From a virus: a stretch of 59,482 bases of DNA. Of this stretch, positions 1 to 59,482 are shown one piece after another (position 1 is the first letter of the stretch; every line of letters begins with the position of its first letter). The notes beneath the pieces were generated by a model, which was not told where the DNA came from, searched no databases, and was given only the letters and a program-made list of their open reading frames with translations. The translations under genes and the position numbers were made by a program. The stretch lies in the IMG/VR virus record IMGVR_UViG_3300042549_002361, positions 1-59,482 of that record; one strand, given 5' to 3'.

Positions 1-2
1 TT

Positions 3-473
3 GGAACTGAAGTAGAGCATAGTCCTGCACACGGACAACGAACATTGTTTGTTGTAGGACTACAGCCCAAAGAAGAAATTCTAGCTCGCGCACTAAACAA
101 CAAATGTCCACATATCTATCTAGGTGCTAACCAAAGTTTTGCACCCAAGGACAGTGATTGGGAGCATTGGGACGCTTTAATTTCCGGCCTACTGCGAGAC
201 GGTATTTGGGTTACATTAGACTTTGACAGCGAGTATGCCAAGCATCCTTGGTTTCACGATAATGGTTGGTGTGAGTTTGATAACTTTATTCCAATGATTA
301 GCGTTAAACTGCCTTATATCCGCTTGTATAATTACAATGCAACTATTAAGGTTGATGATACAGGATTTAAGAAATCAAATCCAGGCGTTTGGTGTCATAG
401 TTTGCATGACCTAATGGATAGATCAAAGTTCACAGATTGGTCTAAATATACTAAAGATGAAGTTATTACTTGA
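3..473 (+). CDS. Conserved phage protein, 5' end outside the window
   Basis: The reading frame is open from the first bases of the window, through a TTG at 45, to TGA at 471-473. The gene therefore very likely begins upstream and only its C-terminal part (about 156 residues) is seen. The visible part opens with a GTEVEHSPAHG segment, is rich in aromatic residues (Trp, Tyr, Phe) and has no membrane segment. From memory it resembles a conserved protein of unknown function in T4-like marine phages; I cannot assign an activity. Its stop codon overlaps a TTGACA promoter box for the next genes. Confidence 0.75.
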   Translation, partial: GTEVEHSPAHGQRTLFVVGLQPKEEILARALNNKCPHIYLGANQSFAPKDSDWEHWDALISGLLRDGIWVTLDFDSEYAKHPWFHDNGWCEFDNFIPMISVKLPYIRLYNYNATIKVDDTGFKKSNPGVWCHSLHDLMDRSKFTDWSKYTKDEVIT

Positions 474-501
474 CAATATAGGAGTTATAGTATACTATAA
501 T
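470..501 (+). promoter_or_regulatory. Sigma70-like promoter before the 507 gene
   Basis: TTGACA lies at 470-475, with TATACT at 491-496 (15-nt spacer) or TATAAT at 496-501 (20-nt spacer). Both spacings are off the optimum, but the boxes are near consensus. The TATAAT ends five bases before the ATG at 507, so the message would be leaderless or nearly so; no Shine-Dalgarno sequence is present. Confidence 0.55.
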
Positions 502-506
502 ACAGT

Positions 507-689
507 ATGGAAATAAAATTAATTTGTAATGATAAAGGGATAATTGTTTCTACAGCAGTAAAAGTAGATAATTTGAGCACAGAAGAAAATTTAAAAGAAG
601 TATTTTTTTCGTTTGTTAAGTTTTTAGATAAGTCGGGTGCTGTATTTCCTGAAGAGTTGCAACAAATCATGAAGGAGTTTGAACAGTGA
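507..689 (+). CDS. Small hypothetical phage protein (60 aa)
   Basis: The ATG at 507 follows a sigma70-like promoter and has no ribosome-binding site. The protein starts MEIKLICNDKG and has an acidic, helical-looking C-terminal half. It overlaps the next gene by GTGA (686-689), which indicates translational coupling. No family is recognised. The coupling and clean frame make it a likely real gene of unknown function. Confidence 0.65.
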   Translation: MEIKLICNDKGIIVSTAVKVDNLSTEENLKEVFFSFVKFLDKSGAVFPEELQQIMKEFEQ

Positions 690-886
690 CATTATATGAA
701 GTAGCAGTGGCAATCGCATTAGGTGTATTTTTTATTGTGCTATCCTGGTTTATTATCGAATCAAACCAGTATATTTCAGAACGCAATCGATTAAGAAAAG
801 AAACAGGCAAATACTATGAACACGATATTCATGAAGAACTGCTGAAACAAGCAAAAGAAAAGACTAATACTAAGGACGAAAAATGA
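686..886 (+). CDS. Small single-pass membrane protein (66 aa)
   Basis: The GTG start overlaps the upstream stop and follows a GAAGGAG ribosome-binding site. Residues about 5-25 form one hydrophobic helix, followed by a charged Lys/Glu-rich tail. This is the layout of a small inner-membrane protein with a cytoplasmic tail. It overlaps the next gene at ATGA (883-886). The function is unknown; holin accessory or membrane anchor are possibilities, neither supported by a motif. Confidence 0.65.
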   Translation: MTLYEVAVAIALGVFFIVLSWFIIESNQYISERNRLRKETGKYYEHDIHEELLKQAKEKTNTKDEK

Positions 887-1284
887 GAAGCATTTGGGTA
901 ACATTTCAGAAGGAAGGTATTCACATGTATCCGGGGGCGGATACAGATCCTAAGTTAGCAACAGGCGACTGGGATGATGTTAGTTTTCTAGGTGTGCCGC
1001 ACAGGCACATTTTTCATTTCCGTGTGTGGATCGAAGTATTCCACAATGACAGAGACATTGAATTTATTCAGTTCAAACGCTGGCTAGAACGACAGTACAG
1101 CGAAGGCGTACTTGAACTGAACCACAAGAGTTGCGAGATGATCGCAGACGATTTAGCTAAAGTGATTATGAAGAAATACCCTAATCGCTGGCTAAAGATT
1201 TCAGTAGCCGAAGATAATGAAAACGGCTGCGAGATCGACTATCCCGTTGAATGGCATGTAGACGGGCCAACCAACTTTAGATAA
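883..1284 (+). CDS. Conserved phage protein, possibly a divergent QueD/6-pyruvoyl-tetrahydropterin synthase-like fold
   Basis: This 133-residue protein has the segment GVPHRHIFHFRVWIEV near residues 37-52, then DIEFIQFKRWLE and ELNHKSCEMIADDL. The order resembles the T-fold of 6-pyruvoyltetrahydropterin synthases: an HxH zinc segment, a D-F-x-x-L stretch, a helix like the PT-x-E-N motif, and a late acidic strand. The resemblance is weak and the catalytic Cys is not obvious. FolE and QueE lie downstream in the same arm, and QueD is the missing step between them, so the idea is attractive but inferential. It overlaps the preceding gene by ATGA. Confidence 0.55.
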   Translation: MRSIWVTFQKEGIHMYPGADTDPKLATGDWDDVSFLGVPHRHIFHFRVWIEVFHNDRDIEFIQFKRWLERQYSEGVLELNHKSCEMIADDLAKVIMKKYPNRWLKISVAEDNENGCEIDYPVEWHVDGPTNFR

Positions 1285-1294
1285 GGAGAAAAAC

Positions 1295-1483
1295 ATGACT
1301 GAAACACATCTAAAAATGAAGGCACTCTTTGACGAGTATCTCAAGGAATCGGAAGCATTTGAAGTAAAGGGCGTTAAGGCAGCAGCCGCTCGCGCTCGTA
1401 AGGCACTAGGCGAACTTGGTAAGTTGTCAAAGGTTCGTCGTGCTGAAATTCAAGATAAGAAGAACGCTGCTAGCGCAGCCTAA
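1295..1483 (+). CDS. Small basic histone H1/Hc1-like protein
   Basis: A strong ribosome-binding site (AAGGAG) precedes the ATG. The 62-residue product is Lys/Arg/Ala rich, with AAAARARKALGEL in the middle and a Lys-rich end. This resembles the bacterial histone-H1-like Hc1 family, small proteins that coat DNA. Phages of this kind often carry such a protein; binding to phage or host DNA is inferred from composition only. Confidence 0.6.
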   Translation: MTETHLKMKALFDEYLKESEAFEVKGVKAAAARARKALGELGKLSKVRRAEIQDKKNAASAA

Positions 1484-1494
1484 GGGGATATAAA

Positions 1495-2163
1495 ATGCAA
1501 GGATCAATTTCTAATTCGGCACAATATGTAACCAGCGGTATGAATCGTGTTTATTCAAACATGTTTATGGCTGTTATGAATTCAATGCTAGTAAGTTATT
1601 TTGTAAGTACTAGCCCAGTACTGATGGCATTTTTGTTTACTGGTGTAATGAAGTGGATTGTGATCCTTGCACCTTTGGCGGCAATTTTTGCTATCAGCTT
1701 TTATATGGATAAGGTAACAAAAGGTCAAGCAATGCTTATGCTGCACGGATTTGCTGCATTAATGGGTATTAGCTTTGCAGCAATTTTTGTTGTGTACACA
1801 TCAATGAGTATTGTACAAGCATTTCTTGGTGCAGCATGTTTGTTCTTAGCTATGAGCTTGTACGGTTATACTACTAAGCGTGATCTTACTAGCGTTGGTC
1901 AGTTTATGTTTATTGGTCTAATTGGTATCATCATTGCTAGCATTGTCAATATCTTTATTGGTAGCAGTCTAATGCAAATGGTAGTGAGCGCATTAGCTGT
2001 TATTATCTTCCTAGGACTTACTGCATATGATACTCAAAAGATTCGAGAAATGATTGCATATGATCGCGATGGTCATGCTGAAGTTAGTGGCGCACTAACA
2101 TTGTATTTAGACTTTATTAATATTTTCCTCAACTTGCTACAACTATTTGGTAACAGACGATGA
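1495..2163 (+). CDS. Bax inhibitor-1/YccA family membrane protein
   Basis: The 222-residue protein has about seven hydrophobic helices, the family motif AYDTQKIREM near residue 180, and the usual ending DFINIFLNLLQLFG followed by basic residues. Length and hallmarks fit the BI-1/YccA family, which includes proton-sensitive calcium-leak channels and the FtsH-associated YccA. In a phage it may protect host membrane proteins from FtsH or tune lysis; this is inference. A ribosome-binding site (AAGGGG) precedes the start. The stop overlaps the next ATG at 2160. Confidence 0.88.
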   Translation: MQGSISNSAQYVTSGMNRVYSNMFMAVMNSMLVSYFVSTSPVLMAFLFTGVMKWIVILAPLAAIFAISFYMDKVTKGQAMLMLHGFAALMGISFAAIFVVYTSMSIVQAFLGAACLFLAMSLYGYTTKRDLTSVGQFMFIGLIGIIIASIVNIFIGSSLMQMVVSALAVIIFLGLTAYDTQKIREMIAYDRDGHAEVSGALTLYLDFINIFLNLLQLFGNRR

Positions 2164-2327
2164 GTTCTAATACAGATATAACAGCTAACACAGTAACTAC
2201 ACCAGCTGAAAAAGTTGACAGAGAAACTGCGGATCGCCTAAATAACTATGCACAAAGTTTAAATGATCCTATTACTCATGTAGTTGACTATGGTGGTCTG
2301 CTAGACGACAAGAAGAAAAAGAAATGA
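2160..2327 (+). CDS. Small hydrophilic protein (55 aa)
   Basis: This short frame starts at an ATG overlapping the stop of the Bax-inhibitor gene (ATGA) and ends with a TGA overlapping the ATG of the glycosyltransferase gene at 2324. It fills the gap between them exactly. The product is polar, Thr/Asn/Asp rich, and ends in a run of lysines (LLDDKKKKK). The double four-base overlap strongly suggests a translated gene. No domain is recognised. Confidence 0.7.
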   Translation: MSSNTDITANTVTTPAEKVDRETADRLNNYAQSLNDPITHVVDYGGLLDDKKKKK

Positions 2328-3433
2328 AATTATTTTTAGTTGAACTCGAACCGGTTGAAACTCGATACACAGCACAGTGGCAAGTCCACTTGCCTGTGCA
2401 ACTACGCGAAGCCGGATTCGATGTTGAAGTAATCGAAGGACCTAGTGATGCGCCTCAGGATACAACTCCTGGGGCCTTCCTTAACTTTAGTGGCACTAAC
2501 TACTGGAAGAGCGAGCAGCTTAAAACTATCGCTGGCATGTTTGCAGCAGGCAAAGTGAAAGATGGAGATTACTTCCTTTACACTGATGCGTGGAATCCAA
2601 CAGTCCTACAGCTAAAATATATGGCTGAACTATTAGGTGTAAAGATTAAAATTGGCGGCATGTGGCACGCCGGCAGCTACGACCCAGCAGACTTCTTAGG
2701 TCGTCTTATTGGTAATGCACCCTGGGTACGACACACAGAGAAGGCGTTATTCCATGTGTTTGATCAGAACTTCTTTGCAACACAATTCCATGTGGATATG
2801 TTTGCAAGTGAACTACTACACGACGGACTGTTTAATGAGTACTCTTGGTACAAGGACTACATAGCAGAGCTAATGAACAGCGGCAAAATTACCATTGCTG
2901 GCTGGCCCATGGAATACTTAGAGGACGCTATGCTACCATACGCAGACGCTGACAAGGAAGATTTGATTCTTTTCCCTCATCGTATTGCGCCCGAGAAGCA
3001 GCTAGAAATTTTCAAAGATTTAGAGCAGCATCTGCCCCAATACAAGTTTGTTGTATGCCAGGAACAGAAGCTAACCAAGCACGAATATCATAAAATGCTA
3101 GCGAAAGCTAAGATGGTGTTTAGTGCTAATCTACAAGAGACACTAGGTATCAGTTGGTATGAGGGCGCATTAGTTGGCGCAATACCATTGGTTCCTGACA
3201 GACTAAGTTATAGTGAAATGGCGCTTAACGAATTTAAATATCCTAGCGACTGGACAATAAATTATGAGTTGTATCTGCAACACAGAGAGCAGATTGTACA
3301 GCATATTAATTATTTAATGACTAATTATAATAACTTAAAGCCCGTTATTCAAGAACAACGTAAAAAATTAGCAGATGATTTCTTTAGTGGTAATGCACTC
3401 TACAATATCATCAGGAGAAATGATAATGGTTAA
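2324..3433 (+). CDS. GT-B-type glycosyltransferase (GT4-like)
   Basis: The protein is 369 residues long. Its C-terminal half carries the usual GT4 donor-site pattern: FPHRIAPEKQ near residue 225, then a segment with Glu-x7-Glu (QETLGISWYEGALVGAIPLV, about residues 266-285). The N-terminal half has an alternating Rossmann-like pattern. It should transfer a sugar from a nucleotide-sugar donor, with the acceptor unknown. The GalE-type epimerase gene follows directly, suggesting supply of the donor sugar. Its end overlaps the start of that gene by eight bases. Confidence 0.75.
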   Translation: MKLFLVELEPVETRYTAQWQVHLPVQLREAGFDVEVIEGPSDAPQDTTPGAFLNFSGTNYWKSEQLKTIAGMFAAGKVKDGDYFLYTDAWNPTVLQLKYMAELLGVKIKIGGMWHAGSYDPADFLGRLIGNAPWVRHTEKALFHVFDQNFFATQFHVDMFASELLHDGLFNEYSWYKDYIAELMNSGKITIAGWPMEYLEDAMLPYADADKEDLILFPHRIAPEKQLEIFKDLEQHLPQYKFVVCQEQKLTKHEYHKMLAKAKMVFSANLQETLGISWYEGALVGAIPLVPDRLSYSEMALNEFKYPSDWTINYELYLQHREQIVQHINYLMTNYNNLKPVIQEQRKKLADDFFSGNALYNIIRRNDNG

Positions 3434-4403
3434 AGACACACAAAAAACAGTATTAGTTACAGGCGGCAGCGGCTATGTAGGCGGTATGGTATGTCGCTTG
3501 TTAGTTGCAGCTGGCCATAATGTTATTAACATTGATAAAAAGAAAAAAGAAATCGATGGTGTAACTCAATACCCGTTTGATATTGATAATAATCAACTTA
3601 AAGGCGTTATTCAATTAACAAGACCAGATACTATCATGCATTTTGCTGCTGATCATGAAGTTGGTCGTAGTATGGTTGAACCTGGCAAGTACTACTGGAA
3701 CAACGTTGCTAACACTATCGCATTGCTTAATCATGCTGTTGGCGCAGGCGTAAAAAACTTTGTGTTTAGCAGTAGCAGTAGTGTATACGGCACAAGTGAC
3801 ACTTTCCCTACACCCGAGACAACTGAGCGTGATCCTGTATCGCCATACGGAAAAACAAAAAAGATCGTAGAGGATATTCTAGTTGACTACTATCGTGCAT
3901 ACGGATTAAACTTTACTTCATTGCGCTATTTTAATGCTGCTGGTGCTGATCCTGAACTAAAGCATGGTTACACTCAAGACCCTGCTAGTCACTTAATTCC
4001 TATTCTAGCTAGAGCAGCAATTAACGGCGATACGGTTGATATATATGGCGACGATTATGCAACAGCAGACGGTACAGCAGAACGCGATTACACGCATGTA
4101 GCTGACATTGCAACTGCTCATCTTGCAGCAATGCAATATTTAGAAGACGGTGGAGTAAGTGGTGCGTTTAACATTGGCGCTGGCAGTGCAACTAGTGTAC
4201 TAGTAGCTATCAACACATTTAATCGCGTTAATCAAACCAATATTAGATACAATATTGCTGATAGGCGACCAGGTGATCCTAAACAAACATTTGCTGATAT
4301 CACAAAGGCAAAAAATTCGTTTGGTTGGGAGCCTGTATATACATTAGAAGATATTGTTAAACATGCCTACGAATGGGAAAAGAAAGTGCAAAAGGTAAAG
4401 TGA
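3426..4403 (+). CDS. galE: UDP-glucose 4-epimerase-like NAD-dependent sugar epimerase
   Basis: The ATG at 3426 is chosen because it follows AGGAG; an upstream ATG at 3375 lies inside the previous gene. The 325-residue product has the NAD motif GGSGYVGG near the N-terminus, the SDR catalytic YxxxK in SPYGKTK, an upstream Ser-rich SSSSSVYG, and GalE-like blocks (RYFNAAGAD, GDDYATADGT, RDYTHVADIA). This is the extended SDR family that interconverts UDP-glucose and UDP-galactose or the N-acetyl forms. Length is normal. Substrate specificity is not provable by eye. Confidence 0.9.
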   Translation: MVKDTQKTVLVTGGSGYVGGMVCRLLVAAGHNVINIDKKKKEIDGVTQYPFDIDNNQLKGVIQLTRPDTIMHFAADHEVGRSMVEPGKYYWNNVANTIALLNHAVGAGVKNFVFSSSSSVYGTSDTFPTPETTERDPVSPYGKTKKIVEDILVDYYRAYGLNFTSLRYFNAAGADPELKHGYTQDPASHLIPILARAAINGDTVDIYGDDYATADGTAERDYTHVADIATAHLAAMQYLEDGGVSGAFNIGAGSATSVLVAINTFNRVNQTNIRYNIADRRPGDPKQTFADITKAKNSFGWEPVYTLEDIVKHAYEWEKKVQKVK

Positions 4404-4404
4404 T

Positions 4405-4587
4405 ATGGTAAAAGAAGTTAAAGGTGGCACATTTGCGCCAGCAGATATTCCAGTAATTAAGCGAGCATTACAATCATACGTTGCAGAAGTACAGCGGATT
4501 GAGGGCTACAGTGATCGAGACCCGCATCCCGATCTTAGTGTAGCTGCTAATCTATTACATAGACTTGGAAGAATTGGTGATGCCTAA
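4405..4587 (+). CDS. Small hypothetical protein (60 aa)
   Basis: The start lies one base after the galE stop. The product is mostly helical and soluble, with a PHPDLSVAANLLHRLG segment near the end. It overlaps the phosphoribosyltransferase gene by eight bases. Tight packing argues for a real gene; no family is recognised. Confidence 0.6.
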   Translation: MVKEVKGGTFAPADIPVIKRALQSYVAEVQRIEGYSDRDPHPDLSVAANLLHRLGRIGDA

Positions 4588-5041
4588 ATACGAATATCTA
4601 TCACACGAAGATATGAATAACTACTATGCAGAAGTTATTCGTAATATATCAGTTGACAACTTCACCCCAGAGGTTGTTTTTGCGCCAATGCGCGGCGGTG
4701 CCGATCTTGGCATCAAGTTAAGTAATTATTATGATATTCCTTTTGAAGCTCTACAGTGGCAGACCAGAGACGGCGTTGAAAGAGATGTAGAACGACTGAA
4801 AGAATTATACGCAACGTATGAAGGAAAAAACATTTTAATTGTTGATGATATCTGCGATACTGGTGACACACTCAAAGGTATTGAACACGTATCTGGATAC
4901 AACAGAACTAATATTAGATTTGCAGTTGCTATTGAAAATGTTGAATGTGGTTTTGTATGTGACTACTCTGCTAGGCAGATTGGTAGATCAGACGACACGC
5001 AATGGTTTGTCTTCCCTTGGGAAGATTGGTGGAGGCGATAA
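4580..5041 (+). CDS. Phosphoribosyltransferase (xanthine-guanine/hypoxanthine type)
   Basis: The ATG at 4580 is preferred over the in-frame TTG at 4565. The protein has the PRPP-binding signature ILIVDDICDTGDTL near residues 88-101, an upstream APMRGGADLG loop, and the ending WFVFPWEDWW, common in XGPRT-like proteins. Such enzymes attach a purine or similar base to PRPP. In this phage it may salvage purines or a modified base; the neighbouring folE/queE genes make a link to nucleotide modification conceivable but unproven. Confidence 0.85.
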   Translation: MPKYEYLSHEDMNNYYAEVIRNISVDNFTPEVVFAPMRGGADLGIKLSNYYDIPFEALQWQTRDGVERDVERLKELYATYEGKNILIVDDICDTGDTLKGIEHVSGYNRTNIRFAVAIENVECGFVCDYSARQIGRSDDTQWFVFPWEDWWRR

Positions 5042-5087
5042 ATTTACATAAAAATGATAAGTTTTTATGTACTTTGCCTAAATAAGA

Positions 5088-5116
5088 TTGACAAACTTGC
5101 ATTTTGTCTGTATAAT
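5088..5116 (+). promoter_or_regulatory. Consensus sigma70 promoter for folE
   Basis: TTGACA at 5088-5093 and TATAAT at 5111-5116 are separated by exactly 17 bases, a perfect match to the sigma70 consensus. Start of transcription is expected near 5123, directly at the hairpin at 5124. This suggests strong expression by unmodified host RNA polymerase. Confidence 0.9.
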
Positions 5117-5123
5117 AAAACAA

Positions 5124-5141
5124 ATAGACATCCACGTCTAT
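5124..5141 (+). promoter_or_regulatory. 5'-terminal hairpin in the folE leader
   Basis: ATAGAC (5124-5129) pairs with GTCTAT (5136-5141) around a six-base loop. The stem begins at the predicted first nucleotide of the transcript and lies just before the CGGAG ribosome-binding site. Such 5' stem-loops can protect messages from decay; the role here is inferred. Confidence 0.5.
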
Positions 5142-5160
5142 AACTCGGAGAAAAAGTATA

Positions 5161-5856
5161 ATGACAGAAAAAAATCTATCTCAAGTCCTTCGTGAACAAA
5201 TGAAACTCGATGGCAAACGATTTTGGGCCGGTGATAATATTTCAGAATACATCACTGAAGAAAATAAACACAATCTTATTAATGAAGCAACTAATGCGTT
5301 TGAGACAGTTCTCGATACGCTACTAATTGATCGTGAAAGCGATCCAAATAGTCATGGTACAGCACGTCGATTGGCTAAGATGTATTTTAATGAAATAATG
5401 GCAGGAAGATATGACCCAGCACCAGACGCAACAGCATTTCCCAATGACTCGGCAGACCGTTACGAAGGTATGCTTGTGGTTCGCAGTGAGCTTCGCAGTA
5501 TGTGTAGCCATCATCACCAACCTGTGGCTGGTGTTGCTTATATTGGTCTTATTGCTGCTGAAAAACTCATCGGACTCAGCAAGTACACACGCATCGCACA
5601 ATGGTGTGCAAGACGTGGAACTCTCCAGGAGGAACTTGCTAATGATATTGCTAGGGAAATCGCCAAAGCCACAGGAGCCAAAGACCTAGGTGTTTATATT
5701 CAAGCTACACATGGTTGTTGCGAAAACCGCGGCATTATGGCACACAGTTCGCTAACACAAACAACTGTGTTGCGCGGTGCGTTCAAGGATGACTCTGGCA
5801 CAAAGAAAGAGTTTTTTGATAATATTAAACTGCAACAGGAATTTGCACCACGATGA
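5161..5856 (+). CDS. folE: GTP cyclohydrolase I
   Basis: The 231-residue protein carries the zinc-site residues of the family: Cys115 and His118 in CSHHH and a third Cys near 186 in QATHGCC. It also has the typical LIGLSKYTRI block and a C-terminal part matching type I enzymes. FolE converts GTP to dihydroneopterin triphosphate, the first step to folates and to 7-deazaguanines. With queE downstream, the deazaguanine route is the likely purpose. It has its own consensus promoter and 5' hairpin. It overlaps the following gene by four bases. Confidence 0.95.
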   Translation: MTEKNLSQVLREQMKLDGKRFWAGDNISEYITEENKHNLINEATNAFETVLDTLLIDRESDPNSHGTARRLAKMYFNEIMAGRYDPAPDATAFPNDSADRYEGMLVVRSELRSMCSHHHQPVAGVAYIGLIAAEKLIGLSKYTRIAQWCARRGTLQEELANDIAREIAKATGAKDLGVYIQATHGCCENRGIMAHSSLTQTTVLRGAFKDDSGTKKEFFDNIKLQQEFAPR

Positions 5857-6083
5857 CAAAATTTAAATCATACGAGCGTACTACCACTGTTGAGTGTATA
5901 GATAATAATAAAATAGTTGAAGCAGACGTAATCACTTATGTTGAGGGCAAATATTTAACTGTATCACTTAACACTGTGCGAGTTAATCTTCAGTATAATC
6001 AAAAATATAACAATTACATCGGCGCAATGGGCGGGCTTGAATTTCAAAGCACAGGACCAAAGGCATTAGGATATTATCGATGA
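5853..6083 (+). CDS. Conserved small phage protein (76 aa)
   Basis: It starts at an ATGA overlap with folE and ends at an ATGA overlap with the next gene. The product is beta-rich and basic, with many Tyr and Asn residues, and has no membrane helix. I recognise no domain. Position inside the folE-queE unit suggests co-expression with deazaguanine synthesis. Confidence 0.65.
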   Translation: MTKFKSYERTTTVECIDNNKIVEADVITYVEGKYLTVSLNTVRVNLQYNQKYNNYIGAMGGLEFQSTGPKALGYYR

Positions 6084-6616
6084 TTAAAACTAAAGGGCCG
6101 CGCAACATTCATGTTGTTGCTCGAAATAATGTGCCTGTTTCAGATATATGCGACTGTGTTGCCGAGCATAAACCGTTAGACTGGATCATGAGCAGATATC
6201 TAGTCACTGAAGATGAAGTGTTTGAGTGCATTGATGCATATATTGATTTTGCAGAAAAGAAACCATATATGCTTGAGTTGCGGTGCGCTGCCGATCCAGA
6301 TGATGCTAACATTCACGGAATTGAAACGTCTCAGATAAATGATAAGATGTATTTTAGTATTTTAACTTACGGTAGATTATTTTTTGATATTAAGCCGCTA
6401 CAGGATCTGTTTACATATGCTCTTAACTTAGTTATTATTGAATCAGTGCTCGATCTTAAAGAAAATGTTGTTGTTGATGCTGATAGTATGCACGGTGTAG
6501 TACTTGCTGCATTTAAGCAGAGCTACGGTGATATTGATCATACAAATATTGATCATGTTTTATCGCAGCTCGATCATACAACACTAATGAAGATGATGAA
6601 AAATGAACGACATTAA
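6080..6616 (+). CDS. Hypothetical protein with a DUF433-like helix-turn-helix segment
   Basis: The 178-residue protein has an N-terminal stretch (about residues 17-55) with the pattern VPVSDICDCVAEHKPLDWIM followed by VTEDEVFECIDAYIDF. This resembles DUF433, a small helix-turn-helix found in VapB45-type antitoxins. The C-terminal part is alpha-rich without a known motif. It is translationally coupled on both sides (ATGA with the previous gene, overlap with queE). A DNA-binding role is inference. Confidence 0.55.
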   Translation: MIKTKGPRNIHVVARNNVPVSDICDCVAEHKPLDWIMSRYLVTEDEVFECIDAYIDFAEKKPYMLELRCAADPDDANIHGIETSQINDKMYFSILTYGRLFFDIKPLQDLFTYALNLVIIESVLDLKENVVVDADSMHGVVLAAFKQSYGDIDHTNIDHVLSQLDHTTLMKMMKNERH

Positions 6617-7490
6617 ATATAGCGAACTATTCTATAGCGCACAAGGTGAAGGTAAGTATGTTGGTATACCCAGCCTTTGGTTGCGTTTCTTTCTCTGCAA
6701 CCTACAATGTAATGGGTTTGGTCAGTGCAATCCTACTGATCCGAGTACATATGAATTGCCATATGAAACACTTGATATTAGTGATATTAAACGTGTTGAA
6801 GACTTACCTGTGTTTGATAAGGGGTGCGACAGTAGTTATACATGGAGTAAGCGTTACAGCCACTTAATTACAAACCGTAGTGTAGAAGAAACAGTTGATA
6901 ATTTAACTGCACTATTACCGCACGGTTTGTTTGAACATCCAGTTAGTAAGCAACAAGCACATATGGTGTTTACTGGCGGCGAACCGATGCTCAAGAAATC
7001 ACAGGAAGGCATTATTGCTATTCTCAATGAGTTTGGTAATAGACTAAACATGCCTAAGAATATTACAGTTGAGACTAATGGCACACAGCCTCTTACACCA
7101 GAATTAGAACAGTTTATCACCGAGTACTTTTGGAAGTATGGCGGTGATTGGTACTGGAGCGTAAGTCCTAAACTTTGGAGTACAGCCGGCGAGAAGCATA
7201 AGAAAGCCATTAAGCCAGAAGTGCTTGCCGCATATGATCGCATATCTAGACACGGTCAACTAAAGTTTGTTGTAAATGGCAGCAAGGAAAGCTGGCAGGA
7301 AGTAGAAGAAAATACAAAACTATTTCGTGATGCTGGCTGCGACTTTCCTGTATGGATTATGGGCGTTGGCGGTACGTTAGAAGGTCTTAAAATTACAGAA
7401 GCCACGATTGCTGACGAAGCAATACAGCGCGGATATAACTATACAAGTCGTGTACATGTACACATTTATGGAAATGCAATTGGAAAATAA
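6603..7490 (+). CDS. queE: 7-carboxy-7-deazaguanine synthase-like radical SAM enzyme
   Basis: The N-terminus reads YSELFYSAQGEGKYVGIPS, typical of QueE, and TGGEP lies at residues 124-128. QueE turns carboxytetrahydropterin into 7-carboxy-7-deazaguanine using SAM and a [4Fe-4S] cluster. The cluster motif is unusual: Cys32, Cys36 and Cys42 give CX3CX5C rather than the common CX3CX2C. The length (295) is somewhat above the usual bacterial enzymes. With folE three genes upstream this is very likely deazaguanine synthesis, for DNA or RNA modification. No QueC-, DpdA- or ADG-like gene is seen here. Confidence 0.85.
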   Translation: MNDIKYSELFYSAQGEGKYVGIPSLWLRFFLCNLQCNGFGQCNPTDPSTYELPYETLDISDIKRVEDLPVFDKGCDSSYTWSKRYSHLITNRSVEETVDNLTALLPHGLFEHPVSKQQAHMVFTGGEPMLKKSQEGIIAILNEFGNRLNMPKNITVETNGTQPLTPELEQFITEYFWKYGGDWYWSVSPKLWSTAGEKHKKAIKPEVLAAYDRISRHGQLKFVVNGSKESWQEVEENTKLFRDAGCDFPVWIMGVGGTLEGLKITEATIADEAIQRGYNYTSRVHVHIYGNAIGK

Positions 7491-8052
7491 AGTTTACACT
7501 GTTGTAGATAATATTTTCTCTGATAAGGTTTTAGCTATTTTGAAACCTTATGCTAAACTTTTGCCGTCTGATAAAAGTAGTTATGATGTGTGGGCTGCTG
7601 AATCTACTAACAATAATACAGCACCAGAATGTTTTACTTGCGATGTACTAGGCAAAGATAGACTCGCAGTTATTGATGAATTGTACAATAATAGTGACCT
7701 TCCTTGCTATCAGAAAAAATGGCTTAAGGATTGTGATATTGCTATTCAAAAATTACCAGTAGGCGGGTTTATACCTAAGCATACTGATCATTGCATTTTT
7801 AGTTTAACAGTATTTTTGTCAGAAGTAAAAGGCGGTGAATTTTATTGGTGGGGTCAAACCAATGAAAAACACATTGTTCAATCAAGTTATAATAAAGGAA
7901 TTTTTTCTTATCAAGATACATTTACTAGAGGTTTTCCGCATGAAGTGGAAACAGTTGAACAAGGAGTGCGATTTACTTTGCAACTTTTTGTATTTGATAA
8001 GAAAAAACAATCTAATGAAACACAAGGTGTTGTTTGGGAGATAAATCAATGA
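7474..8052 (+). CDS. 2OG-Fe(II) oxygenase-like protein
   Basis: I place the start at ATG 7474 (or 7468), overlapping the queE stop, because the earlier in-frame ATG at 7408 lies deep in queE. The product shows the double-stranded beta-helix iron site: His103-x-Asp105 in PKHTDH and His156 in FPHEV, with Arg168 of RFTLQL for 2-oxoglutarate. It probably hydroxylates a protein or small molecule; the substrate is unknown. It is coupled to the next gene by ATGA. Confidence 0.75.
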   Translation: MQLENKVYTVVDNIFSDKVLAILKPYAKLLPSDKSSYDVWAAESTNNNTAPECFTCDVLGKDRLAVIDELYNNSDLPCYQKKWLKDCDIAIQKLPVGGFIPKHTDHCIFSLTVFLSEVKGGEFYWWGQTNEKHIVQSSYNKGIFSYQDTFTRGFPHEVETVEQGVRFTLQLFVFDKKKQSNETQGVVWEINQ

Positions 8053-8543
8053 AGAAAAAAATACCATTTTGGATGCTGCCTGCTAGTTGGGGGCTGAACG
8101 GTAAAACTAGAGCGATTGCTGAAGTAGAATATTATTTTGAAGGCAAAGAGCTAGAAGAAAAACTAGCAGAGATTGGCGGTAATACTCCGGAAGATAAGGA
8201 GGTCGCAGTACTAGCAGTTAAGCTCAAGCATGAGGAAATCAGCCAGGATGCATATGACAAAGCAGTTGCCACCATTCGAAAAGAACCATGGGTAAATGTT
8301 GTTAAGATGGGTGTTAATCCATCTAATGTTGCAGCAGGTTACTTTGAACTTGATTGGAACGAAGAATTTATTGCAATGCTATATGAAAATGGTTATGTAG
8401 GCCAAAGTGACGAGGAAGTTGTTAACAAATGGTTTAATGACGTTTGTCGCACTGTGCTTATTCAAGAAAAAGCTGATTTAGATTACGGTTTAGAACAAAC
8501 GGAGCGAGGCGATGTCCAAGTTAGAAGAGACGGCAAGGAATAA
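8049..8543 (+). CDS. Conserved phage protein (164 aa), function unknown
   Basis: ATG 8049 overlaps the previous stop and has GGGAG upstream; an in-frame TTG at 8034 is less likely. The protein starts with MKKKIPFWMLPASWGLNG and is followed by alternating acidic helices. Such proteins are common in T4-like marine phages as unknowns. No catalytic motif is visible. Confidence 0.65.
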   Translation: MKKKIPFWMLPASWGLNGKTRAIAEVEYYFEGKELEEKLAEIGGNTPEDKEVAVLAVKLKHEEISQDAYDKAVATIRKEPWVNVVKMGVNPSNVAAGYFELDWNEEFIAMLYENGYVGQSDEEVVNKWFNDVCRTVLIQEKADLDYGLEQTERGDVQVRRDGKE

Positions 8544-8745
8544 GTTGGCCACATTAATGTCTGCGGTGCAGCCAATTATTGACCAACATATCTCTAATAT
8601 GGATACAAAAGAGGTAGATTATATCTTGACAAATTACCGAAAGTATCTTAAAATAGACTTAGAGAGAGACTTAGAAAAGGCAAGACTTTCCAAATTAACA
8701 GCAAGCCCTTTTGACGATATATTGAACGGTGGATTAAATGGCTAA
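8512..8745 (+). CDS. Small helical hypothetical protein (77 aa)
   Basis: It overlaps the upstream gene by 32 bases and the nuclease gene downstream by eight. GGAG lies upstream of the ATG. The product is almost wholly helical and charged, with a possible coiled coil at residues 1-60. Its tight link to the nuclease gene may mean a partner protein; no family is recognised. Confidence 0.6.
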   Translation: MSKLEETARNKLATLMSAVQPIIDQHISNMDTKEVDYILTNYRKYLKIDLERDLEKARLSKLTASPFDDILNGGLNG

Positions 8746-9748
8746 TTATATTCTAGTAGACAGTTTGAATATGTTTTTTCGTGCCAAGCACGTAGGTGGC
8801 GGCAAGGACATTGATATGCGTGTGGGCATGGCTATGCATATCATGTTTAACAGTGTACGCAAGGCATGGCGCGACTTTAACGGTGATCATGTTGTGTTCT
8901 GTCTTGAGGGTCGTAGCTGGCGCAAGGACTTTTATCCTCCATATAAGGCTAATCGTAAAGTAACAGCAGACAAGCGTAGTCCTAGAGAGATCGAAGACGA
9001 TGAGCTGTTCTTTGAAGCATATGATGAGATGGTTAAGTATTTTAACGATAAGACTAATGCTAGTGTTATTCGTTGTCCTAATGCTGAAGCAGATGACCTT
9101 ATTGCTACATGGATACAAACACACCCTGACGATAACCATATTATTGTTAGCACTGACAGCGACTTTTATCAATTACTGGCGCACAATGTTAAACAGTATA
9201 ACGGTACAACTGATCAGATTGTTAGCTTAGATGGCTTCTTTGATGCTAAAACTGGCAAGCAAGTTATAGATAAGAAAACAGGTAAGCCTAAGCAGATTGG
9301 CGATCCTGCATTTATTTTGTTTGAAAAATGTGTACGCGGTGACAGCACTGACAATGTGTTTAGTGCTTTCCCAGGTGCCAGGCTGCAAGGCAGTAAGAAC
9401 AAGACAGGTATTACAGAAGCGTTTGAAGACCGTAATCGCGGTGGCTATAACTATAACAACTTTATGCTACAGCGTTGGACTGATCACGAAGAAGTAGAAC
9501 ATCGTGTGCGCGACGACTTTGAACGTAATCGCATACTCATTGACCTTACTGCACAGCCAGATGATGTTAAGGATGCGTGTCGTGTTATTGTACGCGATGC
9601 AGTTAATAAACCACATGTGGGACAAGTAGGTATTCACTTTATGAAGTTTTGTTCTAAGTGGAATATGCAGCGTCTAAGTGATAATGCGGGTGACTTTGCT
9701 GAAATCCTCGGCAGAGGCATTACTGAAAGTAAAATGGTTGCTGCTTAA
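8738..9748 (+). CDS. 5'-3' exonuclease / T4 RNase H-like (FEN family)
   Basis: The N-terminal PIN/FEN domain shows the metal-binding acidic residues: Asp8 in ILVDSLNM, EADD at 117-120, and Asp140/Asp142 in STDSDF. A Lys/Arg-rich segment (YPPYKANRK) matches the arch region. T4 Rnh and related enzymes remove RNA primers and flaps during phage DNA replication. The 336-residue length is close to T4 RNase H. No polymerase domain is attached. Confidence 0.88.
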   Translation: MANYILVDSLNMFFRAKHVGGGKDIDMRVGMAMHIMFNSVRKAWRDFNGDHVVFCLEGRSWRKDFYPPYKANRKVTADKRSPREIEDDELFFEAYDEMVKYFNDKTNASVIRCPNAEADDLIATWIQTHPDDNHIIVSTDSDFYQLLAHNVKQYNGTTDQIVSLDGFFDAKTGKQVIDKKTGKPKQIGDPAFILFEKCVRGDSTDNVFSAFPGARLQGSKNKTGITEAFEDRNRGGYNYNNFMLQRWTDHEEVEHRVRDDFERNRILIDLTAQPDDVKDACRVIVRDAVNKPHVGQVGIHFMKFCSKWNMQRLSDNAGDFAEILGRGITESKMVAA

Positions 9749-9769
9749 CTTCGATGCTAAACTTAACGA

Positions 9770-10015
9770 ATGGATTATATCGTGTCTAAGCACATGATTG
9801 AGTGGACGGAAACTGAAAAGGCTTTTTGGATTTTAGAAAATGGTGAACCTAGATTTGCTTGGATTTTTGAACGTAATGGTGATATTGTTTACAAAAGACC
9901 AATGGCAGAACCAGGAACAAACCTTCCGCCGTGGGTTAGCACAGACCGAGAAGAAGTAACTGACAAAATTGTTGGTAGAGAAGTTAACATGATTATATTG
10001 GATGATTTGAAATGA
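9770..10015 (+). CDS. Small hypothetical protein (81 aa)
   Basis: The ATG at 9770 lacks a clear ribosome-binding site. The protein is rich in aromatic residues and acidic side chains with a beta-strand pattern. It overlaps the next gene by ATGA at 10012. No domain is recognised; the coupling supports it as real. Confidence 0.6.
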   Translation: MDYIVSKHMIEWTETEKAFWILENGEPRFAWIFERNGDIVYKRPMAEPGTNLPPWVSTDREEVTDKIVGREVNMIILDDLK

Positions 10016-10314
10016 ACACATTGACTAAAGAAGAAAAACAATTTGAGACAGAAGAGGGTCGTAAATGGCTACAAGACATGCTGCACACAGGTCCTGTTAC
10101 TGTAACCTTTACCAAGAAGGATGGCGAAACTCGTGTAATGACTTGTACATTGCAGGAATCGTCTATTCCAGAACAGCATCGACCAAAGCCTATTGCTGAA
10201 GGTCAAGAACAGCGTAAACGCAGTGATACTAATCTCAGTGTTTGGGATATTAATGCTGAAGGCTGGCGCAGCTTTATTTTAGCAAACGTAATAAAAGTAG
10301 AATTTTCACTATGA
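10012..10314 (+). CDS. DUF2693-like SH3-barrel phage protein
   Basis: The 100-residue product has GPVTVTFTKKDGETRVMTCT at residues 23-42, a basic loop, then NLSVWDINAEGWRSF and a final strand VIKVEF. This is the order of the DUF2693 family (small SH3-like barrel) common in T4-like phages. Its role is unknown; it may bind nucleic acid or protein. It is coupled to the gene upstream. Confidence 0.7.
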   Translation: MNTLTKEEKQFETEEGRKWLQDMLHTGPVTVTFTKKDGETRVMTCTLQESSIPEQHRPKPIAEGQEQRKRSDTNLSVWDINAEGWRSFILANVIKVEFSL

Positions 10315-10320
10315 TAAATA
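10313..10320 (+). promoter_or_regulatory. Late-type promoter box GATAAATA
   Basis: The octamer fits the NATAAATA form of the T4-like late promoter. It lies at the end of the preceding gene, and the ATG at 10344 with its AAAGGA ribosome-binding site follows at a suitable distance, giving a leader of about 18 bases. Confidence 0.5.
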
Positions 10321-10343
10321 ATCACACACTTAAAGGATTACCA

Positions 10344-10862
10344 ATGACACACGAAAAAACAGTTCTACAACAAATCTCTGATGTTGCATGGCTTGTACAT
10401 CAAGGCCCTGCAAAGTTAGGAATCTTAAATAAAGATGTTCAAGAGCATTACACGTATATCACCGGTAAGGATTTAGTTAAGTTTAACGACCAATACGAAG
10501 TTGTTGAGCACTTTGGTAACTTAAATCTTTTTAACGAAGTAATCAACAGTCCCGCAAAAACATCAGAGCGAATTTTTATCAAAGGCTTTGAAGTTGACCA
10601 CAACAACCCCATTGTTATTGATTCTAGTCATCCTGACTATAGAGACGACTTACCTATCTATGCAAAAATTGAAGGTAAGGGTATCTACTATGCTGCTGGA
10701 TATTACTGCATCGACTTTGAAAAAGGTTGGAAGAAGTCTAGAGGTCCTAAACTAGCAACTCTGCTTAAGTATGGGTTTGAAGGGCCCTTTAAAACAGAAT
10801 TAGAAATGCGTCAGCGTCTTAAAATGCTTAATAAGCGGAAGCGCAAGAATGACGGAACGTGA
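10344..10862 (+). CDS. Conserved phage protein (172 aa), function unknown
   Basis: ATG 10344 is preferred over ATG 10311 because AAAGGA sits seven bases before it and a late-type promoter box lies between them. The product has a mixed alpha/beta pattern with a basic C-terminus (KMLNKRKRKN). The DLPIYAKIEGKGIYYAAGYY segment suggests a small beta-sheet domain. No family recognised. Its end overlaps the next gene. Confidence 0.65.
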   Translation: MTHEKTVLQQISDVAWLVHQGPAKLGILNKDVQEHYTYITGKDLVKFNDQYEVVEHFGNLNLFNEVINSPAKTSERIFIKGFEVDHNNPIVIDSSHPDYRDDLPIYAKIEGKGIYYAAGYYCIDFEKGWKKSRGPKLATLLKYGFEGPFKTELEMRQRLKMLNKRKRKNDGT

Positions 10863-11046
10863 AAAGCTAATTTTGCATTTGCAAAATCTTCTAAAATCTA
10901 ACACTAAAAGTGCTACGTTAGATGTAGAATATTTGTTAAAAATTTTAGGTGCGTTGCCGAAAACTGTTGAAGATAAATTAACTACTAAGCTAGATAATGT
11001 TGTTAATGTTGATGGCGGATCTTTCAATGACAGTCTTAACAGTTAG
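10849..11046 (+). CDS. Small helical hypothetical protein (65 aa)
   Basis: It starts inside the end of the previous gene. The product is predicted to be alpha-helical and amphipathic, with no Cys and no membrane segment. It overlaps the next gene as well. Function unknown. Confidence 0.55.
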   Translation: MTEREKLILHLQNLLKSNTKSATLDVEYLLKILGALPKTVEDKLTTKLDNVVNVDGGSFNDSLNS

Positions 11047-11290
11047 CAGAACCGAAACTTCTGGGTATAATAAAATTTTTCGCAATCAATGGCGGACTAA
11101 TAGATATGCTCTGCCAGATTTATGGATTGCTCAGATAGACAAGGTGGTTACTGGGAATTGGGGCTGGCATTTTATACCCCATAAAAATATGGATTATCAG
11201 CGACCAAATTGGTATGAAGATCAAACATTGGTTATTACATTTGAAAATCAGCACGATCTAGTACAAGTTAAGTTATGCATTAAAAATTAA
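11027..11290 (+). CDS. Small hypothetical protein (87 aa)
   Basis: I choose ATG 11027; an in-frame ATG at 10997 would deepen the overlap with the previous gene. The product is rich in Trp, with a RNQWRTNRYALPDLWIAQID segment and a beta-rich second half. No domain is recognised. Confidence 0.55.
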   Translation: MTVLTVSRTETSGYNKIFRNQWRTNRYALPDLWIAQIDKVVTGNWGWHFIPHKNMDYQRPNWYEDQTLVITFENQHDLVQVKLCIKN

Positions 11291-11313
11291 GTGGTGTTTT
11301 AATAACAAAAAAA

Positions 11314-11321
11314 GATAAATA
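11314..11321 (+). promoter_or_regulatory. Late-type promoter box GATAAATA
   Basis: This lies in the short gap between two genes. Start of transcription is expected near 11327, leaving a leader of about 18 bases with an AGGAG ribosome-binding site at 11332-11336 before the ATG at 11345. Confidence 0.55.
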
Positions 11322-11344
11322 CATGTGTATTAGGAGACATACAC

Positions 11345-11662
11345 ATGAGTAGACCAAAACCGGATGTGCTGCTTGAAGCAGTTAATAAACACACATATAA
11401 AGCAGAACAAGTGCTTGTAGCTGATGCTATTTACAGTGTTTTTTATCAAGGCAAGCCCATCAATCTTCGCATTATTCACACATTAGTTAATTATCCCGGA
11501 CCTAAATACAAAAAAGTTTCCTTTAGTAACTCAGGTCATGCTTTTAACTTAGCTGAACGTCTAAATAAAATATTTCGCACCGATGAGTTTGTTGTTGTTA
11601 GAATGACTCAGGGCAACGTAGTTACGGAGCAGGAAATAGCTAACCAAGAATCTACAAATTAA
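11345..11662 (+). CDS. Conserved phage protein (105 aa), function unknown
   Basis: A clear ribosome-binding site (AGGAG) and a late-type promoter box precede the ATG. The product is basic in its first half, with YPGPKYKKVSFSNSGHAFNL, then a short helix and a strand. Its expression late in infection is inferred from the promoter box. No family recognised. Confidence 0.65.
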   Translation: MSRPKPDVLLEAVNKHTYKAEQVLVADAIYSVFYQGKPINLRIIHTLVNYPGPKYKKVSFSNSGHAFNLAERLNKIFRTDEFVVVRMTQGNVVTEQEIANQESTN

Positions 11663-11668
11663 TAAATA
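11661..11668 (+). promoter_or_regulatory. Late-type box AATAAATA five bases before an ATG
   Basis: AATAAATA overlaps the stop codon of the preceding gene and is followed by five bases and then the ATG at 11674. If this is a T4-like late promoter, the message would begin at the start codon. No ribosome-binding site is present. The same arrangement occurs at three other genes in the window. Confidence 0.45.
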
Positions 11669-11673
11669 TTTGT

Positions 11674-12069
11674 ATGACTGGTGTAGATAGTTTCCATAAC
11701 CAAATTCTAAATAAAATTGAGCGTGATGTGTTAGGCTCTCTCCAATCTAACACCGAAGATAAACGATCTTTCAGCAGAGACGATATACTTCGCGCAGTTT
11801 TTGTAAATTATCGTTCAGAACATGGTACTTCGAAAGGATTGCGGTTAACTAATTTTGGGAACAAAATCCTAGCTAAACACTATCAAGCATACAAGTATAA
11901 TATTACGGATAAAATTAATAATTTAGTGCTTGTAAGTCTTGACAAATCAATGAAATGGCCTTATTATTTAGGTACTAGAAGTAATCATGTGGTGTTCTAT
12001 AGCGAAGAGGATGCAGCGTGGTTCAGATTGAACGGAAACAACATTAAGCATTATGTGGAAAGCATTTAG
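11674..12069 (+). CDS. Hypothetical protein (131 aa), possibly leaderless
   Basis: The product is basic and contains DILRAVFVNYRSEHGTSKGL and a LTNFGNKILAKHYQAYKY helix pair. It may be a small DNA-binding protein, but I see no defined family. It has no Shine-Dalgarno sequence; a late-type box ends five bases before its ATG. Confidence 0.6.
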   Translation: MTGVDSFHNQILNKIERDVLGSLQSNTEDKRSFSRDDILRAVFVNYRSEHGTSKGLRLTNFGNKILAKHYQAYKYNITDKINNLVLVSLDKSMKWPYYLGTRSNHVVFYSEEDAAWFRLNGNNIKHYVESI

Positions 12070-12077
12070 AGAATTTT

Positions 12078-12587
12078 ATGGATACGCTAGTATTAAACAA
12101 GGACGCACAACCAATCAGTATTCTTCCGTTGAGTGCTATTGGATGGCAGGAAGCTATTAAGTATATGTGGCTTGATCGAGTGCATGTACTCGAGTGGTAT
12201 GATGATTGGATTGTTCGTAGTCCAAGTTGGGAAACTCGTGTGCCTGCTGTTATGATGGTCAAGGACTACGTTAAAAACAAGAAGTACCCACGTTTTAGCA
12301 AGTACAATGTTACTTTACGTGACCGCTTCACATGCCAATATTGCGAAACTGATGTTAGCACGAACACAGTAACTATGGATCACGTGTTGCCTATTAGTAA
12401 GGGCGGTAAGACAACGTGGGAGAATATTGTTGCGGCTTGCGGGCCTTGCAACAGTAAAAAAGGCAATGACTTATATATGAAACCAATTCGTGAACCATAT
12501 CGTCCGAGTTATTACGAATTAGCAAATATTCGTAAGACACTGCCGTTTGATTTGAAGCACCCAAGCTGGGGAGATTATCTGCTATGA
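12078..12587 (+). CDS. HNH endonuclease
   Basis: The C-terminal half shows a complete HNH domain with zinc ribbons: Cys86-x2-Cys89 in FTCQYC, the catalytic Asp101-His102 in MDHVLPISKGG, Asn116, and Cys121-x2-Cys124 in CGPCNSKKG. The N-terminal 80 residues (VLNKDAQPISILPLSAIG) match the usual leader of this HNH subfamily in phages. It cuts DNA, perhaps as a free-standing homing or packaging-associated nuclease. The stop overlaps the next gene by four bases. Confidence 0.9.
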   Translation: MDTLVLNKDAQPISILPLSAIGWQEAIKYMWLDRVHVLEWYDDWIVRSPSWETRVPAVMMVKDYVKNKKYPRFSKYNVTLRDRFTCQYCETDVSTNTVTMDHVLPISKGGKTTWENIVAACGPCNSKKGNDLYMKPIREPYRPSYYELANIRKTLPFDLKHPSWGDYLL

Positions 12588-12976
12588 GTAATGATAATAT
12601 TGTAGAATTTCCTACTAAGGAAAGAAAGCATGATGTTATGCGTGAGAGAACTAGTAAAATTAATGGCTTTACTAGTCCGTTCACTAATACCGATTACAAA
12701 ATTAATAGTTATATAGTTGATGGGGTAGAATGGAAAACATGGATACCACCGAGTTTTGACAGCATAGACAACGATACTATTAGTTTTGAAAACATCAATT
12801 GGTCATTTAACCTAACCAACTCTAACCAAACACTTCTTGCAGATGTTATGGACCTCTGTAATACTATTCAAAAGCAGTGCATTGGTCTTAGCGTTGAGAA
12901 CGACTCAACTCAATTAAATATGGTTTTGGATAAGTTACGTGAAGCACTAGTTCTTTCCAAAATTTCTTCAAAATAA
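12584..12976 (+). CDS. Hypothetical protein (130 aa)
   Basis: It starts at an ATGA overlap with the HNH gene. The product is acidic, with several Trp residues in the middle and a helical C-terminus. No motif is recognised. It ends just before the promoter of the winged-helix gene. Confidence 0.6.
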   Translation: MSNDNIVEFPTKERKHDVMRERTSKINGFTSPFTNTDYKINSYIVDGVEWKTWIPPSFDSIDNDTISFENINWSFNLTNSNQTLLADVMDLCNTIQKQCIGLSVENDSTQLNMVLDKLREALVLSKISSK

Positions 12977-12989
12977 TTTAAAAAAACTC

Positions 12990-13017
12990 TTGACATATCC
13001 CTGTAATAGTGTATAAT
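12990..13017 (+). promoter_or_regulatory. Sigma70-like promoter for the winged-helix gene
   Basis: TTGACA at 12990-12995 and TATAAT at 13012-13017 with a 16-base spacer. Transcription should begin near 13024. Confidence 0.88.
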
Positions 13018-13023
13018 GTGTTT

Positions 13024-13050
13024 ATGTTGCAGGCAAGCGGTTTGTAACAT
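13024..13050 (+). promoter_or_regulatory. 5'-terminal hairpin in the winged-helix leader
   Basis: ATGTTGCAG (13024-13032) can pair with TTGTAACAT (13042-13050) with two G-T wobble pairs around a nine-base loop. The stem begins at the predicted first transcribed base and precedes the GAGGTGA ribosome-binding site. The arrangement repeats that at folE. Confidence 0.45.
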
Positions 13051-13072
13051 AACTTTAAAAGAGGTGACATAT

Positions 13073-13339
13073 ATGTCAAATACTGTAACTAAAGAGACTC
13101 GCGTTCTCGAAGCACTTCGTGCTAACGAGCGTGGCCTTACTGCTGCTCAGATCGAAACTCGATTTGGTGTAGGTAATGCTCGCTCAACCGTATCAGCACT
13201 TCGTATGAAGGGTTATGCAATCTATGCTAACCAGAATACTGATACAAAGGGTCGTACAAAGACTTTCTATCGTCTAGGTACACCAAGCCGCGCAGTTGTT
13301 GCTGCCGGTTATCGTGCGCTCGCACAGGGTCTAGTCTAA
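13073..13339 (+). CDS. Winged-helix DNA-binding protein (88 aa)
   Basis: The ATG at 13073 is set by the strong GAGGTGA site; an upstream in-frame ATG at 13016 would lie on the -10 box. The product has a helix-turn-helix (GLTAAQIETRFGVGNARSTV), a second helix and a wing (AIYANQNTDTKGRTKTFYRLG). It is likely a transcription regulator or nucleoid protein. It stands alone, with its own sigma70 promoter, 5' hairpin and terminator, which suggests high and separate expression. The stop codon lies in the loop of a CTAGTC/GACTAG palindrome (13331-13345). Confidence 0.8.
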   Translation: MSNTVTKETRVLEALRANERGLTAAQIETRFGVGNARSTVSALRMKGYAIYANQNTDTKGRTKTFYRLGTPSRAVVAAGYRALAQGLV

Positions 13340-13379
13340 GACTAGCTAAACCTTAGTTCTCCTAATAACAAAAGGTTTG

Positions 13380-13407
13380 AAAAGGCACAGCAATGTGCCT
13401 TTTCTTT
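13380..13407 (+). terminator. Rho-independent terminator
   Basis: AAAAGGCACA (13380-13389), loop GCAA, TGTGCCTTTT (13394-13403), then CTTTT. A ten-base-pair stem with a T-rich tail ends the winged-helix transcript. Confidence 0.88.
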
Positions 13408-13427
13408 TGAGTGCATTTGTTGTATCT

Positions 13428-13435
13428 AGTAAATA
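13428..13435 (+). promoter_or_regulatory. Late-type box AGTAAATA five bases before an ATG
   Basis: AGTAAATA, one mismatch from NATAAATA, is followed by five bases and the ATG at 13441. There is no ribosome-binding site. This matches the leaderless pattern seen at 11674, 50830 and 54608. Confidence 0.35.
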
Positions 13436-13440
13436 CTGTT

Positions 13441-14280
13441 ATGAAAAGACTATTTACTTTTGGATGCAGCTTAACCTACTATAGTTGGCCAACCTGGGCC
13501 GATTTAATTAGTCCTGCGTTTGATGATTATTATAATTTTGGTGTTGTGGGTATGGGTAATCAGTTTATACATCATACTGTATACGAAGCAGATAGTATTT
13601 TTAATTTCAACGAAAACGACACCGTAATCGTTATGTTTACTAATCCTTTTCGACACGATTCTTTTATTATAGATCCGCAAGACACTCAGTTACGTTGGCA
13701 ACCAAGAGGTTTCATATTCCAGCCCAATAACTCAAACTTATATGACGACCAATGGAGACAGAATTTTTGGTCAGCTGAACATAGCTATATGAATATGTGG
13801 CTTAATATGAAATCAATTAAAGAATTGCTCACTGCTAGGTCAGTAAATTTTAAATTTTTACAAGGAATAAGTTGTCAAAATATTGAACAAACTGGACCTG
13901 TTGATGTTAGTAATTCAGCTTTTATTAGCCCGTACTATAATCAAATTTTAGATATGTTTCATGTTAAAGAGTCATTTTTGGAATGGGCTAATTTAACCTT
14001 TGATGAGAGTGAGTTTTACGCATTTGCTGATACTGGTATAGATCAGCATCCTACCATTAAAATGCACGGTTCATATGCACTAAAACATCTGCATGAATTT
14101 TGCAACGAAAACACGCTAAAATACATTGATCTTCTACATAACAGTATTGATCTTTCCAGTCAAGAAGCAAATTGGCAAAATAACGAGTTTTCACGTATTA
14201 GAGGCAAAAAAGTGGGTTCTGTGCGTAACTGGCAGTATATGGTAACAAATAGTGTGGGTATTGAGACTTTTAACAATTAA
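13441..14280 (+). CDS. SGNH/GDSL-like hydrolase family protein
   Basis: The start at 13441 is chosen because MKRLFTFGCSLTYYSW puts the SGNH block I (GCS) at the N-terminus, as in related proteins; an upstream ATG at 13411 is less likely. GVVGMGNQFI gives block II, and GIDQHPTIKMHG near residue 200 gives the block V Asp-x-x-His-Pro. These enzymes usually remove or move acyl groups on glycans. Three more SGNH-like proteins lie in the minus-strand cluster. The acceptor is unknown. Confidence 0.7.
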   Translation: MKRLFTFGCSLTYYSWPTWADLISPAFDDYYNFGVVGMGNQFIHHTVYEADSIFNFNENDTVIVMFTNPFRHDSFIIDPQDTQLRWQPRGFIFQPNNSNLYDDQWRQNFWSAEHSYMNMWLNMKSIKELLTARSVNFKFLQGISCQNIEQTGPVDVSNSAFISPYYNQILDMFHVKESFLEWANLTFDESEFYAFADTGIDQHPTIKMHGSYALKHLHEFCNENTLKYIDLLHNSIDLSSQEANWQNNEFSRIRGKKVGSVRNWQYMVTNSVGIETFNN

Positions 14281-14355
14281 TAAGCGACCAAGAAAAACAA
14301 TTAAAAGAAACTTACCGCGATAAACAATATAAACAACTTATAAAGTAGGTATTTA

Positions 14356-15054
14356 ATGAACGCACAAGGCTGGTTCCCCACATTGATCTGTGATTTTGAA
14401 AGTCAGGCACACGAACAGTTTAAAACAAGTTTTTATAATAACTTAGAAAAGTATGTACACCCTGATGGTATTGATGGTGAACATGCTGATTTAAGTTTTC
14501 ATCATAATACAGAATTTAACTTCTTATTCACTGAAATTTCAGATTTTGCTAAACAGTATCTTACTGCATTAAATCTAGATCCTAATGATTGGGATTTACA
14601 TTTAGTTAAATGCTGGTGGCATAGTTTACAGAAAAATCATATACCCATGCATAATCACAGCGATGCACATTTATCGTTTGTTTATTATGTTAATGTTCCA
14701 CCGGAAACAGGAATGTTACACTTTCAGGCTGATACACAGAGTTTCGCTAATGACCTTACCAGAGGCATGTTCTTAGACGATTACGATGACAACTTTCCGT
14801 TTAAAGAGCATAATATATTTAATGCAATGTCTGTGAGTTACGAAGCAAAGGAAGGCAAGGTCATTGTTTTCCCTTCTAGGTTAGATCATATGACAACTGT
14901 ATTTGACGGGAATGATGATATTACCGCAGACGTTGACGTGATAAAAAAGCGTAGAATTAGCATATCAGGTGATTTTCTTATCACGTATAAAAAGCCTAAA
15001 CATGTAGCAATGGGATTGCAACCTGTGAAGAATTGGCGAATTTTCGGCCAATAA
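14356..15054 (+). CDS. 2OG-Fe(II) oxygenase (TIGR02466-like)
   Basis: The 232-residue product has PMHNHSDAHLSFVYYVNVP (His101-x-Asp103) as the iron-binding start, then FPSRLDHMTTVF with the distal His and RRISISGDF with the 2-oxoglutarate Arg. This is the pattern of the small 2OG oxygenases common in T4-like marine phages. It likely hydroxylates a protein or nucleotide; the target is not known. GTAGG lies before the ATG. Confidence 0.85.
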   Translation: MNAQGWFPTLICDFESQAHEQFKTSFYNNLEKYVHPDGIDGEHADLSFHHNTEFNFLFTEISDFAKQYLTALNLDPNDWDLHLVKCWWHSLQKNHIPMHNHSDAHLSFVYYVNVPPETGMLHFQADTQSFANDLTRGMFLDDYDDNFPFKEHNIFNAMSVSYEAKEGKVIVFPSRLDHMTTVFDGNDDITADVDVIKKRRISISGDFLITYKKPKHVAMGLQPVKNWRIFGQ

Positions 15055-15111
15055 ACTTGATTTTTTTCTAAATTATTTGCTAAGTCGTTGATTTATAACA
15101 AATGTTTATGG

Positions 15112-15140
15112 TTGACTTTATACCTACTTTATCATATACT
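15112..15140 (+). promoter_or_regulatory. Sigma70-like promoter for the deaminase gene
   Basis: TTGACT at 15112-15117 and TATACT at 15135-15140, spacer 17 bases. Followed by an AGGA ribosome-binding site and ATG 15173. Confidence 0.8.
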
Positions 15141-15172
15141 CATATATGTAGTTAGGAAAAAGTAACGCATTT

Positions 15173-15481
15173 ATGTCAGCTAAACAAATTCTTACCGCTA
15201 TTATCTACGATAAGCGCGGCAAAGTTATGTCAGTTGGACAAAACAGTTATGTTAAGACCCATCCGCTACAGGCTATGTATGCTGCTAAGGCTGGTATGCC
15301 AGATAGGCAGTTTCTACACGCAGAGATCCATGCTATTGTAAAATGTAAGGACCTCACTAGGGCCCATAAAATTTTCGTTTCCCGTTGGGATCGTAAGGGT
15401 CAACCTGCTCTTGCTAAACCTTGTCCGGTTTGCATAAGCGCCATTGAAGCCGCAGGCATCGAAATTATTGAACATACCTAA
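15173..15481 (+). CDS. Cytidine/dCMP deaminase-family protein
   Basis: The zinc-dependent deaminase motifs are present: His49-Ala-Glu51 (LHAEIHAI) and Pro83-Cys84-Pro-Val-Cys87. The 102-residue length is short for dCMP deaminase but right for a compact cytidine-deaminase fold. It may convert dCMP or a free base or nucleoside, feeding dUMP or a modified nucleotide. It has its own promoter and sits directly before the MoxR gene. Confidence 0.85.
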   Translation: MSAKQILTAIIYDKRGKVMSVGQNSYVKTHPLQAMYAAKAGMPDRQFLHAEIHAIVKCKDLTRAHKIFVSRWDRKGQPALAKPCPVCISAIEAAGIEIIEHT

Positions 15482-15490
15482 AAAAAGTGG

Positions 15491-15518
15491 TTGACAATAA
15501 TGTATATGATGCTATTAT
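15491..15518 (+). promoter_or_regulatory. Sigma70-like promoter for the MoxR gene
   Basis: TTGACA at 15491-15496 and TATTAT at 15513-15518 with a 16-base spacer; an AGGAG site and the ATG at 15554 follow. Confidence 0.82.
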
Positions 15519-15553
15519 TAATATGTAGGTAACAAAGACTAGGAGTGAATACA

Positions 15554-16660
15554 ATGGATACACTAACTGTAAAATCGAGTCAGGTTAAAAACATTGCACT
15601 TCGTGCAATGAAGGCTAACCGTCCGCTGTTTATTTGGGGTCCTCCCGGTATCGGTAAGAGCGAACTTGTTGAAAGTATTACTTATAGCGGCTCGCTAGGT
15701 AATGCTGTTATGCTAGACCTACGTCTAGCACTTATGGAACCCACCGACTTGCGTGGTTATCCCTTCCGCAATCCGGAAACTAATCAAATGGAATGGGCTC
15801 CTCCGGCAGACCTTCCTACCGCAGAGTTTGCGGCACAGTATGATACTGTAGTGTTGTTCCTAGACGAGCTTAATAGTGCTCCGCCCAGTGTTCAGGCTGC
15901 TGCATATCAGCTTGTACTTAACCGTCGAATTGGTCAGTATGTTCTTCCTAAGAATGTACGTATTGTTGCTGCTGGTAACCGCGAAACTGACCGCGGTGTT
16001 ACGTTCCGGATGCCAGCGCCGTTGGCTAACCGCTTCCGTCACATTAACATGGCAGTAGACTTTGGTGACTGGCAGCGTTGGGCTATTAATAACGAAGTCC
16101 ATCCTGACGTACTAGGTTACCTTTCATACGCCAAGCAGGACTTGTTTGATTTTGATCCTAAAACGTCAAGTCAAGCCTTTGCTACTCCGCGTTCGTGGAA
16201 CTACGTTAGTGAGATCCTTGCTACTCCTGGTTTTGAAGATGCAGAGATCTTTGAGCAGAAAGCAGAGATTGCTGGTGCAGTTGGCGAGGGTATGGCAGGC
16301 AAGTTTGTTGAACACCGTCGTATTGCTAGCCACCTTCCTAAGCCAGAAGACATTCTCGCTGGCAAGGTTAAGAAGCTAGACAATAAGTTGAGTCAAGAAA
16401 TTTCCGCTAAGTACAGTCTTGTTGTTGGTATGACCTACGAGATCAACCAGCTCTACAAGGAGAGTGGTACTGGTGGAGACTTTAAGAAGTGCTTCAACAA
16501 TGCTGTGTCATTTGCCTATGATAACTTTGAACCTGAAATGGTAGTGTTGTTCTTCAAGACTATCATGACAGATTACGGAATTAAGTTCAATATCCGCACT
16601 GATTTGGATAAAGAACTTTACAAAATCTTCTCTGAGCGTTATACCAAGTATATCGCTTAA
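15554..16660 (+). CDS. MoxR-family AAA+ ATPase
   Basis: ATG 15554 is chosen for its AGGAG site; the in-frame GTG at 15545 overlaps that site. Walker A is GPPGIGKS (29-36), Walker B VVLFLDEL (99-106), sensor 1 the Asn in AAGNRETDRG (142). MoxR ATPases remodel or load metal into partner proteins and nearly always pair with a VWA protein, here the next gene. In this phage the pair is split by a terminator and promoter, so the two parts can be tuned apart. The target complex is unknown. Confidence 0.92.
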   Translation: MDTLTVKSSQVKNIALRAMKANRPLFIWGPPGIGKSELVESITYSGSLGNAVMLDLRLALMEPTDLRGYPFRNPETNQMEWAPPADLPTAEFAAQYDTVVLFLDELNSAPPSVQAAAYQLVLNRRIGQYVLPKNVRIVAAGNRETDRGVTFRMPAPLANRFRHINMAVDFGDWQRWAINNEVHPDVLGYLSYAKQDLFDFDPKTSSQAFATPRSWNYVSEILATPGFEDAEIFEQKAEIAGAVGEGMAGKFVEHRRIASHLPKPEDILAGKVKKLDNKLSQEISAKYSLVVGMTYEINQLYKESGTGGDFKKCFNNAVSFAYDNFEPEMVVLFFKTIMTDYGIKFNIRTDLDKELYKIFSERYTKYIA

Positions 16661-16720
16661 GAGAGGATAGGATTGAGCTATCCTACCTTGTTACTCCCTA
16701 CCTACGCTCAATCCGCAACA

Positions 16721-16748
16721 GAACCCCCCGGAAACGGGGGGTTCACCT
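16721..16748 (+). terminator. GC-rich terminator hairpin
   Basis: GAACCCCCCG (16721-16730), a GAAA tetraloop, CGGGGGGTTC (16735-16744), then ACCTTTT. The stem is very strong; the T-tract is short and offset by three bases. Confidence 0.75.
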
Positions 16749-16794
16749 TTTGTAAGTTGTTGATTTGCAAGGGAAAGATAGGTGCTTTTTTTAG

Positions 16795-16822
16795 TTGACA
16801 AACACCTAGATTCATGTATAAT
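16795..16822 (+). promoter_or_regulatory. Sigma70-like promoter for the VWA gene
   Basis: TTGACA at 16795-16800 and TATAAT at 16817-16822 with a 16-base spacer; TG directly precedes the -10 box. Confidence 0.88.
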
Positions 16823-16852
16823 GTAAGTATAGTAAGAAGGATGGAGTAACTT

Positions 16853-18145
16853 ATGAGTACTACTAGCACAAACAGCAAGAAGCGGGCAGTTAAAGCTAAT
16901 CGCGCTATTCCCGAAACTAAGAAAACTTCAGCACAGATCGAAGATGCGTTGATTAAGGCGCGAATCCAGATGCTTATTAGTGCGCCGTTCTTTGGCAACC
17001 TTGCTACTCGTTTGCGTTTTAAGGACGCAACAGAATGGCTTCCGACGTTGGCGACAGATGGTCGCTACTTCTACTACAACCGAAATTTTGTTGATGCGAT
17101 GACCGCAGAAGAATGCATCTTTGGCATGGGCCATGAGGTGCTACACTGTGTTTATGATCATATGGACAAGAAGCGTTTAGGTAATCGCGACCCGCGGCTT
17201 TGGAACATCGCTAACGACTATGTTATTAATGCAGACCTTATTGAAGCAAAAATTGGTGAGCAGATTAAGCTTGTAGACATTTGCTTTGATTGGAAGTATC
17301 GCGGTAAGATGTCTGAGGAAATTTACGATGACTTGTTTCAGAAGGCTGTAACAGAAGGTCGCGTTATCACTGTAGAGGCTTTCGACGATCACATCTATCG
17401 CGACGAGGACGGTGATGACGAAGGTGCAGGTGACGGCGAAGGCAATGACGGATCCAAAGGTCCTGTGCGTTACACTAAGGAAGAAAAGGATCAGATCAAG
17501 CAAGAGTTTCAGAACGCGGTGATTCAGAGTGCTAAGGCCGCTGGCGCAGGTAACTTGCCTGGTGGTGTTAAGCGTCTTGTTGATAAGTTGCTTAACCCGC
17601 AGTTGAGCTGGCGCGAGCTGCTGCCAATGCAGATCCAAAGTGTTATTAAAAGTGACTATACATATATGCGTCCCAGTCGCAAGGGCTTAGATGCAGGCTT
17701 TTATATGCCAGGTATGGATCGTGAACAGACAATCGATGTTGCTATTGCAATTGATACGTCTGGTTCAATTAGTAACGAGATGCTGGTAGACTTCCTTAGC
17801 GAGGTCCACGGCATTATGAGTCAGTACAACGACTTTACAATCCATCTTTGGTGCTTTGATACTGCAATCCACAATCCAATTAAGATTACAGCAGATACTT
17901 CGAGCGATTTGCTTACTTATGAGATTGGTGGTGGTGGTGGTACCGACTTTGACATTAACTTTGGATACATGAAAGAACAAGGTATTGTTCCTAAGAAGTT
18001 CATCATGTTCACTGATGGTTATCCGTGGGGCAGTTGGGGTGACGAATCCTACTGCGACAGTCTGTTTATTGTACACGGCAGCGAAGGTGAGAAGTCACCC
18101 GTTGCACCGTTTGGTATTACGGTCCCATACACACGGGCCGCTTAA
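16853..18145 (+). CDS. Metallopeptidase-like/VWA domain protein (MoxR partner)
   Basis: The protein is 430 residues. The N-terminal domain has HEVLH at 94-98 (HExxH zinc motif) within a DUF2201-N-like fold, then an acidic linker (about 185-205), then a VWA domain with the MIDAS motif DTSGS at 301-305 and a Gly-rich loop (GGGGGTDF). It probably acts with the upstream MoxR ATPase in maturing or remodelling another protein or particle. Whether the HExxH is an active protease is not known. GGATGGAG precedes the ATG. Confidence 0.88.
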   Translation: MSTTSTNSKKRAVKANRAIPETKKTSAQIEDALIKARIQMLISAPFFGNLATRLRFKDATEWLPTLATDGRYFYYNRNFVDAMTAEECIFGMGHEVLHCVYDHMDKKRLGNRDPRLWNIANDYVINADLIEAKIGEQIKLVDICFDWKYRGKMSEEIYDDLFQKAVTEGRVITVEAFDDHIYRDEDGDDEGAGDGEGNDGSKGPVRYTKEEKDQIKQEFQNAVIQSAKAAGAGNLPGGVKRLVDKLLNPQLSWRELLPMQIQSVIKSDYTYMRPSRKGLDAGFYMPGMDREQTIDVAIAIDTSGSISNEMLVDFLSEVHGIMSQYNDFTIHLWCFDTAIHNPIKITADTSSDLLTYEIGGGGGTDFDINFGYMKEQGIVPKKFIMFTDGYPWGSWGDESYCDSLFIVHGSEGEKSPVAPFGITVPYTRAA

Positions 18146-18156
18146 GGAGTATGAAG

Positions 18157-18426
18157 ATGTCTCGCAAGCTAGATGAAGTCGAATTTGAACTGTTGAGCGG
18201 CACTGACTTTATGGTACACCTTGTACGCAATAGTCGTAGAGTGATCGGAGTTTCTGTAGATATTCTCAACGATCTATTGAGCTACCTCGACTCACATGCT
18301 AAAGGTCTATATTATATTCGTACATTTGATGACAGTCATAAAGTAGTCCTGTACTTTGAAGATATAATGGACCGTGAAAATGTTGATCAATTTTTGCGCC
18401 AGTTTTCTAATGAAGAAATTTATTAA
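18157..18426 (+). CDS. Small hypothetical protein (89 aa)
   Basis: AAGGAG at 18145-18150 lies seven bases before ATG 18157; the ATG at 18151 is too close to it. The product has an alpha/beta pattern with a SHKVVLYFEDIMDRENVDQF segment. No family recognised. It follows the VWA gene by 11 bases and may share its transcript. Confidence 0.6.
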   Translation: MSRKLDEVEFELLSGTDFMVHLVRNSRRVIGVSVDILNDLLSYLDSHAKGLYYIRTFDDSHKVVLYFEDIMDRENVDQFLRQFSNEEIY

Positions 18427-18471
18427 GAATTAAATATACATATAAAGTACCACACACAAGGAGACTATTAT

Positions 18472-18735
18472 ATGGCAAAGCAAAAGGTAAATGAAATGAA
18501 TGAAGAAACAGTAGTCGAACAGGAGAGTGCTGTTCCTGAGTCAATCAGCTTGCAGGACCTGCAGGTTCTATTACAGATTGTTGACTTAGCAAGTTCGCGC
18601 GGCGCTTTTCGAGGCCCTGAGCTTACCCAAGTGGGCGCAATCTTTGATAAGCTAAATTCGTTTTTGAGCTTTATCAGTGAACAACAAAAAGCGAAAGCAG
18701 AAGCACAGGTTGCATCTGAATCTGCTGGGGAATAA
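18472..18735 (+). CDS. Small acidic hypothetical protein (87 aa)
   Basis: AAGGAG precedes the ATG. The product is acidic, helical, with Ala/Glu-rich ends and a central LQDLQVLLQIVDLASSRGAF. Proteins like this are common near structural or replication genes in T4-like marine phages; its role is unknown. Confidence 0.65.
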   Translation: MAKQKVNEMNEETVVEQESAVPESISLQDLQVLLQIVDLASSRGAFRGPELTQVGAIFDKLNSFLSFISEQQKAKAEAQVASESAGE

Positions 18736-18738
18736 ATT

Positions 18739-19353
18739 ATGGCACAGTTAATGAAGCATGTTGGTAAGTTTGGCGAAAAACCGTGTGTAGTTGTTTTTCG
18801 TGAACTCCCAGGCGAGCAAGATTATTGTTTGATTGTTCAGACAGAAAACCTAGAAGGTCGACAACACGACGATTTAATGAGTGTTGTTCAAAGCTTAGAA
18901 GCACAGGCAGCTAATGATATCAGTGAAGTGCTGTTCAGACGTCAATTCACTGACGGTACTAATATGCTAAACACTTTGCATTTTAGTAAGAAGTTGCAAA
19001 AGGTGCCTGTTGGTTTGGTACAACTAACACCTACACCTAGTCAGTCACTACCGCTTGAAGAAGTAAATGCTGAAATTCGTAAGCTAAAGGGCGGGTATAC
19101 ACCCCCGGTTAATGATGCATCACATCTGAACAACGATTCAACTAAAACAATAGCGTTAGATGAATCTGCAGAAGTACCGGCTAGTGCCGACGATGAGGGT
19201 GTAGCGAGTATTGCTAAGAATCTTCTAGCACAAGCTATGCTTATGGAAGATGATGCAACTGCATTACTAAAGGATGCAGAAACTAAAAAGCAAGAAGCTT
19301 TTAGACTTGATCCATCCTTGAGGCCACCAGGACGACCTAAAAAAATTAGATAA
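18739..19353 (+). CDS. Conserved phage protein with an AT-hook-like tail (204 aa)
   Basis: The N-terminal half is a beta-rich domain; residues about 120-185 are an acidic, Ala-rich helix; the last residues read RPPGRPKKIR, resembling an AT-hook (Pro-Gly-Arg-Pro flanked by basic residues). This suggests DNA binding in AT-rich DNA, but only the tail motif supports it. It starts four bases after the previous gene. Confidence 0.6.
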   Translation: MAQLMKHVGKFGEKPCVVVFRELPGEQDYCLIVQTENLEGRQHDDLMSVVQSLEAQAANDISEVLFRRQFTDGTNMLNTLHFSKKLQKVPVGLVQLTPTPSQSLPLEEVNAEIRKLKGGYTPPVNDASHLNNDSTKTIALDESAEVPASADDEGVASIAKNLLAQAMLMEDDATALLKDAETKKQEAFRLDPSLRPPGRPKKIR

Positions 19354-19356
19354 ATA
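19349..19356 (+). promoter_or_regulatory. Late-type promoter box GATAAATA
   Basis: The box overlaps the end of the preceding gene and lies about 32 bases before the GTG at 19388, which has AGGGA upstream. Confidence 0.5.
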
Positions 19357-19387
19357 GTCTAGTAAATATTATAATAGGGACACAATT

Positions 19388-19726
19388 GTGGCGCATTCCC
19401 CCAACGTTGTTATTCTAGGCCGATCAAACGATACTATTGACAACGAATACATTAAGGATATTATATCATCAGTTGACCCAACTGGTGTTCCTGGTGAAGT
19501 TATTCATCGTGTATTCGTTGTTGATCAGTACGAAAATAAGTATGTTGTACCAGAGAAATTTTATTCAAACGGCATTAAATACAGCAGCCTTCCCGATAGT
19601 CTAAGTAAAGTTAAAACTACTCATCCTGTTAAAACAATTGAGATAGTAATTGATCTGTTATCTGTTAAGGACAGATTAGACATTAAATCTAAAGAGATAT
19701 TTTCTAATATCCCAAAAACATTTTGA
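19388..19726 (+). CDS. Conserved phage protein (112 aa), function unknown
   Basis: GTG start with AGGGA seven bases upstream. The product has alternating strands and helices (NVVILGRSNDTIDNEYI at the N-terminus). It has a late-type promoter box before it. No domain is recognised. Confidence 0.6.
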   Translation: MAHSPNVVILGRSNDTIDNEYIKDIISSVDPTGVPGEVIHRVFVVDQYENKYVVPEKFYSNGIKYSSLPDSLSKVKTTHPVKTIEIVIDLLSVKDRLDIKSKEIFSNIPKTF

Positions 19727-19754
19727 TTGACATCTAGTAGAATTCTGTTATAGT
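19727..19754 (+). promoter_or_regulatory. Sigma70-like promoter for the FG-GAP lipoprotein
   Basis: TTGACA at 19727-19732 and TATAGT at 19749-19754 with a 16-base spacer; start of transcription near 19761 and ATG at 19786. Confidence 0.78.
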
Positions 19755-19785
19755 TAACACTGTGTTTAACAACAAACGGTGTTCT

Positions 19786-21558
19786 ATGAATCGCAATCTA
19801 GTATCAATAGCAGCCCTATCATTTTTGCTCGCCGCTTGTGGAGGTGAAACCTCTAGCAGCAACACCCCCATTACTATATCCCCGTTACAAATTTCAGCGC
19901 CAGCACCGACGTCGTCTACCGTAGACAAACGGTATAAGTTTGAACCATTTTCATACACCTATATGCTACCTACAGGGGAAACCACTGTAAGGTATCGAGT
20001 TGGGGAGTTTAAATCTTCCGATCAATTTTTAAAAACCGGAAACTTTAAAATTGAAGACTACGGTTTTTTTGAAGCTACTGTGACCGGTCTTAATAACGGT
20101 TGCCCTAGAAGTGAGTGCGGTGAAGAATATGCGGCCCCGGGACCGTGGAACCATCGACCCTATCAAATTATTGAATCCGATATTAACCGTGACGGCTACA
20201 AAGACTTCTATCTATTTGAATGGATTCATAATAGTCGTGCAGATGCACCTGACGACTTAATTCATGCCTTTATTAACGACGGTCAAGGACATTTTATTTT
20301 GTCAAATGACATTGTGTTTGATAGTGGTAAGGCATGTACTAGCTCAGGAGCAGAATTCCCTGCTCAATTTGGGGGTGCGGTTGGAGCTCTACCTAAAAAT
20401 AGAAATAGTTTGTGCGGTTATCTAATTGGTATGCCGCGGCATATACTAGTCGCTGATTTCAACAAAGATGGTATGGAAGATATTTTTGGAGGTATGGTTT
20501 TACAGTTAAGCAACGGTAGTAAGCTATACAATAAAACTCTCACAAATCTTCCTGAGTATTTTAGAAAGGATCACATGGATCCGCTATTTACTCATGATCA
20601 GTATGCAGCTGACGCAACAGGAGATAGTAACTTAGACATCTTCATGCCAGCAAAACTAACTGCTGTAAAAGGTTACTGGGGAGATGGGACAAGGATTGCT
20701 GGTTGTACAGAATGTGTTGCCACAGTACCCTGGTCTTTGTTAGTTAATGATGGAACAGGAAAATTTACAGTAAATCAAAACTTTCCTGTTATGGGTGTAG
20801 GTAAAGATCATCCTTTAGTAAAACAATATATGCCGCACAATGATCCTAGTAAGGGTGTTCTATGGGCCGGTAATGTTGAAGAATTGTGGGCAACAACTGC
20901 GGCAATTGCGGATTTCAATAGGGACGGCTATCCTGATGTTGTAGTAGGTTGGTTCAATCCTAGAGCAACTGAAACTTGGGGCTTAGGTAAGAACAGTGCT
21001 GGTGCAGTGTATTATAACGATGGCAAAAATGATTGGCGTAACCGTCCTATTATGACATTACCTGCCAGTTTTTATAACAGCAATGGTAATGCTAATGATA
21101 TGGAAGTTATGGACTTTGATGAAGATGGTTGGGTAGATATTATAGTTGCATCTACTAAACAAACACCTTACTATGAAGGTAGAGTGATTCAATTTTTTAA
21201 AAATAACCGAGACGGCACATTTATAGATGTGACTAGTTCTGTTTATTCAGATTACGCTAGATACGCTAACGGAACAGGCACACCGCTATGGAATGGTGAA
21301 GGACAACTTAGGCTGGTTGATTTTAATGGTGACGGCAGATTAGATATTGTTGATAGTACTACACATACCTATGTACTACTTAATGCAGGAAATGGTCGAT
21401 TTACGTTATATGATTCAACAAATTTTCCTAAGAATAACGGGAGCGATGGAACATATTTTCCTGTAAAACTTGACGGTAAGTATGGATTTATTGGTTACGG
21501 GACTTCGTGCTTAAGCAATAGTTGCACAACATCATATTTTCAAGTTAAGCCAAATTAA
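19786..21558 (+). CDS. FG-GAP/VCBS-repeat lipoprotein (590 aa)
   Basis: The ATG at 19786 begins a textbook lipoprotein signal: MNRNLVSIAALSFLLAACGG, with the lipid-carrying Cys at residue 18. The in-frame GTG at 19762 would add a useless extension. At least six calcium-binding loops follow, of type D-x-N-x-DG-x-x-D (for example DINRDGYKD, DFNKDGMED, DFNRDGYPD, DFDEDGWVD, DFNGDGRLD), as in integrin-like beta-propellers. The mature protein should sit on the periplasmic or outer face of a Gram-negative membrane. A role in superinfection exclusion or host surface change is possible. It has its own sigma70-like promoter. Confidence 0.85.
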   Translation: MNRNLVSIAALSFLLAACGGETSSSNTPITISPLQISAPAPTSSTVDKRYKFEPFSYTYMLPTGETTVRYRVGEFKSSDQFLKTGNFKIEDYGFFEATVTGLNNGCPRSECGEEYAAPGPWNHRPYQIIESDINRDGYKDFYLFEWIHNSRADAPDDLIHAFINDGQGHFILSNDIVFDSGKACTSSGAEFPAQFGGAVGALPKNRNSLCGYLIGMPRHILVADFNKDGMEDIFGGMVLQLSNGSKLYNKTLTNLPEYFRKDHMDPLFTHDQYAADATGDSNLDIFMPAKLTAVKGYWGDGTRIAGCTECVATVPWSLLVNDGTGKFTVNQNFPVMGVGKDHPLVKQYMPHNDPSKGVLWAGNVEELWATTAAIADFNRDGYPDVVVGWFNPRATETWGLGKNSAGAVYYNDGKNDWRNRPIMTLPASFYNSNGNANDMEVMDFDEDGWVDIIVASTKQTPYYEGRVIQFFKNNRDGTFIDVTSSVYSDYARYANGTGTPLWNGEGQLRLVDFNGDGRLDIVDSTTHTYVLLNAGNGRFTLYDSTNFPKNNGSDGTYFPVKLDGKYGFIGYGTSCLSNSCTTSYFQVKPN

Positions 21559-21564
21559 TATTAC

Positions 21565-22257
21565 TTATTTGTAACCAATTTGCATAAATCGGGTGTACGC
21601 AGGTGTTTTCATAATGCCTGCGTACATTCTATTACGCATAGGATACATAGCAAACATTTCTTCAATAGTTTTACAAGTGTTAATGTGCCCCATATAACCT
21701 TCGCTGTCGTTGGTTTGCATAGCTATTAGTTGAGTACTATCTGCTGTTTCAAACCAGTGTGTATTCATATGTTCACAACTAGTGTTGATGACGATATCCG
21801 GTGTAGTATGAATAAGCTCACCACCAGTTTCAAAGATCATGTTACCGGTGTATAGTGTACTGACATCAGCAACAACACCCTTAAACTGCCAGCCTTCTTG
21901 TACATAACGTTGATTAAAACGTTCTGCTAACATAATAGAATCAGGATCTAGATCAATACCATAAACCCGTTCGATGTCTGCAATATTAAGCAGCGGTTGA
22001 ACAATACTACCAACCCAGCAACCTAATAGTGCAACCGTGTAGGTTTTATCATATTCTATTTGTTTGAACAACTTTTCTAGCAGCCAACTTTTACTAGCAA
22101 GTTGGCCTTTGCTAAACGCATCTTTAGGATAGCCGCCGTAGATGGCACGTTCAAAATAGCTAGGAGGCATAGCAACAAAGCTGTCCTCGCTGTCAATGTA
22201 AGCCTCTACCTTTGCCCAGGTATTATTGTTGATTGTATCTATTTCGCAGCCACTCAT
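21565..22257 (-). CDS. SAM-dependent methyltransferase, class I
   Basis: The 230-residue protein has the motif I strand and loop VALLGCWVGSIVQPLL (residues about 75-90), an acidic motif II (YGIDLDPDSIMLAERF), and motif IV DIVINTSCEHM. It should transfer a methyl group from SAM to an unknown acceptor, perhaps a sugar of the cluster. It is the last gene of the long minus-strand run and converges with the FG-GAP gene, six bases away, with no terminator visible between them. Confidence 0.82.
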   Translation of the reverse strand: MSGCEIDTINNNTWAKVEAYIDSEDSFVAMPPSYFERAIYGGYPKDAFSKGQLASKSWLLEKLFKQIEYDKTYTVALLGCWVGSIVQPLLNIADIERVYGIDLDPDSIMLAERFNQRYVQEGWQFKGVVADVSTLYTGNMIFETGGELIHTTPDIVINTSCEHMNTHWFETADSTQLIAMQTNDSEGYMGHINTCKTIEEMFAMYPMRNRMYAGIMKTPAYTRFMQIGYK

Positions 22258-25200
22258 AATCGTTTATCCTTGCTAATGCTTCTATGTCATTGCGGTTAGC
22301 TAGTGCATATGCACGACCTTCCTCTGCACCGCGCTTTGCATCATGTCTAAAGAACGCATCCGGCACAGGATGCAGCCATCCATCTAATCTTTCAATACTC
22401 TCAGCATCGTCCTTTAGTGCTAGTTTAACACATTCACGGAAGGCACTGCGCCATGTGCTGTATGCATCGGTGTTAAAACGTGTCACGCAACTTACTTCTG
22501 GCATTGCTTTGAATCTAGTACTTAGCCCGGTTGTAAAGTCTAGACCCCAACTTGTGGCATTGATTACTTGTTCACGGTTGAATAGTTTAACACCACCATA
22601 TCCATATTCCATACCAGTTATAGGATTCTTACTTGCCCAAACATGAACAACTTCTTGATCATATACATCGGGTATATACCCAAACTCAAATGTATCCAAA
22701 ATGTCAGCGTCAGCATCTACTACCCAAAACATTTTGCTGTTACCGCTTTGTGCAGCCGCTTTATGCGCTTCAAATATACCAGCAACATCTTTGACCCAGG
22801 TTGCAGGGAAACGTGCTGTAAGACGCTTATATGCGCTTGTAGCACCCTCTTCCTTGTACGATAAGAACACGATATCATAGGGCTCGTAAGTACTACCTAA
22901 TTCTTTAACATATTGGATATCTTTGAGCTTATTTAATCGGATACTATCAGTTGTTAATTGGGAATAATCTTTTTGGGTAGGCCACAATCTTAAACCGCCA
23001 TAACTGTGAACTTTTTGGGTATGAGGATTCTGTCTTTGCCAAACATGTATTTTATTAATGCTCAAAATGTCTGGGAGGTAGCCTGCGTCCAGCACACTTT
23101 GTTCAACACTAACATCAGGATCAACAGTCCACAGGAACGGAACTTCCTGATTAGCAAATTCCTGTAGAGCAGTGACTAGCTCTGTCTTTGTTACATCTTG
23201 TAGATGTAAAACTGGCCACTGGGGACGCAGACTACCAATAGTATTTATTTGTTTTAGTTTTTCAAAACTATTGTTAGCTATGTCTTTACTGGTTAAGGTA
23301 GTGGTTGCAAATGTTCCTTTAGGATACAGTCTAATATTTCTATAAGCACCATCTTCATCTGCAAATACGTGAACGTTTTGCTGATCCCACTGTGTTGGAT
23401 AATAATCAAACTTAAAGTCTGGATTAACTCGAGTAAAAGGATCCACAACCCAATACATAGAATTCTCTACAGTACTGTCTGTGTGTGTAAGTTGTTCAAT
23501 AATATCGAGCTGTGGATCCAGTTTTACGATAGGAAATTCTTTTTGTGTACATGCTGGTTCTCGAATGTACTTAGGTCTTCCTTTAGCTTGTGGTACTTTA
23601 GGACATAGCATAACGCCAGAATAATCATATTGACGACCTGTAACAGGATTTAATTTTTGCCAGACATGTGCTTTTCCTTCATCCCACGTTTCAGGAATAA
23701 AGTCAAAGTCAAAATTTTCTAGTACAGTAACGTTAGGATCTATGACCCAAAACCAGTTATTAGTAGATTTTTCTCGGCCCAATTCTTCACTATTAAATTT
23801 TTCAAATTCTAAATCTTTAAAAGGGCTAATAAAATGTATCACAAGTTCAGCATTGTTCCACGTTTTAGGAACCCAACGAATACCACCCATGCTTTCAGGA
23901 TACTTGTGTTTTAGTTGTTCACCTAAATGAAAGCTGTGTATCATATTGCGTTGAAAATCAGGTGGCACCCAAGATACTTCTCTAGCTAATTTATATTCTT
24001 TGTCGATAAGCCAACAGTCTTGTGTTACTACTCTATAATCATTTGGATCTTCTACATAAAGAATAGGGTACTGCTTGTTTCCTGTAGGAGAAGACGAAAT
24101 GTATTTTGCGTCGTCTTTATTATATTTAACAGGAACTAGTTTAGCACCGCCGCAACGATTATCGCTAACATTAGTAACACTTAAAGGATACTTATGTTGT
24201 AATTGGTCTGGTATTTTAAAAATATGAATATACTTTTGATCGTGCTTGTGTGGGACATAGTTGAATACATCATTTAACTCGTGCTCACTGTCAACAAGCC
24301 AAAACATTTTAGTTCTACTTTTTCTAGCATAAGTTTCATAATTGTTTATATCGGTTGAATAAAAAATATCATAACGAACAGGTACAATTCCTAATTGATA
24401 TTTGTGTTTAGTCATATCAAATTTCTTATGTACAAGTCGTACACCGCCACAGCGAATATCCCAAGGTTCATTTACTGATTCAGGATAACGTTCGTCTAAA
24501 TGTCCAGGTATTTTAAACACATGTATATATTCAACTTCGTGTGTCGCAGGCACATAATAGAGCTTACCGTTAAATGTAAAATCTCTGTCTACTATCCAAA
24601 ACCAATCAGTTTTACTGCGTTCTGCATATTCATTATATGTTTCTACATTGAATTCGTCGCTGTCTATAAAGAATATATCATATTCTTTATCAGCAATAGG
24701 ACAAGCAGGATGTATTTTTAGTTCAGCAGTTTGCCAACACTTAGGTACTAATCTTATACCACCCATCGCTTGAGGATATTTTTCTGTGAGCTGATAAGGC
24801 ATACGGAAGCAGTGTATGTAATCTTGTTCGAAAGGATTAGGGACCCAGTCTAATGTACTTGTGTCGATGCTATGATCATTATCTATAAGCCAAACATAAT
24901 CATCTTTAAATTTATCACGCTGTGCATAGTTGTTTACATCAGTTACATATAATACAGGATAATCAATGCCTGCGTCTAAGAAACTGTGGTATTTAATTTG
25001 TGCAGTTTTCCATTCACGTGGATATAGTTTGATACCGCCTTCTTTCTCGGGGTATTTGTGTTCTAGCTGGCCACGTAAATGAAAACTATGTATAAAGGTT
25101 GGCTCAAAATTATCAGGAGCCCAATTAATTTCATTAGTTAATTTATATTCTTTATCCACACACCATACATGTGTAGCATAAGGATGATAGTCAAAGTATG

Positions 25201-25525
25201 CCTCAGGAGTTGAAGTATTCAATGTATCAAAACTTTTGCGACACACAACTCGATTAATTTCCTTTGTGCCTTTGGATTTATTCTTAGGTAGCAGCTTAAC
25301 ACCGCCGTAGTTCTTACTACTCCATTTCCAAACATGTTCGTAATCTTGATCGTATTCTACGGGTCTAAAATCAAACAGTTCAGAGTCAACAATTTCGATG
25401 TTAGGTTCTATCACCCAATACATTTTTGTACGTGACATTATTTCATCATAAGATTCTACCTGCTTTGCAAACGGTAAAGCATCTTTTAGTTTTGTGTTTT
25501 CGCCTATGTAAAATATGTCAAACAT
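22223..25525 (-). CDS. Giant modular protein with about ten DxD-containing GT-like repeats (1100 aa)
   Basis: The whole protein is a chain of modules of about 90-110 residues. Each has, in order, a strand like DIFYI, a W-(V/I/L)-(V/I)-D core followed by x-D/E/N (for example WVVDADAD, WTVDPDV, WLIDNDH, WIVDRDF), an F-x-Y-x-P step, an IH-V/S-F/W strand, and GG(V/I)(R/K)L(x)P. The DxD-like core recalls the metal site of GT-A glycosyltransferases. The last module (from about residue 880) is the most complete and is paralogous to the single-module protein at 45650-46645. Repeats 2, 3 and 6 share an LxxKYP element. It overlaps genes on both sides. Whether repeats are catalytic or bind sugars is unknown. 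Confidence 0.8.
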   Translation of the reverse strand: MFDIFYIGENTKLKDALPFAKQVESYDEIMSRTKMYWVIEPNIEIVDSELFDFRPVEYDQDYEHVWKWSSKNYGGVKLLPKNKSKGTKEINRVVCRKSFDTLNTSTPEAYFDYHPYATHVWCVDKEYKLTNEINWAPDNFEPTFIHSFHLRGQLEHKYPEKEGGIKLYPREWKTAQIKYHSFLDAGIDYPVLYVTDVNNYAQRDKFKDDYVWLIDNDHSIDTSTLDWVPNPFEQDYIHCFRMPYQLTEKYPQAMGGIRLVPKCWQTAELKIHPACPIADKEYDIFFIDSDEFNVETYNEYAERSKTDWFWIVDRDFTFNGKLYYVPATHEVEYIHVFKIPGHLDERYPESVNEPWDIRCGGVRLVHKKFDMTKHKYQLGIVPVRYDIFYSTDINNYETYARKSRTKMFWLVDSEHELNDVFNYVPHKHDQKYIHIFKIPDQLQHKYPLSVTNVSDNRCGGAKLVPVKYNKDDAKYISSSPTGNKQYPILYVEDPNDYRVVTQDCWLIDKEYKLAREVSWVPPDFQRNMIHSFHLGEQLKHKYPESMGGIRWVPKTWNNAELVIHFISPFKDLEFEKFNSEELGREKSTNNWFWVIDPNVTVLENFDFDFIPETWDEGKAHVWQKLNPVTGRQYDYSGVMLCPKVPQAKGRPKYIREPACTQKEFPIVKLDPQLDIIEQLTHTDSTVENSMYWVVDPFTRVNPDFKFDYYPTQWDQQNVHVFADEDGAYRNIRLYPKGTFATTTLTSKDIANNSFEKLKQINTIGSLRPQWPVLHLQDVTKTELVTALQEFANQEVPFLWTVDPDVSVEQSVLDAGYLPDILSINKIHVWQRQNPHTQKVHSYGGLRLWPTQKDYSQLTTDSIRLNKLKDIQYVKELGSTYEPYDIVFLSYKEEGATSAYKRLTARFPATWVKDVAGIFEAHKAAAQSGNSKMFWVVDADADILDTFEFGYIPDVYDQEVVHVWASKNPITGMEYGYGGVKLFNREQVINATSWGLDFTTGLSTRFKAMPEVSCVTRFNTDAYSTWRSAFRECVKLALKDDAESIERLDGWLHPVPDAFFRHDAKRGAEEGRAYALANRNDIEALARINDYEWLRNRYNQQ
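22250..25525 (-). repeat. About ten tandem degenerate protein modules
   Basis: Approximate module starts in residues: 1, 98, 189, 284, 386, 486, 571, 661, 766 and 880. The first nine are short units; the tenth adds a C-terminal extension. Boundaries were set by eye from the recurring W-x-x-D and GG-x-x-L-x-P landmarks and are uncertain by some residues. DNA identity between copies is low, so the duplication is old or fast-diverging. Confidence 0.75.
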
Positions 25526-25760
25526 TATTTTTAATCTTAGCTAGCGCCTCTGCTAATTGTTTCATCAAAAGTTCTGTTTCTTTAGCTCTTTCTGCAATTT
25601 TTACGAGTTTGGTTTTTAAATAGTAACTTGAATTCTTAATACCATTAAGCACTGCAAGTCTAGGATGGTTTACACAATTTTCTAGATGCTCAGGTAATTT
25701 TTCTTTGCAGTGTATACACCTACCTTCTAGTTTTAACTGTGCTGTATCAACGTCATCCAT
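25518..25760 (-). CDS. Small zinc-ribbon-like protein (80 aa)
   Basis: The N-terminal third holds Cys-x2-Cys (RCIHCKEKLP) then Cys and His (ENCVNHP), a possible zinc site. The rest is a long charged helix. It overlaps the carbamoyltransferase gene upstream and the modular giant downstream by eight bases each. A regulatory or scaffold role is conceivable; no family is firmly recognised. Confidence 0.65.
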   Translation of the reverse strand: MDDVDTAQLKLEGRCIHCKEKLPEHLENCVNHPRLAVLNGIKNSSYYLKTKLVKIAERAKETELLMKQLAEALAKIKNNV

Positions 25761-27279
25761 CGTGAGTGTGAACCTTTACACCGTAGTATTCTGCAAATGC
25801 TGCCGCATCCTTTTCATCGTTAACAATGGGTTGACCTTTAATATTAAGACTAGTGTTAACCAACATAGGACACCCGGTTTTCTTATAAAACTTAGACAGT
25901 AATTCGTACAACCCAGGATTCTGTTCCGGTGTAACAGTTTGCACACGGCTAGTACCGTCTGCGTGAATAACGGCAGGAAATTCTTTAGGCTTTTTACATT
26001 TAGCAACAAACTGCATATACGGACTTTGTAGTCCTTCTTGCGGCATTTCAAAATATTCGTCGCAGTGTTCTGCTAATATGACGGGTGCGAACGGCCGGAA
26101 CTTTTGACGCTTTTTAATCGCGTTCATCCTGTCTTTGATGTCACCTCCTCGTGGGTCTGCTAATAGGCTACGGTTACCCAGTGCTCTGGGACCGAATTCA
26201 GCCCGACCGTTCGCTATTCCAAAGATCTCACCACGCTCTAATGAACGTAATGCTTTCTTTACAGGGTACGTCCCAGGTATATTACTACCCAAGTACGGAC
26301 CATGCCACTCTACTCTTTTAGAAGTTAAATTGTAATAGTGTAACGCGGCAGCACCTAAGCTGCTACCAGCGTCACCCGGATTTGGCATAATATGAACATT
26401 GTCATACAGCTCAAACAGTCGTTTATTGGCTACACAGTTAAGCGCGACACCGCCCATAAACACAAGATTATTACTGCCGGTTAGTTCTTGTGCTTGTAAT
26501 GCATATCTATAAATTCGTTCTTCGGCAATCGCTTGTGCGCTAGCGGCGATGTTATAGTCGTTGGGGAAATGTCCTGAGTCATCTATATTATTAATTAGGC
26601 CGCGGCTAAGTGTTCCTTTGGTGATTCCTCTATGAAGATTTATTTTAGATAAGAATGGATTATTATTAGTCTCCTCAAAGAATAAATCTTCCATAACATT
26701 TTTTAAGATTGGCTCGCCGTATGCAGACATGCCCATGAGAATGTATTCATCTTCCATAGGCTTTAGCCCTACATAGTGTGTTACTGCACTGTAGAACAGG
26801 CCTAAGCTGTTAGGATACTTAACACTGTGCTTTCGCTTTAGTTTACCACCTGTCCAATGCCAAATAGTAGCAGTGTCAAACTCGCCAATAGCATCAATAA
26901 CCATTACAGCGCACTCGTCGAATGAACTGGTTAACACACCTGCGGCGGCATGTGTTTCGTGATGCCAATAACTTTTAATGGGAATGTCTTTTAACTCTGG
27001 ATAGAAGTTACGTATCCAATATTCCTGTGTGGGCTCTTTTACGCCACGCCAATTAAGTGCGACTGCATTGCGTAGTTTCTTTGCCCAGCTCTTTTCATGC
27101 AAGGCGATATAGTCGGGCTTGCCGTAGGTCAATGCTTCTCGAATCATTTCTCTGTTGAGAAATGCATCATTCTTTTTCTTGCTATAGCGTTCTGCGTGGG
27201 CGGCAAAAAGGATCTTGCCGTCCTCTACTACAGTAACACTAGCATCATGAAACATACTGCTGATGCCTAAAATTCTCAT
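25753..27279 (-). CDS. NodU/TobZ-type carbamoyltransferase
   Basis: The 508-residue protein starts MRILGISSMFHDASVTVVED, the classic N-terminal Kae1-like domain of the family, with HHETHAAAG carrying metal-binding His residues. The C-terminal YrdC-like domain follows (EFGPRALGNRSLLADPR, KKRQKFRPFAPVI). These enzymes add a carbamoyl group from carbamoyl phosphate to a hydroxyl of a sugar or antibiotic. In this cluster a sugar acceptor is likely. TAGGA lies before the ATG. Confidence 0.93.
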   Translation of the reverse strand: MRILGISSMFHDASVTVVEDGKILFAAHAERYSKKKNDAFLNREMIREALTYGKPDYIALHEKSWAKKLRNAVALNWRGVKEPTQEYWIRNFYPELKDIPIKSYWHHETHAAAGVLTSSFDECAVMVIDAIGEFDTATIWHWTGGKLKRKHSVKYPNSLGLFYSAVTHYVGLKPMEDEYILMGMSAYGEPILKNVMEDLFFEETNNNPFLSKINLHRGITKGTLSRGLINNIDDSGHFPNDYNIAASAQAIAEERIYRYALQAQELTGSNNLVFMGGVALNCVANKRLFELYDNVHIMPNPGDAGSSLGAAALHYYNLTSKRVEWHGPYLGSNIPGTYPVKKALRSLERGEIFGIANGRAEFGPRALGNRSLLADPRGGDIKDRMNAIKKRQKFRPFAPVILAEHCDEYFEMPQEGLQSPYMQFVAKCKKPKEFPAVIHADGTSRVQTVTPEQNPGLYELLSKFYKKTGCPMLVNTSLNIKGQPIVNDEKDAAAFAEYYGVKVHTHDG

Positions 27280-27282
27280 ATC

Positions 27283-27426
27283 CTACCTATAAATGAATGG
27301 GTCCATTTTGCGAAGTTCTTCTAGCTTTTTCTTTAGAAGCTCTTCTTCTTCTGCTGTTAGTTCGAGATTAACTTGATCCTGTTCGTTTTTAGGATCATTG
27401 TTATTTTGTTCGGGCGATTCGTTCAT
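27283..27426 (-). CDS. Very small charged helical protein (47 aa)
   Basis: ATG at 27426 follows AGAGGA five bases away, a good ribosome-binding site. The frame ends four bases before the carbamoyltransferase start and overlaps the SGNH gene by 26 bases. The product has an Asn/Gln/Asp-rich start, a Glu/Lys-rich helix (TAEEEELLKKKLEELRK) and ends MDPFIYR. Similar C-termini are found, as I recall, in T4-like marine phage proteins. It is too short for many ORF callers. Confidence 0.7.
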   Translation of the reverse strand: MNESPEQNNNDPKNEQDQVNLELTAEEEELLKKKLEELRKMDPFIYR

Positions 27427-28030
27427 ATAATTCCTCTGCGATAGCATTATGCACATGTTCATTACCGTGATGTAATTTACTATAGTGATCTGGCATCAGT
27501 TTTTCGTAATCTTCAAATATAGCATTAAATGGCTTGTAATACTTATCACTAAATAATTCACTAAAAGCAGGATGCTGGACACCTTCATAAAAGTGATTCC
27601 ACGCATTGAAGAACAAATAAGGTATACCCTTATTTTCTAAAAATGATTTTAACGCTAATTGATTAGTTAGTGTACGCTCTAACCCTAATGTATTCCAATT
27701 GCAACAATAAAGACTCATAAAATCAAACAACTTTTGCAGTTGCTCGCGGTCTTTTACATTTTCAGGTACCTGTCTACCTAATCCAAAATGATGCCATTCC
27801 TCATTAAAGATAACTTCTTGGCGTTCGTATGTAGTCCAACCGATAATAACGAAATCAACTTTGTTTGACAAACAATAGTTAATCGTAGTCCGAACTATTC
27901 GATCATTGCCGCCGCCGGGCATTGCTAAATTAACAGGTGACATATTCATCTTCTCAGATAGTGGGGTCACAAAACTGATAGGAGATTCGGAGCCAGCAAC
28001 ATGGCTGCATCCGTTAGCTAGCAGTATCAT
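27401..28030 (-). CDS. SGNH-hydrolase-like protein
   Basis: The N-terminus MILLANGCSHVAGSE carries the Gly-Cys-Ser of block I, and NLAMPGGGNDRIVR carries the block II Gly and Asn. A late His-rich segment (SKLHHGNEHVHNAI) may hold the catalytic His. It is 209 residues long. It overlaps the radical SAM gene upstream by 17 bases, so translation is coupled. Probable role: acyl or O-modification of a glycan; inferred from the fold only. Confidence 0.65.
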   Translation of the reverse strand: MILLANGCSHVAGSESPISFVTPLSEKMNMSPVNLAMPGGGNDRIVRTTINYCLSNKVDFVIIGWTTYERQEVIFNEEWHHFGLGRQVPENVKDREQLQKLFDFMSLYCCNWNTLGLERTLTNQLALKSFLENKGIPYLFFNAWNHFYEGVQHPAFSELFSDKYYKPFNAIFEDYEKLMPDHYSKLHHGNEHVHNAIAEELYERIARTK

Positions 28031-29318
28031 ACATTAATTTCCACAACTCTGGTATAGCACTGCTCATACTTTCATTACGTTGGCGATCAAGTATGCTTGT
28101 ATACTTTTTAAATATTGCTAACTGCTGTTCCCAGTCATCGTGACGATTCTCTTTAAGAGCACGTATTAGAGCGTTAATTGCTTGTAAGTTACTTTCACGT
28201 TTTACTAAGACTTTGCTAGTCGGAATCCATGATTCTAGTCTCTCTGCTGCAACACTACGTACATTATCAGGCAAGTTGCGGAAGTCTAAACTACGAGGAT
28301 AATCACAAATTAAGAAAGTTAAATGTATTTCTCTGTTATATTCTTTCTCTAGACTTTCGCAATAGTCTAATAGTTTAGTAATATCTAGTATATTATAAAT
28401 TTGAATTACTGGGCTAAACAACAAACTACCAACTACTTTACTGCTGCAATAGCTACGAACGTTTTCATCGGTCTGTGTCCAGTGACTTGCTCCTCTAATA
28501 TATTCGTTTAACTCGCCATAAGCATCAACGCTAAAGCACATCAACACACTCTTAAACTGTTCAACTAGTGTTAGGAATCTGCCTTTGATGTTAGTCATGT
28601 TGCTGTTGAAAACAAGATCTATGTTTTTAGCAATACCAAGCTCAACGCATTTTTCTAATATCCAATAGACACGCTCAATAATAGTAGGTTCACCGCCTGT
28701 GAAATAAAGTTTGTTAACACCTGGTAGCCATTCCTCTACTTGACGTAAAAACTCTGGATCATCCTGCCAGGGTGTAACATGATCTGCAAATTGCCCCCAT
28801 GTAAAATGCTTCTTAATAAAATCAGCTGCCATTGGGTCGTTTCCTTCAATGCGCTTGTATTCTTTTTGTATCTGACTACTGTTTTGTGGTTGACACATGC
28901 GACATTTTAAGTTACATAAGTTACCTAAACGGAAGTCCAAGTACATAGGTGCTTCATCTACTACATAGTCGTTGTCAATACTGCGCTCGATGCGTTGCAT
29001 AATGCTTTCACCGTGGCCGCTGTATTCAAACCAGTCGCGTATGTAGTTAGTACGATAGCTAGGGAAGCCCATCTTTTCTAAATCGTAGCAGTGTTCGCAA
29101 CCTTTAACTGTTTCGCCTTCAATCATCTGCTTACGAATTTTACGCATGTGATTATTGTTCCACACGCTTTCTATACGATCACCCTTGTTAAGGTCGAACA
29201 TAGTGCCGTCATCGTTTTTAAAGTTGTCGCGGGCAACACAGCACCAACTAACAGTGCCAGTGGGCTGTGTCATTACATGTATCCACGGATACGGACAAAA
29301 TGTTTTACTATATTCCAT
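28014..29318 (-). CDS. Radical SAM enzyme with N-terminal twitch/SPASM-like domain (1 of 8)
   Basis: Residues 8-80 form a SPASM/twitch-like auxiliary-cluster domain: FCPYPWIHV, CC at 26-27, and Cys74-x2-Cys77. The radical SAM core follows with Cys135, Cys139, Cys142 (CX3CX2C) and TGGEP at 207-211. The protein ends with the family-like IPELWKLMYD. The order (auxiliary domain first) is the reverse of usual SPASM enzymes and matches the N-terminal-twitch radical SAM family seen in phages. Its product is unknown; sugar or peptide chemistry are both possible. It abuts the next radical SAM gene. Confidence 0.9.
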   Translation of the reverse strand: MEYSKTFCPYPWIHVMTQPTGTVSWCCVARDNFKNDDGTMFDLNKGDRIESVWNNNHMRKIRKQMIEGETVKGCEHCYDLEKMGFPSYRTNYIRDWFEYSGHGESIMQRIERSIDNDYVVDEAPMYLDFRLGNLCNLKCRMCQPQNSSQIQKEYKRIEGNDPMAADFIKKHFTWGQFADHVTPWQDDPEFLRQVEEWLPGVNKLYFTGGEPTIIERVYWILEKCVELGIAKNIDLVFNSNMTNIKGRFLTLVEQFKSVLMCFSVDAYGELNEYIRGASHWTQTDENVRSYCSSKVVGSLLFSPVIQIYNILDITKLLDYCESLEKEYNREIHLTFLICDYPRSLDFRNLPDNVRSVAAERLESWIPTSKVLVKRESNLQAINALIRALKENRHDDWEQQLAIFKKYTSILDRQRNESMSSAIPELWKLMYDTAS

Positions 29319-30514
29319 TAAAAATCCTCAGGTGTGTTGCCGTGTTCTTTTAATATTTTATAAAACTCAGGAAACGTATCTTTGAACTTTTCATTTCTGT
29401 ATTGATCACTGAATGATGTATGCTTGTAAAAAATATTCATTTTAGTACTATCATAGTCAACATCAGTGCAATATTTTATTGAGCTTACAATATCAGGATT
29501 CGTACTATTTGCAAATTTTTCAAATACTTTCATTTTGACCCGCTTAGGCAACACTTTACAACTTAAATGCTCCGGCGTATAAACATGGTTAAAATAAATA
29601 GGCAGGTCAGGAAATTCCTTATCTCTCCAAGCAATAATTTCATCTAAGTAATAGATATTGAATATACTAACAGTATAACATATATCTGGAAAAAGTACAG
29701 GAATTTTTTGATCTAATAGTTTTCTTAGATTGTCTCGAACCTGATCCCACTTAGTAGGATTTCTAATATATTCAAAGTGTGAGCCAACACCGTCAATACT
29801 AAAACTAACCATAACACGTTTAAAGTGCGGCCACAGTTCAACTCCTCGCTCAGGATAAATGCTGCCGTTTGTATTATAGTTTAGTGTAATGTCTTTACTG
29901 CGACCAGTATCAACTAAGTTTTGTAGAATGTCATAGTGGTCAGTAATTAGTAACGGCTCGCCGCCATAGAATTCTAATACTTCTAGGTCAGTGCTAATCT
30001 CTTTAAAATCTTCCCAAAAAGCAGGGTTACGTTCCGGCCATCGACCAGCAACACGCATCTGATCCCAGAAGCGATTACCGTCACCGTCACGTTTTTTTTC
30101 TTCAGGTACCCATAAGCTACTAGCAAAGCTGTTGCAAATGCGGCAACGGTTGTTGCAGATATTACCTAGTTTCAGGTCCATTGCAATAGGCTTTTGTAGC
30201 TCTTTAGATTCCTGTGCGTTCTTTAATGCATCAGGAAAGTCTTTTAAGGCCCGCTGCCGCTTACTGTTTACACCAGCATCTTCAGCAGTCCAGCAACTGT
30301 AGCATGACGCAGGTTTTTCACCGTTTAAAAAGTCTTGCCGTAATTTATCTAGCCATTCGCTATTCCACCCATCACTAAGTGTATTTTCTGCAAGATTTAA
30401 TTTCTTGCCGTCCGGTCCTTTAATTAGCTCATCCATTTGACAGCAAATACTCATGTGTCCATCAGTACGTGCTTCAATGTTTACGAAAGGCATTGGACAA
30501 AAATATTTGCTCAT
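29318..30514 (-). CDS. Radical SAM enzyme with N-terminal twitch/SPASM-like domain (2 of 8)
   Basis: The twitch part has FCPMPFVNI, CC at 24-25 and Cys71-x2-Cys74. The core has Cys120, Cys124, Cys127 and GGEP at 184-187. The C-terminus carries KDTFPEFYKILKEHG, the FPE signature shared by most of these paralogs. The length is 398. The start overlaps the stop of the following radical SAM gene by four bases (ATGA). Substrate unknown. Confidence 0.9.
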   Translation of the reverse strand: MSKYFCPMPFVNIEARTDGHMSICCQMDELIKGPDGKKLNLAENTLSDGWNSEWLDKLRQDFLNGEKPASCYSCWTAEDAGVNSKRQRALKDFPDALKNAQESKELQKPIAMDLKLGNICNNRCRICNSFASSLWVPEEKKRDGDGNRFWDQMRVAGRWPERNPAFWEDFKEISTDLEVLEFYGGEPLLITDHYDILQNLVDTGRSKDITLNYNTNGSIYPERGVELWPHFKRVMVSFSIDGVGSHFEYIRNPTKWDQVRDNLRKLLDQKIPVLFPDICYTVSIFNIYYLDEIIAWRDKEFPDLPIYFNHVYTPEHLSCKVLPKRVKMKVFEKFANSTNPDIVSSIKYCTDVDYDSTKMNIFYKHTSFSDQYRNEKFKDTFPEFYKILKEHGNTPEDF

Positions 30515-31737
30515 ATGTTTTTTAACTCCGGAAATACATCTGCAAAGTTTTCTCCCCTTAGATAGTCAAACTCTGCATTAAATTTTTTAAATTCTTCTAG
30601 TAAATATGTATGATCATCATCTAAAAACTTAATAGCACTACGATAACCTTCTGTAGCACGGCCGATGTGATCTTGCGGCTCTAACCATTTTAAATGCTTT
30701 TGCCACTTATACTTAATTTCTTCTTTTAAGCTTTGTGGTAGTACACTCATTCTAAATCTTTGATTGTTTAACAGTACGTTTACATACCAATCGCCTGCTT
30801 TAATGTAACCTTTTTCTACCCAACTACGATGGAAATCTGTAACGTGCCAAGCATTATATGCACTAACAGTTGCACTAACATAGAAATCAATTTCTGGTGC
30901 TCTCGATCTAAGTTCTTCTATATTAGCTACTACATCATCCCAATTGGTGCCTTTGCGTTGATACTCTCCTCGAGCACCTTCCGCATCTAAACTAGCACCA
31001 ACACTAATATGCTTAAAGTTTTTCCATAAGTCGATAACATTGTGTTGTTTGTATTTAAGTTTTGTAAAGTTAGTATTGTAGAAAATACGAATATCTGTTT
31101 TACCTAACTCTACAAGACGATTCATAATGTGCCAATGCTCGTCCATAATGATAGGTTCGCCGCCGGCCCAGTATATCTGCTCAATGTGTGGAAGCATAGT
31201 TTCAAATTCTTCCATGAAGCCTTCGACGTCCTTACGAATCTGAATTACTTGCTCTGTTGGTGTTTGATTGAAACTGCTTTTTACTGCATCATTAAACCAG
31301 TTACTACTGAGTTCTGGACCGCAATAGCGGCAGCGTAGGTTGCATACGTTACTGAAACGGAAGTCTAAGTATACAATATGCAGGTCATCTAAGCTGCCAT
31401 CAGTGTTGGTCTTTGCAACTTTATCCCAGTGTGGTTCTAACCAGTCTCGATTACTGCGAACACGTAAACTATCATGCCCATACTTTTCTTTTTCGTAGCA
31501 ACGGATACACTCTTTACATGACTTTCCTTGCAGCATGTTAAGTCGTACTTGCTTCATAGAAGGACTATTCCACACTTCACGCAAACTATTTTCACGTAAA
31601 TCGCCTATGTGGGTTTCCCAAGGACTGTCACAGCACAGCATAGTCTTGCCGTTGGGCCACGGATGCATATGAATCCACGGCAATATACACATGGACTTGT
31701 TGTCTTTTGCATCTTCTAAGTTAAATTGTTTATCCAT
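30511..31737 (-). CDS. Radical SAM enzyme with N-terminal twitch/SPASM-like domain (3 of 8)
   Basis: This member shows the clearest SPASM hallmarks at the N-terminus: MCILPWIHMHPWPNG, CC at 35-36, IGDLRENSLREVWNSP, then Cys74, Cys77 and Cys80. The core has Cys132, Cys136, Cys139 and AGGEP at 191-195, and the protein ends in FADVFPELKNI. These hallmarks suggest an auxiliary iron-sulphur cluster held by the N-terminal domain. The gene overlaps its glycosyltransferase-like neighbour by 22 bases. Confidence 0.92.
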   Translation of the reverse strand: MDKQFNLEDAKDNKSMCILPWIHMHPWPNGKTMLCCDSPWETHIGDLRENSLREVWNSPSMKQVRLNMLQGKSCKECIRCYEKEKYGHDSLRVRSNRDWLEPHWDKVAKTNTDGSLDDLHIVYLDFRFSNVCNLRCRYCGPELSSNWFNDAVKSSFNQTPTEQVIQIRKDVEGFMEEFETMLPHIEQIYWAGGEPIIMDEHWHIMNRLVELGKTDIRIFYNTNFTKLKYKQHNVIDLWKNFKHISVGASLDAEGARGEYQRKGTNWDDVVANIEELRSRAPEIDFYVSATVSAYNAWHVTDFHRSWVEKGYIKAGDWYVNVLLNNQRFRMSVLPQSLKEEIKYKWQKHLKWLEPQDHIGRATEGYRSAIKFLDDDHTYLLEEFKKFNAEFDYLRGENFADVFPELKNI

Positions 31738-32900
31738 TTTACCAAACTGCTGTTATTGCCTAATTCTTTTAATAACATAAAATTTCTATGAAATCTATGT
31801 GTTAATTGGTTGTTTATTAGAGCGTTCCAACCCTCTAATGTGTGTAATTCCGTTAATCGTTTTAATTCATTAAACACCATATCACAACGTTTAAAAATAT
31901 TATCTTCTCGATCATAGCTATGATCAATTATATCATCAAATAAATCAAAACCTAAAATTCTAAGTTGATTAACATAACCCGGGGCTGCAATAAACAATGG
32001 CATTTGGGACATTAAGAACGGTTTAGCAGATTTTTCTGTAAAAAATAATCGGTCGCTGTTTACTCTGCACCAAGAAAGTCCACGAGTAGAATAAAATCGT
32101 TCGTGGCTTCTGTGATCAAACCCAACACTCGATTCTTGCACAACATTAAATACAGCTTCGTCGAAGTTGTCTACCATATGGTGCTGTTGGACGTCTGCGT
32201 GACCTAAGCTAACTGGAAATTTCTCTATGTCTTTTTCATCTAAAAACTTTAAGAGATTTCCTCTATCGTAAGAGTTATTCTTATTCCATAGTGTTTCAAC
32301 ACTATGATCACCCCAGCCGCAACTGTAAATACCTTTTTCTTTTATGTTGTCATCATCGAGAATCTTTTTTGTAAAATAAATTCGTTCCGTTCTAGCTAGT
32401 CTGCCTAAACTTAAATAATAATATGATCTATTTTTAGCAGTAGCATGTTCTGGGTAGCCAGCAGTATGATTATTATTTAATATTTGAAAAAACATGTTTC
32501 CTGTCTTATGAAATATGTTAATATCGTTAACATGCGAATAAATAAAACCTGACGTTAAACCACCATCGACCCATATAATTTTTTTGTAGCCATAGCTCCT
32601 AATAATGTCAAAAACAACATTCCAATAAACAGAATTAAGTGCTTCACTTAGGTAACCAACAACAATATAATCTTTTTTAGGTAGCTTCTCTAACGCGGCC
32701 CGAGTGTATACTGCCATATTGTATTCTGACATACACTGATAATCTATAATATTAAAATTTCCCGTATTATCTAATAAATTATATAATTTATCGTAGACTT
32801 GATCACAATGAATTATATCAATACCTTGGCGAGTGGTGCCTTTAGATAGTCGGAACGGATCAGTTAGTACACCTGTTATATGAGTAGTCTCAATATTCAT
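31716..32900 (-). CDS. Probable glycosyltransferase, fucosyltransferase-like C-terminus (394 aa)
   Basis: The C-terminal part has FTEKSAKPFLMSQMPLFIAA, then GYVNQLRILGFDLFDDIIDH and a DRE segment. This is like the donor-binding half of phage and bacterial glycosyltransferases related to GT10, where EK and the following Gly-Pro/Gly-Tyr bind the nucleotide. The N-terminal half has no clear motif. It sits between two radical SAM genes and overlaps both. The role inferred is transfer of an edited sugar. Confidence 0.6.
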   Translation of the reverse strand: MNIETTHITGVLTDPFRLSKGTTRQGIDIIHCDQVYDKLYNLLDNTGNFNIIDYQCMSEYNMAVYTRAALEKLPKKDYIVVGYLSEALNSVYWNVVFDIIRSYGYKKIIWVDGGLTSGFIYSHVNDINIFHKTGNMFFQILNNNHTAGYPEHATAKNRSYYYLSLGRLARTERIYFTKKILDDDNIKEKGIYSCGWGDHSVETLWNKNNSYDRGNLLKFLDEKDIEKFPVSLGHADVQQHHMVDNFDEAVFNVVQESSVGFDHRSHERFYSTRGLSWCRVNSDRLFFTEKSAKPFLMSQMPLFIAAPGYVNQLRILGFDLFDDIIDHSYDREDNIFKRCDMVFNELKRLTELHTLEGWNALINNQLTHRFHRNFMLLKELGNNSSLVKWINNLT

Positions 32901-34134
32901 GTTTAAATCCGTATTTCTCTACCATTTCTATTAGTTCAGGAAAAACAGTTCGCCAAGTTAAATTAGCGGGATGCTCTCGTTGCTTATCAAGTTGATCGTT
33001 ATAACGGCAAAACTGCTCCCATTTAGTTTCGTCCCAACTATCATTTTCAAATAACCCTGTTATATTTGAAAAATGCACACCATTGCCGTATTTTCCGTTT
33101 CTATATTTTGTAATAATTTCCTGTCTCACCTGCGGTGGTAGTACTGCTGGACTTAGAAAGTCTGGATCGTAAACAAAGTTCATGTCTACAGGTACTTGCG
33201 CCCAGTCTAAAAATTCTTCTAGATAAGCAAAATTGTATGCGCTAACAGTTTGTGTAATACGAACAGTTAACTCAGTCTGCATTAAAGTATTTAGATTGTT
33301 TCTAACATCAGCCCAATATGTTGGATAACGTATATAATGATTTCGAATATTCAAATCGTCAATACTAGGACATACACGAGTTTCTTTAAACTCACTCCAC
33401 AGAGGAATAGCCTGCTCTGGTAAGTTAGTCATATTAATATTATACCATAATGTAATATTCTTACTACGCCCGCTTTCTACTAGCTTGTGTAAGTACTTCC
33501 AGTGAGCTTTAATCAGTGTAGGCTCACCTCCGTTAATATACAGCACTTCCATATTAGGAGCACAGTTATACAAGTCTTCATAGAACGCATCATCTTCAGG
33601 CCACTTGAAATCATTCTTATGATCTAACCAGCTATAACCATCATTTACGAAATCAAGCGTTTCAACCAATTCTTTATAGTCGCGGCGCCATTGGCTACTA
33701 CTTGCAGGATTGCAAGTCCTACACCGAACATTGCAAACATTACCAAGCCTAAGCTCAACAAAGCGAAGGTCAAGAGGAATGCCCCCGTTAGCATCAGTAC
33801 TGCTAGTAGCCCAAGAAAGGCTTCTGTGAGGGTACTGTTCGATCTCATGTACACGTTTGCTGCGTATTCCCTTATCTTCTTCATCATAACACCTCATACA
33901 TGCAACAGGCTTTTCTCCATCGAGCATCTGCTGTCTAATTTGCTTAAAATAATCACTGTTCATATGTGTGTCGATGTTGTGATCATTTAAGTTAAAGAAC
34001 TGATCTCCGTCAGTTCCAAAGTTCCTTGCACGATTCTTACCCGCTGTATGGTCACTGATACAGCAAGGGGTAACACCACCGTGCGGATGTGTGCCTAAAT
34101 GAATCCACGGCAACGGGCAATAAGTATTACTCAT
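32890..34134 (-). CDS. Radical SAM enzyme with N-terminal twitch/SPASM-like domain (4 of 8)
   Basis: The twitch part has YCPLPWIHLGTHPHGG, CC at 24-25 and Cys79-x2-Cys82. The core has Cys134, Cys138, Cys141 and NGGEP near 200. The end reads TVFPELIEMVEKYG. It is 414 residues long and overlaps the next paralog by four bases. A second, hydrophobic 80-codon frame lies inside it at 33645-33887 (see findings). Confidence 0.9.
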   Translation of the reverse strand: MSNTYCPLPWIHLGTHPHGGVTPCCISDHTAGKNRARNFGTDGDQFFNLNDHNIDTHMNSDYFKQIRQQMLDGEKPVACMRCYDEEDKGIRSKRVHEIEQYPHRSLSWATSSTDANGGIPLDLRFVELRLGNVCNVRCRTCNPASSSQWRRDYKELVETLDFVNDGYSWLDHKNDFKWPEDDAFYEDLYNCAPNMEVLYINGGEPTLIKAHWKYLHKLVESGRSKNITLWYNINMTNLPEQAIPLWSEFKETRVCPSIDDLNIRNHYIRYPTYWADVRNNLNTLMQTELTVRITQTVSAYNFAYLEEFLDWAQVPVDMNFVYDPDFLSPAVLPPQVRQEIITKYRNGKYGNGVHFSNITGLFENDSWDETKWEQFCRYNDQLDKQREHPANLTWRTVFPELIEMVEKYGFKHEY

Positions 34135-35468
34135 ATAAATGAACCTTTAGCTACAGCGCCGTATTTAGGATCAGCTAATGCTTTAGTATAATGAAAGTCG
34201 TAATCAAAATAAGGTTTGATTATTTCGTATAGTTCAGGAAATGTAGTCCTAAAGTCTTCTCCCCTATATAAATCACCAGCAACTATTTGTTGCATAAACA
34301 TTCTACGGCGGACAGCCATTTCGGTTTCTACAGTAATATTTGGGTCGGGTACATCACTCCAGTCACGCATTGGTATAACAACTTCTTCTAACGGTGTCAG
34401 TACATGATTAATAATACCTTTAATCTGCCCTTCAATTGATGCATTAGGAAAAGTCATGTTTTGTAACGGCGCAACAATACGTGATTTTACAAATTCTTCA
34501 AACACATTACTGTTATACCAGCTAGGGAAATGAACCATGTTAAAGAAAATTTCAAAGTTAGGCCAACGAGATGAAAATACATCAACATATTCTTTAAGAT
34601 ACATAACATTCAATGCTGATACAGTACACGTAATGCTTACGTAAATTTCTTTGTTTGTGTGTAAGGTATGGAAGTGATCTAAATTAGCACTAACAATATC
34701 CCAATCTGCGCCGTGTCGCAAGTATTCAAATCTTTCTTTTGATGCTGCGTCAATGCTAACACCGAAGCCTACATCTTTGAAGTTTGCAATTAATTTACCC
34801 ACTAGATCAGTATGCAGTTGTGTACCGTTTGTACTAAAGTTTAAGGCGATATCTTTAGAAATACCGCGGTCAATAAGTTTTTCTGCAAAAGCTTTAAACT
34901 CTTTCATATACAAAGGTTCGCCGCCCATGATTTCTAGATACTTAATATCCTTGATCCAGTCGTCCATCTCAGTCCAAAACTTTGCATTTTCCATATCATC
35001 CATAGGAATTTGTACGGTTTCTTTTAAATATGGTAAACCACGATCTTCTGATTCTTTAACCCACTTACTGCTGTAGTTAGGATTGCAGGTTCTGCATTTG
35101 ATATTACAAGTTGTTCCTAAGATAAGCTGAAAGTCTTGTGGCATTTCTGGCTCAGATGAATAATCAATTTCATCGTACCGCCATTTAGCATATCCGTTGT
35201 ACATCTCTCGTTTAGATTGTTTACCATTTGCTTCATCTTGCCAGCAATGTTTACAGTTTGTAGGTAGTTTACCATCGCGAATTTCTTGGCGAATGTTCTT
35301 GTAATAATCGCTATGAAAAATATCCCTTACGCTAGTACTGCCTAAGGTAAACGGGGCACCGTTTGTGTCGTACACACGCTCCTGCGCGATGCAACAAGTT
35401 CTGACGAATCCGCCGGGTTCGTTACTCATGTGCTTCCACAGTAAACTACAGTATCTTGGTTCTGCCAT
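34131..35468 (-). CDS. Radical SAM enzyme with N-terminal twitch/SPASM-like domain (5 of 8)
   Basis: The twitch part has YCSLLWKHMSNEPGG, CC at 25-26 and Cys72-x2-Cys75. The core has Cys121, Cys125, Cys128 and MGGEP about residue 183. The C-terminus has RTTFPELYEIIKPYF. It is 445 residues long. A strong hairpin and an AGGA site precede its ATG, separating it from the dehydrogenase gene upstream. Confidence 0.9.
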   Translation of the reverse strand: MAEPRYCSLLWKHMSNEPGGFVRTCCIAQERVYDTNGAPFTLGSTSVRDIFHSDYYKNIRQEIRDGKLPTNCKHCWQDEANGKQSKREMYNGYAKWRYDEIDYSSEPEMPQDFQLILGTTCNIKCRTCNPNYSSKWVKESEDRGLPYLKETVQIPMDDMENAKFWTEMDDWIKDIKYLEIMGGEPLYMKEFKAFAEKLIDRGISKDIALNFSTNGTQLHTDLVGKLIANFKDVGFGVSIDAASKERFEYLRHGADWDIVSANLDHFHTLHTNKEIYVSITCTVSALNVMYLKEYVDVFSSRWPNFEIFFNMVHFPSWYNSNVFEEFVKSRIVAPLQNMTFPNASIEGQIKGIINHVLTPLEEVVIPMRDWSDVPDPNITVETEMAVRRRMFMQQIVAGDLYRGEDFRTTFPELYEIIKPYFDYDFHYTKALADPKYGAVAKGSFI

Positions 35469-35484
35469 AAAAAAATCCTATATA

Positions 35485-35511
35485 GAAGTTAGGGGCATTG
35501 CCCCTAACTTC
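35485..35511 (-). other. Perfect intercistronic hairpin
   Basis: GAAGTTAGGGGC pairs with GCCCCTAACTTC over 12 bases with a three-base loop, directly after the dehydrogenase stop codon. There is no T-tract at its 3' side on the minus strand (TATATAGGA follows), so it may be a processing or stability element or an attenuator rather than a full terminator. Confidence 0.7.
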
Positions 35512-35516
35512 AACCT

Positions 35517-36821
35517 TTATCTAGTATTACCGTAATGCACAACAAATACTCCTGATAGCTCAGGAGTCTTGCGCCACGGATCAACTACAACACTGCCTTT
35601 AGCAAACGATAACGCTGTACCATTGGCTGTGGCAACTGTGAGTGCTTCGTCGGCTCCGGTAACACGATGGTTAGCATACCATCCCTTTACAAAGTCCAAC
35701 TGTTCACCGTAAGTGATCTGCGGATTATGTGCTAATAGATATACAGCAGGATTATCTAACACATCCTGCGGTGGAATTTCTCCCATTACTTCATCTAAAT
35801 AATAAAGTTCCGCACCAAGTGATTCTACATAATGACCTACTAGCATACTGCTACTTCCAGCATCATATGGCACCAATGGCTTATAGGCTTTACCTACAAT
35901 AATCACAGGCATGAGTGGTATAACACCTGCTCCGATCGAAGCAAGATCAACTAGCTTTTTAGCCATGTTTTCTGCTTGTACTTCACGACTACGCATTACT
36001 GCATCAAACAGATCGTATCCTAAGTCTAGTCTTTCTGCTAGATAGCGTAGGGCAATATTATCGCGAGGATGACATGCGCCGCCATCGCCCATGCCCGGCT
36101 TCATATAACCTGGACCCATGATGCGTCTATCGCTGGATGCTAGTGCATCGCAAACTACTTCGGCATTAACATGACCTAGCTTCTCTGCTACGTCTTGAAT
36201 CATATTTACTAGACTTACTTTGGCACTAATGAATGTATTATAGAACACTTTAATACACTCAGTTTCTTCCCACGTGCCAATGATATAACGTGGTTCGTTC
36301 TGCATAATGGTCTTGTAGAAGTCTACAAGTTCCTTTGCATCACCTGTTTCGCTACCGTCTTCGGTGCCTATCATAACCATTTCTGGGTTAACCATATCCC
36401 ATTTAACAGTACCCATAGCAATTAAGTATGGGTTATAAATGAAACGTGCATTAGTTATTAGTGGTTGTAATTGACTGCGAACTGTGCCTGGTAGCACGGT
36501 TGAAATAAGAACAATTAACTGAGAGGGGGTTGCAACAGCATTTACCTGACGTAGTACATCTTTAACCACACTGTAGTCAAAGTCTTTGTTGGGTAAATGG
36601 CTGGTAGGTGCTTTGCCATCATATTGTGGGTCATGCGGTGTTTCCACTGCAATGAATACAATATCTTGCCCTTGCACAGCCTGCTCTAAGTTGGGAACCA
36701 TCTTAAAGTTTTCTGGACTGCGGGCAGAGATATCGTACCCTACAACATCATGAACCTCGGCAACCATCTCGGCGCAGGCTTGTCCTAACTTGCCTACTCC
36801 AATAAATCCGATTGAGGCCAT
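35517..36821 (-). CDS. UDP-glucose/GDP-mannose dehydrogenase-family protein
   Basis: The 434-residue protein has an N-terminal NAD-binding motif (IGFIGVGKLGQACAE), the central block KVFYNTFISAKVSLVNMI with the family Lys and Asn, and the catalytic Cys250 in MGDGGACHPRDN. A C-terminal UDP-binding domain follows (VGKAYKPLVPYDAGSSSM). Such enzymes oxidise the C6 hydroxyl of a nucleotide sugar to the acid. A glycan pathway is therefore likely. It has a late-type promoter box and a leader hairpin. Confidence 0.9.
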   Translation of the reverse strand: MASIGFIGVGKLGQACAEMVAEVHDVVGYDISARSPENFKMVPNLEQAVQGQDIVFIAVETPHDPQYDGKAPTSHLPNKDFDYSVVKDVLRQVNAVATPSQLIVLISTVLPGTVRSQLQPLITNARFIYNPYLIAMGTVKWDMVNPEMVMIGTEDGSETGDAKELVDFYKTIMQNEPRYIIGTWEETECIKVFYNTFISAKVSLVNMIQDVAEKLGHVNAEVVCDALASSDRRIMGPGYMKPGMGDGGACHPRDNIALRYLAERLDLGYDLFDAVMRSREVQAENMAKKLVDLASIGAGVIPLMPVIIVGKAYKPLVPYDAGSSSMLVGHYVESLGAELYYLDEVMGEIPPQDVLDNPAVYLLAHNPQITYGEQLDFVKGWYANHRVTGADEALTVATANGTALSFAKGSVVVDPWRKTPELSGVFVVHYGNTR

Positions 36822-36843
36822 TTGTATCTCCTAATTTTTTAAA

Positions 36844-36859
36844 TACAGTTTTAACTGTA
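36844..36859 (-). promoter_or_regulatory. 5'-terminal leader hairpin of the dehydrogenase gene
   Basis: TACAGTT and AACTGTA pair over seven bases around a two-base gap (effective loop four). It begins at the expected first base of a transcript from the late-type box at 36865. Confidence 0.5.
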
Positions 36860-36864
36860 CGCAA

Positions 36865-36872
36865 TATTTATC
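36865..36872 (-). promoter_or_regulatory. Late-type promoter box GATAAATA
   Basis: Minus-strand GATAAATA lies in the gap upstream of the dehydrogenase gene, 43 bases from its ATG. AGGAGA lies just before the ATG. Confidence 0.55.
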
Positions 36873-36898
36873 AGGAGATTTTTAAAAATTTTGGTTTT

Positions 36899-37552
36899 TT
36901 AGAGTGCGCTTTTTAGCAGATCGTAAATCTTAAAATCATCTTGCCAATAGGTATTAATGTAATCTAGTGCTCGAGGATCTACTATACTAGTATATTTTTT
37001 GTACTGCCTAAACGAATAGTTGCTAAAATTTGATGTATTGGTTATTCCGTATTTTTCAGCAATCTCTGATACCATTAAATCTATATTCTCATACAAGAAC
37101 ACACGATTCACTAACCTATTATTATAGTTCAACCAAGTAGATTGCGGGCTAGCCTGAAACATGTTCATGTAGCATTTAAATGTTGAAAAGTTTTCTAAAA
37201 TATTAACGTTTTCTACTTTTTTCAACATAGACTGAAAACTTAAAAATCGATCTAGAGGATTTCTGCATACTGCATATATATCGTATTCTGTTAATGGATA
37301 AGTCAATAGATTTAATTTAACGATTTCATCTAAAGTAGCATGTATTCCGTTAGTAGTAGTAATTGCTGACTCATTAAAATATCCCTCTTTAATTTTACTA
37401 GATTCATCTTTTCGTAAAACATCAGAATTGTCAACTAGTCTAATTATATTTTCTTCTAAGGGTAAATTTTCATAAAAATATACTGATACAGAAGTAGAAC
37501 CCGTTTTGGGTACCCGTAGATATATAAACTTTTTTTCGTTACTTACTAACAT
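36899..37552 (-). CDS. Sulfotransferase-like protein
   Basis: ATG 37552 is chosen; the longer frame from 37639 reads deep into the neighbouring radical SAM gene. Near the N-terminus lies RVPKTGSTSV, the PAPS 5'-phosphosulfate loop, and later AVCRNPLDRFLSF, the 3'-phosphate loop with Arg and the downstream Ser. This fits Golgi-type (family 2) sulfotransferases. It would add sulfate from PAPS to a glycan hydroxyl. No PAPS synthesis genes are in view. The gene overlaps its neighbour by 14 bases. Confidence 0.75.
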   Translation of the reverse strand: MLVSNEKKFIYLRVPKTGSTSVSVYFYENLPLEENIIRLVDNSDVLRKDESSKIKEGYFNESAITTTNGIHATLDEIVKLNLLTYPLTEYDIYAVCRNPLDRFLSFQSMLKKVENVNILENFSTFKCYMNMFQASPQSTWLNYNNRLVNRVFLYENIDLMVSEIAEKYGITNTSNFSNYSFRQYKKYTSIVDPRALDYINTYWQDDFKIYDLLKSAL

Positions 37553-38936
37553 CTCTACGCATCCACCAATTGTACAATTCAGCATCTGCTGCATATATGT
37601 TTTCGATGCGTAAGGGCTGATCGGGACGTATATCAGCAATCTTATCCTGCCAGTTGCGTCCTTTAAAAAACGATTCTTCTGCTTGATCGGGCCACTGTTC
37701 TTGAAATGTGGGTGTTACCAGCATGTTCTCTAATTCACGTATTAGAGTCTGTTGTTTGTGTGTGGCTCTAGGTACAATGTAATCTAAATTATCTTTAATA
37801 ATACGATCTAAAATGTGTCGTGGCCATGCCATAGGACTAAACACAATATCAGGATGGAACGCAAACATACGTTTAGTTTCAATCTTAACGTCTAATTCTA
37901 GTGCATAGTCAAAGAAACGCTTTAGATCAAACATACCAGGACCAGTTAGTGTAAGGTCCATAAGCATACGATCCTTGCCACCCGGAAGTGCAACACCTTC
38001 GCGGAAATTTTGGTCCCACTGGTCCCACTTAAGGCCTGTTCGAATAAACTCACCAATCTTGCCGGTGCCATCAATGCTAGCACACATAGTCCAATCTTTG
38101 GCTTTAGGCAACCAATCGTACAAATAATGATTATTAAACCGTATACGACTTAAATTGCTGTTATAACGTAAGTGTACATTCTTTAGATTGTCGTCTTGTG
38201 CAAGTCTGTCCATTGCACGCCAGTGAATATCATACATCAATGGCTCGCCGCCTACCCAATATATTTCTTCTACTACACCACTACAGATAGCAGCCCAGAA
38301 CTCCTCCTCTACAACTTCTTTTTGGAATCGGTCAATGATTGCCTTATTCTCCGGGACCATAAAGGGTTGATTGGCTGAGTTCCATAATCCATGCTTTCGT
38401 TTTTCTGCTTCCCAGCTCGACGAAAGAGGCTCACCACACGTACGACACTTAAAATTGCATAAATTACTGACCCTATAGTCAAAGCTAATAGGAACCATAC
38501 TAGTACGTCCATCATCATCTGTCTCCTCAAATGCTTGTTCTATTTTATCTTTAAATAAAAATCCTGTAAACCATTGGCGGTAAGTGCTTTGACTTAAAAT
38601 GCTATCATTACATACTGCACACTGTGGTATTGTTTCCCCAGCCATTAGCTTCTTACGAATATCCATCATATAAGGACTGTTCCAATGTTCGTCTAGGCTA
38701 ACGGGTTTGTAATCGTCAATGGTGCCCACTTCCTTGTACTTGCCAGTGCTTTTATCATTACTAGCATCAATGTATTGGCGCTGCATCATATGTTCTTCGC
38801 GACTGGCGCAACACATACGGCGTTCACTTTGCGGACTAATATATGTATGTGTCCACGGCGCCATGCAGAATGTTCTGTTAGGCGACTCGGGGCTCATTTG
38901 TCCATGTTCCCAAATTGGTTTAATTTTGTTTGTCAT
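37539..38936 (-). CDS. Radical SAM enzyme with N-terminal twitch/SPASM-like domain (6 of 8)
   Basis: The twitch part has FCMAPWTHTYISPQSE, CC at 42-43 and Cys106-x2-Cys109, with a longer loop between them than in the others. The core has Cys160, Cys164, Cys167 and VGGEP about residue 230. It is 465 residues long. Its C-terminus lacks the FPE ending of the other paralogs, so it may have a distinct substrate. It overlaps the Smr gene by four bases. Confidence 0.9.
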   Translation of the reverse strand: MTNKIKPIWEHGQMSPESPNRTFCMAPWTHTYISPQSERRMCCASREEHMMQRQYIDASNDKSTGKYKEVGTIDDYKPVSLDEHWNSPYMMDIRKKLMAGETIPQCAVCNDSILSQSTYRQWFTGFLFKDKIEQAFEETDDDGRTSMVPISFDYRVSNLCNFKCRTCGEPLSSSWEAEKRKHGLWNSANQPFMVPENKAIIDRFQKEVVEEEFWAAICSGVVEEIYWVGGEPLMYDIHWRAMDRLAQDDNLKNVHLRYNSNLSRIRFNNHYLYDWLPKAKDWTMCASIDGTGKIGEFIRTGLKWDQWDQNFREGVALPGGKDRMLMDLTLTGPGMFDLKRFFDYALELDVKIETKRMFAFHPDIVFSPMAWPRHILDRIIKDNLDYIVPRATHKQQTLIRELENMLVTPTFQEQWPDQAEESFFKGRNWQDKIADIRPDQPLRIENIYAADAELYNWWMRRDVSK

Positions 38937-39169
38937 ATCTTATATATATCTATTACACCATAGTGGTCCATTGTGGCCACTGTTATTTTATGTCGCTTAA
39001 TTACTGCAAACACTAGATCAATCATTATATGACTGTTACCGCAGATTATTTTTAGTGGCAACAAATGTTGATTCATAAAAATAAAATTTTCTACTAAGCG
39101 ATCAACTTCATGATGTCTAATGCCGTGTAAATCAAGTGTGCTTTTTAAATTCATATTAGCCTTTTTCAA
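38933..39169 (-). CDS. Smr-domain protein (78 aa)
   Basis: The product has LDLHGIRHHEVDRLVENFI and then LKIICGNSHIMIDLVFAVI, the two landmarks of the Smr (small MutS-related) fold: the DLHG loop and the G-N/G-S loop. Smr domains bind or nick nucleic acids. A stand-alone Smr of this size in a glycan cluster is unusual. It overlaps genes on both sides. Confidence 0.8.
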   Translation of the reverse strand: MKKANMNLKSTLDLHGIRHHEVDRLVENFIFMNQHLLPLKIICGNSHIMIDLVFAVIKRHKITVATMDHYGVIDIYKI

Positions 39170-39803
39170 AAACCATCATAACGCAATGTTTTTTAGATGG
39201 GTGACTAATAAAATTTAACTTATTATAATCAATATGTGTTATGCATCTATACCCAACGGATTCTAATATTTTTATATATGTTTTATCGTTGATACCGATA
39301 CACCAAGGTACCATAATTTCTGTGTCTTTATCTGTTTGCGAATTACCATTATCGTTAATTAATTCTCGCTCAATTGTTATATCAATCGAGCCCGATGTAC
39401 TTTCAATAATTATATAAGTAGGCTTGCTCTTGTTAACAATTTTTTCTATTAAATCTAACGGACTTGATAAATGGTACAATAGACCCATGCATATTACTAC
39501 ATCAAACGTAGAATTTGATACGTTATAAAAATCATTTGCAGTCATAGGAAAAAATGTTACATTCTTAAAATCTGTAGCTAACTCATTTAAGCTATCTTTA
39601 AAGAAATCATCAGGTTCAACACAAACAAGAGAAGTTGGGTTATATTTAATAACAAGTCTAGAATGCCAAGAATCATTAGCAGCAAATTCTAGTACTGTTC
39701 TGTCATTGCATATAGAAAATATTTCTTTGCTATCCAAAAAGTTAATGTAAGTTTTCCACTCATCATCAACATTAGCCCATGCATAATTATATCTATCACC
39801 CAT
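39156..39803 (-). CDS. SAM-dependent methyltransferase, class I
   Basis: ATG 39803 is used; the frame from 39809 begins with TTG. Motif I is VLEFAANDSWHS, the acidic residue is in VCVEPDD, motif IV is FDVVICMGLLYHLSSPLDLI. This is the common small-molecule or sugar methyltransferase type. It overlaps both neighbours. The likely role is O- or C-methylation of a pathway sugar. Confidence 0.85.
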   Translation of the reverse strand: MGDRYNYAWANVDDEWKTYINFLDSKEIFSICNDRTVLEFAANDSWHSRLVIKYNPTSLVCVEPDDFFKDSLNELATDFKNVTFFPMTANDFYNVSNSTFDVVICMGLLYHLSSPLDLIEKIVNKSKPTYIIIESTSGSIDITIERELINDNGNSQTDKDTEIMVPWCIGINDKTYIKILESVGYRCITHIDYNKLNFISHPSKKHCVMMVFEKG

Positions 39804-40533
39804 TTGCAATCTCTAGTATTTCTAAATTCTTATAATAATCATAAAACTGTTGTGGCGTAAGTATTGATGCATTATCACTGTCTTCATCACCTAAATACTT
39901 TTCAATAAATTCTACACCTTTGTATGCTACTGCTACACTAGGAAATATTCCTGCATCTTTACTTTCGTATCCAACGCGATACTTCTGCAATAGCAATTTA
40001 TCAATAGTTGATAAGTCCATTTCTACTAGTTTAGGAGGAAAATCATCTGTTGTGTAATACACTGTTACTTTATGTTTCTGCGGAAATAAAATATTAGCAT
40101 CGTTTAGGTGTTTGTAATTAAAAATAATTTTACTAAAATTATCTTTACAATAGCGACTAAGTTCATAAATATTTATTGCGCTGTTATGTAATTTTACAGT
40201 TGTAGCGTTGCAATACTCTTTAACGAATTCTGCTGCCGTACTGTCAGTTACACTCCATATTACTGGAATACCAATTTGATCTGCAAGTTTAGTAACACGT
40301 ACAGCAGTCTCCTTATCAAGCTCACTTCTTTTAGCTACTTCTATATAAGGCAAATGCCCCCAGCGGCTGGGTATTGAAACATATTTCTTTTCTTCGGGTA
40401 TAAGCAAACTAGGCGTGCTTTTAGTAATAACAACAGCATCAGCATTACACTGTGCTGCTGCTATTAGCCGCGTTTCCAGGACACTAATATCATTTTCGTG
40501 CCCTACTCCTATATTTGCGTATAGCTTAACCAT
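39796..40533 (-). CDS. NeuB-like (sialic-acid-synthase-like) TIM-barrel protein, short
   Basis: The N-terminus ANIGVGHENDISVLETRLI followed by ADAVVITK mirrors the start of NeuB/SpsE enzymes (E-x-G-x-N-H). Later blocks match too: QIGIPVIWSVTD, KLHNSAINIYELSRY, and RVGYESKDAGIFPSVAVA near residue 190, which aligns with the GYSDHT region. At 245 residues it lacks the C-terminal antifreeze-like (SAF) domain. NeuB condenses PEP with an amino sugar to make nonulosonic acids. The short length leaves activity open. Confidence 0.72.
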   Translation of the reverse strand: MVKLYANIGVGHENDISVLETRLIAAAQCNADAVVITKSTPSLLIPEEKKYVSIPSRWGHLPYIEVAKRSELDKETAVRVTKLADQIGIPVIWSVTDSTAAEFVKEYCNATTVKLHNSAINIYELSRYCKDNFSKIIFNYKHLNDANILFPQKHKVTVYYTTDDFPPKLVEMDLSTIDKLLLQKYRVGYESKDAGIFPSVAVAYKGVEFIEKYLGDEDSDNASILTPQQFYDYYKNLEILEIANG

Positions 40534-42184
40534 CGCCCTCTACGCCGCCTAAGCCGTCTGAGTCGGTGTCCCACCCAATACTACTGCCGCCAATTTTTTT
40601 AAGTACTTCAGCACGGGCCTCAGGATCTAACGGACTGTCGTACCAGTCAACACTTTCTCCTGTTTTACGTTGGCGGATTCCCTGGACAACTACTTCACCA
40701 TCTTCACTTACGGTACGATGTGCATAGATACTAGAGTCTTTGGGCTGTTGAATATCCTTTTCAGGTTTGTCGAGAGGAATCACGTTAATGCCATCATAGT
40801 ACTCAACAAAGTCTGGGAACGTTTCGCGGAAGTTTTTACCTCGGCGAGCGTCATATTGCTCGTAGAATACTTTAAAGTCATGCTCAAGTAATGCACGATC
40901 CGCAGTGTTGCGGTGTGGAGTCTTAACAACGTCTAAATATTCAATTAGACGACTAACTTGATCCTGTTCCCAAGGTTGAACTAACTGCAAACCATTTGCA
41001 TCACGCTCATCTTTTTCGCGCACGTTGTTGAGCCACTCAAAAATCTCATCGTGATATTTTTTACGTAACTCGTCTGGTAGCGTTAGCGGACTTTGGAAGC
41101 TGGGGAATCGTAGAATGTTACACGTAAATCCAGGACGATTGTGTCCATATTTACGTTTCATTTCTAGCATCCAGTTAAAGAAATCTACGATACTATGCAA
41201 ACACAATGAATTAATTGTCATCATCATATGTAAGCCTTCGATACGTGCTTCGCTGCAAATACGCTCAAAGTTATGCTTCCATTCTTCCCAGTTTAGGCCA
41301 TCACGAATATATTCAGCTTGCGGTCCAACAGACTCACAACTAGTGTACAAGTGAAAACGTGGAATATGCTGTGTACCGTCAATTAACTTGTCTATAAGTT
41401 CTTTCTTAGAACCTAAATTACTGTTAATAGCAAGACGCATCTTTTGCGCTTGCGGTGTGTCAGCATTTTCTTTGAACCAATCAAACAGCTTGTATATGTC
41501 TGGAGTCATTGTGGGTTCGCCGCCAGTAACACGAATTTCTTCTAGCTCCTTGGACAGCTCCGGCCACCAGCGCCAGAACGCATCTACATATGGATTGAAT
41601 TCTTCTCTAGTAAAAGGCTCTGCATACGGAGCGTCGTCAATAAAGTGACCTCTAGCATCACTACGAATATTTTGATAGCCGCCGTTGTTACGAATGTCTT
41701 TGACCCATGTGCTGGAGAAAGCAGGATTGCAGTATGAACAAGCAAACTGACATGTACGGTTAAATGCAATTTCAAGTGTTTTTAAATTAACATCTTCGTT
41801 TGGATTCAGCTTTGCGATCTTCTTAAGGTCTTCGTCGTCGTAGATAACAGTCTTATAGGTACGATCACTTACAGGCTCGTTGCCGTCAGCATCCTTGCCC
41901 ATGTCCTCAATCTTCCAGCAGTATTCACATTCCTTAGGACGCTTGCCTTCCTGCATCATTTCACGCATTTTCTTTTTGTGCTTAGTGTTATGAATTGCGC
42001 TAGGATTGTCCTTAAGTTCAGCAATATCAATGTTATGCGCGGGCGGGTGATGGCAGCTAGTAGTACCACCATGTCCTAACCAAATAGTAGCATTGTACCA
42101 CTTAGCTGCACAGAAAGATTCACTCACAGAGTCAATCATTCTCTTTTTAAATTCTCTGTGGCTTTCGCCCTGCTTACGTCCCAT
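40526..42184 (-). CDS. Radical SAM enzyme with N-terminal twitch/SPASM-like domain, CHHPP subtype (7 of 8)
   Basis: At 552 residues this is the longest paralog. The auxiliary domain has FCAAKWYNATIW, then SCHHPPAHNID (Cys44-His-His) in place of the CC of others, and Cys86-x2-Cys89. The core has Cys145, Cys149, Cys152 and TGGEP about residue 225. It ends with RETFPDFVEYYDG and an extra tail of about 85 residues. The His-rich variant suggests a different cluster ligand set. It overlaps the NeuB-like gene and abuts the GDSL gene. Confidence 0.9.
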   Translation of the reverse strand: MGRKQGESHREFKKRMIDSVSESFCAAKWYNATIWLGHGGTTSCHHPPAHNIDIAELKDNPSAIHNTKHKKKMREMMQEGKRPKECEYCWKIEDMGKDADGNEPVSDRTYKTVIYDDEDLKKIAKLNPNEDVNLKTLEIAFNRTCQFACSYCNPAFSSTWVKDIRNNGGYQNIRSDARGHFIDDAPYAEPFTREEFNPYVDAFWRWWPELSKELEEIRVTGGEPTMTPDIYKLFDWFKENADTPQAQKMRLAINSNLGSKKELIDKLIDGTQHIPRFHLYTSCESVGPQAEYIRDGLNWEEWKHNFERICSEARIEGLHMMMTINSLCLHSIVDFFNWMLEMKRKYGHNRPGFTCNILRFPSFQSPLTLPDELRKKYHDEIFEWLNNVREKDERDANGLQLVQPWEQDQVSRLIEYLDVVKTPHRNTADRALLEHDFKVFYEQYDARRGKNFRETFPDFVEYYDGINVIPLDKPEKDIQQPKDSSIYAHRTVSEDGEVVVQGIRQRKTGESVDWYDSPLDPEARAEVLKKIGGSSIGWDTDSDGLGGVEGDG

Positions 42185-42909
42185 TATTTGTCCTCTTCAA
42201 TGATATTTCTTAACCGTGGCATTAAATGTGTACGAGCCCAAACGGGCGTCGCCGATATTTGATTTGGATGCATATCGTCTGCTAGCGGTAGATTTTGTTT
42301 AACGCACCAATCTAGCATCCCATACTCAATAAACTGTACCTTATCTTTATTTAACAAGTGTTGTAGCATTGGCCTGTCTTTCTCCGCTACCGCTTGCTCC
42401 CAGCCTAATGTGCATAGTACATTATGGCCGGCGGCTGCTAGTAATACAATATGCGCTACTGTTTCTTGTAGTACTACTTCTGCTATACTCTGTAACCCGT
42501 AAGGGTCAACAATTTCACGCTCAAACGAGTTTGCATCCTGACATAACATAACCGAAAGTTTTTCTTTGTCAAAGACATTTGGCAATTGTTTTTGATATTG
42601 ACATAATGGATCTGTGGATTTGTCCTTAAGGTTTTGTATCATGTTTATAGGACCAATCTGTATTTCAGGTGTTAACACTGTATTGAATCTCGATACAGCA
42701 TTAATTTCCCAAAAGAAAATGTCATCGCTGCCATATTCGTCTGACAACAAATAGTGTTGGAGTAGCAGTACCTGTGTACGATTGTTACCAGCGCCGACTG
42801 CAAGATTGTGATACCCTAAGTTTAACTCCTGGCAAAGTTGTCTAGCCCACGAAAACTCGAGATTATCAGCAGTAAGACTATCGCCTAGAAAAACAATCTT
42901 TCTCATCAT
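42184..42909 (-). CDS. GDSL-type SGNH hydrolase
   Basis: All expected blocks are visible: GDSL in FLGDSLTAD, the block II Gly in AVGAGNNRTQ, and block V Asp-x-x-His in DDMHPNQISA. This is the most complete of the four SGNH-like proteins in the window. Such enzymes are esterases or acyltransferases, commonly deacetylating polysaccharides. It sits between two radical SAM genes of the CHHPP subtype, each sharing an end with it. Confidence 0.82.
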   Translation of the reverse strand: MMRKIVFLGDSLTADNLEFSWARQLCQELNLGYHNLAVGAGNNRTQVLLLQHYLLSDEYGSDDIFFWEINAVSRFNTVLTPEIQIGPINMIQNLKDKSTDPLCQYQKQLPNVFDKEKLSVMLCQDANSFEREIVDPYGLQSIAEVVLQETVAHIVLLAAAGHNVLCTLGWEQAVAEKDRPMLQHLLNKDKVQFIEYGMLDWCVKQNLPLADDMHPNQISATPVWARTHLMPRLRNIIEEDK

Positions 42910-44444
42910 TCCACCAATGCTTCAGCTTCTTGGCAAATTTGCCACCAGTCTTCCATTTCCGGAAACACTGATAAAAAGTCTGTGTCTCTACGCTGATCAT
43001 GTTGCGTAAAGAACTTGTAAAAATTAGCTCTCGCTTTTAGTACTTCTTCTTCACTTAACTTACTGCCCGCTTTCATCCATTCTAGGTTACGACGTGCTTT
43101 ATCTATTTCAAAGTCCTTAAAGCCTCTATAGTCTATATACTGTTCGTTGGCAGCATTAAGTTCCATAAAAGCAATAGCTTCTTCTAAGTAGTCTTGATAC
43201 CATTCGGGCATTACTTGTATGCATTGCCAGTGTGGTGCTCGCAGTAGCGGAATGTCAAACCAAATACGTTGCTTTGGTTTAATTTCATAATCCGGGTGCT
43301 TGTGATCACCGTTGTCCGGTATTGGTATGTATTTAACGCCCTGCCGATCCTTGGCGAACTCTTCTCGGAGCTCTAAGATAAACTGCAACCATTCACGGAA
43401 GCTGGTCAAGCTAAGAGCATTAAATGTATTAATAAATGTGATAGTAGTGTTGTCTGTTTCACGTAACACACGCAACACATTATTCTTTAGCATTTCAAAG
43501 TCCATGCCATTACGCATGTACTCTGCTTGTTTACCAAAACCGTCACAGCTAACAAACACAGCAAAGTTCTTACAAGCCGGTGCTACATACCAGTTGTTTC
43601 CACTGTTTGGATTAAACTTCTGTGGATCTTCCCAAATTTGAATCTGTTCTAAATGCTGTAGCGATTCAATAAACTTGTCCATTAGCTGTGGCTTAGGCGG
43701 ACACATGTTTGATGTCACACTCATCTCTAACCATGCGTTAGGATTATTGCGTACATAGTCAAGTACCTTAAATGTGTTTACGTCCATTAGTGGCTCACCG
43801 CCGGTCATACGAAACACTTCTAGACTTTTATACAGTTCAGGCCACCACTTCCAGAATGCTTCTACATACGGATTCTCATCTTGTGCTACACGTAAGGGCA
43901 TTAGGCCTGCGCGAGCTAAACTTTCTGTGTTGTTATGCTCGCCGCCTACGATTTGATACGGTCCATAGTCTTTGACCTCTTGATGCCAGCTGGTGCTTAG
44001 ATGCGGACTGCAATAGCTACACTTGAAGTTGCAGGCTTGGTTAAAGTTTACTTCCACATAACGTGGATTAATGTTGCCTTCCCACCCAGCTGCCTTAATA
44101 TCTTCTTTGGCGTTTTGCGCCCAATATTCACCACTGCGATAAATGCGATCACTGCGGCCACCTACATCTTCAATCCGCCAGCAATAGCTGCACCCAGCTG
44201 GACGTTTTCCTTCCAGCATATCCTTACGCTGTTCTTTTTTCTCAGAGGTATTGTGCAGTGCGCTAGGATTAACAGCTAGTTCTTCTAGGTCAATTTTATG
44301 AGTAGGTGGGTGATAGCAACTATGTGTCATGCCATTAGTAAGATGCATAGATACTTGCGCCCATTTTGCATAACACATAGTGGAACTGATAGCATCTAAT
44401 TCTTTTTGAGCAGCATCGGCCGCAGTTTCATAATGACTACTCAT
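42906..44444 (-). CDS. Radical SAM enzyme with N-terminal twitch/SPASM-like domain, CHHPP subtype (8 of 8)
   Basis: The auxiliary domain has MCYAKWAQVSMHL, SCYHPPTHKID (Cys43) and Cys85-x2-Cys88. The core has Cys138, Cys142, Cys145 and TGGEP about residue 217. The end reads FLSVFPEMEDWW. It is closest to paralog 7 by the HPP motif and by a shared ALHNT/AIHNT element. It overlaps the GDSL and SDR-like genes by four bases each. Confidence 0.9.
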   Translation of the reverse strand: MSSHYETAADAAQKELDAISSTMCYAKWAQVSMHLTNGMTHSCYHPPTHKIDLEELAVNPSALHNTSEKKEQRKDMLEGKRPAGCSYCWRIEDVGGRSDRIYRSGEYWAQNAKEDIKAAGWEGNINPRYVEVNFNQACNFKCSYCSPHLSTSWHQEVKDYGPYQIVGGEHNNTESLARAGLMPLRVAQDENPYVEAFWKWWPELYKSLEVFRMTGGEPLMDVNTFKVLDYVRNNPNAWLEMSVTSNMCPPKPQLMDKFIESLQHLEQIQIWEDPQKFNPNSGNNWYVAPACKNFAVFVSCDGFGKQAEYMRNGMDFEMLKNNVLRVLRETDNTTITFINTFNALSLTSFREWLQFILELREEFAKDRQGVKYIPIPDNGDHKHPDYEIKPKQRIWFDIPLLRAPHWQCIQVMPEWYQDYLEEAIAFMELNAANEQYIDYRGFKDFEIDKARRNLEWMKAGSKLSEEEVLKARANFYKFFTQHDQRRDTDFLSVFPEMEDWWQICQEAEALVE

Positions 44445-45097
44445 AGCTTATCGTAATACCAACCGTTATCCATAAATTTAATATGCTGTTGCCAGTCCAT
44501 AACTACTTTATGCATATATTCGCCCTCAACAACTGACCAAATTTGGTTATCGTCAAACCCATCTTTTAAAAGATGGCTAGCAACAAGTTTAGCATATTTT
44601 TTCTTTGTTGTCAAGCTCATATTACTTACACAACAACCAGCAACTGTTAATCCTTTATCTTTACCACCTATTGTAAAAATTAACTGTTGTTCTGAACCTC
44701 GTAATAATCTATATAAAATAGTATCAGGAAAAGCAGATCTATCATACGCTATACTACTAGTAGAAAACACAAATGTCCCGCTCATTTTATCTTCTAGGTA
44801 TTTTAACAGTAATAGTTTAAACCAAAAGCCAACTTTCCAAGTATTTATGAACGTATCATATGTTTCTTTTTGCTCTGCTAAAGGTTTGGTATAATCAAAG
44901 TCCTGACTTTGGATATTTGCATTAAAGAACACTCGATCAGGCAATTCGTTAGTGTTAATAGAATTAATAAATTCTTCGGGTTTACTATAATCTACATTGT
45001 GCCGGCCAAACTTAATTACCTCATGACCTGCTGACGCTAAATCTTCTATAATGTATGATGCATATTCTGACGATGCTCCAAAGAACCAATATCTCAT
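44441..45097 (-). CDS. SDR-like Rossmann protein (218 aa)
   Basis: ATG 45097 is set because the frame from 45118 begins with TTG; AGGA lies upstream. The N-terminus MRYWFFGASSEYASYIIED has the Gly-x-Ser NAD-loop spacing, and FVFSTSSIAYDRSAF gives the catalytic Ser stretch. The usual Tyr-x3-Lys appears changed (Tyr-Arg-Leu-Leu-Arg), so activity as a dehydrogenase is doubtful. It may be an epimerase/reductase relative of the sugar pathway. Confidence 0.6.
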   Translation of the reverse strand: MRYWFFGASSEYASYIIEDLASAGHEVIKFGRHNVDYSKPEEFINSINTNELPDRVFFNANIQSQDFDYTKPLAEQKETYDTFINTWKVGFWFKLLLLKYLEDKMSGTFVFSTSSIAYDRSAFPDTILYRLLRGSEQQLIFTIGGKDKGLTVAGCCVSNMSLTTKKKYAKLVASHLLKDGFDDNQIWSVVEGEYMHKVVMDWQQHIKFMDNGWYYDKL

Positions 45098-45098
45098 A

Positions 45099-45650
45099 TC
45101 AATTTTTAATCCTATCAAACATCATCGAAATAGAAAATCTATCTTTTTTCTCTTTTTTGTTTAATCCTACGCTGTGAAAACTGTTGTTCGAAACTTTAAA
45201 TAGTAAAAGTTGATTAGATTTTCCGCCTACTTCAATTGGATCACTGCCAATTATGTCTGAATGAAATGTTGTACCGCAAATATCATCTAAGTACAACACA
45301 CCTCTTATAGGTACTGTTTCCCAGTGATTATCGATGTGTGTCGGAAATATATTATCAGCTGGCAGTATAGAGGCACTGCATTTATTTTCTAAACACTTTT
45401 CATTCCATGTAGTATTAATGGCTGTTAATATTAGTTGTTCATTCTCTCTAAGTACTCCCATTAGTGGATGATAAGAAAGTGAGAAATGATACTCTAACGA
45501 ATTATCAGTAATTGTGTAGTTTGGTAGAAAAAATTCATTATGTGATTTATCAAATAATACATCATCAAAAAAGTCGTTGATCAAAATGTATTCTATGCTA
45601 TGGCATAGCTTAACATTTTCTCGACAAATTTGATCAATTTTTGATAACAT
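45099..45650 (-). CDS. 2OG-Fe(II) oxygenase-like protein
   Basis: The iron site is visible as His105-x-Asp107 in PTHIDNHW and His159 in NSFHSVG, with Arg in KDRFSISMMF for 2-oxoglutarate. The 183-residue length fits small PKHD-like oxygenases. It lies in the minus-strand cluster and overlaps the neighbour upstream by one base. The substrate may be a pathway sugar or a protein. Confidence 0.75.
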   Translation of the reverse strand: MLSKIDQICRENVKLCHSIEYILINDFFDDVLFDKSHNEFFLPNYTITDNSLEYHFSLSYHPLMGVLRENEQLILTAINTTWNEKCLENKCSASILPADNIFPTHIDNHWETVPIRGVLYLDDICGTTFHSDIIGSDPIEVGGKSNQLLLFKVSNNSFHSVGLNKKEKKDRFSISMMFDRIKN

Positions 45651-46645
45651 TAAAGGAGACCCTTTTCTAACAATTCTTGAATCTGCTGTTCACGAATCAT
45701 TACACCCCAACGCCGCGGATTCACATACGTCTTTTTAAAGAACTTGCACATCTGTGGGTCTGGATTAAACAGCATCATTTCGTTAATGCTTTCATTAAGT
45801 TCTTTACCTAGATCGCACACAGTATCATACAACATTTCGTTGTTCCATGCAACCTTTGTATAGCGGCAAACTGTGTCACCTGGAAACTGTGTTACAATTT
45901 CTTTATTGAAGTAATCTTTAAACCACTCGTAATCGGATATTAAATTTGTATCCCAATCTGTTAGTACACTTAGCTTACAACCTAAACGTGCGCCATATAT
46001 AGCCCATAGACCATTTTCAACATCGCTGCCAATGTTGCACCATGTTTGTAGTCTGTTATAGTTGCCCCACCAGATCTTATCCTTAAATTCATCAGCACGA
46101 ACACGCCTGCCTTGATCAAGGCTCATCTTTACGCCTTCTCTAAAGCCTGCGCGGAATGCCTGAAATGGACTGGCTGTTTGATGTACTTCACTGAATGTAT
46201 CGTTAAGCTGAATGTAGTTTAGCTTCCAGCAGAACTCCATACCTTCGCCATCGCCTGCTGCTTCGTGTGTTTGCATCTGTAGTGCGTACTCTTTGGGCCA
46301 GCACTTTAGCCCGCCATTACCGTATACAAGACCGTTAAGCAAGTTCTTAGCGTTCCAGCTAAAGATGCTTTCGCTGATATTGTTACCATCATGATCAGTA
46401 TCGGGTACATCAAGTACCTGCTCAAAGAAGTCATCCATAACGATGTTGTCACCGTCTACAGTAATAAAACGTTCGGTTTCACTTTGGCGGGCGCACTCTT
46501 TATGGGCAGCATCAAATCCCTTGACACCGTGTACACGTTTTGCCCATGGCACTTTGTTTAATAGATCGGCCCAGTTTTCTTCGGCATTGGGCTCATCATA
46601 AGAGATATAGAAGATGTCTAATTCGGTAACATCGATTTTTGCCAT
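45650..46645 (-). CDS. GT-A-like protein, single-module paralog of the giant repeat protein
   Basis: Residues 8-120 match the last module of the 1100-residue protein: DIFYISYDEPNAEENW, PWAKRVHGVKGFDAAHK, FITVDGDNIVMDDFF (DGD as a DxD metal site), YGNGGLKCWP, and later FRAGFREGVK. The rest (about residues 120-331) is a helical extension. A glycosyltransferase function is inferred from the DxD and context. A late-type promoter box and an AGGA site lie upstream. Confidence 0.7.
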   Translation of the reverse strand: MAKIDVTELDIFYISYDEPNAEENWADLLNKVPWAKRVHGVKGFDAAHKECARQSETERFITVDGDNIVMDDFFEQVLDVPDTDHDGNNISESIFSWNAKNLLNGLVYGNGGLKCWPKEYALQMQTHEAAGDGEGMEFCWKLNYIQLNDTFSEVHQTASPFQAFRAGFREGVKMSLDQGRRVRADEFKDKIWWGNYNRLQTWCNIGSDVENGLWAIYGARLGCKLSVLTDWDTNLISDYEWFKDYFNKEIVTQFPGDTVCRYTKVAWNNEMLYDTVCDLGKELNESINEMMLFNPDPQMCKFFKKTYVNPRRWGVMIREQQIQELLEKGLL

Positions 46646-46660
46646 ATGTATGTCCTGTGA

Positions 46661-47305
46661 TTAAGTACGTACATATTTATCAAAGGCTTTTACGGTGTAT
46701 ATACTAGTTTGAGTTAGATCTATTGTTGTGTTAATAGTGACTGCATTTTCTAGTAATCGTTTTAAAGAAATGTATTCACTGTGAATCATTATATGAGGAT
46801 TATTCGGCGCAGTAAAGTAGAATTTAAGTACCTTTTGTCCGTTAACTGTAGCCGATAGTGGGTCAATACTAGAATACTTTTCTATCGTACTTTTAGATAG
46901 CGTTACTGTAAATGCCGTCTCAGTTAAGTTACACATGCAATCATAGTTAGTTGAACTATTATCTATTAGAAGTAAAGAATTATTTTCAGCTGAAACTACT
47001 ACGCTTTCCAGTGGCCTCGATTCTATACTATAAAGATTATCTACTAGCGGATCAGTCTTAACATAAAACAAATTCCAATTATTATTTTCTAAAATTTCTA
47101 CCTGCTCATTACTGAATTCTTTGACCTGCCACCCCTCTTTAAGCGGCATATCCTCTTTGCTTACCGAAACAATCGTCCCGTCAGATAAAAAATACACCTT
47201 TGGCTGTTTAGCTAATTCCTGCCTAATGAGGCCTGCAAGGCCGCCAGCGGCTTCTTTGGCCGCTTGAAATCTTAAACGTCGCTCTTCTGCTTCTTTAGAT
47301 ACCAT
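46661..47305 (-). CDS. Hypothetical protein (214 aa)
   Basis: The N-terminus is a charged helix; the rest looks beta-rich with many Asn, Ser and Thr and a CMCN segment in the middle. No catalytic motif or membrane helix is seen. It could be a structural or carbohydrate-binding protein. It overlaps the glycosyltransferase-like gene upstream by 11 bases. Confidence 0.6.
   Translation of the reverse strand: MVSKEAEERRLRFQAAKEAAGGLAGLIRQELAKQPKVYFLSDGTIVSVSKEDMPLKEGWQVKEFSNEQVEILENNNWNLFYVKTDPLVDNLYSIESRPLESVVVSAENNSLLLIDNSSTNYDCMCNLTETAFTVTLSKSTIEKYSSIDPLSATVNGQKVLKFYFTAPNNPHIMIHSEYISLKRLLENAVTINTTIDLTQTSIYTVKAFDKYVRT
46674..46681 (-). promoter_or_regulatory. Late-type promoter box GATAAATA
   Basis: The minus-strand octamer lies in the end of the preceding gene; start of transcription would be near 46668, giving a leader of about 23 bases before the ATG at 46645. 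Confidence 0.5.
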
Positions 47306-48170
47306 AGTCTTGTTCCATCTGTTTAATCATTTTAGCTGTGAGCCAGTCTTTTTCTACATAGTGAAATGGCAATAACTGCTGAAAGTTTCCTATTTTAAAG
47401 TCTCGGTAATTATTATAATATGTAGGTATAGTTTTAGACCAATTATGACTTATTAGTGATGTAGGCACGTTTTGTATATGACTTTTCATGTGTACAAAAG
47501 TTGGTACTGCATCGATATTTTCTCGGGTACACTCATGCTCTATACCCAATAGTTGCATAGCAAGTGCAAATGCCACATCTCCGCTGAGCCAGTCGGGTTT
47601 GCCTTCAGGCATGTACTTGTAAAAGAAACGCTGCCAGTGCTGGAATATTACTTCTGTCATAGCAAACAATTCACTGGCTAATTCGCTTTTCTTAAAATAA
47701 AAGAAAGCTGTGTACACATTAGGCAAGTTATTCTTTACAAAGTATTCTCGATAGTAGTTACTGCTAACAGTTTCCCCGCGGAAGGTACGTACTTTTGTTG
47801 TAGCCCATACATCACGTTGACTTAATATATCCCACCAATGACTTACATCTGTGGGGAATATCATATCTGTATCAAGTATAACTGTTTCGTCATACGGAGA
47901 CATATACAAGTATTTCCACTTGTTATTGATTTTCCACTCTGCATCTGCTGCATCATCCTGCCAAGGAATGTCAATTATATAATCAAACACTTGCTTGTGC
48001 TTACTAGTGATCTTCTTTTTAGTTTCTGCATCCACACATACAGTTAAGTTATTAACAGTGCTTTGAGTAAGTTTTAAGTTAAGTGCAAGAGCATAAGCCT
48101 GTTGAAGATAATCAACAGTCCCAGTGTTTTGTGCTATAACTATATAACCCTTACTTGTTGTCATATACAT
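47295..48170 (-). CDS. GT-A glycosyltransferase-like protein (GT8-like)
   Basis: The 291-residue product starts with GYIVIAQNTGTVDYLQQAY, contains YDETVILDTDMIF near residue 100 (DTD as the DxD metal site), and later GDVAFALAMQL, a helix common in this fold. The paralog at 49579-50487 shares the same order of motifs. It would transfer a sugar from a nucleotide donor. The acceptor is unknown. Confidence 0.72.
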   Translation of the reverse strand: MYMTTSKGYIVIAQNTGTVDYLQQAYALALNLKLTQSTVNNLTVCVDAETKKKITSKHKQVFDYIIDIPWQDDAADAEWKINNKWKYLYMSPYDETVILDTDMIFPTDVSHWWDILSQRDVWATTKVRTFRGETVSSNYYREYFVKNNLPNVYTAFFYFKKSELASELFAMTEVIFQHWQRFFYKYMPEGKPDWLSGDVAFALAMQLLGIEHECTRENIDAVPTFVHMKSHIQNVPTSLISHNWSKTIPTYYNNYRDFKIGNFQQLLPFHYVEKDWLTAKMIKQMEQDYGI

Positions 48171-48957
48171 ATTCTATAAATTCAGGACAATAATAATCCA
48201 CAAACTGTGCTTTAATAAATGGTAAAACAATTTCTTTTACAAATTGTGTGTGCATATATGATTGAGGATGAATATCTTTAAATTGATGTTTCTCCCCGTT
48301 ATCTAAGGTTATGTTGAGTACAGGAAAGTGGTCGTCTGACCAGTGTTTGCAGCACCATGTATGCATACTTTCTATAGGTAACCACCTTGTTTTATCTACT
48401 AGATTATTTAACCAAGTGATATTTGGGTTACTTTTTTGATGCAATGAAATATCGTCCGTCATGAAGTCCGTCATGAAGTATTTAATACCTAAGTTGTCAA
48501 GATAATTTTGAACCCACAAAATTTTTTCTAAGGTTGCAACTCGCTGGTTTACCATGTCATGCATATGAGTATAGTAAATTTTATTTGTTTTTTCTGTCCA
48601 GTGATGATTCATAATTAACCATCCGCCGGGATCGTTTTGTACAACATGTGTCGGATTATCGCGCCAATGGTCAGTGTTTTCTAGTTGATGGTGCAAATTT
48701 TCAAAGTATATATCGTGTCGATCAGGCCCGCTCCACATGATACCAACTAAAATTTCTTCCGGTTTAGAACCTTGCTGTAGTGCTTGTTGAACAGCATGTA
48801 CTGCCTTTCTTGCAATAAGGCCATTTCCTTGACTGCTTAATCCGAGATGGTTGCATTCAATGTTGTATGATGTAGTTAAATGACATGGCCATGAATAATT
48901 ATTAGACACATCAGAAAAACTACAGCCAGAAGTAATTATATGTTTAAACTGCTTCAT
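48151..48957 (-). CDS. SGNH-hydrolase-like protein
   Basis: Block I is TSGCSFSDVS, block II LGLSSQGNGL, and block V FKDIHPQSYM (Asp-x-His-Pro). The length is 268. These are the hallmarks of the SGNH-like family that often tailors glycans in phage and bacterial clusters. AAGAGAAG lies before the ATG. It overlaps the neighbouring glycosyltransferase gene by 20 bases. Confidence 0.72.
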   Translation of the reverse strand: MKQFKHIITSGCSFSDVSNNYSWPCHLTTSYNIECNHLGLSSQGNGLIARKAVHAVQQALQQGSKPEEILVGIMWSGPDRHDIYFENLHHQLENTDHWRDNPTHVVQNDPGGWLIMNHHWTEKTNKIYYTHMHDMVNQRVATLEKILWVQNYLDNLGIKYFMTDFMTDDISLHQKSNPNITWLNNLVDKTRWLPIESMHTWCCKHWSDDHFPVLNITLDNGEKHQFKDIHPQSYMHTQFVKEIVLPFIKAQFVDYYCPEFIEYVYDNK

Positions 48958-48965
48958 TTCTTCTC

Positions 48966-49598
48966 TTAATAATTTCCTGATGCTAATACGATTTTACAAA
49001 TATGTTCTAGGCGTTCAATATGTTCATATGCTCGCCACGGTGTGGTATCAATTGCAACTACTCCGTGACCCTTAATACCTACGATATCATACGCAATATT
49101 GCCTTCACTGTCAAGACCTAAGTTGTTATGACACTGGGTAGCAAGTTCTTCGCTGATAGGAGGAACATCTCCTACATTTGGTGCAACCTTAGTGTATCTA
49201 CCCAGTTCGGGGAAGTGTGTCACTAGCTCATTCAAGTTAATACCGGCGTGCATTGCAGCAACACAGTATGTGGGGTGTACGTGAACTACTACGCGAATGT
49301 CATTACTATGCTGACCCAATTCTTTCAGTAAACCAAAGTGCAATGGTAGTTCGCCACTTGGTTGCAACTCGCTAGAGATAGCAGTATAGGGTAGAATTTT
49401 GCAGATTGTTTCAGTGCCAGTATTCATTAGCCCAATCTTTTTAAATTGATCGGGCTGTAGAGTTTGCTTTCTTACCCCACTGGGAGTGATATAGAAGTGG
49501 TCACGGTCATGATGGCGAATACTGATATTGCCGTCGCGGCTAGTAATCCAGTTACGGGCGTAGGCGTCTTTTAGGATATCACAAATTGTTTCTAACAT
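48966..49598 (-). CDS. Class II aldolase/adducin-family protein
   Basis: The family residues are all present: Glu83 in SGELPLHF, zinc His106 and His108 in VVHVHPTY, and the third His178 in GIKGHGVVA; DGNISIR near residue 22 is the phosphate-binding loop. Such enzymes (FucA, RhaD, MtnB-like) cleave sugar phosphates or dehydrate them. In this cluster it may act on a sugar phosphate precursor. It overlaps its neighbour upstream by 20 bases. Confidence 0.9.
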   Translation of the reverse strand: MLETICDILKDAYARNWITSRDGNISIRHHDRDHFYITPSGVRKQTLQPDQFKKIGLMNTGTETICKILPYTAISSELQPSGELPLHFGLLKELGQHSNDIRVVVHVHPTYCVAAMHAGINLNELVTHFPELGRYTKVAPNVGDVPPISEELATQCHNNLGLDSEGNIAYDIVGIKGHGVVAIDTTPWRAYEHIERLEHICKIVLASGNY

Positions 49599-50487
49599 GA
49601 TTAATTAATTCCTCTCCGGTTCGGTTAATAGCCCATTTATTCATAACATGTAAATCTACCCCACTCCATTTAGTTAGCATAAAGTCGCCAGGACTGCGAG
49701 GTTTTTCTAAATACATGATTAGCGTGCTATCATCAACTGCACTGTGTATGTCGTCTGTGTCAAATGTCTTGTATAGTGTAGTAGGCAATTGCGGAATTCC
49801 TCTGTCTTGGAATCCACTCATCATATGCGCTGCTATGCTAAAACTGTAATCATTTCTATACAAATGGCCTTTCCACTTGTAGATATCTTGATAGTACTGA
49901 CGATTATTTTTTACATGTTTTACACAATTAAAGAAACTTTCGGCATAAGGAGTTTTACGAAAGTATACTACTGTAGCCCAATACATTGTGATACCAAAAT
50001 CATTTAGTCGATTTAGTGTAGAATCTTTACGCTCATACATAATATCCTGATAGCGCCAATTCATCATTAGTTCTTCGTTGTGTCCCCAACATTGATTAAG
50101 TGTATCACTTAGTATTAAGTAGTCTACATCTAATAATATAGTTTCTTCGTACGGACTCAGATCATAAGCATCGCAACGATTAACATTATAAAATGATAAT
50201 GTCTTTGCATTATGGCTGGTATCTTTAAATGTTCTAATATTTTGTTCTTTAAATTTTTTGTCTTTCTCAACAACAATAATGTTATTAATGGCTTTTTTAA
50301 TTGTTGTTTTACCTAAACTTTTTTCTGCATAGTCAAGGCTAGCAGGATCGGTTACGACTGTGATATTTTTAATACCTAGGTGACGCTGAATTAGAAAGCT
50401 GTTAACTACAGCTAATCTAAAATAATCTATCTCTGCGTTATTGTGGGCAAACATAATGATGCCACGATCATTATTTGCCTTCTTCAT
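49579..50487 (-). CDS. GT-A glycosyltransferase-like protein (GT8-like)
   Basis: It parallels the protein at 47295: GIIMFAHNNAEIDYFRLAV at the N-terminus, YEETILLDVDYLIL with DVD as the DxD site, then a YWATVVYFRK strand. Length 302. These two probably arose by duplication and diverged in acceptor specificity. Its start overlaps the preceding gene. Confidence 0.7.
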   Translation of the reverse strand: MKKANNDRGIIMFAHNNAEIDYFRLAVVNSFLIQRHLGIKNITVVTDPASLDYAEKSLGKTTIKKAINNIIVVEKDKKFKEQNIRTFKDTSHNAKTLSFYNVNRCDAYDLSPYEETILLDVDYLILSDTLNQCWGHNEELMMNWRYQDIMYERKDSTLNRLNDFGITMYWATVVYFRKTPYAESFFNCVKHVKNNRQYYQDIYKWKGHLYRNDYSFSIAAHMMSGFQDRGIPQLPTTLYKTFDTDDIHSAVDDSTLIMYLEKPRSPGDFMLTKWSGVDLHVMNKWAINRTGEELINHVRNNL

Positions 50488-50830
50488 TGAGATCTAGAAC
50501 CTTGTGTACTTTGCGTGATTTGCGTAGCTTTTCGTATTCTGCATAGTAGTCGTTGGTTACTTCAAAATAACGACTAAGTATTTCACTATAAAAACTTTTT
50601 ATATCAATTTTAATTGGGTTATTATAGATGTCTAGCAAGACTGCATCCGTTTGCTGTTCGTCCAGTAATAACTTACAGAAATTAAGCAGCGTCCGATCAA
50701 TAGTAAATGTGCCACCGTTAATGCTGTAGCTAAGAAGACTCTGGGTTTTAGCTCGCAATGCTGCTTGCTGATTATTGAGTGTTACTCGATAATTCGCAAA
50801 TTCTAGTGCTTGTGTTAGACGTGTGCTCAT
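50471..50830 (-). CDS. Hypothetical protein (119 aa), possibly leaderless
   Basis: The product has a helical N-terminal half, a central stretch with TQSLLSYSINGGTFTID and a basic C-terminus. No family is recognised. The gene is the first of the glycan cluster after a terminator; no ribosome-binding site is seen, and a CTTAAATA box ends five bases before its ATG. Confidence 0.6.
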   Translation of the reverse strand: MSTRLTQALEFANYRVTLNNQQAALRAKTQSLLSYSINGGTFTIDRTLLNFCKLLLDEQQTDAVLLDIYNNPIKIDIKSFYSEILSRYFEVTNDYYAEYEKLRKSRKVHKVLDLNEEGK

Positions 50831-50835
50831 AGCTA

Positions 50836-50843
50836 TATTTAAG
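50836..50843 (-). promoter_or_regulatory. Late-type-like box CTTAAATA five bases before an ATG
   Basis: One mismatch from NATAAATA, on the minus strand. It would start transcription at the ATG at 50830, at the head of the glycan cluster and just after a terminator. Confidence 0.35.
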
Positions 50844-50845
50844 TC

Positions 50846-50881
50846 AAAAAAAAGCCAGTAAGCTAACTTACTGGCTTTTTT
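50846..50881 (-). terminator. Terminator of the small lipoprotein transcript
   Basis: A run of A, GCCAGTAAG, loop, CTTACTGGC and a run of T form a perfect stem of about 15 pairs. It works on both strands by symmetry, and here ends the minus-strand lipoprotein message. Confidence 0.88.
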
Positions 50882-50929
50882 AATTCTACTCTTTTAGTGA
50901 AATTACTTGGGTATAACCCGTGTAATTAA

Positions 50930-51142
50930 TTACTTAGGCTGTTCCGCGTCGCCTTCGGCAGCATCTTTTACAGCAGTTGCAACAGCAGCTTCTTCGGTTA
51001 CTGCTTCGTCAGCTGGTGCAGCTGGTGCAGCTTCTTCAGTAGCTACTACTGCGTTCTCAGCTTCAGGTGTTGCGTTTTCAGTTGAACAAGCTGCTAAACC
51101 AAGTAGTGCAGTTGCAACTGCGATTGTGGTGATCTTTTTCAT
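50930..51142 (-). CDS. Small Ala/Glu-rich lipoprotein (70 aa)
   Basis: The signal MKKITTIAVATALLGLAACS has a lipobox with Cys19; the mature part of about 50 residues is Ala, Glu and Thr rich with no fold visible. It should be anchored in a Gram-negative membrane. It has its own TATAAATA late promoter and AAGGAG site, and its own terminator, so it stands alone. Candidate roles are superinfection exclusion or lysis (spanin-like), neither proven. Confidence 0.8.
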   Translation of the reverse strand: MKKITTIAVATALLGLAACSTENATPEAENAVVATEEAAPAAPADEAVTEEAAVATAVKDAAEGDAEQPK

Positions 51143-51177
51143 AGCGTCATTTCTCCTTAAGTGTTTTTCGCTTAAAT

Positions 51178-51185
51178 TATTTATA
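51178..51185 (-). promoter_or_regulatory. T4-type late promoter TATAAATA
   Basis: An exact match to the T4 late consensus on the minus strand, 36 bases upstream of the lipoprotein ATG. A weak TTAAG/CTTAA hairpin follows at the expected transcript start. Confidence 0.7.
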
Positions 51186-51190
51186 TAATA

Positions 51191-51222
51191 AAAAAGCCAG
51201 CATAATTAAATACTGGCTTTTT
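51191..51222 (-). terminator. Terminator of the tail protein gene
   Basis: AAAAAGCCAG, a 12-base loop, CTGGCTTTTT: ten base pairs with a T-tract on either strand. The core GCCAG/CTGGC matches the terminator at 50846. Confidence 0.85.
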
Positions 51223-51299
51223 AGTGTACTTTACTCTACTCTCGAGTGACCTGCATAGTGTGCATTGTTAAGAGGCAATTTGGGTTCTATTAACTATAT

Positions 51300-52340
51300 T
51301 TATGAACCGCTGATAGCTGCCATGCTAATTGTTGGGGCAGTAATAGTAATGCTCGAACCGTTTGCATTTGGCTGTTTTCTACGACCATTAAGTGTAAGTG
51401 TACCGTCAATGCTGTCAGTGTATCCTGCTGCATCATCGCCTGTAGCCGGAACACCGTCTGGACCAATAGCACCATCAGCGGATGCTGCGGCTGCTGCGGT
51501 ATAAGGATCGAACCACGTAGCAGTCAATGTTATAACAGTTGGATCTGTTATACTATTAACACGGCCTTGTAGTCTAAAGTAGTTTGACGCATATGCGCCT
51601 GATCCATACTTAATGAATAACTGTTGATCGGAAGCAGTTAGTTCATAAAAACCTAAACCTGCACTTGTACCCGAGCTACCAGTAGTATCATTATAGTTCA
51701 TTAGGACATCGCCCATTGCGCTTAGTAAGTTAGTCCAGTCAGTGTTTTGTGAACTAGCTGAGCCGCCTGCGCGGGATGAGCTTACACCTAGTGCGCCGCC
51801 TGCATTAAAAAATGCTCGAGCTGCACCTTCACTTGCAAAGGTCCATGTAGTTACTTCTGTTAGCGTACTAGTCCATGCTGTTGTTCTTGTAACATTGCTA
51901 ACGCTAGACATTGTTGTACTTGCTGGACTAAATCTGTTATCCCAACAATCCTTAATGTTTAGCATTAAGTTATTCCAAGTAGTTGCAGCGATCGATGTAG
52001 CAGTTGTTACGTCAGTGCCTACGCCTGTACGCACTGTTTGACCTAAGAATGCACATAGTGACTGCACATCGTCTTGTAAACGTTTAAAGCCGCCTGTAGC
52101 GTTATCTGCATAAACTAAACCGCCTGAGCTAGCAGCACTAACACCTGCGCCGCCTTGGGTGTAGCCGTATGTGCTGTTTGCGGTATATGTACCTAATGTT
52201 ACATCTGCCGCTGTGCCAAGCAAGAGGTTTACGTTAGTTCTTGCATTGTTAAAATCGGCAGGAGCAACAGTATCAGTACCTGCGACAGCCTGAGTCATTG
52301 TAGTCATTCCGCCGGATGTAATTGTTGCACCTGATGCCAT
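51300..52340 (-). CDS. Phage tail-fibre/virion structural protein (346 aa)
   Basis: The product is Ala/Thr/Ser/Gly rich and beta-like along its whole length, with a block TWTFASEGAARAFFNAGG typical of phage tail adhesin-like proteins. No signal peptide. It lies between a lipoprotein and a tail-fibre gene, has an AGGAGA site and a late-type box upstream, and ends before a terminator. Probably a minor tail or fibre subunit. Confidence 0.75.
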   Translation of the reverse strand: MASGATITSGGMTTMTQAVAGTDTVAPADFNNARTNVNLLLGTAADVTLGTYTANSTYGYTQGGAGVSAASSGGLVYADNATGGFKRLQDDVQSLCAFLGQTVRTGVGTDVTTATSIAATTWNNLMLNIKDCWDNRFSPASTTMSSVSNVTRTTAWTSTLTEVTTWTFASEGAARAFFNAGGALGVSSSRAGGSASSQNTDWTNLLSAMGDVLMNYNDTTGSSGTSAGLGFYELTASDQQLFIKYGSGAYASNYFRLQGRVNSITDPTVITLTATWFDPYTAAAAASADGAIGPDGVPATGDDAAGYTDSIDGTLTLNGRRKQPNANGSSITITAPTISMAAISGS

Positions 52341-52363
52341 GTAACTCTCCTAAATTAATATAC

Positions 52364-52371
52364 TATTTATT
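52364..52371 (-). promoter_or_regulatory. Late-type promoter box AATAAATA
   Basis: Minus-strand AATAAATA lies about 24 bases upstream of ATG 52340, at the end of the tail-fibre gene, giving a leader of about 18 bases containing AGGAGA. Confidence 0.5.
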
Positions 52372-53937
52372 TTATTTCACGCCTATTACAGCTTCAACAA
52401 CACCTAAATCGTCGTTGTCTTTCTGTTCAAGACTTCTTCCAATAACTTTTCTTGGATCGTATTCGTTAAATCCTAGTGCCATTGCTGTGCCAGGCAAATG
52501 ACTACTTATGAGTCTTTCGCCCTTTAATACTTTACCTACTACCTTAACTGGTACGCGACCTGTCATTGCAACTGGAAGACCAGTTGATTCACTATTCATT
52601 AAGTAAGCAGGATCAGTTGAAATTACACCAAATACATTTGTATCTTCGATACTTGTTGTTTGAGTAATTTCTGCACTACCGCCTAACTTAATCACTGTGC
52701 CTGGGGCGTAGTCAGCGTCACTAGCATAAATTTCTGCCAAGTCAGCATAGCGTGCGCTAGTGGCAATTGCGGTTACAACGTTAGCTGCAAAACTACCTGC
52801 GCTGTCTCTTAGTACTAGTGTATTAGGTGTTGCTGGTGTTACTGCGTCTGTGGCAGTGCCTGTTGCAAAACTTACGTTACCGCTTACATTAAATTGTGTA
52901 GTATGGATTGTGCTAATTCTCGAACTGCTGTTACCGATTGCTACGTTACCAGCAGTAAAAACAGCGCCAGTTGTACCGTTACCTAAGTATAGTGCCCCAG
53001 TAAATGTATCTGCAAATCTATAACTTGCACTACCAATGTTGTAAGTGTTAGTAGCATCAGGTGTATAACTTCTACCAGTATGAATTACTTCAGTAGCACT
53101 AATATTAGCACCATCTGCGCCCACACTGCCTAAGTTTAGTCTATATGCTGCATCGGCACGATAAGCACGTTGACTTAATGCTAGTGATGTAGTATCGTAT
53201 TCTGTACGTAAGTTTAAGCCAGGGCGAATAATTGAACCAATACCGCCAGTGCCTACTAATTCAGCATACCAGTTGCGATCTTCACCTTCTGTATTGCTGT
53301 TTGAGTTATCTGCTGTAAATTGTGCGTGGTCGCTGAAAATAGCCATAATAGTTTCAGCGCCTGAATTTGTAACAGTACTGCCAACATTAACTGAAGGACT
53401 TGCGGAATCGTTAGCGTATGTTAATGCTAACACTGCACGGTCTACGCCTGTGCTGTCTTTTAAGAAAATATTACGTAGTTTTGTACCATAGTTAGAGGGA
53501 CTGCCTATGTTAGGTGTAGCTTGATATGCATTTGAAATTTCTCCTGCATAACCTGCAAATTTAAAACTGCTACCATCATATATACGTAACTTATCGTCAG
53601 TGGTGTCGAACCATGCTGTGCCTGCTGCTAAGTTAGTTAATGGCTGTGTGGTTCCTACAACAATACCAGTTGATCTTTTCCATCGTGTTCCGTCGTATAC
53701 ACGTAGTAAGTTCTCTGTTTTGTCGTACCATACTTGACCAGTAAGTGTAGTACTTGCGCTAGGTGCAGTTGCACTAGCAAAGTTTTCTAACTGACGCACA
53801 GCATTTTGTGCAAAGTATAAACCGTAGTTAGATACGTTTCTACCAACTAATGCTAACGCATAGCTGCTGGTATCTATCGTACTGTCAGCAACTGTTGTTG
53901 AAACACTCCCGTCACTGTTATTAAATGTATATGGCAT
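52372..53937 (-). CDS. Tail-fibre-like structural protein with a C-terminal self-processing-like domain
   Basis: N-terminal residues about 60-130 hold two copies of a trimerisation-like motif (VWYDKTENLLRVYDG and AWFDTTDDKLRIYDG). The C-terminal region from about residue 395 has YADLAEIYASDADYAPGTVI and VFGVISTDPAYLMNSE, like the peptidase G2/intramolecular chaperone-type domain at the ends of phage fibres. The middle is beta-rich. It probably binds the host surface. GAGGGA precedes the ATG. Confidence 0.82.
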   Translation of the reverse strand: MPYTFNNSDGSVSTTVADSTIDTSSYALALVGRNVSNYGLYFAQNAVRQLENFASATAPSASTTLTGQVWYDKTENLLRVYDGTRWKRSTGIVVGTTQPLTNLAAGTAWFDTTDDKLRIYDGSSFKFAGYAGEISNAYQATPNIGSPSNYGTKLRNIFLKDSTGVDRAVLALTYANDSASPSVNVGSTVTNSGAETIMAIFSDHAQFTADNSNSNTEGEDRNWYAELVGTGGIGSIIRPGLNLRTEYDTTSLALSQRAYRADAAYRLNLGSVGADGANISATEVIHTGRSYTPDATNTYNIGSASYRFADTFTGALYLGNGTTGAVFTAGNVAIGNSSSRISTIHTTQFNVSGNVSFATGTATDAVTPATPNTLVLRDSAGSFAANVVTAIATSARYADLAEIYASDADYAPGTVIKLGGSAEITQTTSIEDTNVFGVISTDPAYLMNSESTGLPVAMTGRVPVKVVGKVLKGERLISSHLPGTAMALGFNEYDPRKVIGRSLEQKDNDDLGVVEAVIGVK

Positions 53938-53957
53938 TCTTATTCCCTCAAATAATG

Positions 53958-54608
53958 TTAGCTCAACTGTACTCTGACAGTGTAGATTATCTCAATAATT
54001 CTGTTTTGTGACTTTTGTACAGGATGAAAAACAACATGTGTTAACATAGTACTTGTGTTAATGGGCGTGTCGTCTGTTGGATCGCTAGGATAACTAAACA
54101 GCGCCAGCTCATCAAAAATATAGTCGCCTTCGTTTGTTGTACTGCTGTCAAATAAGTCTTGGTCACTGGGTTCAGCATATCCTAGTGTGCAGGTTACTTT
54201 GATATCAGTGTAACTCGGCCCAGGGATAATTTGAATCTTGTCTGTTTCAGTATCAGCTGAGATAATCTTATAGTAAGTTCTACTGTACAGATTGGCACCA
54301 GTTTCATATGCTTCACTCACACGGGGTGATTTGTAAATAACTCTACCTGCTGTATCTACGCTGGTAGCGCCGTTTCCAAATGCCATATAATGAACGTAAG
54401 CACCTTGTGCATTGTTTAATGCATTAGCAATTAAGTTAGCCATATTGCCGTAATGAATAGCATTACGCTTGTTGATGAGTTCTTCGCCTGTTTCTTTGTC
54501 ACGAATTAGGATATGCCCACTTAGGTTAATACCCGCAACATCATCTGGCTTATTTTTTTGAGTATTTTGCTCTTGCATATTCTCTTTGCCTTCGTCTTTG
54601 TCTAACAT
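53958..54608 (-). CDS. Conserved virion structural protein (about 216 aa)
   Basis: ATG 54608 is chosen; the frame also has a GTG at 54623 and an ATG at 54578. The product is beta-rich with GNMANLIANALNNAQGAYVH and YIFDELALFSYP, as in conserved structural proteins next to the large tail protein in T4-like marine phages. If the GATAAATA box five bases upstream is a promoter, the message is leaderless. Confidence 0.72.
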   Translation of the reverse strand: MLDKDEGKENMQEQNTQKNKPDDVAGINLSGHILIRDKETGEELINKRNAIHYGNMANLIANALNNAQGAYVHYMAFGNGATSVDTAGRVIYKSPRVSEAYETGANLYSRTYYKIISADTETDKIQIIPGPSYTDIKVTCTLGYAEPSDQDLFDSSTTNEGDYIFDELALFSYPSDPTDDTPINTSTMLTHVVFHPVQKSQNRIIEIIYTVRVQLS

Positions 54609-54613
54609 ACGTT

Positions 54614-54621
54614 TATTTATC
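54614..54621 (-). promoter_or_regulatory. Late-type box GATAAATA five bases before an ATG
   Basis: Minus-strand GATAAATA overlaps the alternative GTG start and ends five bases before ATG 54608. It fits the leaderless late pattern. Confidence 0.45.
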
Positions 54622-54647
54622 ACTTTTTTTAAAGTAGTACATAATTT

Positions 54648-57600
54648 TTAAATTCCGTGGATGAATTTCATTAAGCTTTCAGTATTAGCATAGTCTGCGT
54701 TAGCAACGTCTGCCAAGCTAAGTGCAGTGTTTGCGCCTGCATTAAGTGTAGGAATTTCTAAGGTTACTGTTACGTTACCGTTTAGGACTGGCGCAATATT
54801 TTCATCAAGCGGATCGATATCAAATGCATGATAATCCCACATACCATCTTGCATAAAGAGGTCATCTTCTACAGTAATTGTGTTGTTGGCCCCGTCAATA
54901 TCCTTGATGTAGAAGAATGTAACATTACTTGCATATGATACTGTATAGCTCGTGCCTTCTGCTGTTAGCAAGTTACCATTAGCAGTAATAGCTACTGTCT
55001 CGCCCTGATTTAGTAGAGCGATGGTATTTGCAGCAGTTGTAAGTGTTAACTGATTTGCACCTACAGTAGCATTAGCTGAAGAAACTGCCATGTTTGCTCT
55101 TGCAAACGAATTTGCATTTCCGGTTTCTGCATATGCAACATTAGCATAAGCTACAGTAGAAACATTGTATGTTTCATATGTGTAGAATTCTGATCCAACT
55201 TCTAACCAAACTGCACGGTTTGTATCTAGTCTGTTAAATGTTTCTTCTTCAGATCCTTCTACTACAGTAATCGTTACATCATTATTGTAAATGTCTTTGA
55301 TTAAGTGATCCTGTACACTAGTACCTACACTACCTCTGGTTAGTTGGCTAAATGTGTTTCCATCTTTACGCTCATACAGCACACGCTCAGTGCCTACCCA
55401 AATTACACCTGGATCGCCCGGGCGTGGTGTCTGGAATACGCTTGCATCATCAACTGTAATTTCAGTTGAATATGTGTAAACGTTTGATGTTACTGTTGCA
55501 GTTTTATTAGATGAAATTCTAATAAACTCGGTATCACCAAACAAGTTCTGATGCATTCGGTATTGTACTGCAACTGCACTTGGTGTTACAGGAGTTGTGC
55601 TAGTGTTGCCGCTAGCATAAGGGCTAGTGTAAACATCTATGATTAGACTTTCTAACGGATCAAGCATTACCATTTCTTCTGGGCGTTCTTCACCGTATAG
55701 AATCTTCTTAAATGTTGCACCGTCAAAACCTTCGTAGGTTTCGTTGTTGCGTCTTAGTGTGATATTGCCCTGTGTTAGTTCACTAAAGATACCTTCGTAG
55801 TTAGTTACTTCAACACTTCGATCAAACCCATATGCATCCCACGCATCAGTGTCCCAACCAAAGTTAGTTAAGAATGTAGTTGTTGGATCTAGGCCGTACA
55901 CTACTTTGCTAAACACATTAGCATCAATAGTTTCGCCTCTCCATCCGCCACCAACTTTTTCTTTTACAAGATTTAATGTAACAGCTAAGTTACCTGAATT
56001 GATAATGTCATACAATACCGTAGCATTAGTTGTAATGCTGGTATTAGAGCCGGCTGTAATATCATTATAATGAGTGCTTACTTCAGCAGCAAATGCAAAT
56101 CTAACTTCTGAGTCAAACTTAAATATTCTGTCAATTGCTCTCATTTGAACATTAGCAGTAATCTGTGCTTCTGTCATTTGGTTCAAATTAGCAATGTTTC
56201 TAGCAATACTTAAATTAATTGGTGTTGTGCTTGCATTATGACCAAACTGTGTTAGCTGATAGTTTGTTCGATCAAATACTAATGTAGTATTATTGTGTCT
56301 AAATACACTATCACCTTTGTTTGTAATGCTAAAGTAATTACTATAAGCATTGTCAAAGAACATGATGTTAGCATCATTTTGACTAAAGTCATCTAGTACA
56401 CGTACAACGCCTAGCTCGCGATCGATATATGGTGGTTTATCAAAGTCACTAACCATTGTTGCACCAATAGTTTCAATTGGTGGTCGCTTCCCGTCTCTGT
56501 ATTCACGAATCTTAGCACTGAACGGTTTAACTTCGTTCATGTATTCAATAATACGAGCAAAATTATCTGGTCTAAATCCAACTGTAGGAATTAAATCTTC
56601 CTCGTCTTTCTCAATATATAGATAAGAAGTTTTGAATGCCCAACTTAACTGAGGTTGTTCAGTGTATGCATATTTTAACATTTCAAAGAACACTTTATTC
56701 CATAGCCCGATATCGTTAAAGATCGGATTTCTTAGGATGTTTAGTAAGATACGCAATTCGTATGCAACTGTGCCTGGACGGCCAGCTGTTATTATTGTTG
56801 GTTTAATTTGTAACGTTTCATTTTTAATGCTAATTAGTTTGAAATTATTTTCCGATGCAACATAGATCCAAAGTTGAGGTCTATCAGAAGTTGCAGACTT
56901 AACTTGTATAACTGCCCCGTCTGGTAAATTCTTTAGTGTGTATAATTCACCAACACTACCAACATTGAACACAGGCTTGTAACTGTTATCATATCTAATT
57001 TTAGTGTTGCGATAAGTGTCTACTCTTTCAACTTCGTACCAATTTACACGTTCTAAATAAGTTAGTGTGTCAGGCAATGTTGCATCCCAACTTGAATATT
57101 GAGTCTCAAGTTTCAAATCTCGTAATAATTCATTTACCACTGATCGGAATGTTCTACGAGCTGCCTTAACATCATTAAACAGTGTTTGTCTTGGTCGGAA
57201 GGCGATGCCGTATTTTTCAACTTCGCTTAAGGTTGGATCAGGTACCTGCTGGCCTATAGCATTTTCGCCGCATAAACTATCAATTAGTTTTTCGCTGATG
57301 TGTTCTGGTATAATACTATTATTGTCGTTTTCGCGAACCAATTTCCATGCGGTATGTTTAATACCATCACTGGTAGTATTTCTAGAAACATTGATCTGTA
57401 TTACATTTTCTTCTTTCATATGCTGTGAAACATTATGTAGTACAAAGCTCTCATCGCTAATAAAGCTAGCCATTGTTAAACCATAGCCAACTGGATTAGC
57501 AATATAACGTGCAATTGTTTCAGTGTCAAACTGGCGGCCTAAGCTACGTGTAGCTCTGCCGTCAACTATAGTTCTATTTTGTACCCAATAATAGTAGTAA

Positions 57601-59482
57601 GTTACATACTTGCTTGTTTCAGGATCAATTCGTCTTTCAGCAATATACTTGTCCGGCCAGCGCGGTGTTCCGTTACCGTTCCAGTTCTGCGGAAGTGCCT
57701 TACTTTCAACCCACTCACAAATAGTGACTGCACTGCCTGGGAAAGTGCGACCCCAGTTAACCCAACGCTCGCGGTTTGAACCCTGCTCGTACCACATGTA
57801 CTTGATAGTGCTAGTGTCCCACCATACCTTACCAACATTATTAACACCAAATCGTGTGCGAGCATTATTATAGTTTACCGGATCGTTTTCAGCAATATAA
57901 TGAATTTCATTTTGAATGAATCCAGGTAGTACACCTTTAAACGGATCCCATAGATCAAACTGCACAGTCTTGTTACCAGTATCCGGATCATACATTAGTG
58001 CGTTCTTAACATAGTTGGTATCGACCATAGGGGTCTGCCAACGTTGTGGTGTGCCGTTTTCCAAATATGCCCAGCCACCTGGTGTAAAATCAGGCATTGA
58101 GATATTAGCCGGATCTAAGTTAACGTATTGGTCAATCCAAACATTAGCTAATTCATCTCCGTCTTGTTCCAGATCTGATAGATAAATTTTATTTTCATTG
58201 TAGTCAGATACATTGTTATAGCGTTGACTTTCGAACACAAACACATTTACATTTTGATTTTTTTGTCCTTGTAGTGTTACTGTGTTTCCAAAAATATTTC
58301 TAATGTCATACTTATAGTATTCTCTTACATATGTTATGCCACCATCTGCTCCAAACCCTGTGTTTTGTAGTTCAGGATTTAATCTAGTTGATACATATTT
58401 CTCTGGATCAGGGATAATTGGTCCGTCAGTTTTAATTGAGTCAACACACAATAGTGAAAGAATAGTTGGGGGTGCTGCTTGAGCTGCAAGAGCTTCAGTG
58501 GTTGTGTATTTTGCAATGTCTTCTTGCGACAGCAGACCGAATGGTCCTGATTCGTATAGATTTTCGTATTCCTTAGCCAGCTGGCTGTCGGATAAGTTTG
58601 GCTCTACAAATTCTGCTTCAATACACAACATTCCAACATTATAGTCACCGATCTCGATTCCTAATTTTTCTGGGAACCCAGGTGTGTTTGTGTCAATATT
58701 AATACTAGGATAACTTGTTACTAGATTCAATTTGCCAACACCCGGGGCTGCAGGAATTGGTCTAAATGCGATGTCTTCAGGTAGGTAGCCAGCGCCTGCG
58801 AGTGCGTTGTTTAATGCATCAGCAAGTGTTTTGGGTACATCAATTTCGACTACCTGATCAGGTAATCCAAGATCTTCTTTAGCACGGCCTTTTTCTGAGC
58901 AATCAGGAACGTCGTCTGCGGTTAAGAATACGCGAGCACCAGTACCGCCTGCAACACGTAATGGTGTTGCATAATTTCCAAAATCAGGATCCAACGGATC
59001 AATTACTATAGCATATTGTTTAGCTAGACGTTGGCCGCCAATATCGATAGAAGTTTGCGGATCGTATGCGCCTGGTGAACCAGTATATGGTGCCCATGTC
59101 TTTGACACAGCATCGTATTTAAATTCTGGATATTGTATAGATTGTCTAGTTCCGTCGGATTTTTTAATAATATTAGGATGCTTACCGTTTATGAATGGTG
59201 GTACTGAATTATTTCCAGTACCACCATACTCAGGATGGTTTTGACCATATGGAGTATTATTTGAGTCCGAAGGATCTGCTATGCCTAGATTATTACTGTT
59301 AGCAAAGGCTGGTAGACCTAACAAGTCATAGTCATATTCTAGTGGAATACCTTGTGTCAAATCTGCCGGGAACACTTTGTACAAGCCTCTGTCAATAACA
59401 CGTAGACTTGTAATAGCACCGTTGTCGTCGACGCCAGTTACAATAAATTTAGCAACACGCAGTGGTCCTGCTAGTGACTTGT
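54648..59482 (-). CDS. Giant virion structural protein, N-terminus beyond the window
   Basis: The frame continues without a stop to the right edge (upstream residues include PLRVAKFIVTGVDDNGAITS), so the gene starts outside; more than 1,600 residues are visible. It is soluble, beta-rich and full of Tyr/Asn/Asp; the C-terminal quarter has repeated Ala/Asn/Thr stretches (TVGANQLTLTTAANTI). Such giant proteins lie beside the baseplate and tail-fibre genes of T4-like marine phages. A tail or baseplate role is inferred. It is 25 bases from the next gene. Confidence 0.75.
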   Translation of the reverse strand, partial: KSLAGPLRVAKFIVTGVDDNGAITSLRVIDRGLYKVFPADLTQGIPLEYDYDLLGLPAFANSNNLGIADPSDSNNTPYGQNHPEYGGTGNNSVPPFINGKHPNIIKKSDGTRQSIQYPEFKYDAVSKTWAPYTGSPGAYDPQTSIDIGGQRLAKQYAIVIDPLDPDFGNYATPLRVAGGTGARVFLTADDVPDCSEKGRAKEDLGLPDQVVEIDVPKTLADALNNALAGAGYLPEDIAFRPIPAAPGVGKLNLVTSYPSINIDTNTPGFPEKLGIEIGDYNVGMLCIEAEFVEPNLSDSQLAKEYENLYESGPFGLLSQEDIAKYTTTEALAAQAAPPTILSLLCVDSIKTDGPIIPDPEKYVSTRLNPELQNTGFGADGGITYVREYYKYDIRNIFGNTVTLQGQKNQNVNVFVFESQRYNNVSDYNENKIYLSDLEQDGDELANVWIDQYVNLDPANISMPDFTPGGWAYLENGTPQRWQTPMVDTNYVKNALMYDPDTGNKTVQFDLWDPFKGVLPGFIQNEIHYIAENDPVNYNNARTRFGVNNVGKVWWDTSTIKYMWYEQGSNRERWVNWGRTFPGSAVTICEWVESKALPQNWNGNGTPRWPDKYIAERRIDPETSKYVTYYYYWVQNRTIVDGRATRSLGRQFDTETIARYIANPVGYGLTMASFISDESFVLHNVSQHMKEENVIQINVSRNTTSDGIKHTAWKLVRENDNNSIIPEHISEKLIDSLCGENAIGQQVPDPTLSEVEKYGIAFRPRQTLFNDVKAARRTFRSVVNELLRDLKLETQYSSWDATLPDTLTYLERVNWYEVERVDTYRNTKIRYDNSYKPVFNVGSVGELYTLKNLPDGAVIQVKSATSDRPQLWIYVASENNFKLISIKNETLQIKPTIITAGRPGTVAYELRILLNILRNPIFNDIGLWNKVFFEMLKYAYTEQPQLSWAFKTSYLYIEKDEEDLIPTVGFRPDNFARIIEYMNEVKPFSAKIREYRDGKRPPIETIGATMVSDFDKPPYIDRELGVVRVLDDFSQNDANIMFFDNAYSNYFSITNKGDSVFRHNNTTLVFDRTNYQLTQFGHNASTTPINLSIARNIANLNQMTEAQITANVQMRAIDRIFKFDSEVRFAFAAEVSTHYNDITAGSNTSITTNATVLYDIINSGNLAVTLNLVKEKVGGGWRGETIDANVFSKVVYGLDPTTTFLTNFGWDTDAWDAYGFDRSVEVTNYEGIFSELTQGNITLRRNNETYEGFDGATFKKILYGEERPEEMVMLDPLESLIIDVYTSPYASGNTSTTPVTPSAVAVQYRMHQNLFGDTEFIRISSNKTATVTSNVYTYSTEITVDDASVFQTPRPGDPGVIWVGTERVLYERKDGNTFSQLTRGSVGTSVQDHLIKDIYNNDVTITVVEGSEEETFNRLDTNRAVWLEVGSEFYTYETYNVSTVAYANVAYAETGNANSFARANMAVSSANATVGANQLTLTTAANTIALLNQGETVAITANGNLLTAEGTSYTVSYASNVTFFYIKDIDGANNTITVEDDLFMQDGMWDYHAFDIDPLDENIAPVLNGNVTVTLEIPTLNAGANTALSLADVANADYANTESLMKFIHGI

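Follow-up and report, generated by a model that had tools for sequence, protein, structure and literature searches.

Why would a phage encode eight radical SAM enzymes of one kind side by side, and on what would they act? The question is raised by a 59,482-base IMG/VR virus record (IMGVR_UViG_3300042549_002361), the whole of which was analyzed and is referred to here as the window. It is likely to be part of the genome of a large, jumbo-type aquatic phage, since the protein encoded at 54648-59384 resembles virion proteins of PA5oct and its relatives. The first-pass annotation had proposed that one radical SAM family multiplied in this phage so as to carry out successive or alternative reactions on some complex molecule.

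The eight open reading frames are real at the starts assigned to them, encode 398 to 552 aa, and are tightly packed on the minus strand with overlapping ends. All are N-terminal-twitch radical SAM genes, designated A (28014..29318; NF033640, 360.8 bits; best relative 93% identical, in viral contig L001), B (29318..30514; 358.1 bits; two divergent allele types), C (30511..31737; 405.6 bits; AlphaFold2 mean pLDDT, 95.9), D (32890..34134; 363.5 bits), E (34131..35468; 296.2 bits; divergent alleles), F (37539..38936; 301.7 bits), G (40526..42184; 319.2 bits; SCHH variant), and H (42906..44444; 318.2 bits; SCYH variant). Gene H is the most widespread of the eight, with 539 related stretches in viral contigs.

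All eight match NF033640 over nearly the whole model (296.2 to 405.6 bits; E = 4e-88 to 2.4e-121), far above its curated cutoff of 170 bits, which excludes a chance match and makes them one family rather than unrelated radical SAM families. The radical SAM core (PF04055) was matched in every protein (above cutoff in five). The CX3CX2C and GGEP motifs reported for each gene proved invariant in an alignment of the eight, as did C17, C36, C77, C80, C132, C136, and C139 (numbering of the gene at 30511). An extra cysteine domain said to precede the core was also recovered: PF13186 (SPASM) covers the N-terminal ~80 to 110 residues in six of the eight (five of these matches above cutoff), and genes G and H, too diverged for the Pfam SPASM model, nonetheless align with all four N-terminal cysteines, which are thus invariant throughout. 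The C-terminal part has no conserved cysteine, and the C-terminal signature described for seven of the proteins holds with some latitude (FPE or PEL in six, FPD in gene G, absent in gene F). A ninth, weak NF033640 match (6693-7091; 16.8 bits) is QueE-like and falls outside the family. Promoter-like sites were no more frequent than in shuffled sequence.

The eight genes are long-diverged paralogs that have been passed down together in a fixed order. Identity among them is at most 34%, and each has a relative of 93 to 99% identity in another viral contig, nearer than any gene beside it, which rules out recent tandem expansion in the window's phage; of the proposed multiplication, the single family therefore stands and the recent event does not. 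Small local expansion does occur in another contig (three adjacent genes of L028). The order H to A is kept in related viral contigs, all eight genes are present in contig L008, and dN/dS values of 0.018 to 0.116 indicate purifying selection on every gene.

Divergent alleles, which the first-pass annotation did not mention, occur at two positions. The window's gene B is 95% identical to that of contig L009 versus 41 to 47% in L001, L008, and L010. Between L001 and L009, identity is 95% for A, 91% for C, and 91% for F, but 47% for B and 58% for E. Such divergence of B and E between otherwise close contigs is the pattern expected if single tailoring steps are exchanged, and judging from these comparisons, single steps appear to have been swapped between related phages.

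The best clue to what the array does is the set of glycosyltransferases around it, a link not made in the first-pass annotation. On the minus strand, two GT8-like glycosyltransferases of one profile family lie at 49579..50487 and 47295..48170 (the latter with a profile match to glycogenin, E = 3e-5), followed by a glycosyltransferase of GT-A fold (45650..46645; AlphaFold2 mean pLDDT, 83). Glycosyltransferases made up most of the best Foldseek matches to the GT-A model (SunS, E = 9e-5; the rest had weaker E values); a PDB profile search with its family gave no match, and the GT-A call is one of fold comparison. A 1,100-aa repeat protein (22223..25525) is related to it in the C-terminal third (profile A5, residues 882 to 1099, E = 4.8e-51), and in 58 of 75 viral loci one of its relatives is encoded close to the array. 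A conserved array partner (31716..32900), possibly a GT-B glycosyltransferase, had no Pfam or PDB match; its family is found in 38 of the 75 viral array loci. Three families are linked to the array: 64 of these loci (at least three copies each) encode one or more of them, and fold or profile identifies two of the three (A5 and A6) as glycosyltransferases.

The remaining neighbors, also on the minus strand, encode an O-carbamoyltransferase (25753..27279; PF02543, E = 1e-41; PF16861, E = 1e-56), a member of the UDP-glucose/GDP-mannose dehydrogenase family (35517..36821; PF00984, E = 2.5e-18; PF03721, E = 4e-15), a sulfotransferase-like protein (36899..37639; PF03567, E = 1.2e-7) with no relative among the 75 related viral loci, a methyltransferase (39156..39809; PF08003, E = 2.8e-10), a NeuB-like synthase (39796..40533; PF03102, E = 3.4e-12), a class II aldolase/adducin-like protein (48966..49598; PF00596, E = 1e-28), two DUF6071 proteins (27401..28030, possibly SGNH-type, and 48151..48957; PF19547, E = 5.8e-8 for each), and a GDSL/SGNH-like hydrolase or acyltransferase (42184..42909; PF13472, weak and below cutoff). 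The tail-fiber profile phrog_19602 weakly matches 52372-53937 (7.6e-7), and the layout is of the host-recognition type, with a tail-fiber gene adjoining glycan genes and glycosyltransferases from 50487 downwards. A 70-aa lipobox open reading frame is located at 50930-51142, 6.5 kb off the array.

The window's array is neither the sole nor the largest of its type. Large aquatic viral contigs commonly have arrays of 5 to 21 copies, and some Bdellovibrionota have arrays too; the number of matches reaches 21 in related viral records and 33 in Bdellovibrionota genomes, where a Pfam tally of array neighbors gave no dominant family and no clear glycan signal. A protein search with gene C returned virtually only Vibrio phages K566 and K567 as cultured relatives; a protein search of cultured phages found no relative of gene H, and no cultured phage matched at the DNA level. 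The K566 genome interleaves its N-twitch radical SAM genes, four in all, with GT8 genes (PF01501, E = 8e-8 and 2.5e-12) and with a gene that weakly resembles GT4.

For the chemistry, the auxiliary domain is informative. When the N-terminal domain profile was searched against PDB, the sole match below an E value of 0.2 was the C-terminal twitch domain of BtrN (E = 0.0016 and 0.0021), whose four cysteines line up with the cysteine columns in the profile alignment. The full-length profile also matches BtrN (E = 1.4e-5), and the core profile also matches cytosylglucuronate decarboxylase. SPASM/twitch folds are also common to peptide maturases, and the BtrN match, being to a small domain at moderate E values, does not fix the substrate. 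BtrN is a dehydrogenase whose substrate is an aminocyclitol and whose auxiliary cluster is bound by four cysteine ligands (PMC9012708); the BtrN-like auxiliary domain of the array proteins points to sugar chemistry. A literature search returned no function or substrate for the NF033640 group.

On balance, we lean toward reading the region as a phage-borne module that builds a glycan, in which serial radical reactions tailor a variable glycan on the virion or host surface. The glycosyltransferases at 45650, 47295, and 49579, probably with the 1,100-aa protein, would assemble a sugar chain, for which the NeuB-like, UDP-sugar-dehydrogenase-like, and aldolase-like genes could supply activated sugars. 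Each of the eight enzymes would form a 5'-deoxyadenosyl radical and abstract hydrogen from an unactivated carbon of the chain or a precursor sugar, with electrons passing to the auxiliary [4Fe-4S] cluster that the four cysteines of the N-terminal twitch domain would bind, a role proposed for the cluster in BtrN; the outcome would be oxidation, deoxygenation, or epimerization at different positions, after which carbamoyl, methyl, sulfo, and perhaps acyl groups would be attached. The finished glycan would either cover the virion, the simplest site being the tail-fiber region whose genes lie immediately upstream on the same strand, or change the host surface. Substrate, reaction types, step order, and target are as we infer them, and the serial or alternative steps suggested by the first-pass annotation are plausible. 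A point against this reading is that no flavodoxin gene was found in 14 records (the window and 13 related), which would leave reduction of the enzymes to the host.

A variant of this explanation differs only in the target: the glycan enzymes would remodel the host envelope (O-antigen or capsule) and block superinfection, rather than decorate the virion. We regard it as a credible contender, at less than even probability. Loci for surface polysaccharides typically encode NeuB, UDP-sugar dehydrogenase, and carbamoyltransferase, which counts for the envelope. So do pelagimyophage host-recognition clusters, which join LPS genes, tail fibers, and radical SAM cassettes (PMC7029224). However, phosphoglycosyltransferase (PF02397) is absent from the 14 records and hydropathy shows no convincing membrane protein among the cluster's products, so the host would have to provide everything needed for lipid-linked assembly and export.

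It is unlikely that the radical SAM enzymes act directly on proteins or peptides (RiPP-like or anSME-like), cross-linking or epimerizing tail-fiber residues, for example, while the glycosyltransferases work independently on the same proteins. The core's best full-length fold matches are indeed thioether-forming, peptide- or protein-modifying SPASM enzymes (CteB-type sactipeptide maturase, SkfB, and anSME), weak NCBIfam matches to peptide maturases were obtained, and tail genes adjoin the cluster; but no PqqD/RRE domain was found in the window, 13 related records, or the eight proteins, no precursor-peptide-like open reading frame lies within the array (genes overlap, with gaps of at most 219 bp), and the glycosyltransferase linkage recurs in the unrelated cultured phage K566. 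Many known RiPP maturases have no recognizable RRE, so its absence only lowers a RiPP claim; with neither RRE nor precursor found, a RiPP cluster was rejected. A diffusible small molecule (aminocyclitol-like or nucleoside-like), serving host takeover or directed against competitors, is a distinctly improbable product: small molecules are the substrates of BtrN and BlsE relatives, and carbamoyltransferases and methyltransferases often serve in tailoring, but polymer-type glycosyltransferases, including the 1,100-aa repeat protein, accompany nearly every array, and no export or resistance gene was recognized in the cluster. A viperin-like antiviral or nucleotide-modifying function has almost no chance of being correct and was rejected on scores, because the weak matches of the core to viperin-like NCBIfam models (16 to 32 bits; at most 31.8 bits against the NF038283 cutoff of 180 bits) are better explained by the shared radical SAM core.

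In two separate phage lineages NF033640, a widespread group of radical SAM proteins, is now linked with glycosyltransferases, and the cultured Vibrio phage K566 makes the glycan idea testable. If the glycan-module reading is true, phages own a store of position-specific sugar-modifying enzymes, which would explain the gain and loss of radical SAM cassettes in phage host-recognition regions. A broader and quite tentative proposal, possible but doubtful, is that an inherited radical SAM assembly line in jumbo and other aquatic phages writes position-specific C-H changes into their own surface glycan, the exchange of single enzymes between related phages changing the glycan type. Phages would then have their own equivalent of serotype switching, achieved through radical chemistry, with N-terminal-twitch enzymes as a glycan-specific radical SAM class.

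Radical-SAM-rich marine phages are already published. The T4-like marine virus TARA_ERS488813_N000010 has 12 radical SAM genes in one genome (Nishimura 2017, PMC5332604), discussed as Fe-S proteins tied to phage-borne Fe-S assembly genes and not as a glycan array. The pelagimyophage host-recognition cluster (Zaragoza-Solas 2020, PMC7029224) is, like the window, a variable region with tail fibers, glycan genes, and radical SAM cassettes; that study gives no radical SAM subfamily, function, order conservation, or allele exchange, and pelagimyophages are T4-like pelagiphages, whereas the window's phage is probably jumbo-type. In the open-license literature found, neither the coupling of array and glycosyltransferases nor the apparent single-step swapping was described, and no paper on N-twitch radical SAM enzymes in phages, jumbo phages, or Bdellovibrio was found. 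Vibrio phages K566 and K567 (OZ196521 and OZ196593) likewise carry four N-twitch radical SAM genes among glycosyltransferases, but these are only ~24% identical to the window's and form a different block. In BtrN (butirosin biosynthesis, a twitch radical SAM dehydrogenase; PDB 4m7s and 4m7t), the auxiliary domain is homologous and its four cysteines are spaced in the same way, and a single auxiliary cluster is expected in the array proteins; these differ in being 130 to 280 residues longer and in their reversed domain order, with the twitch before the core. Whereas the NF033640 model names an architecture only, here eight of its members form one ordered phage block with glycosyltransferases.

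Eight minus-strand genes in the window (28014 to 44444), described in the first-pass annotation as radical SAM paralogs with an extra N-terminal cysteine domain, were borne out as such with the open reading frames as called, and the array that they form is real and conserved. These are A (28014 to 29318), B (29318 to 30514), C (30511 to 31737), D (32890 to 34134), E (34131 to 35468), F (37539 to 38936), G (40526 to 42184), and H (42906 to 44444). All eight proteins matched NCBIfam NF033640 ("twitch domain-containing radical SAM protein"; 296 to 406 bits, cutoff of 170 bits), so the genes belong to one family rather than to unrelated ones. The auxiliary domain was likewise found, as a SPASM domain at the N terminus of six of the eight proteins (Pfam) and as four (C17, C36, C77, and C80; gene C numbering) of the seven cysteines invariant in an alignment of A to H; the other three make up the CX3CX2C motif, and GGEP was also conserved.

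A profile built from 95 viral homologs aligned over residues 6 to 80 with the C-terminal twitch domain of BtrN (PDB; E value, 1.4e-5). With the N-terminal domain alone, two BtrN entries were recovered (E values, 0.0016 and 0.0021; cysteine columns aligned), and apart from BtrN, no PDB match was better than an E value of 0.2. BtrN is a two-electron oxidase of 2-deoxy-scyllo-inosamine, with an auxiliary cluster that has four cysteine ligands and is the likely electron acceptor (PMC9012708). In the same review, SPASM and twitch domains extend the C terminus, so the proteins here show the opposite of the textbook order; NF033640 stands for this reversed order, twitch before core, as in A to H. The core of a very confident structure model of gene C (mean pLDDT, 95.9) resembled peptide-type SPASM enzymes (including sactipeptide maturase 5wgg/5why, SkfB, and anSME); the differing domain order kept TM-scores near 0.4, and the fold alone therefore leaves sugar versus peptide undecided.

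Homologs (470 sequences) were extracted from 117 loci. Each of A to H had a relative at 93 to 99% identity in another viral contig, and identity between the window's paralogs was at most 34%. In a tree of 154 representatives, with some deep branches poorly supported, A to H fell into eight separate groups, each with genes of other phages. The order H-G-F-E-D-C-B-A recurred in related contigs, one of which (L008) carried all eight genes in that order at 41 to 81% identity. Rough dN/dS values against relatives were 0.018 to 0.116 for all eight genes in those comparisons that gave a dS estimate; dS was often near saturation. Separate groups, kept order, and low dN/dS together argue from sequence that the array is an old block passed down, each of whose eight members matters. 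In contrast to the window's array, another locus (L028, 5424 to 9096) showed a local tandem expansion: three adjacent radical SAM genes there formed one group in the tree.

Two positions behaved differently. Between loci L001 and L009, identity was 95% for A, 91% for C, and 91% for F but only 47% for B and 58% for E; between L005 and L008, it was 89% for A, 84% for C, and 90% for D but 44% for B and 58% for E. Gene B also split into two types in the tree. We read these comparisons as suggesting single steps exchanged between related phages; alternatively, B and E may have diverged very rapidly in place.

The array was surrounded by genes for carbamoyltransferase, UDP-sugar-dehydrogenase-like, NeuB-like, methyltransferase, sulfotransferase-like, class II aldolase, and DUF6071 or GDSL proteins. 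The proteins starting at 47295 and 49579 were GT8-like (profile; glycogenin, E value of 3e-5), and that at 45650 had a fold like GT-A glycosyltransferases. An 1,100-amino-acid protein (22223 to 25525, minus strand) had repeated short units (W-VD-D ... GG-RL-PK) and a glycosyltransferase-like C-terminal third in the same family as the 45650 protein; its counterparts ranged from 549 to 1,586 amino acids across related loci. Three families were linked to the array, two of which are glycosyltransferases; one or more of these families was present in 64 of the 75 viral loci that had at least three radical SAM genes. Because the families had been derived from those very loci, the count shows recurrence and is not an independent test. 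Vibrio phage K566 is an independent case: two GT8 genes and a weak GT4-like gene were interspersed among its four N-twitch genes (about 24% identity to gene C). The sulfotransferase-like gene (36899 to 37639, minus strand), which at its TTG start overlaps gene F by about 100 bases, had no relative in the 75 related viral array loci and looks like a recently gained cassette. A strong terminator-like hairpin (51222 to 51191) set the glycan cluster apart from the tail genes, so the two need not be transcribed together; just past it was a 70-amino-acid open reading frame (50930 to 51142, minus strand) with a signal peptide and lipobox (MKKITTIAVATALLGLAAC).

Elsewhere in the window, plus-strand genes at 5161 to 8052 included GTP-cyclohydrolase-like (5161 to 5856) and QueE-like (6603 to 7490) genes, as in preQ0/7-deazaguanine synthesis, which perhaps serve DNA modification. 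A phage-borne Bax1-I (BI-1 family) membrane protein was encoded at 1495 to 2163 (plus strand; PF01027; E value, 4.6e-54).

Related viral records (n = 50) had 2 to 21 NF033640 matches each, mostly 5 or more, weak matches included. Gene H had 539 related stretches in IMG/VR, and its bacterial relatives were mainly Bdellovibrionota. One Bdellovibrionota genome (G052) had the highest count per genome, 33 matches, with more than a dozen within 30 kb (contig 1, 745 to 774 kb; locus L120), an amplification of the family in predatory-type bacteria. Matches at 1e-40 occurred in 20 of 78 sampled Bdellovibrionota genomes and in 3 of 120 from the phylum of Beijerinckia, a few of the matching genomes being seeds themselves. 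Binning may have assigned phage sequence to bacteria in several array-bearing marine MAG contigs (e.g., L142 and L154). When gene C was compared with phage records (cultured or deposited; about 50,000), the only matches were Vibrio phages K566 and K567.

The most likely substrate, chemistry, and target of the array are our inference throughout. Glycosyltransferases would build a glycan, which the radical SAM enzymes would modify at several carbons. In oxidations, the auxiliary cluster would accept the electron from the substrate. Attachment of small groups would come last. No phosphoglycosyltransferase was found in 14 records and no evident membrane proteins in the cluster, which makes a full envelope polysaccharide pathway carried by the phage less likely than cytoplasmic glycosylation, for example of virion proteins, with use of a host carrier still conceivable.

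In the open-licence papers searched, we found no description of the N-twitch array in its fixed order, of the BtrN-like domain, of recurrent glycosyltransferase partners, or of divergent alleles at single positions. The general kind is already known, since radical SAM genes have been reported in phages, as cassettes with LPS genes in pelagimyophage host-recognition clusters (PMC7029224) and as 12 genes together with Fe-S assembly genes in a T4-like marine virus in 2017 (PMC5332604). In agreement with the latter link, two array-bearing viral records carried an A-type Fe-S carrier gene (G013, 242146 to 242448; G033, 100143 to 100445).
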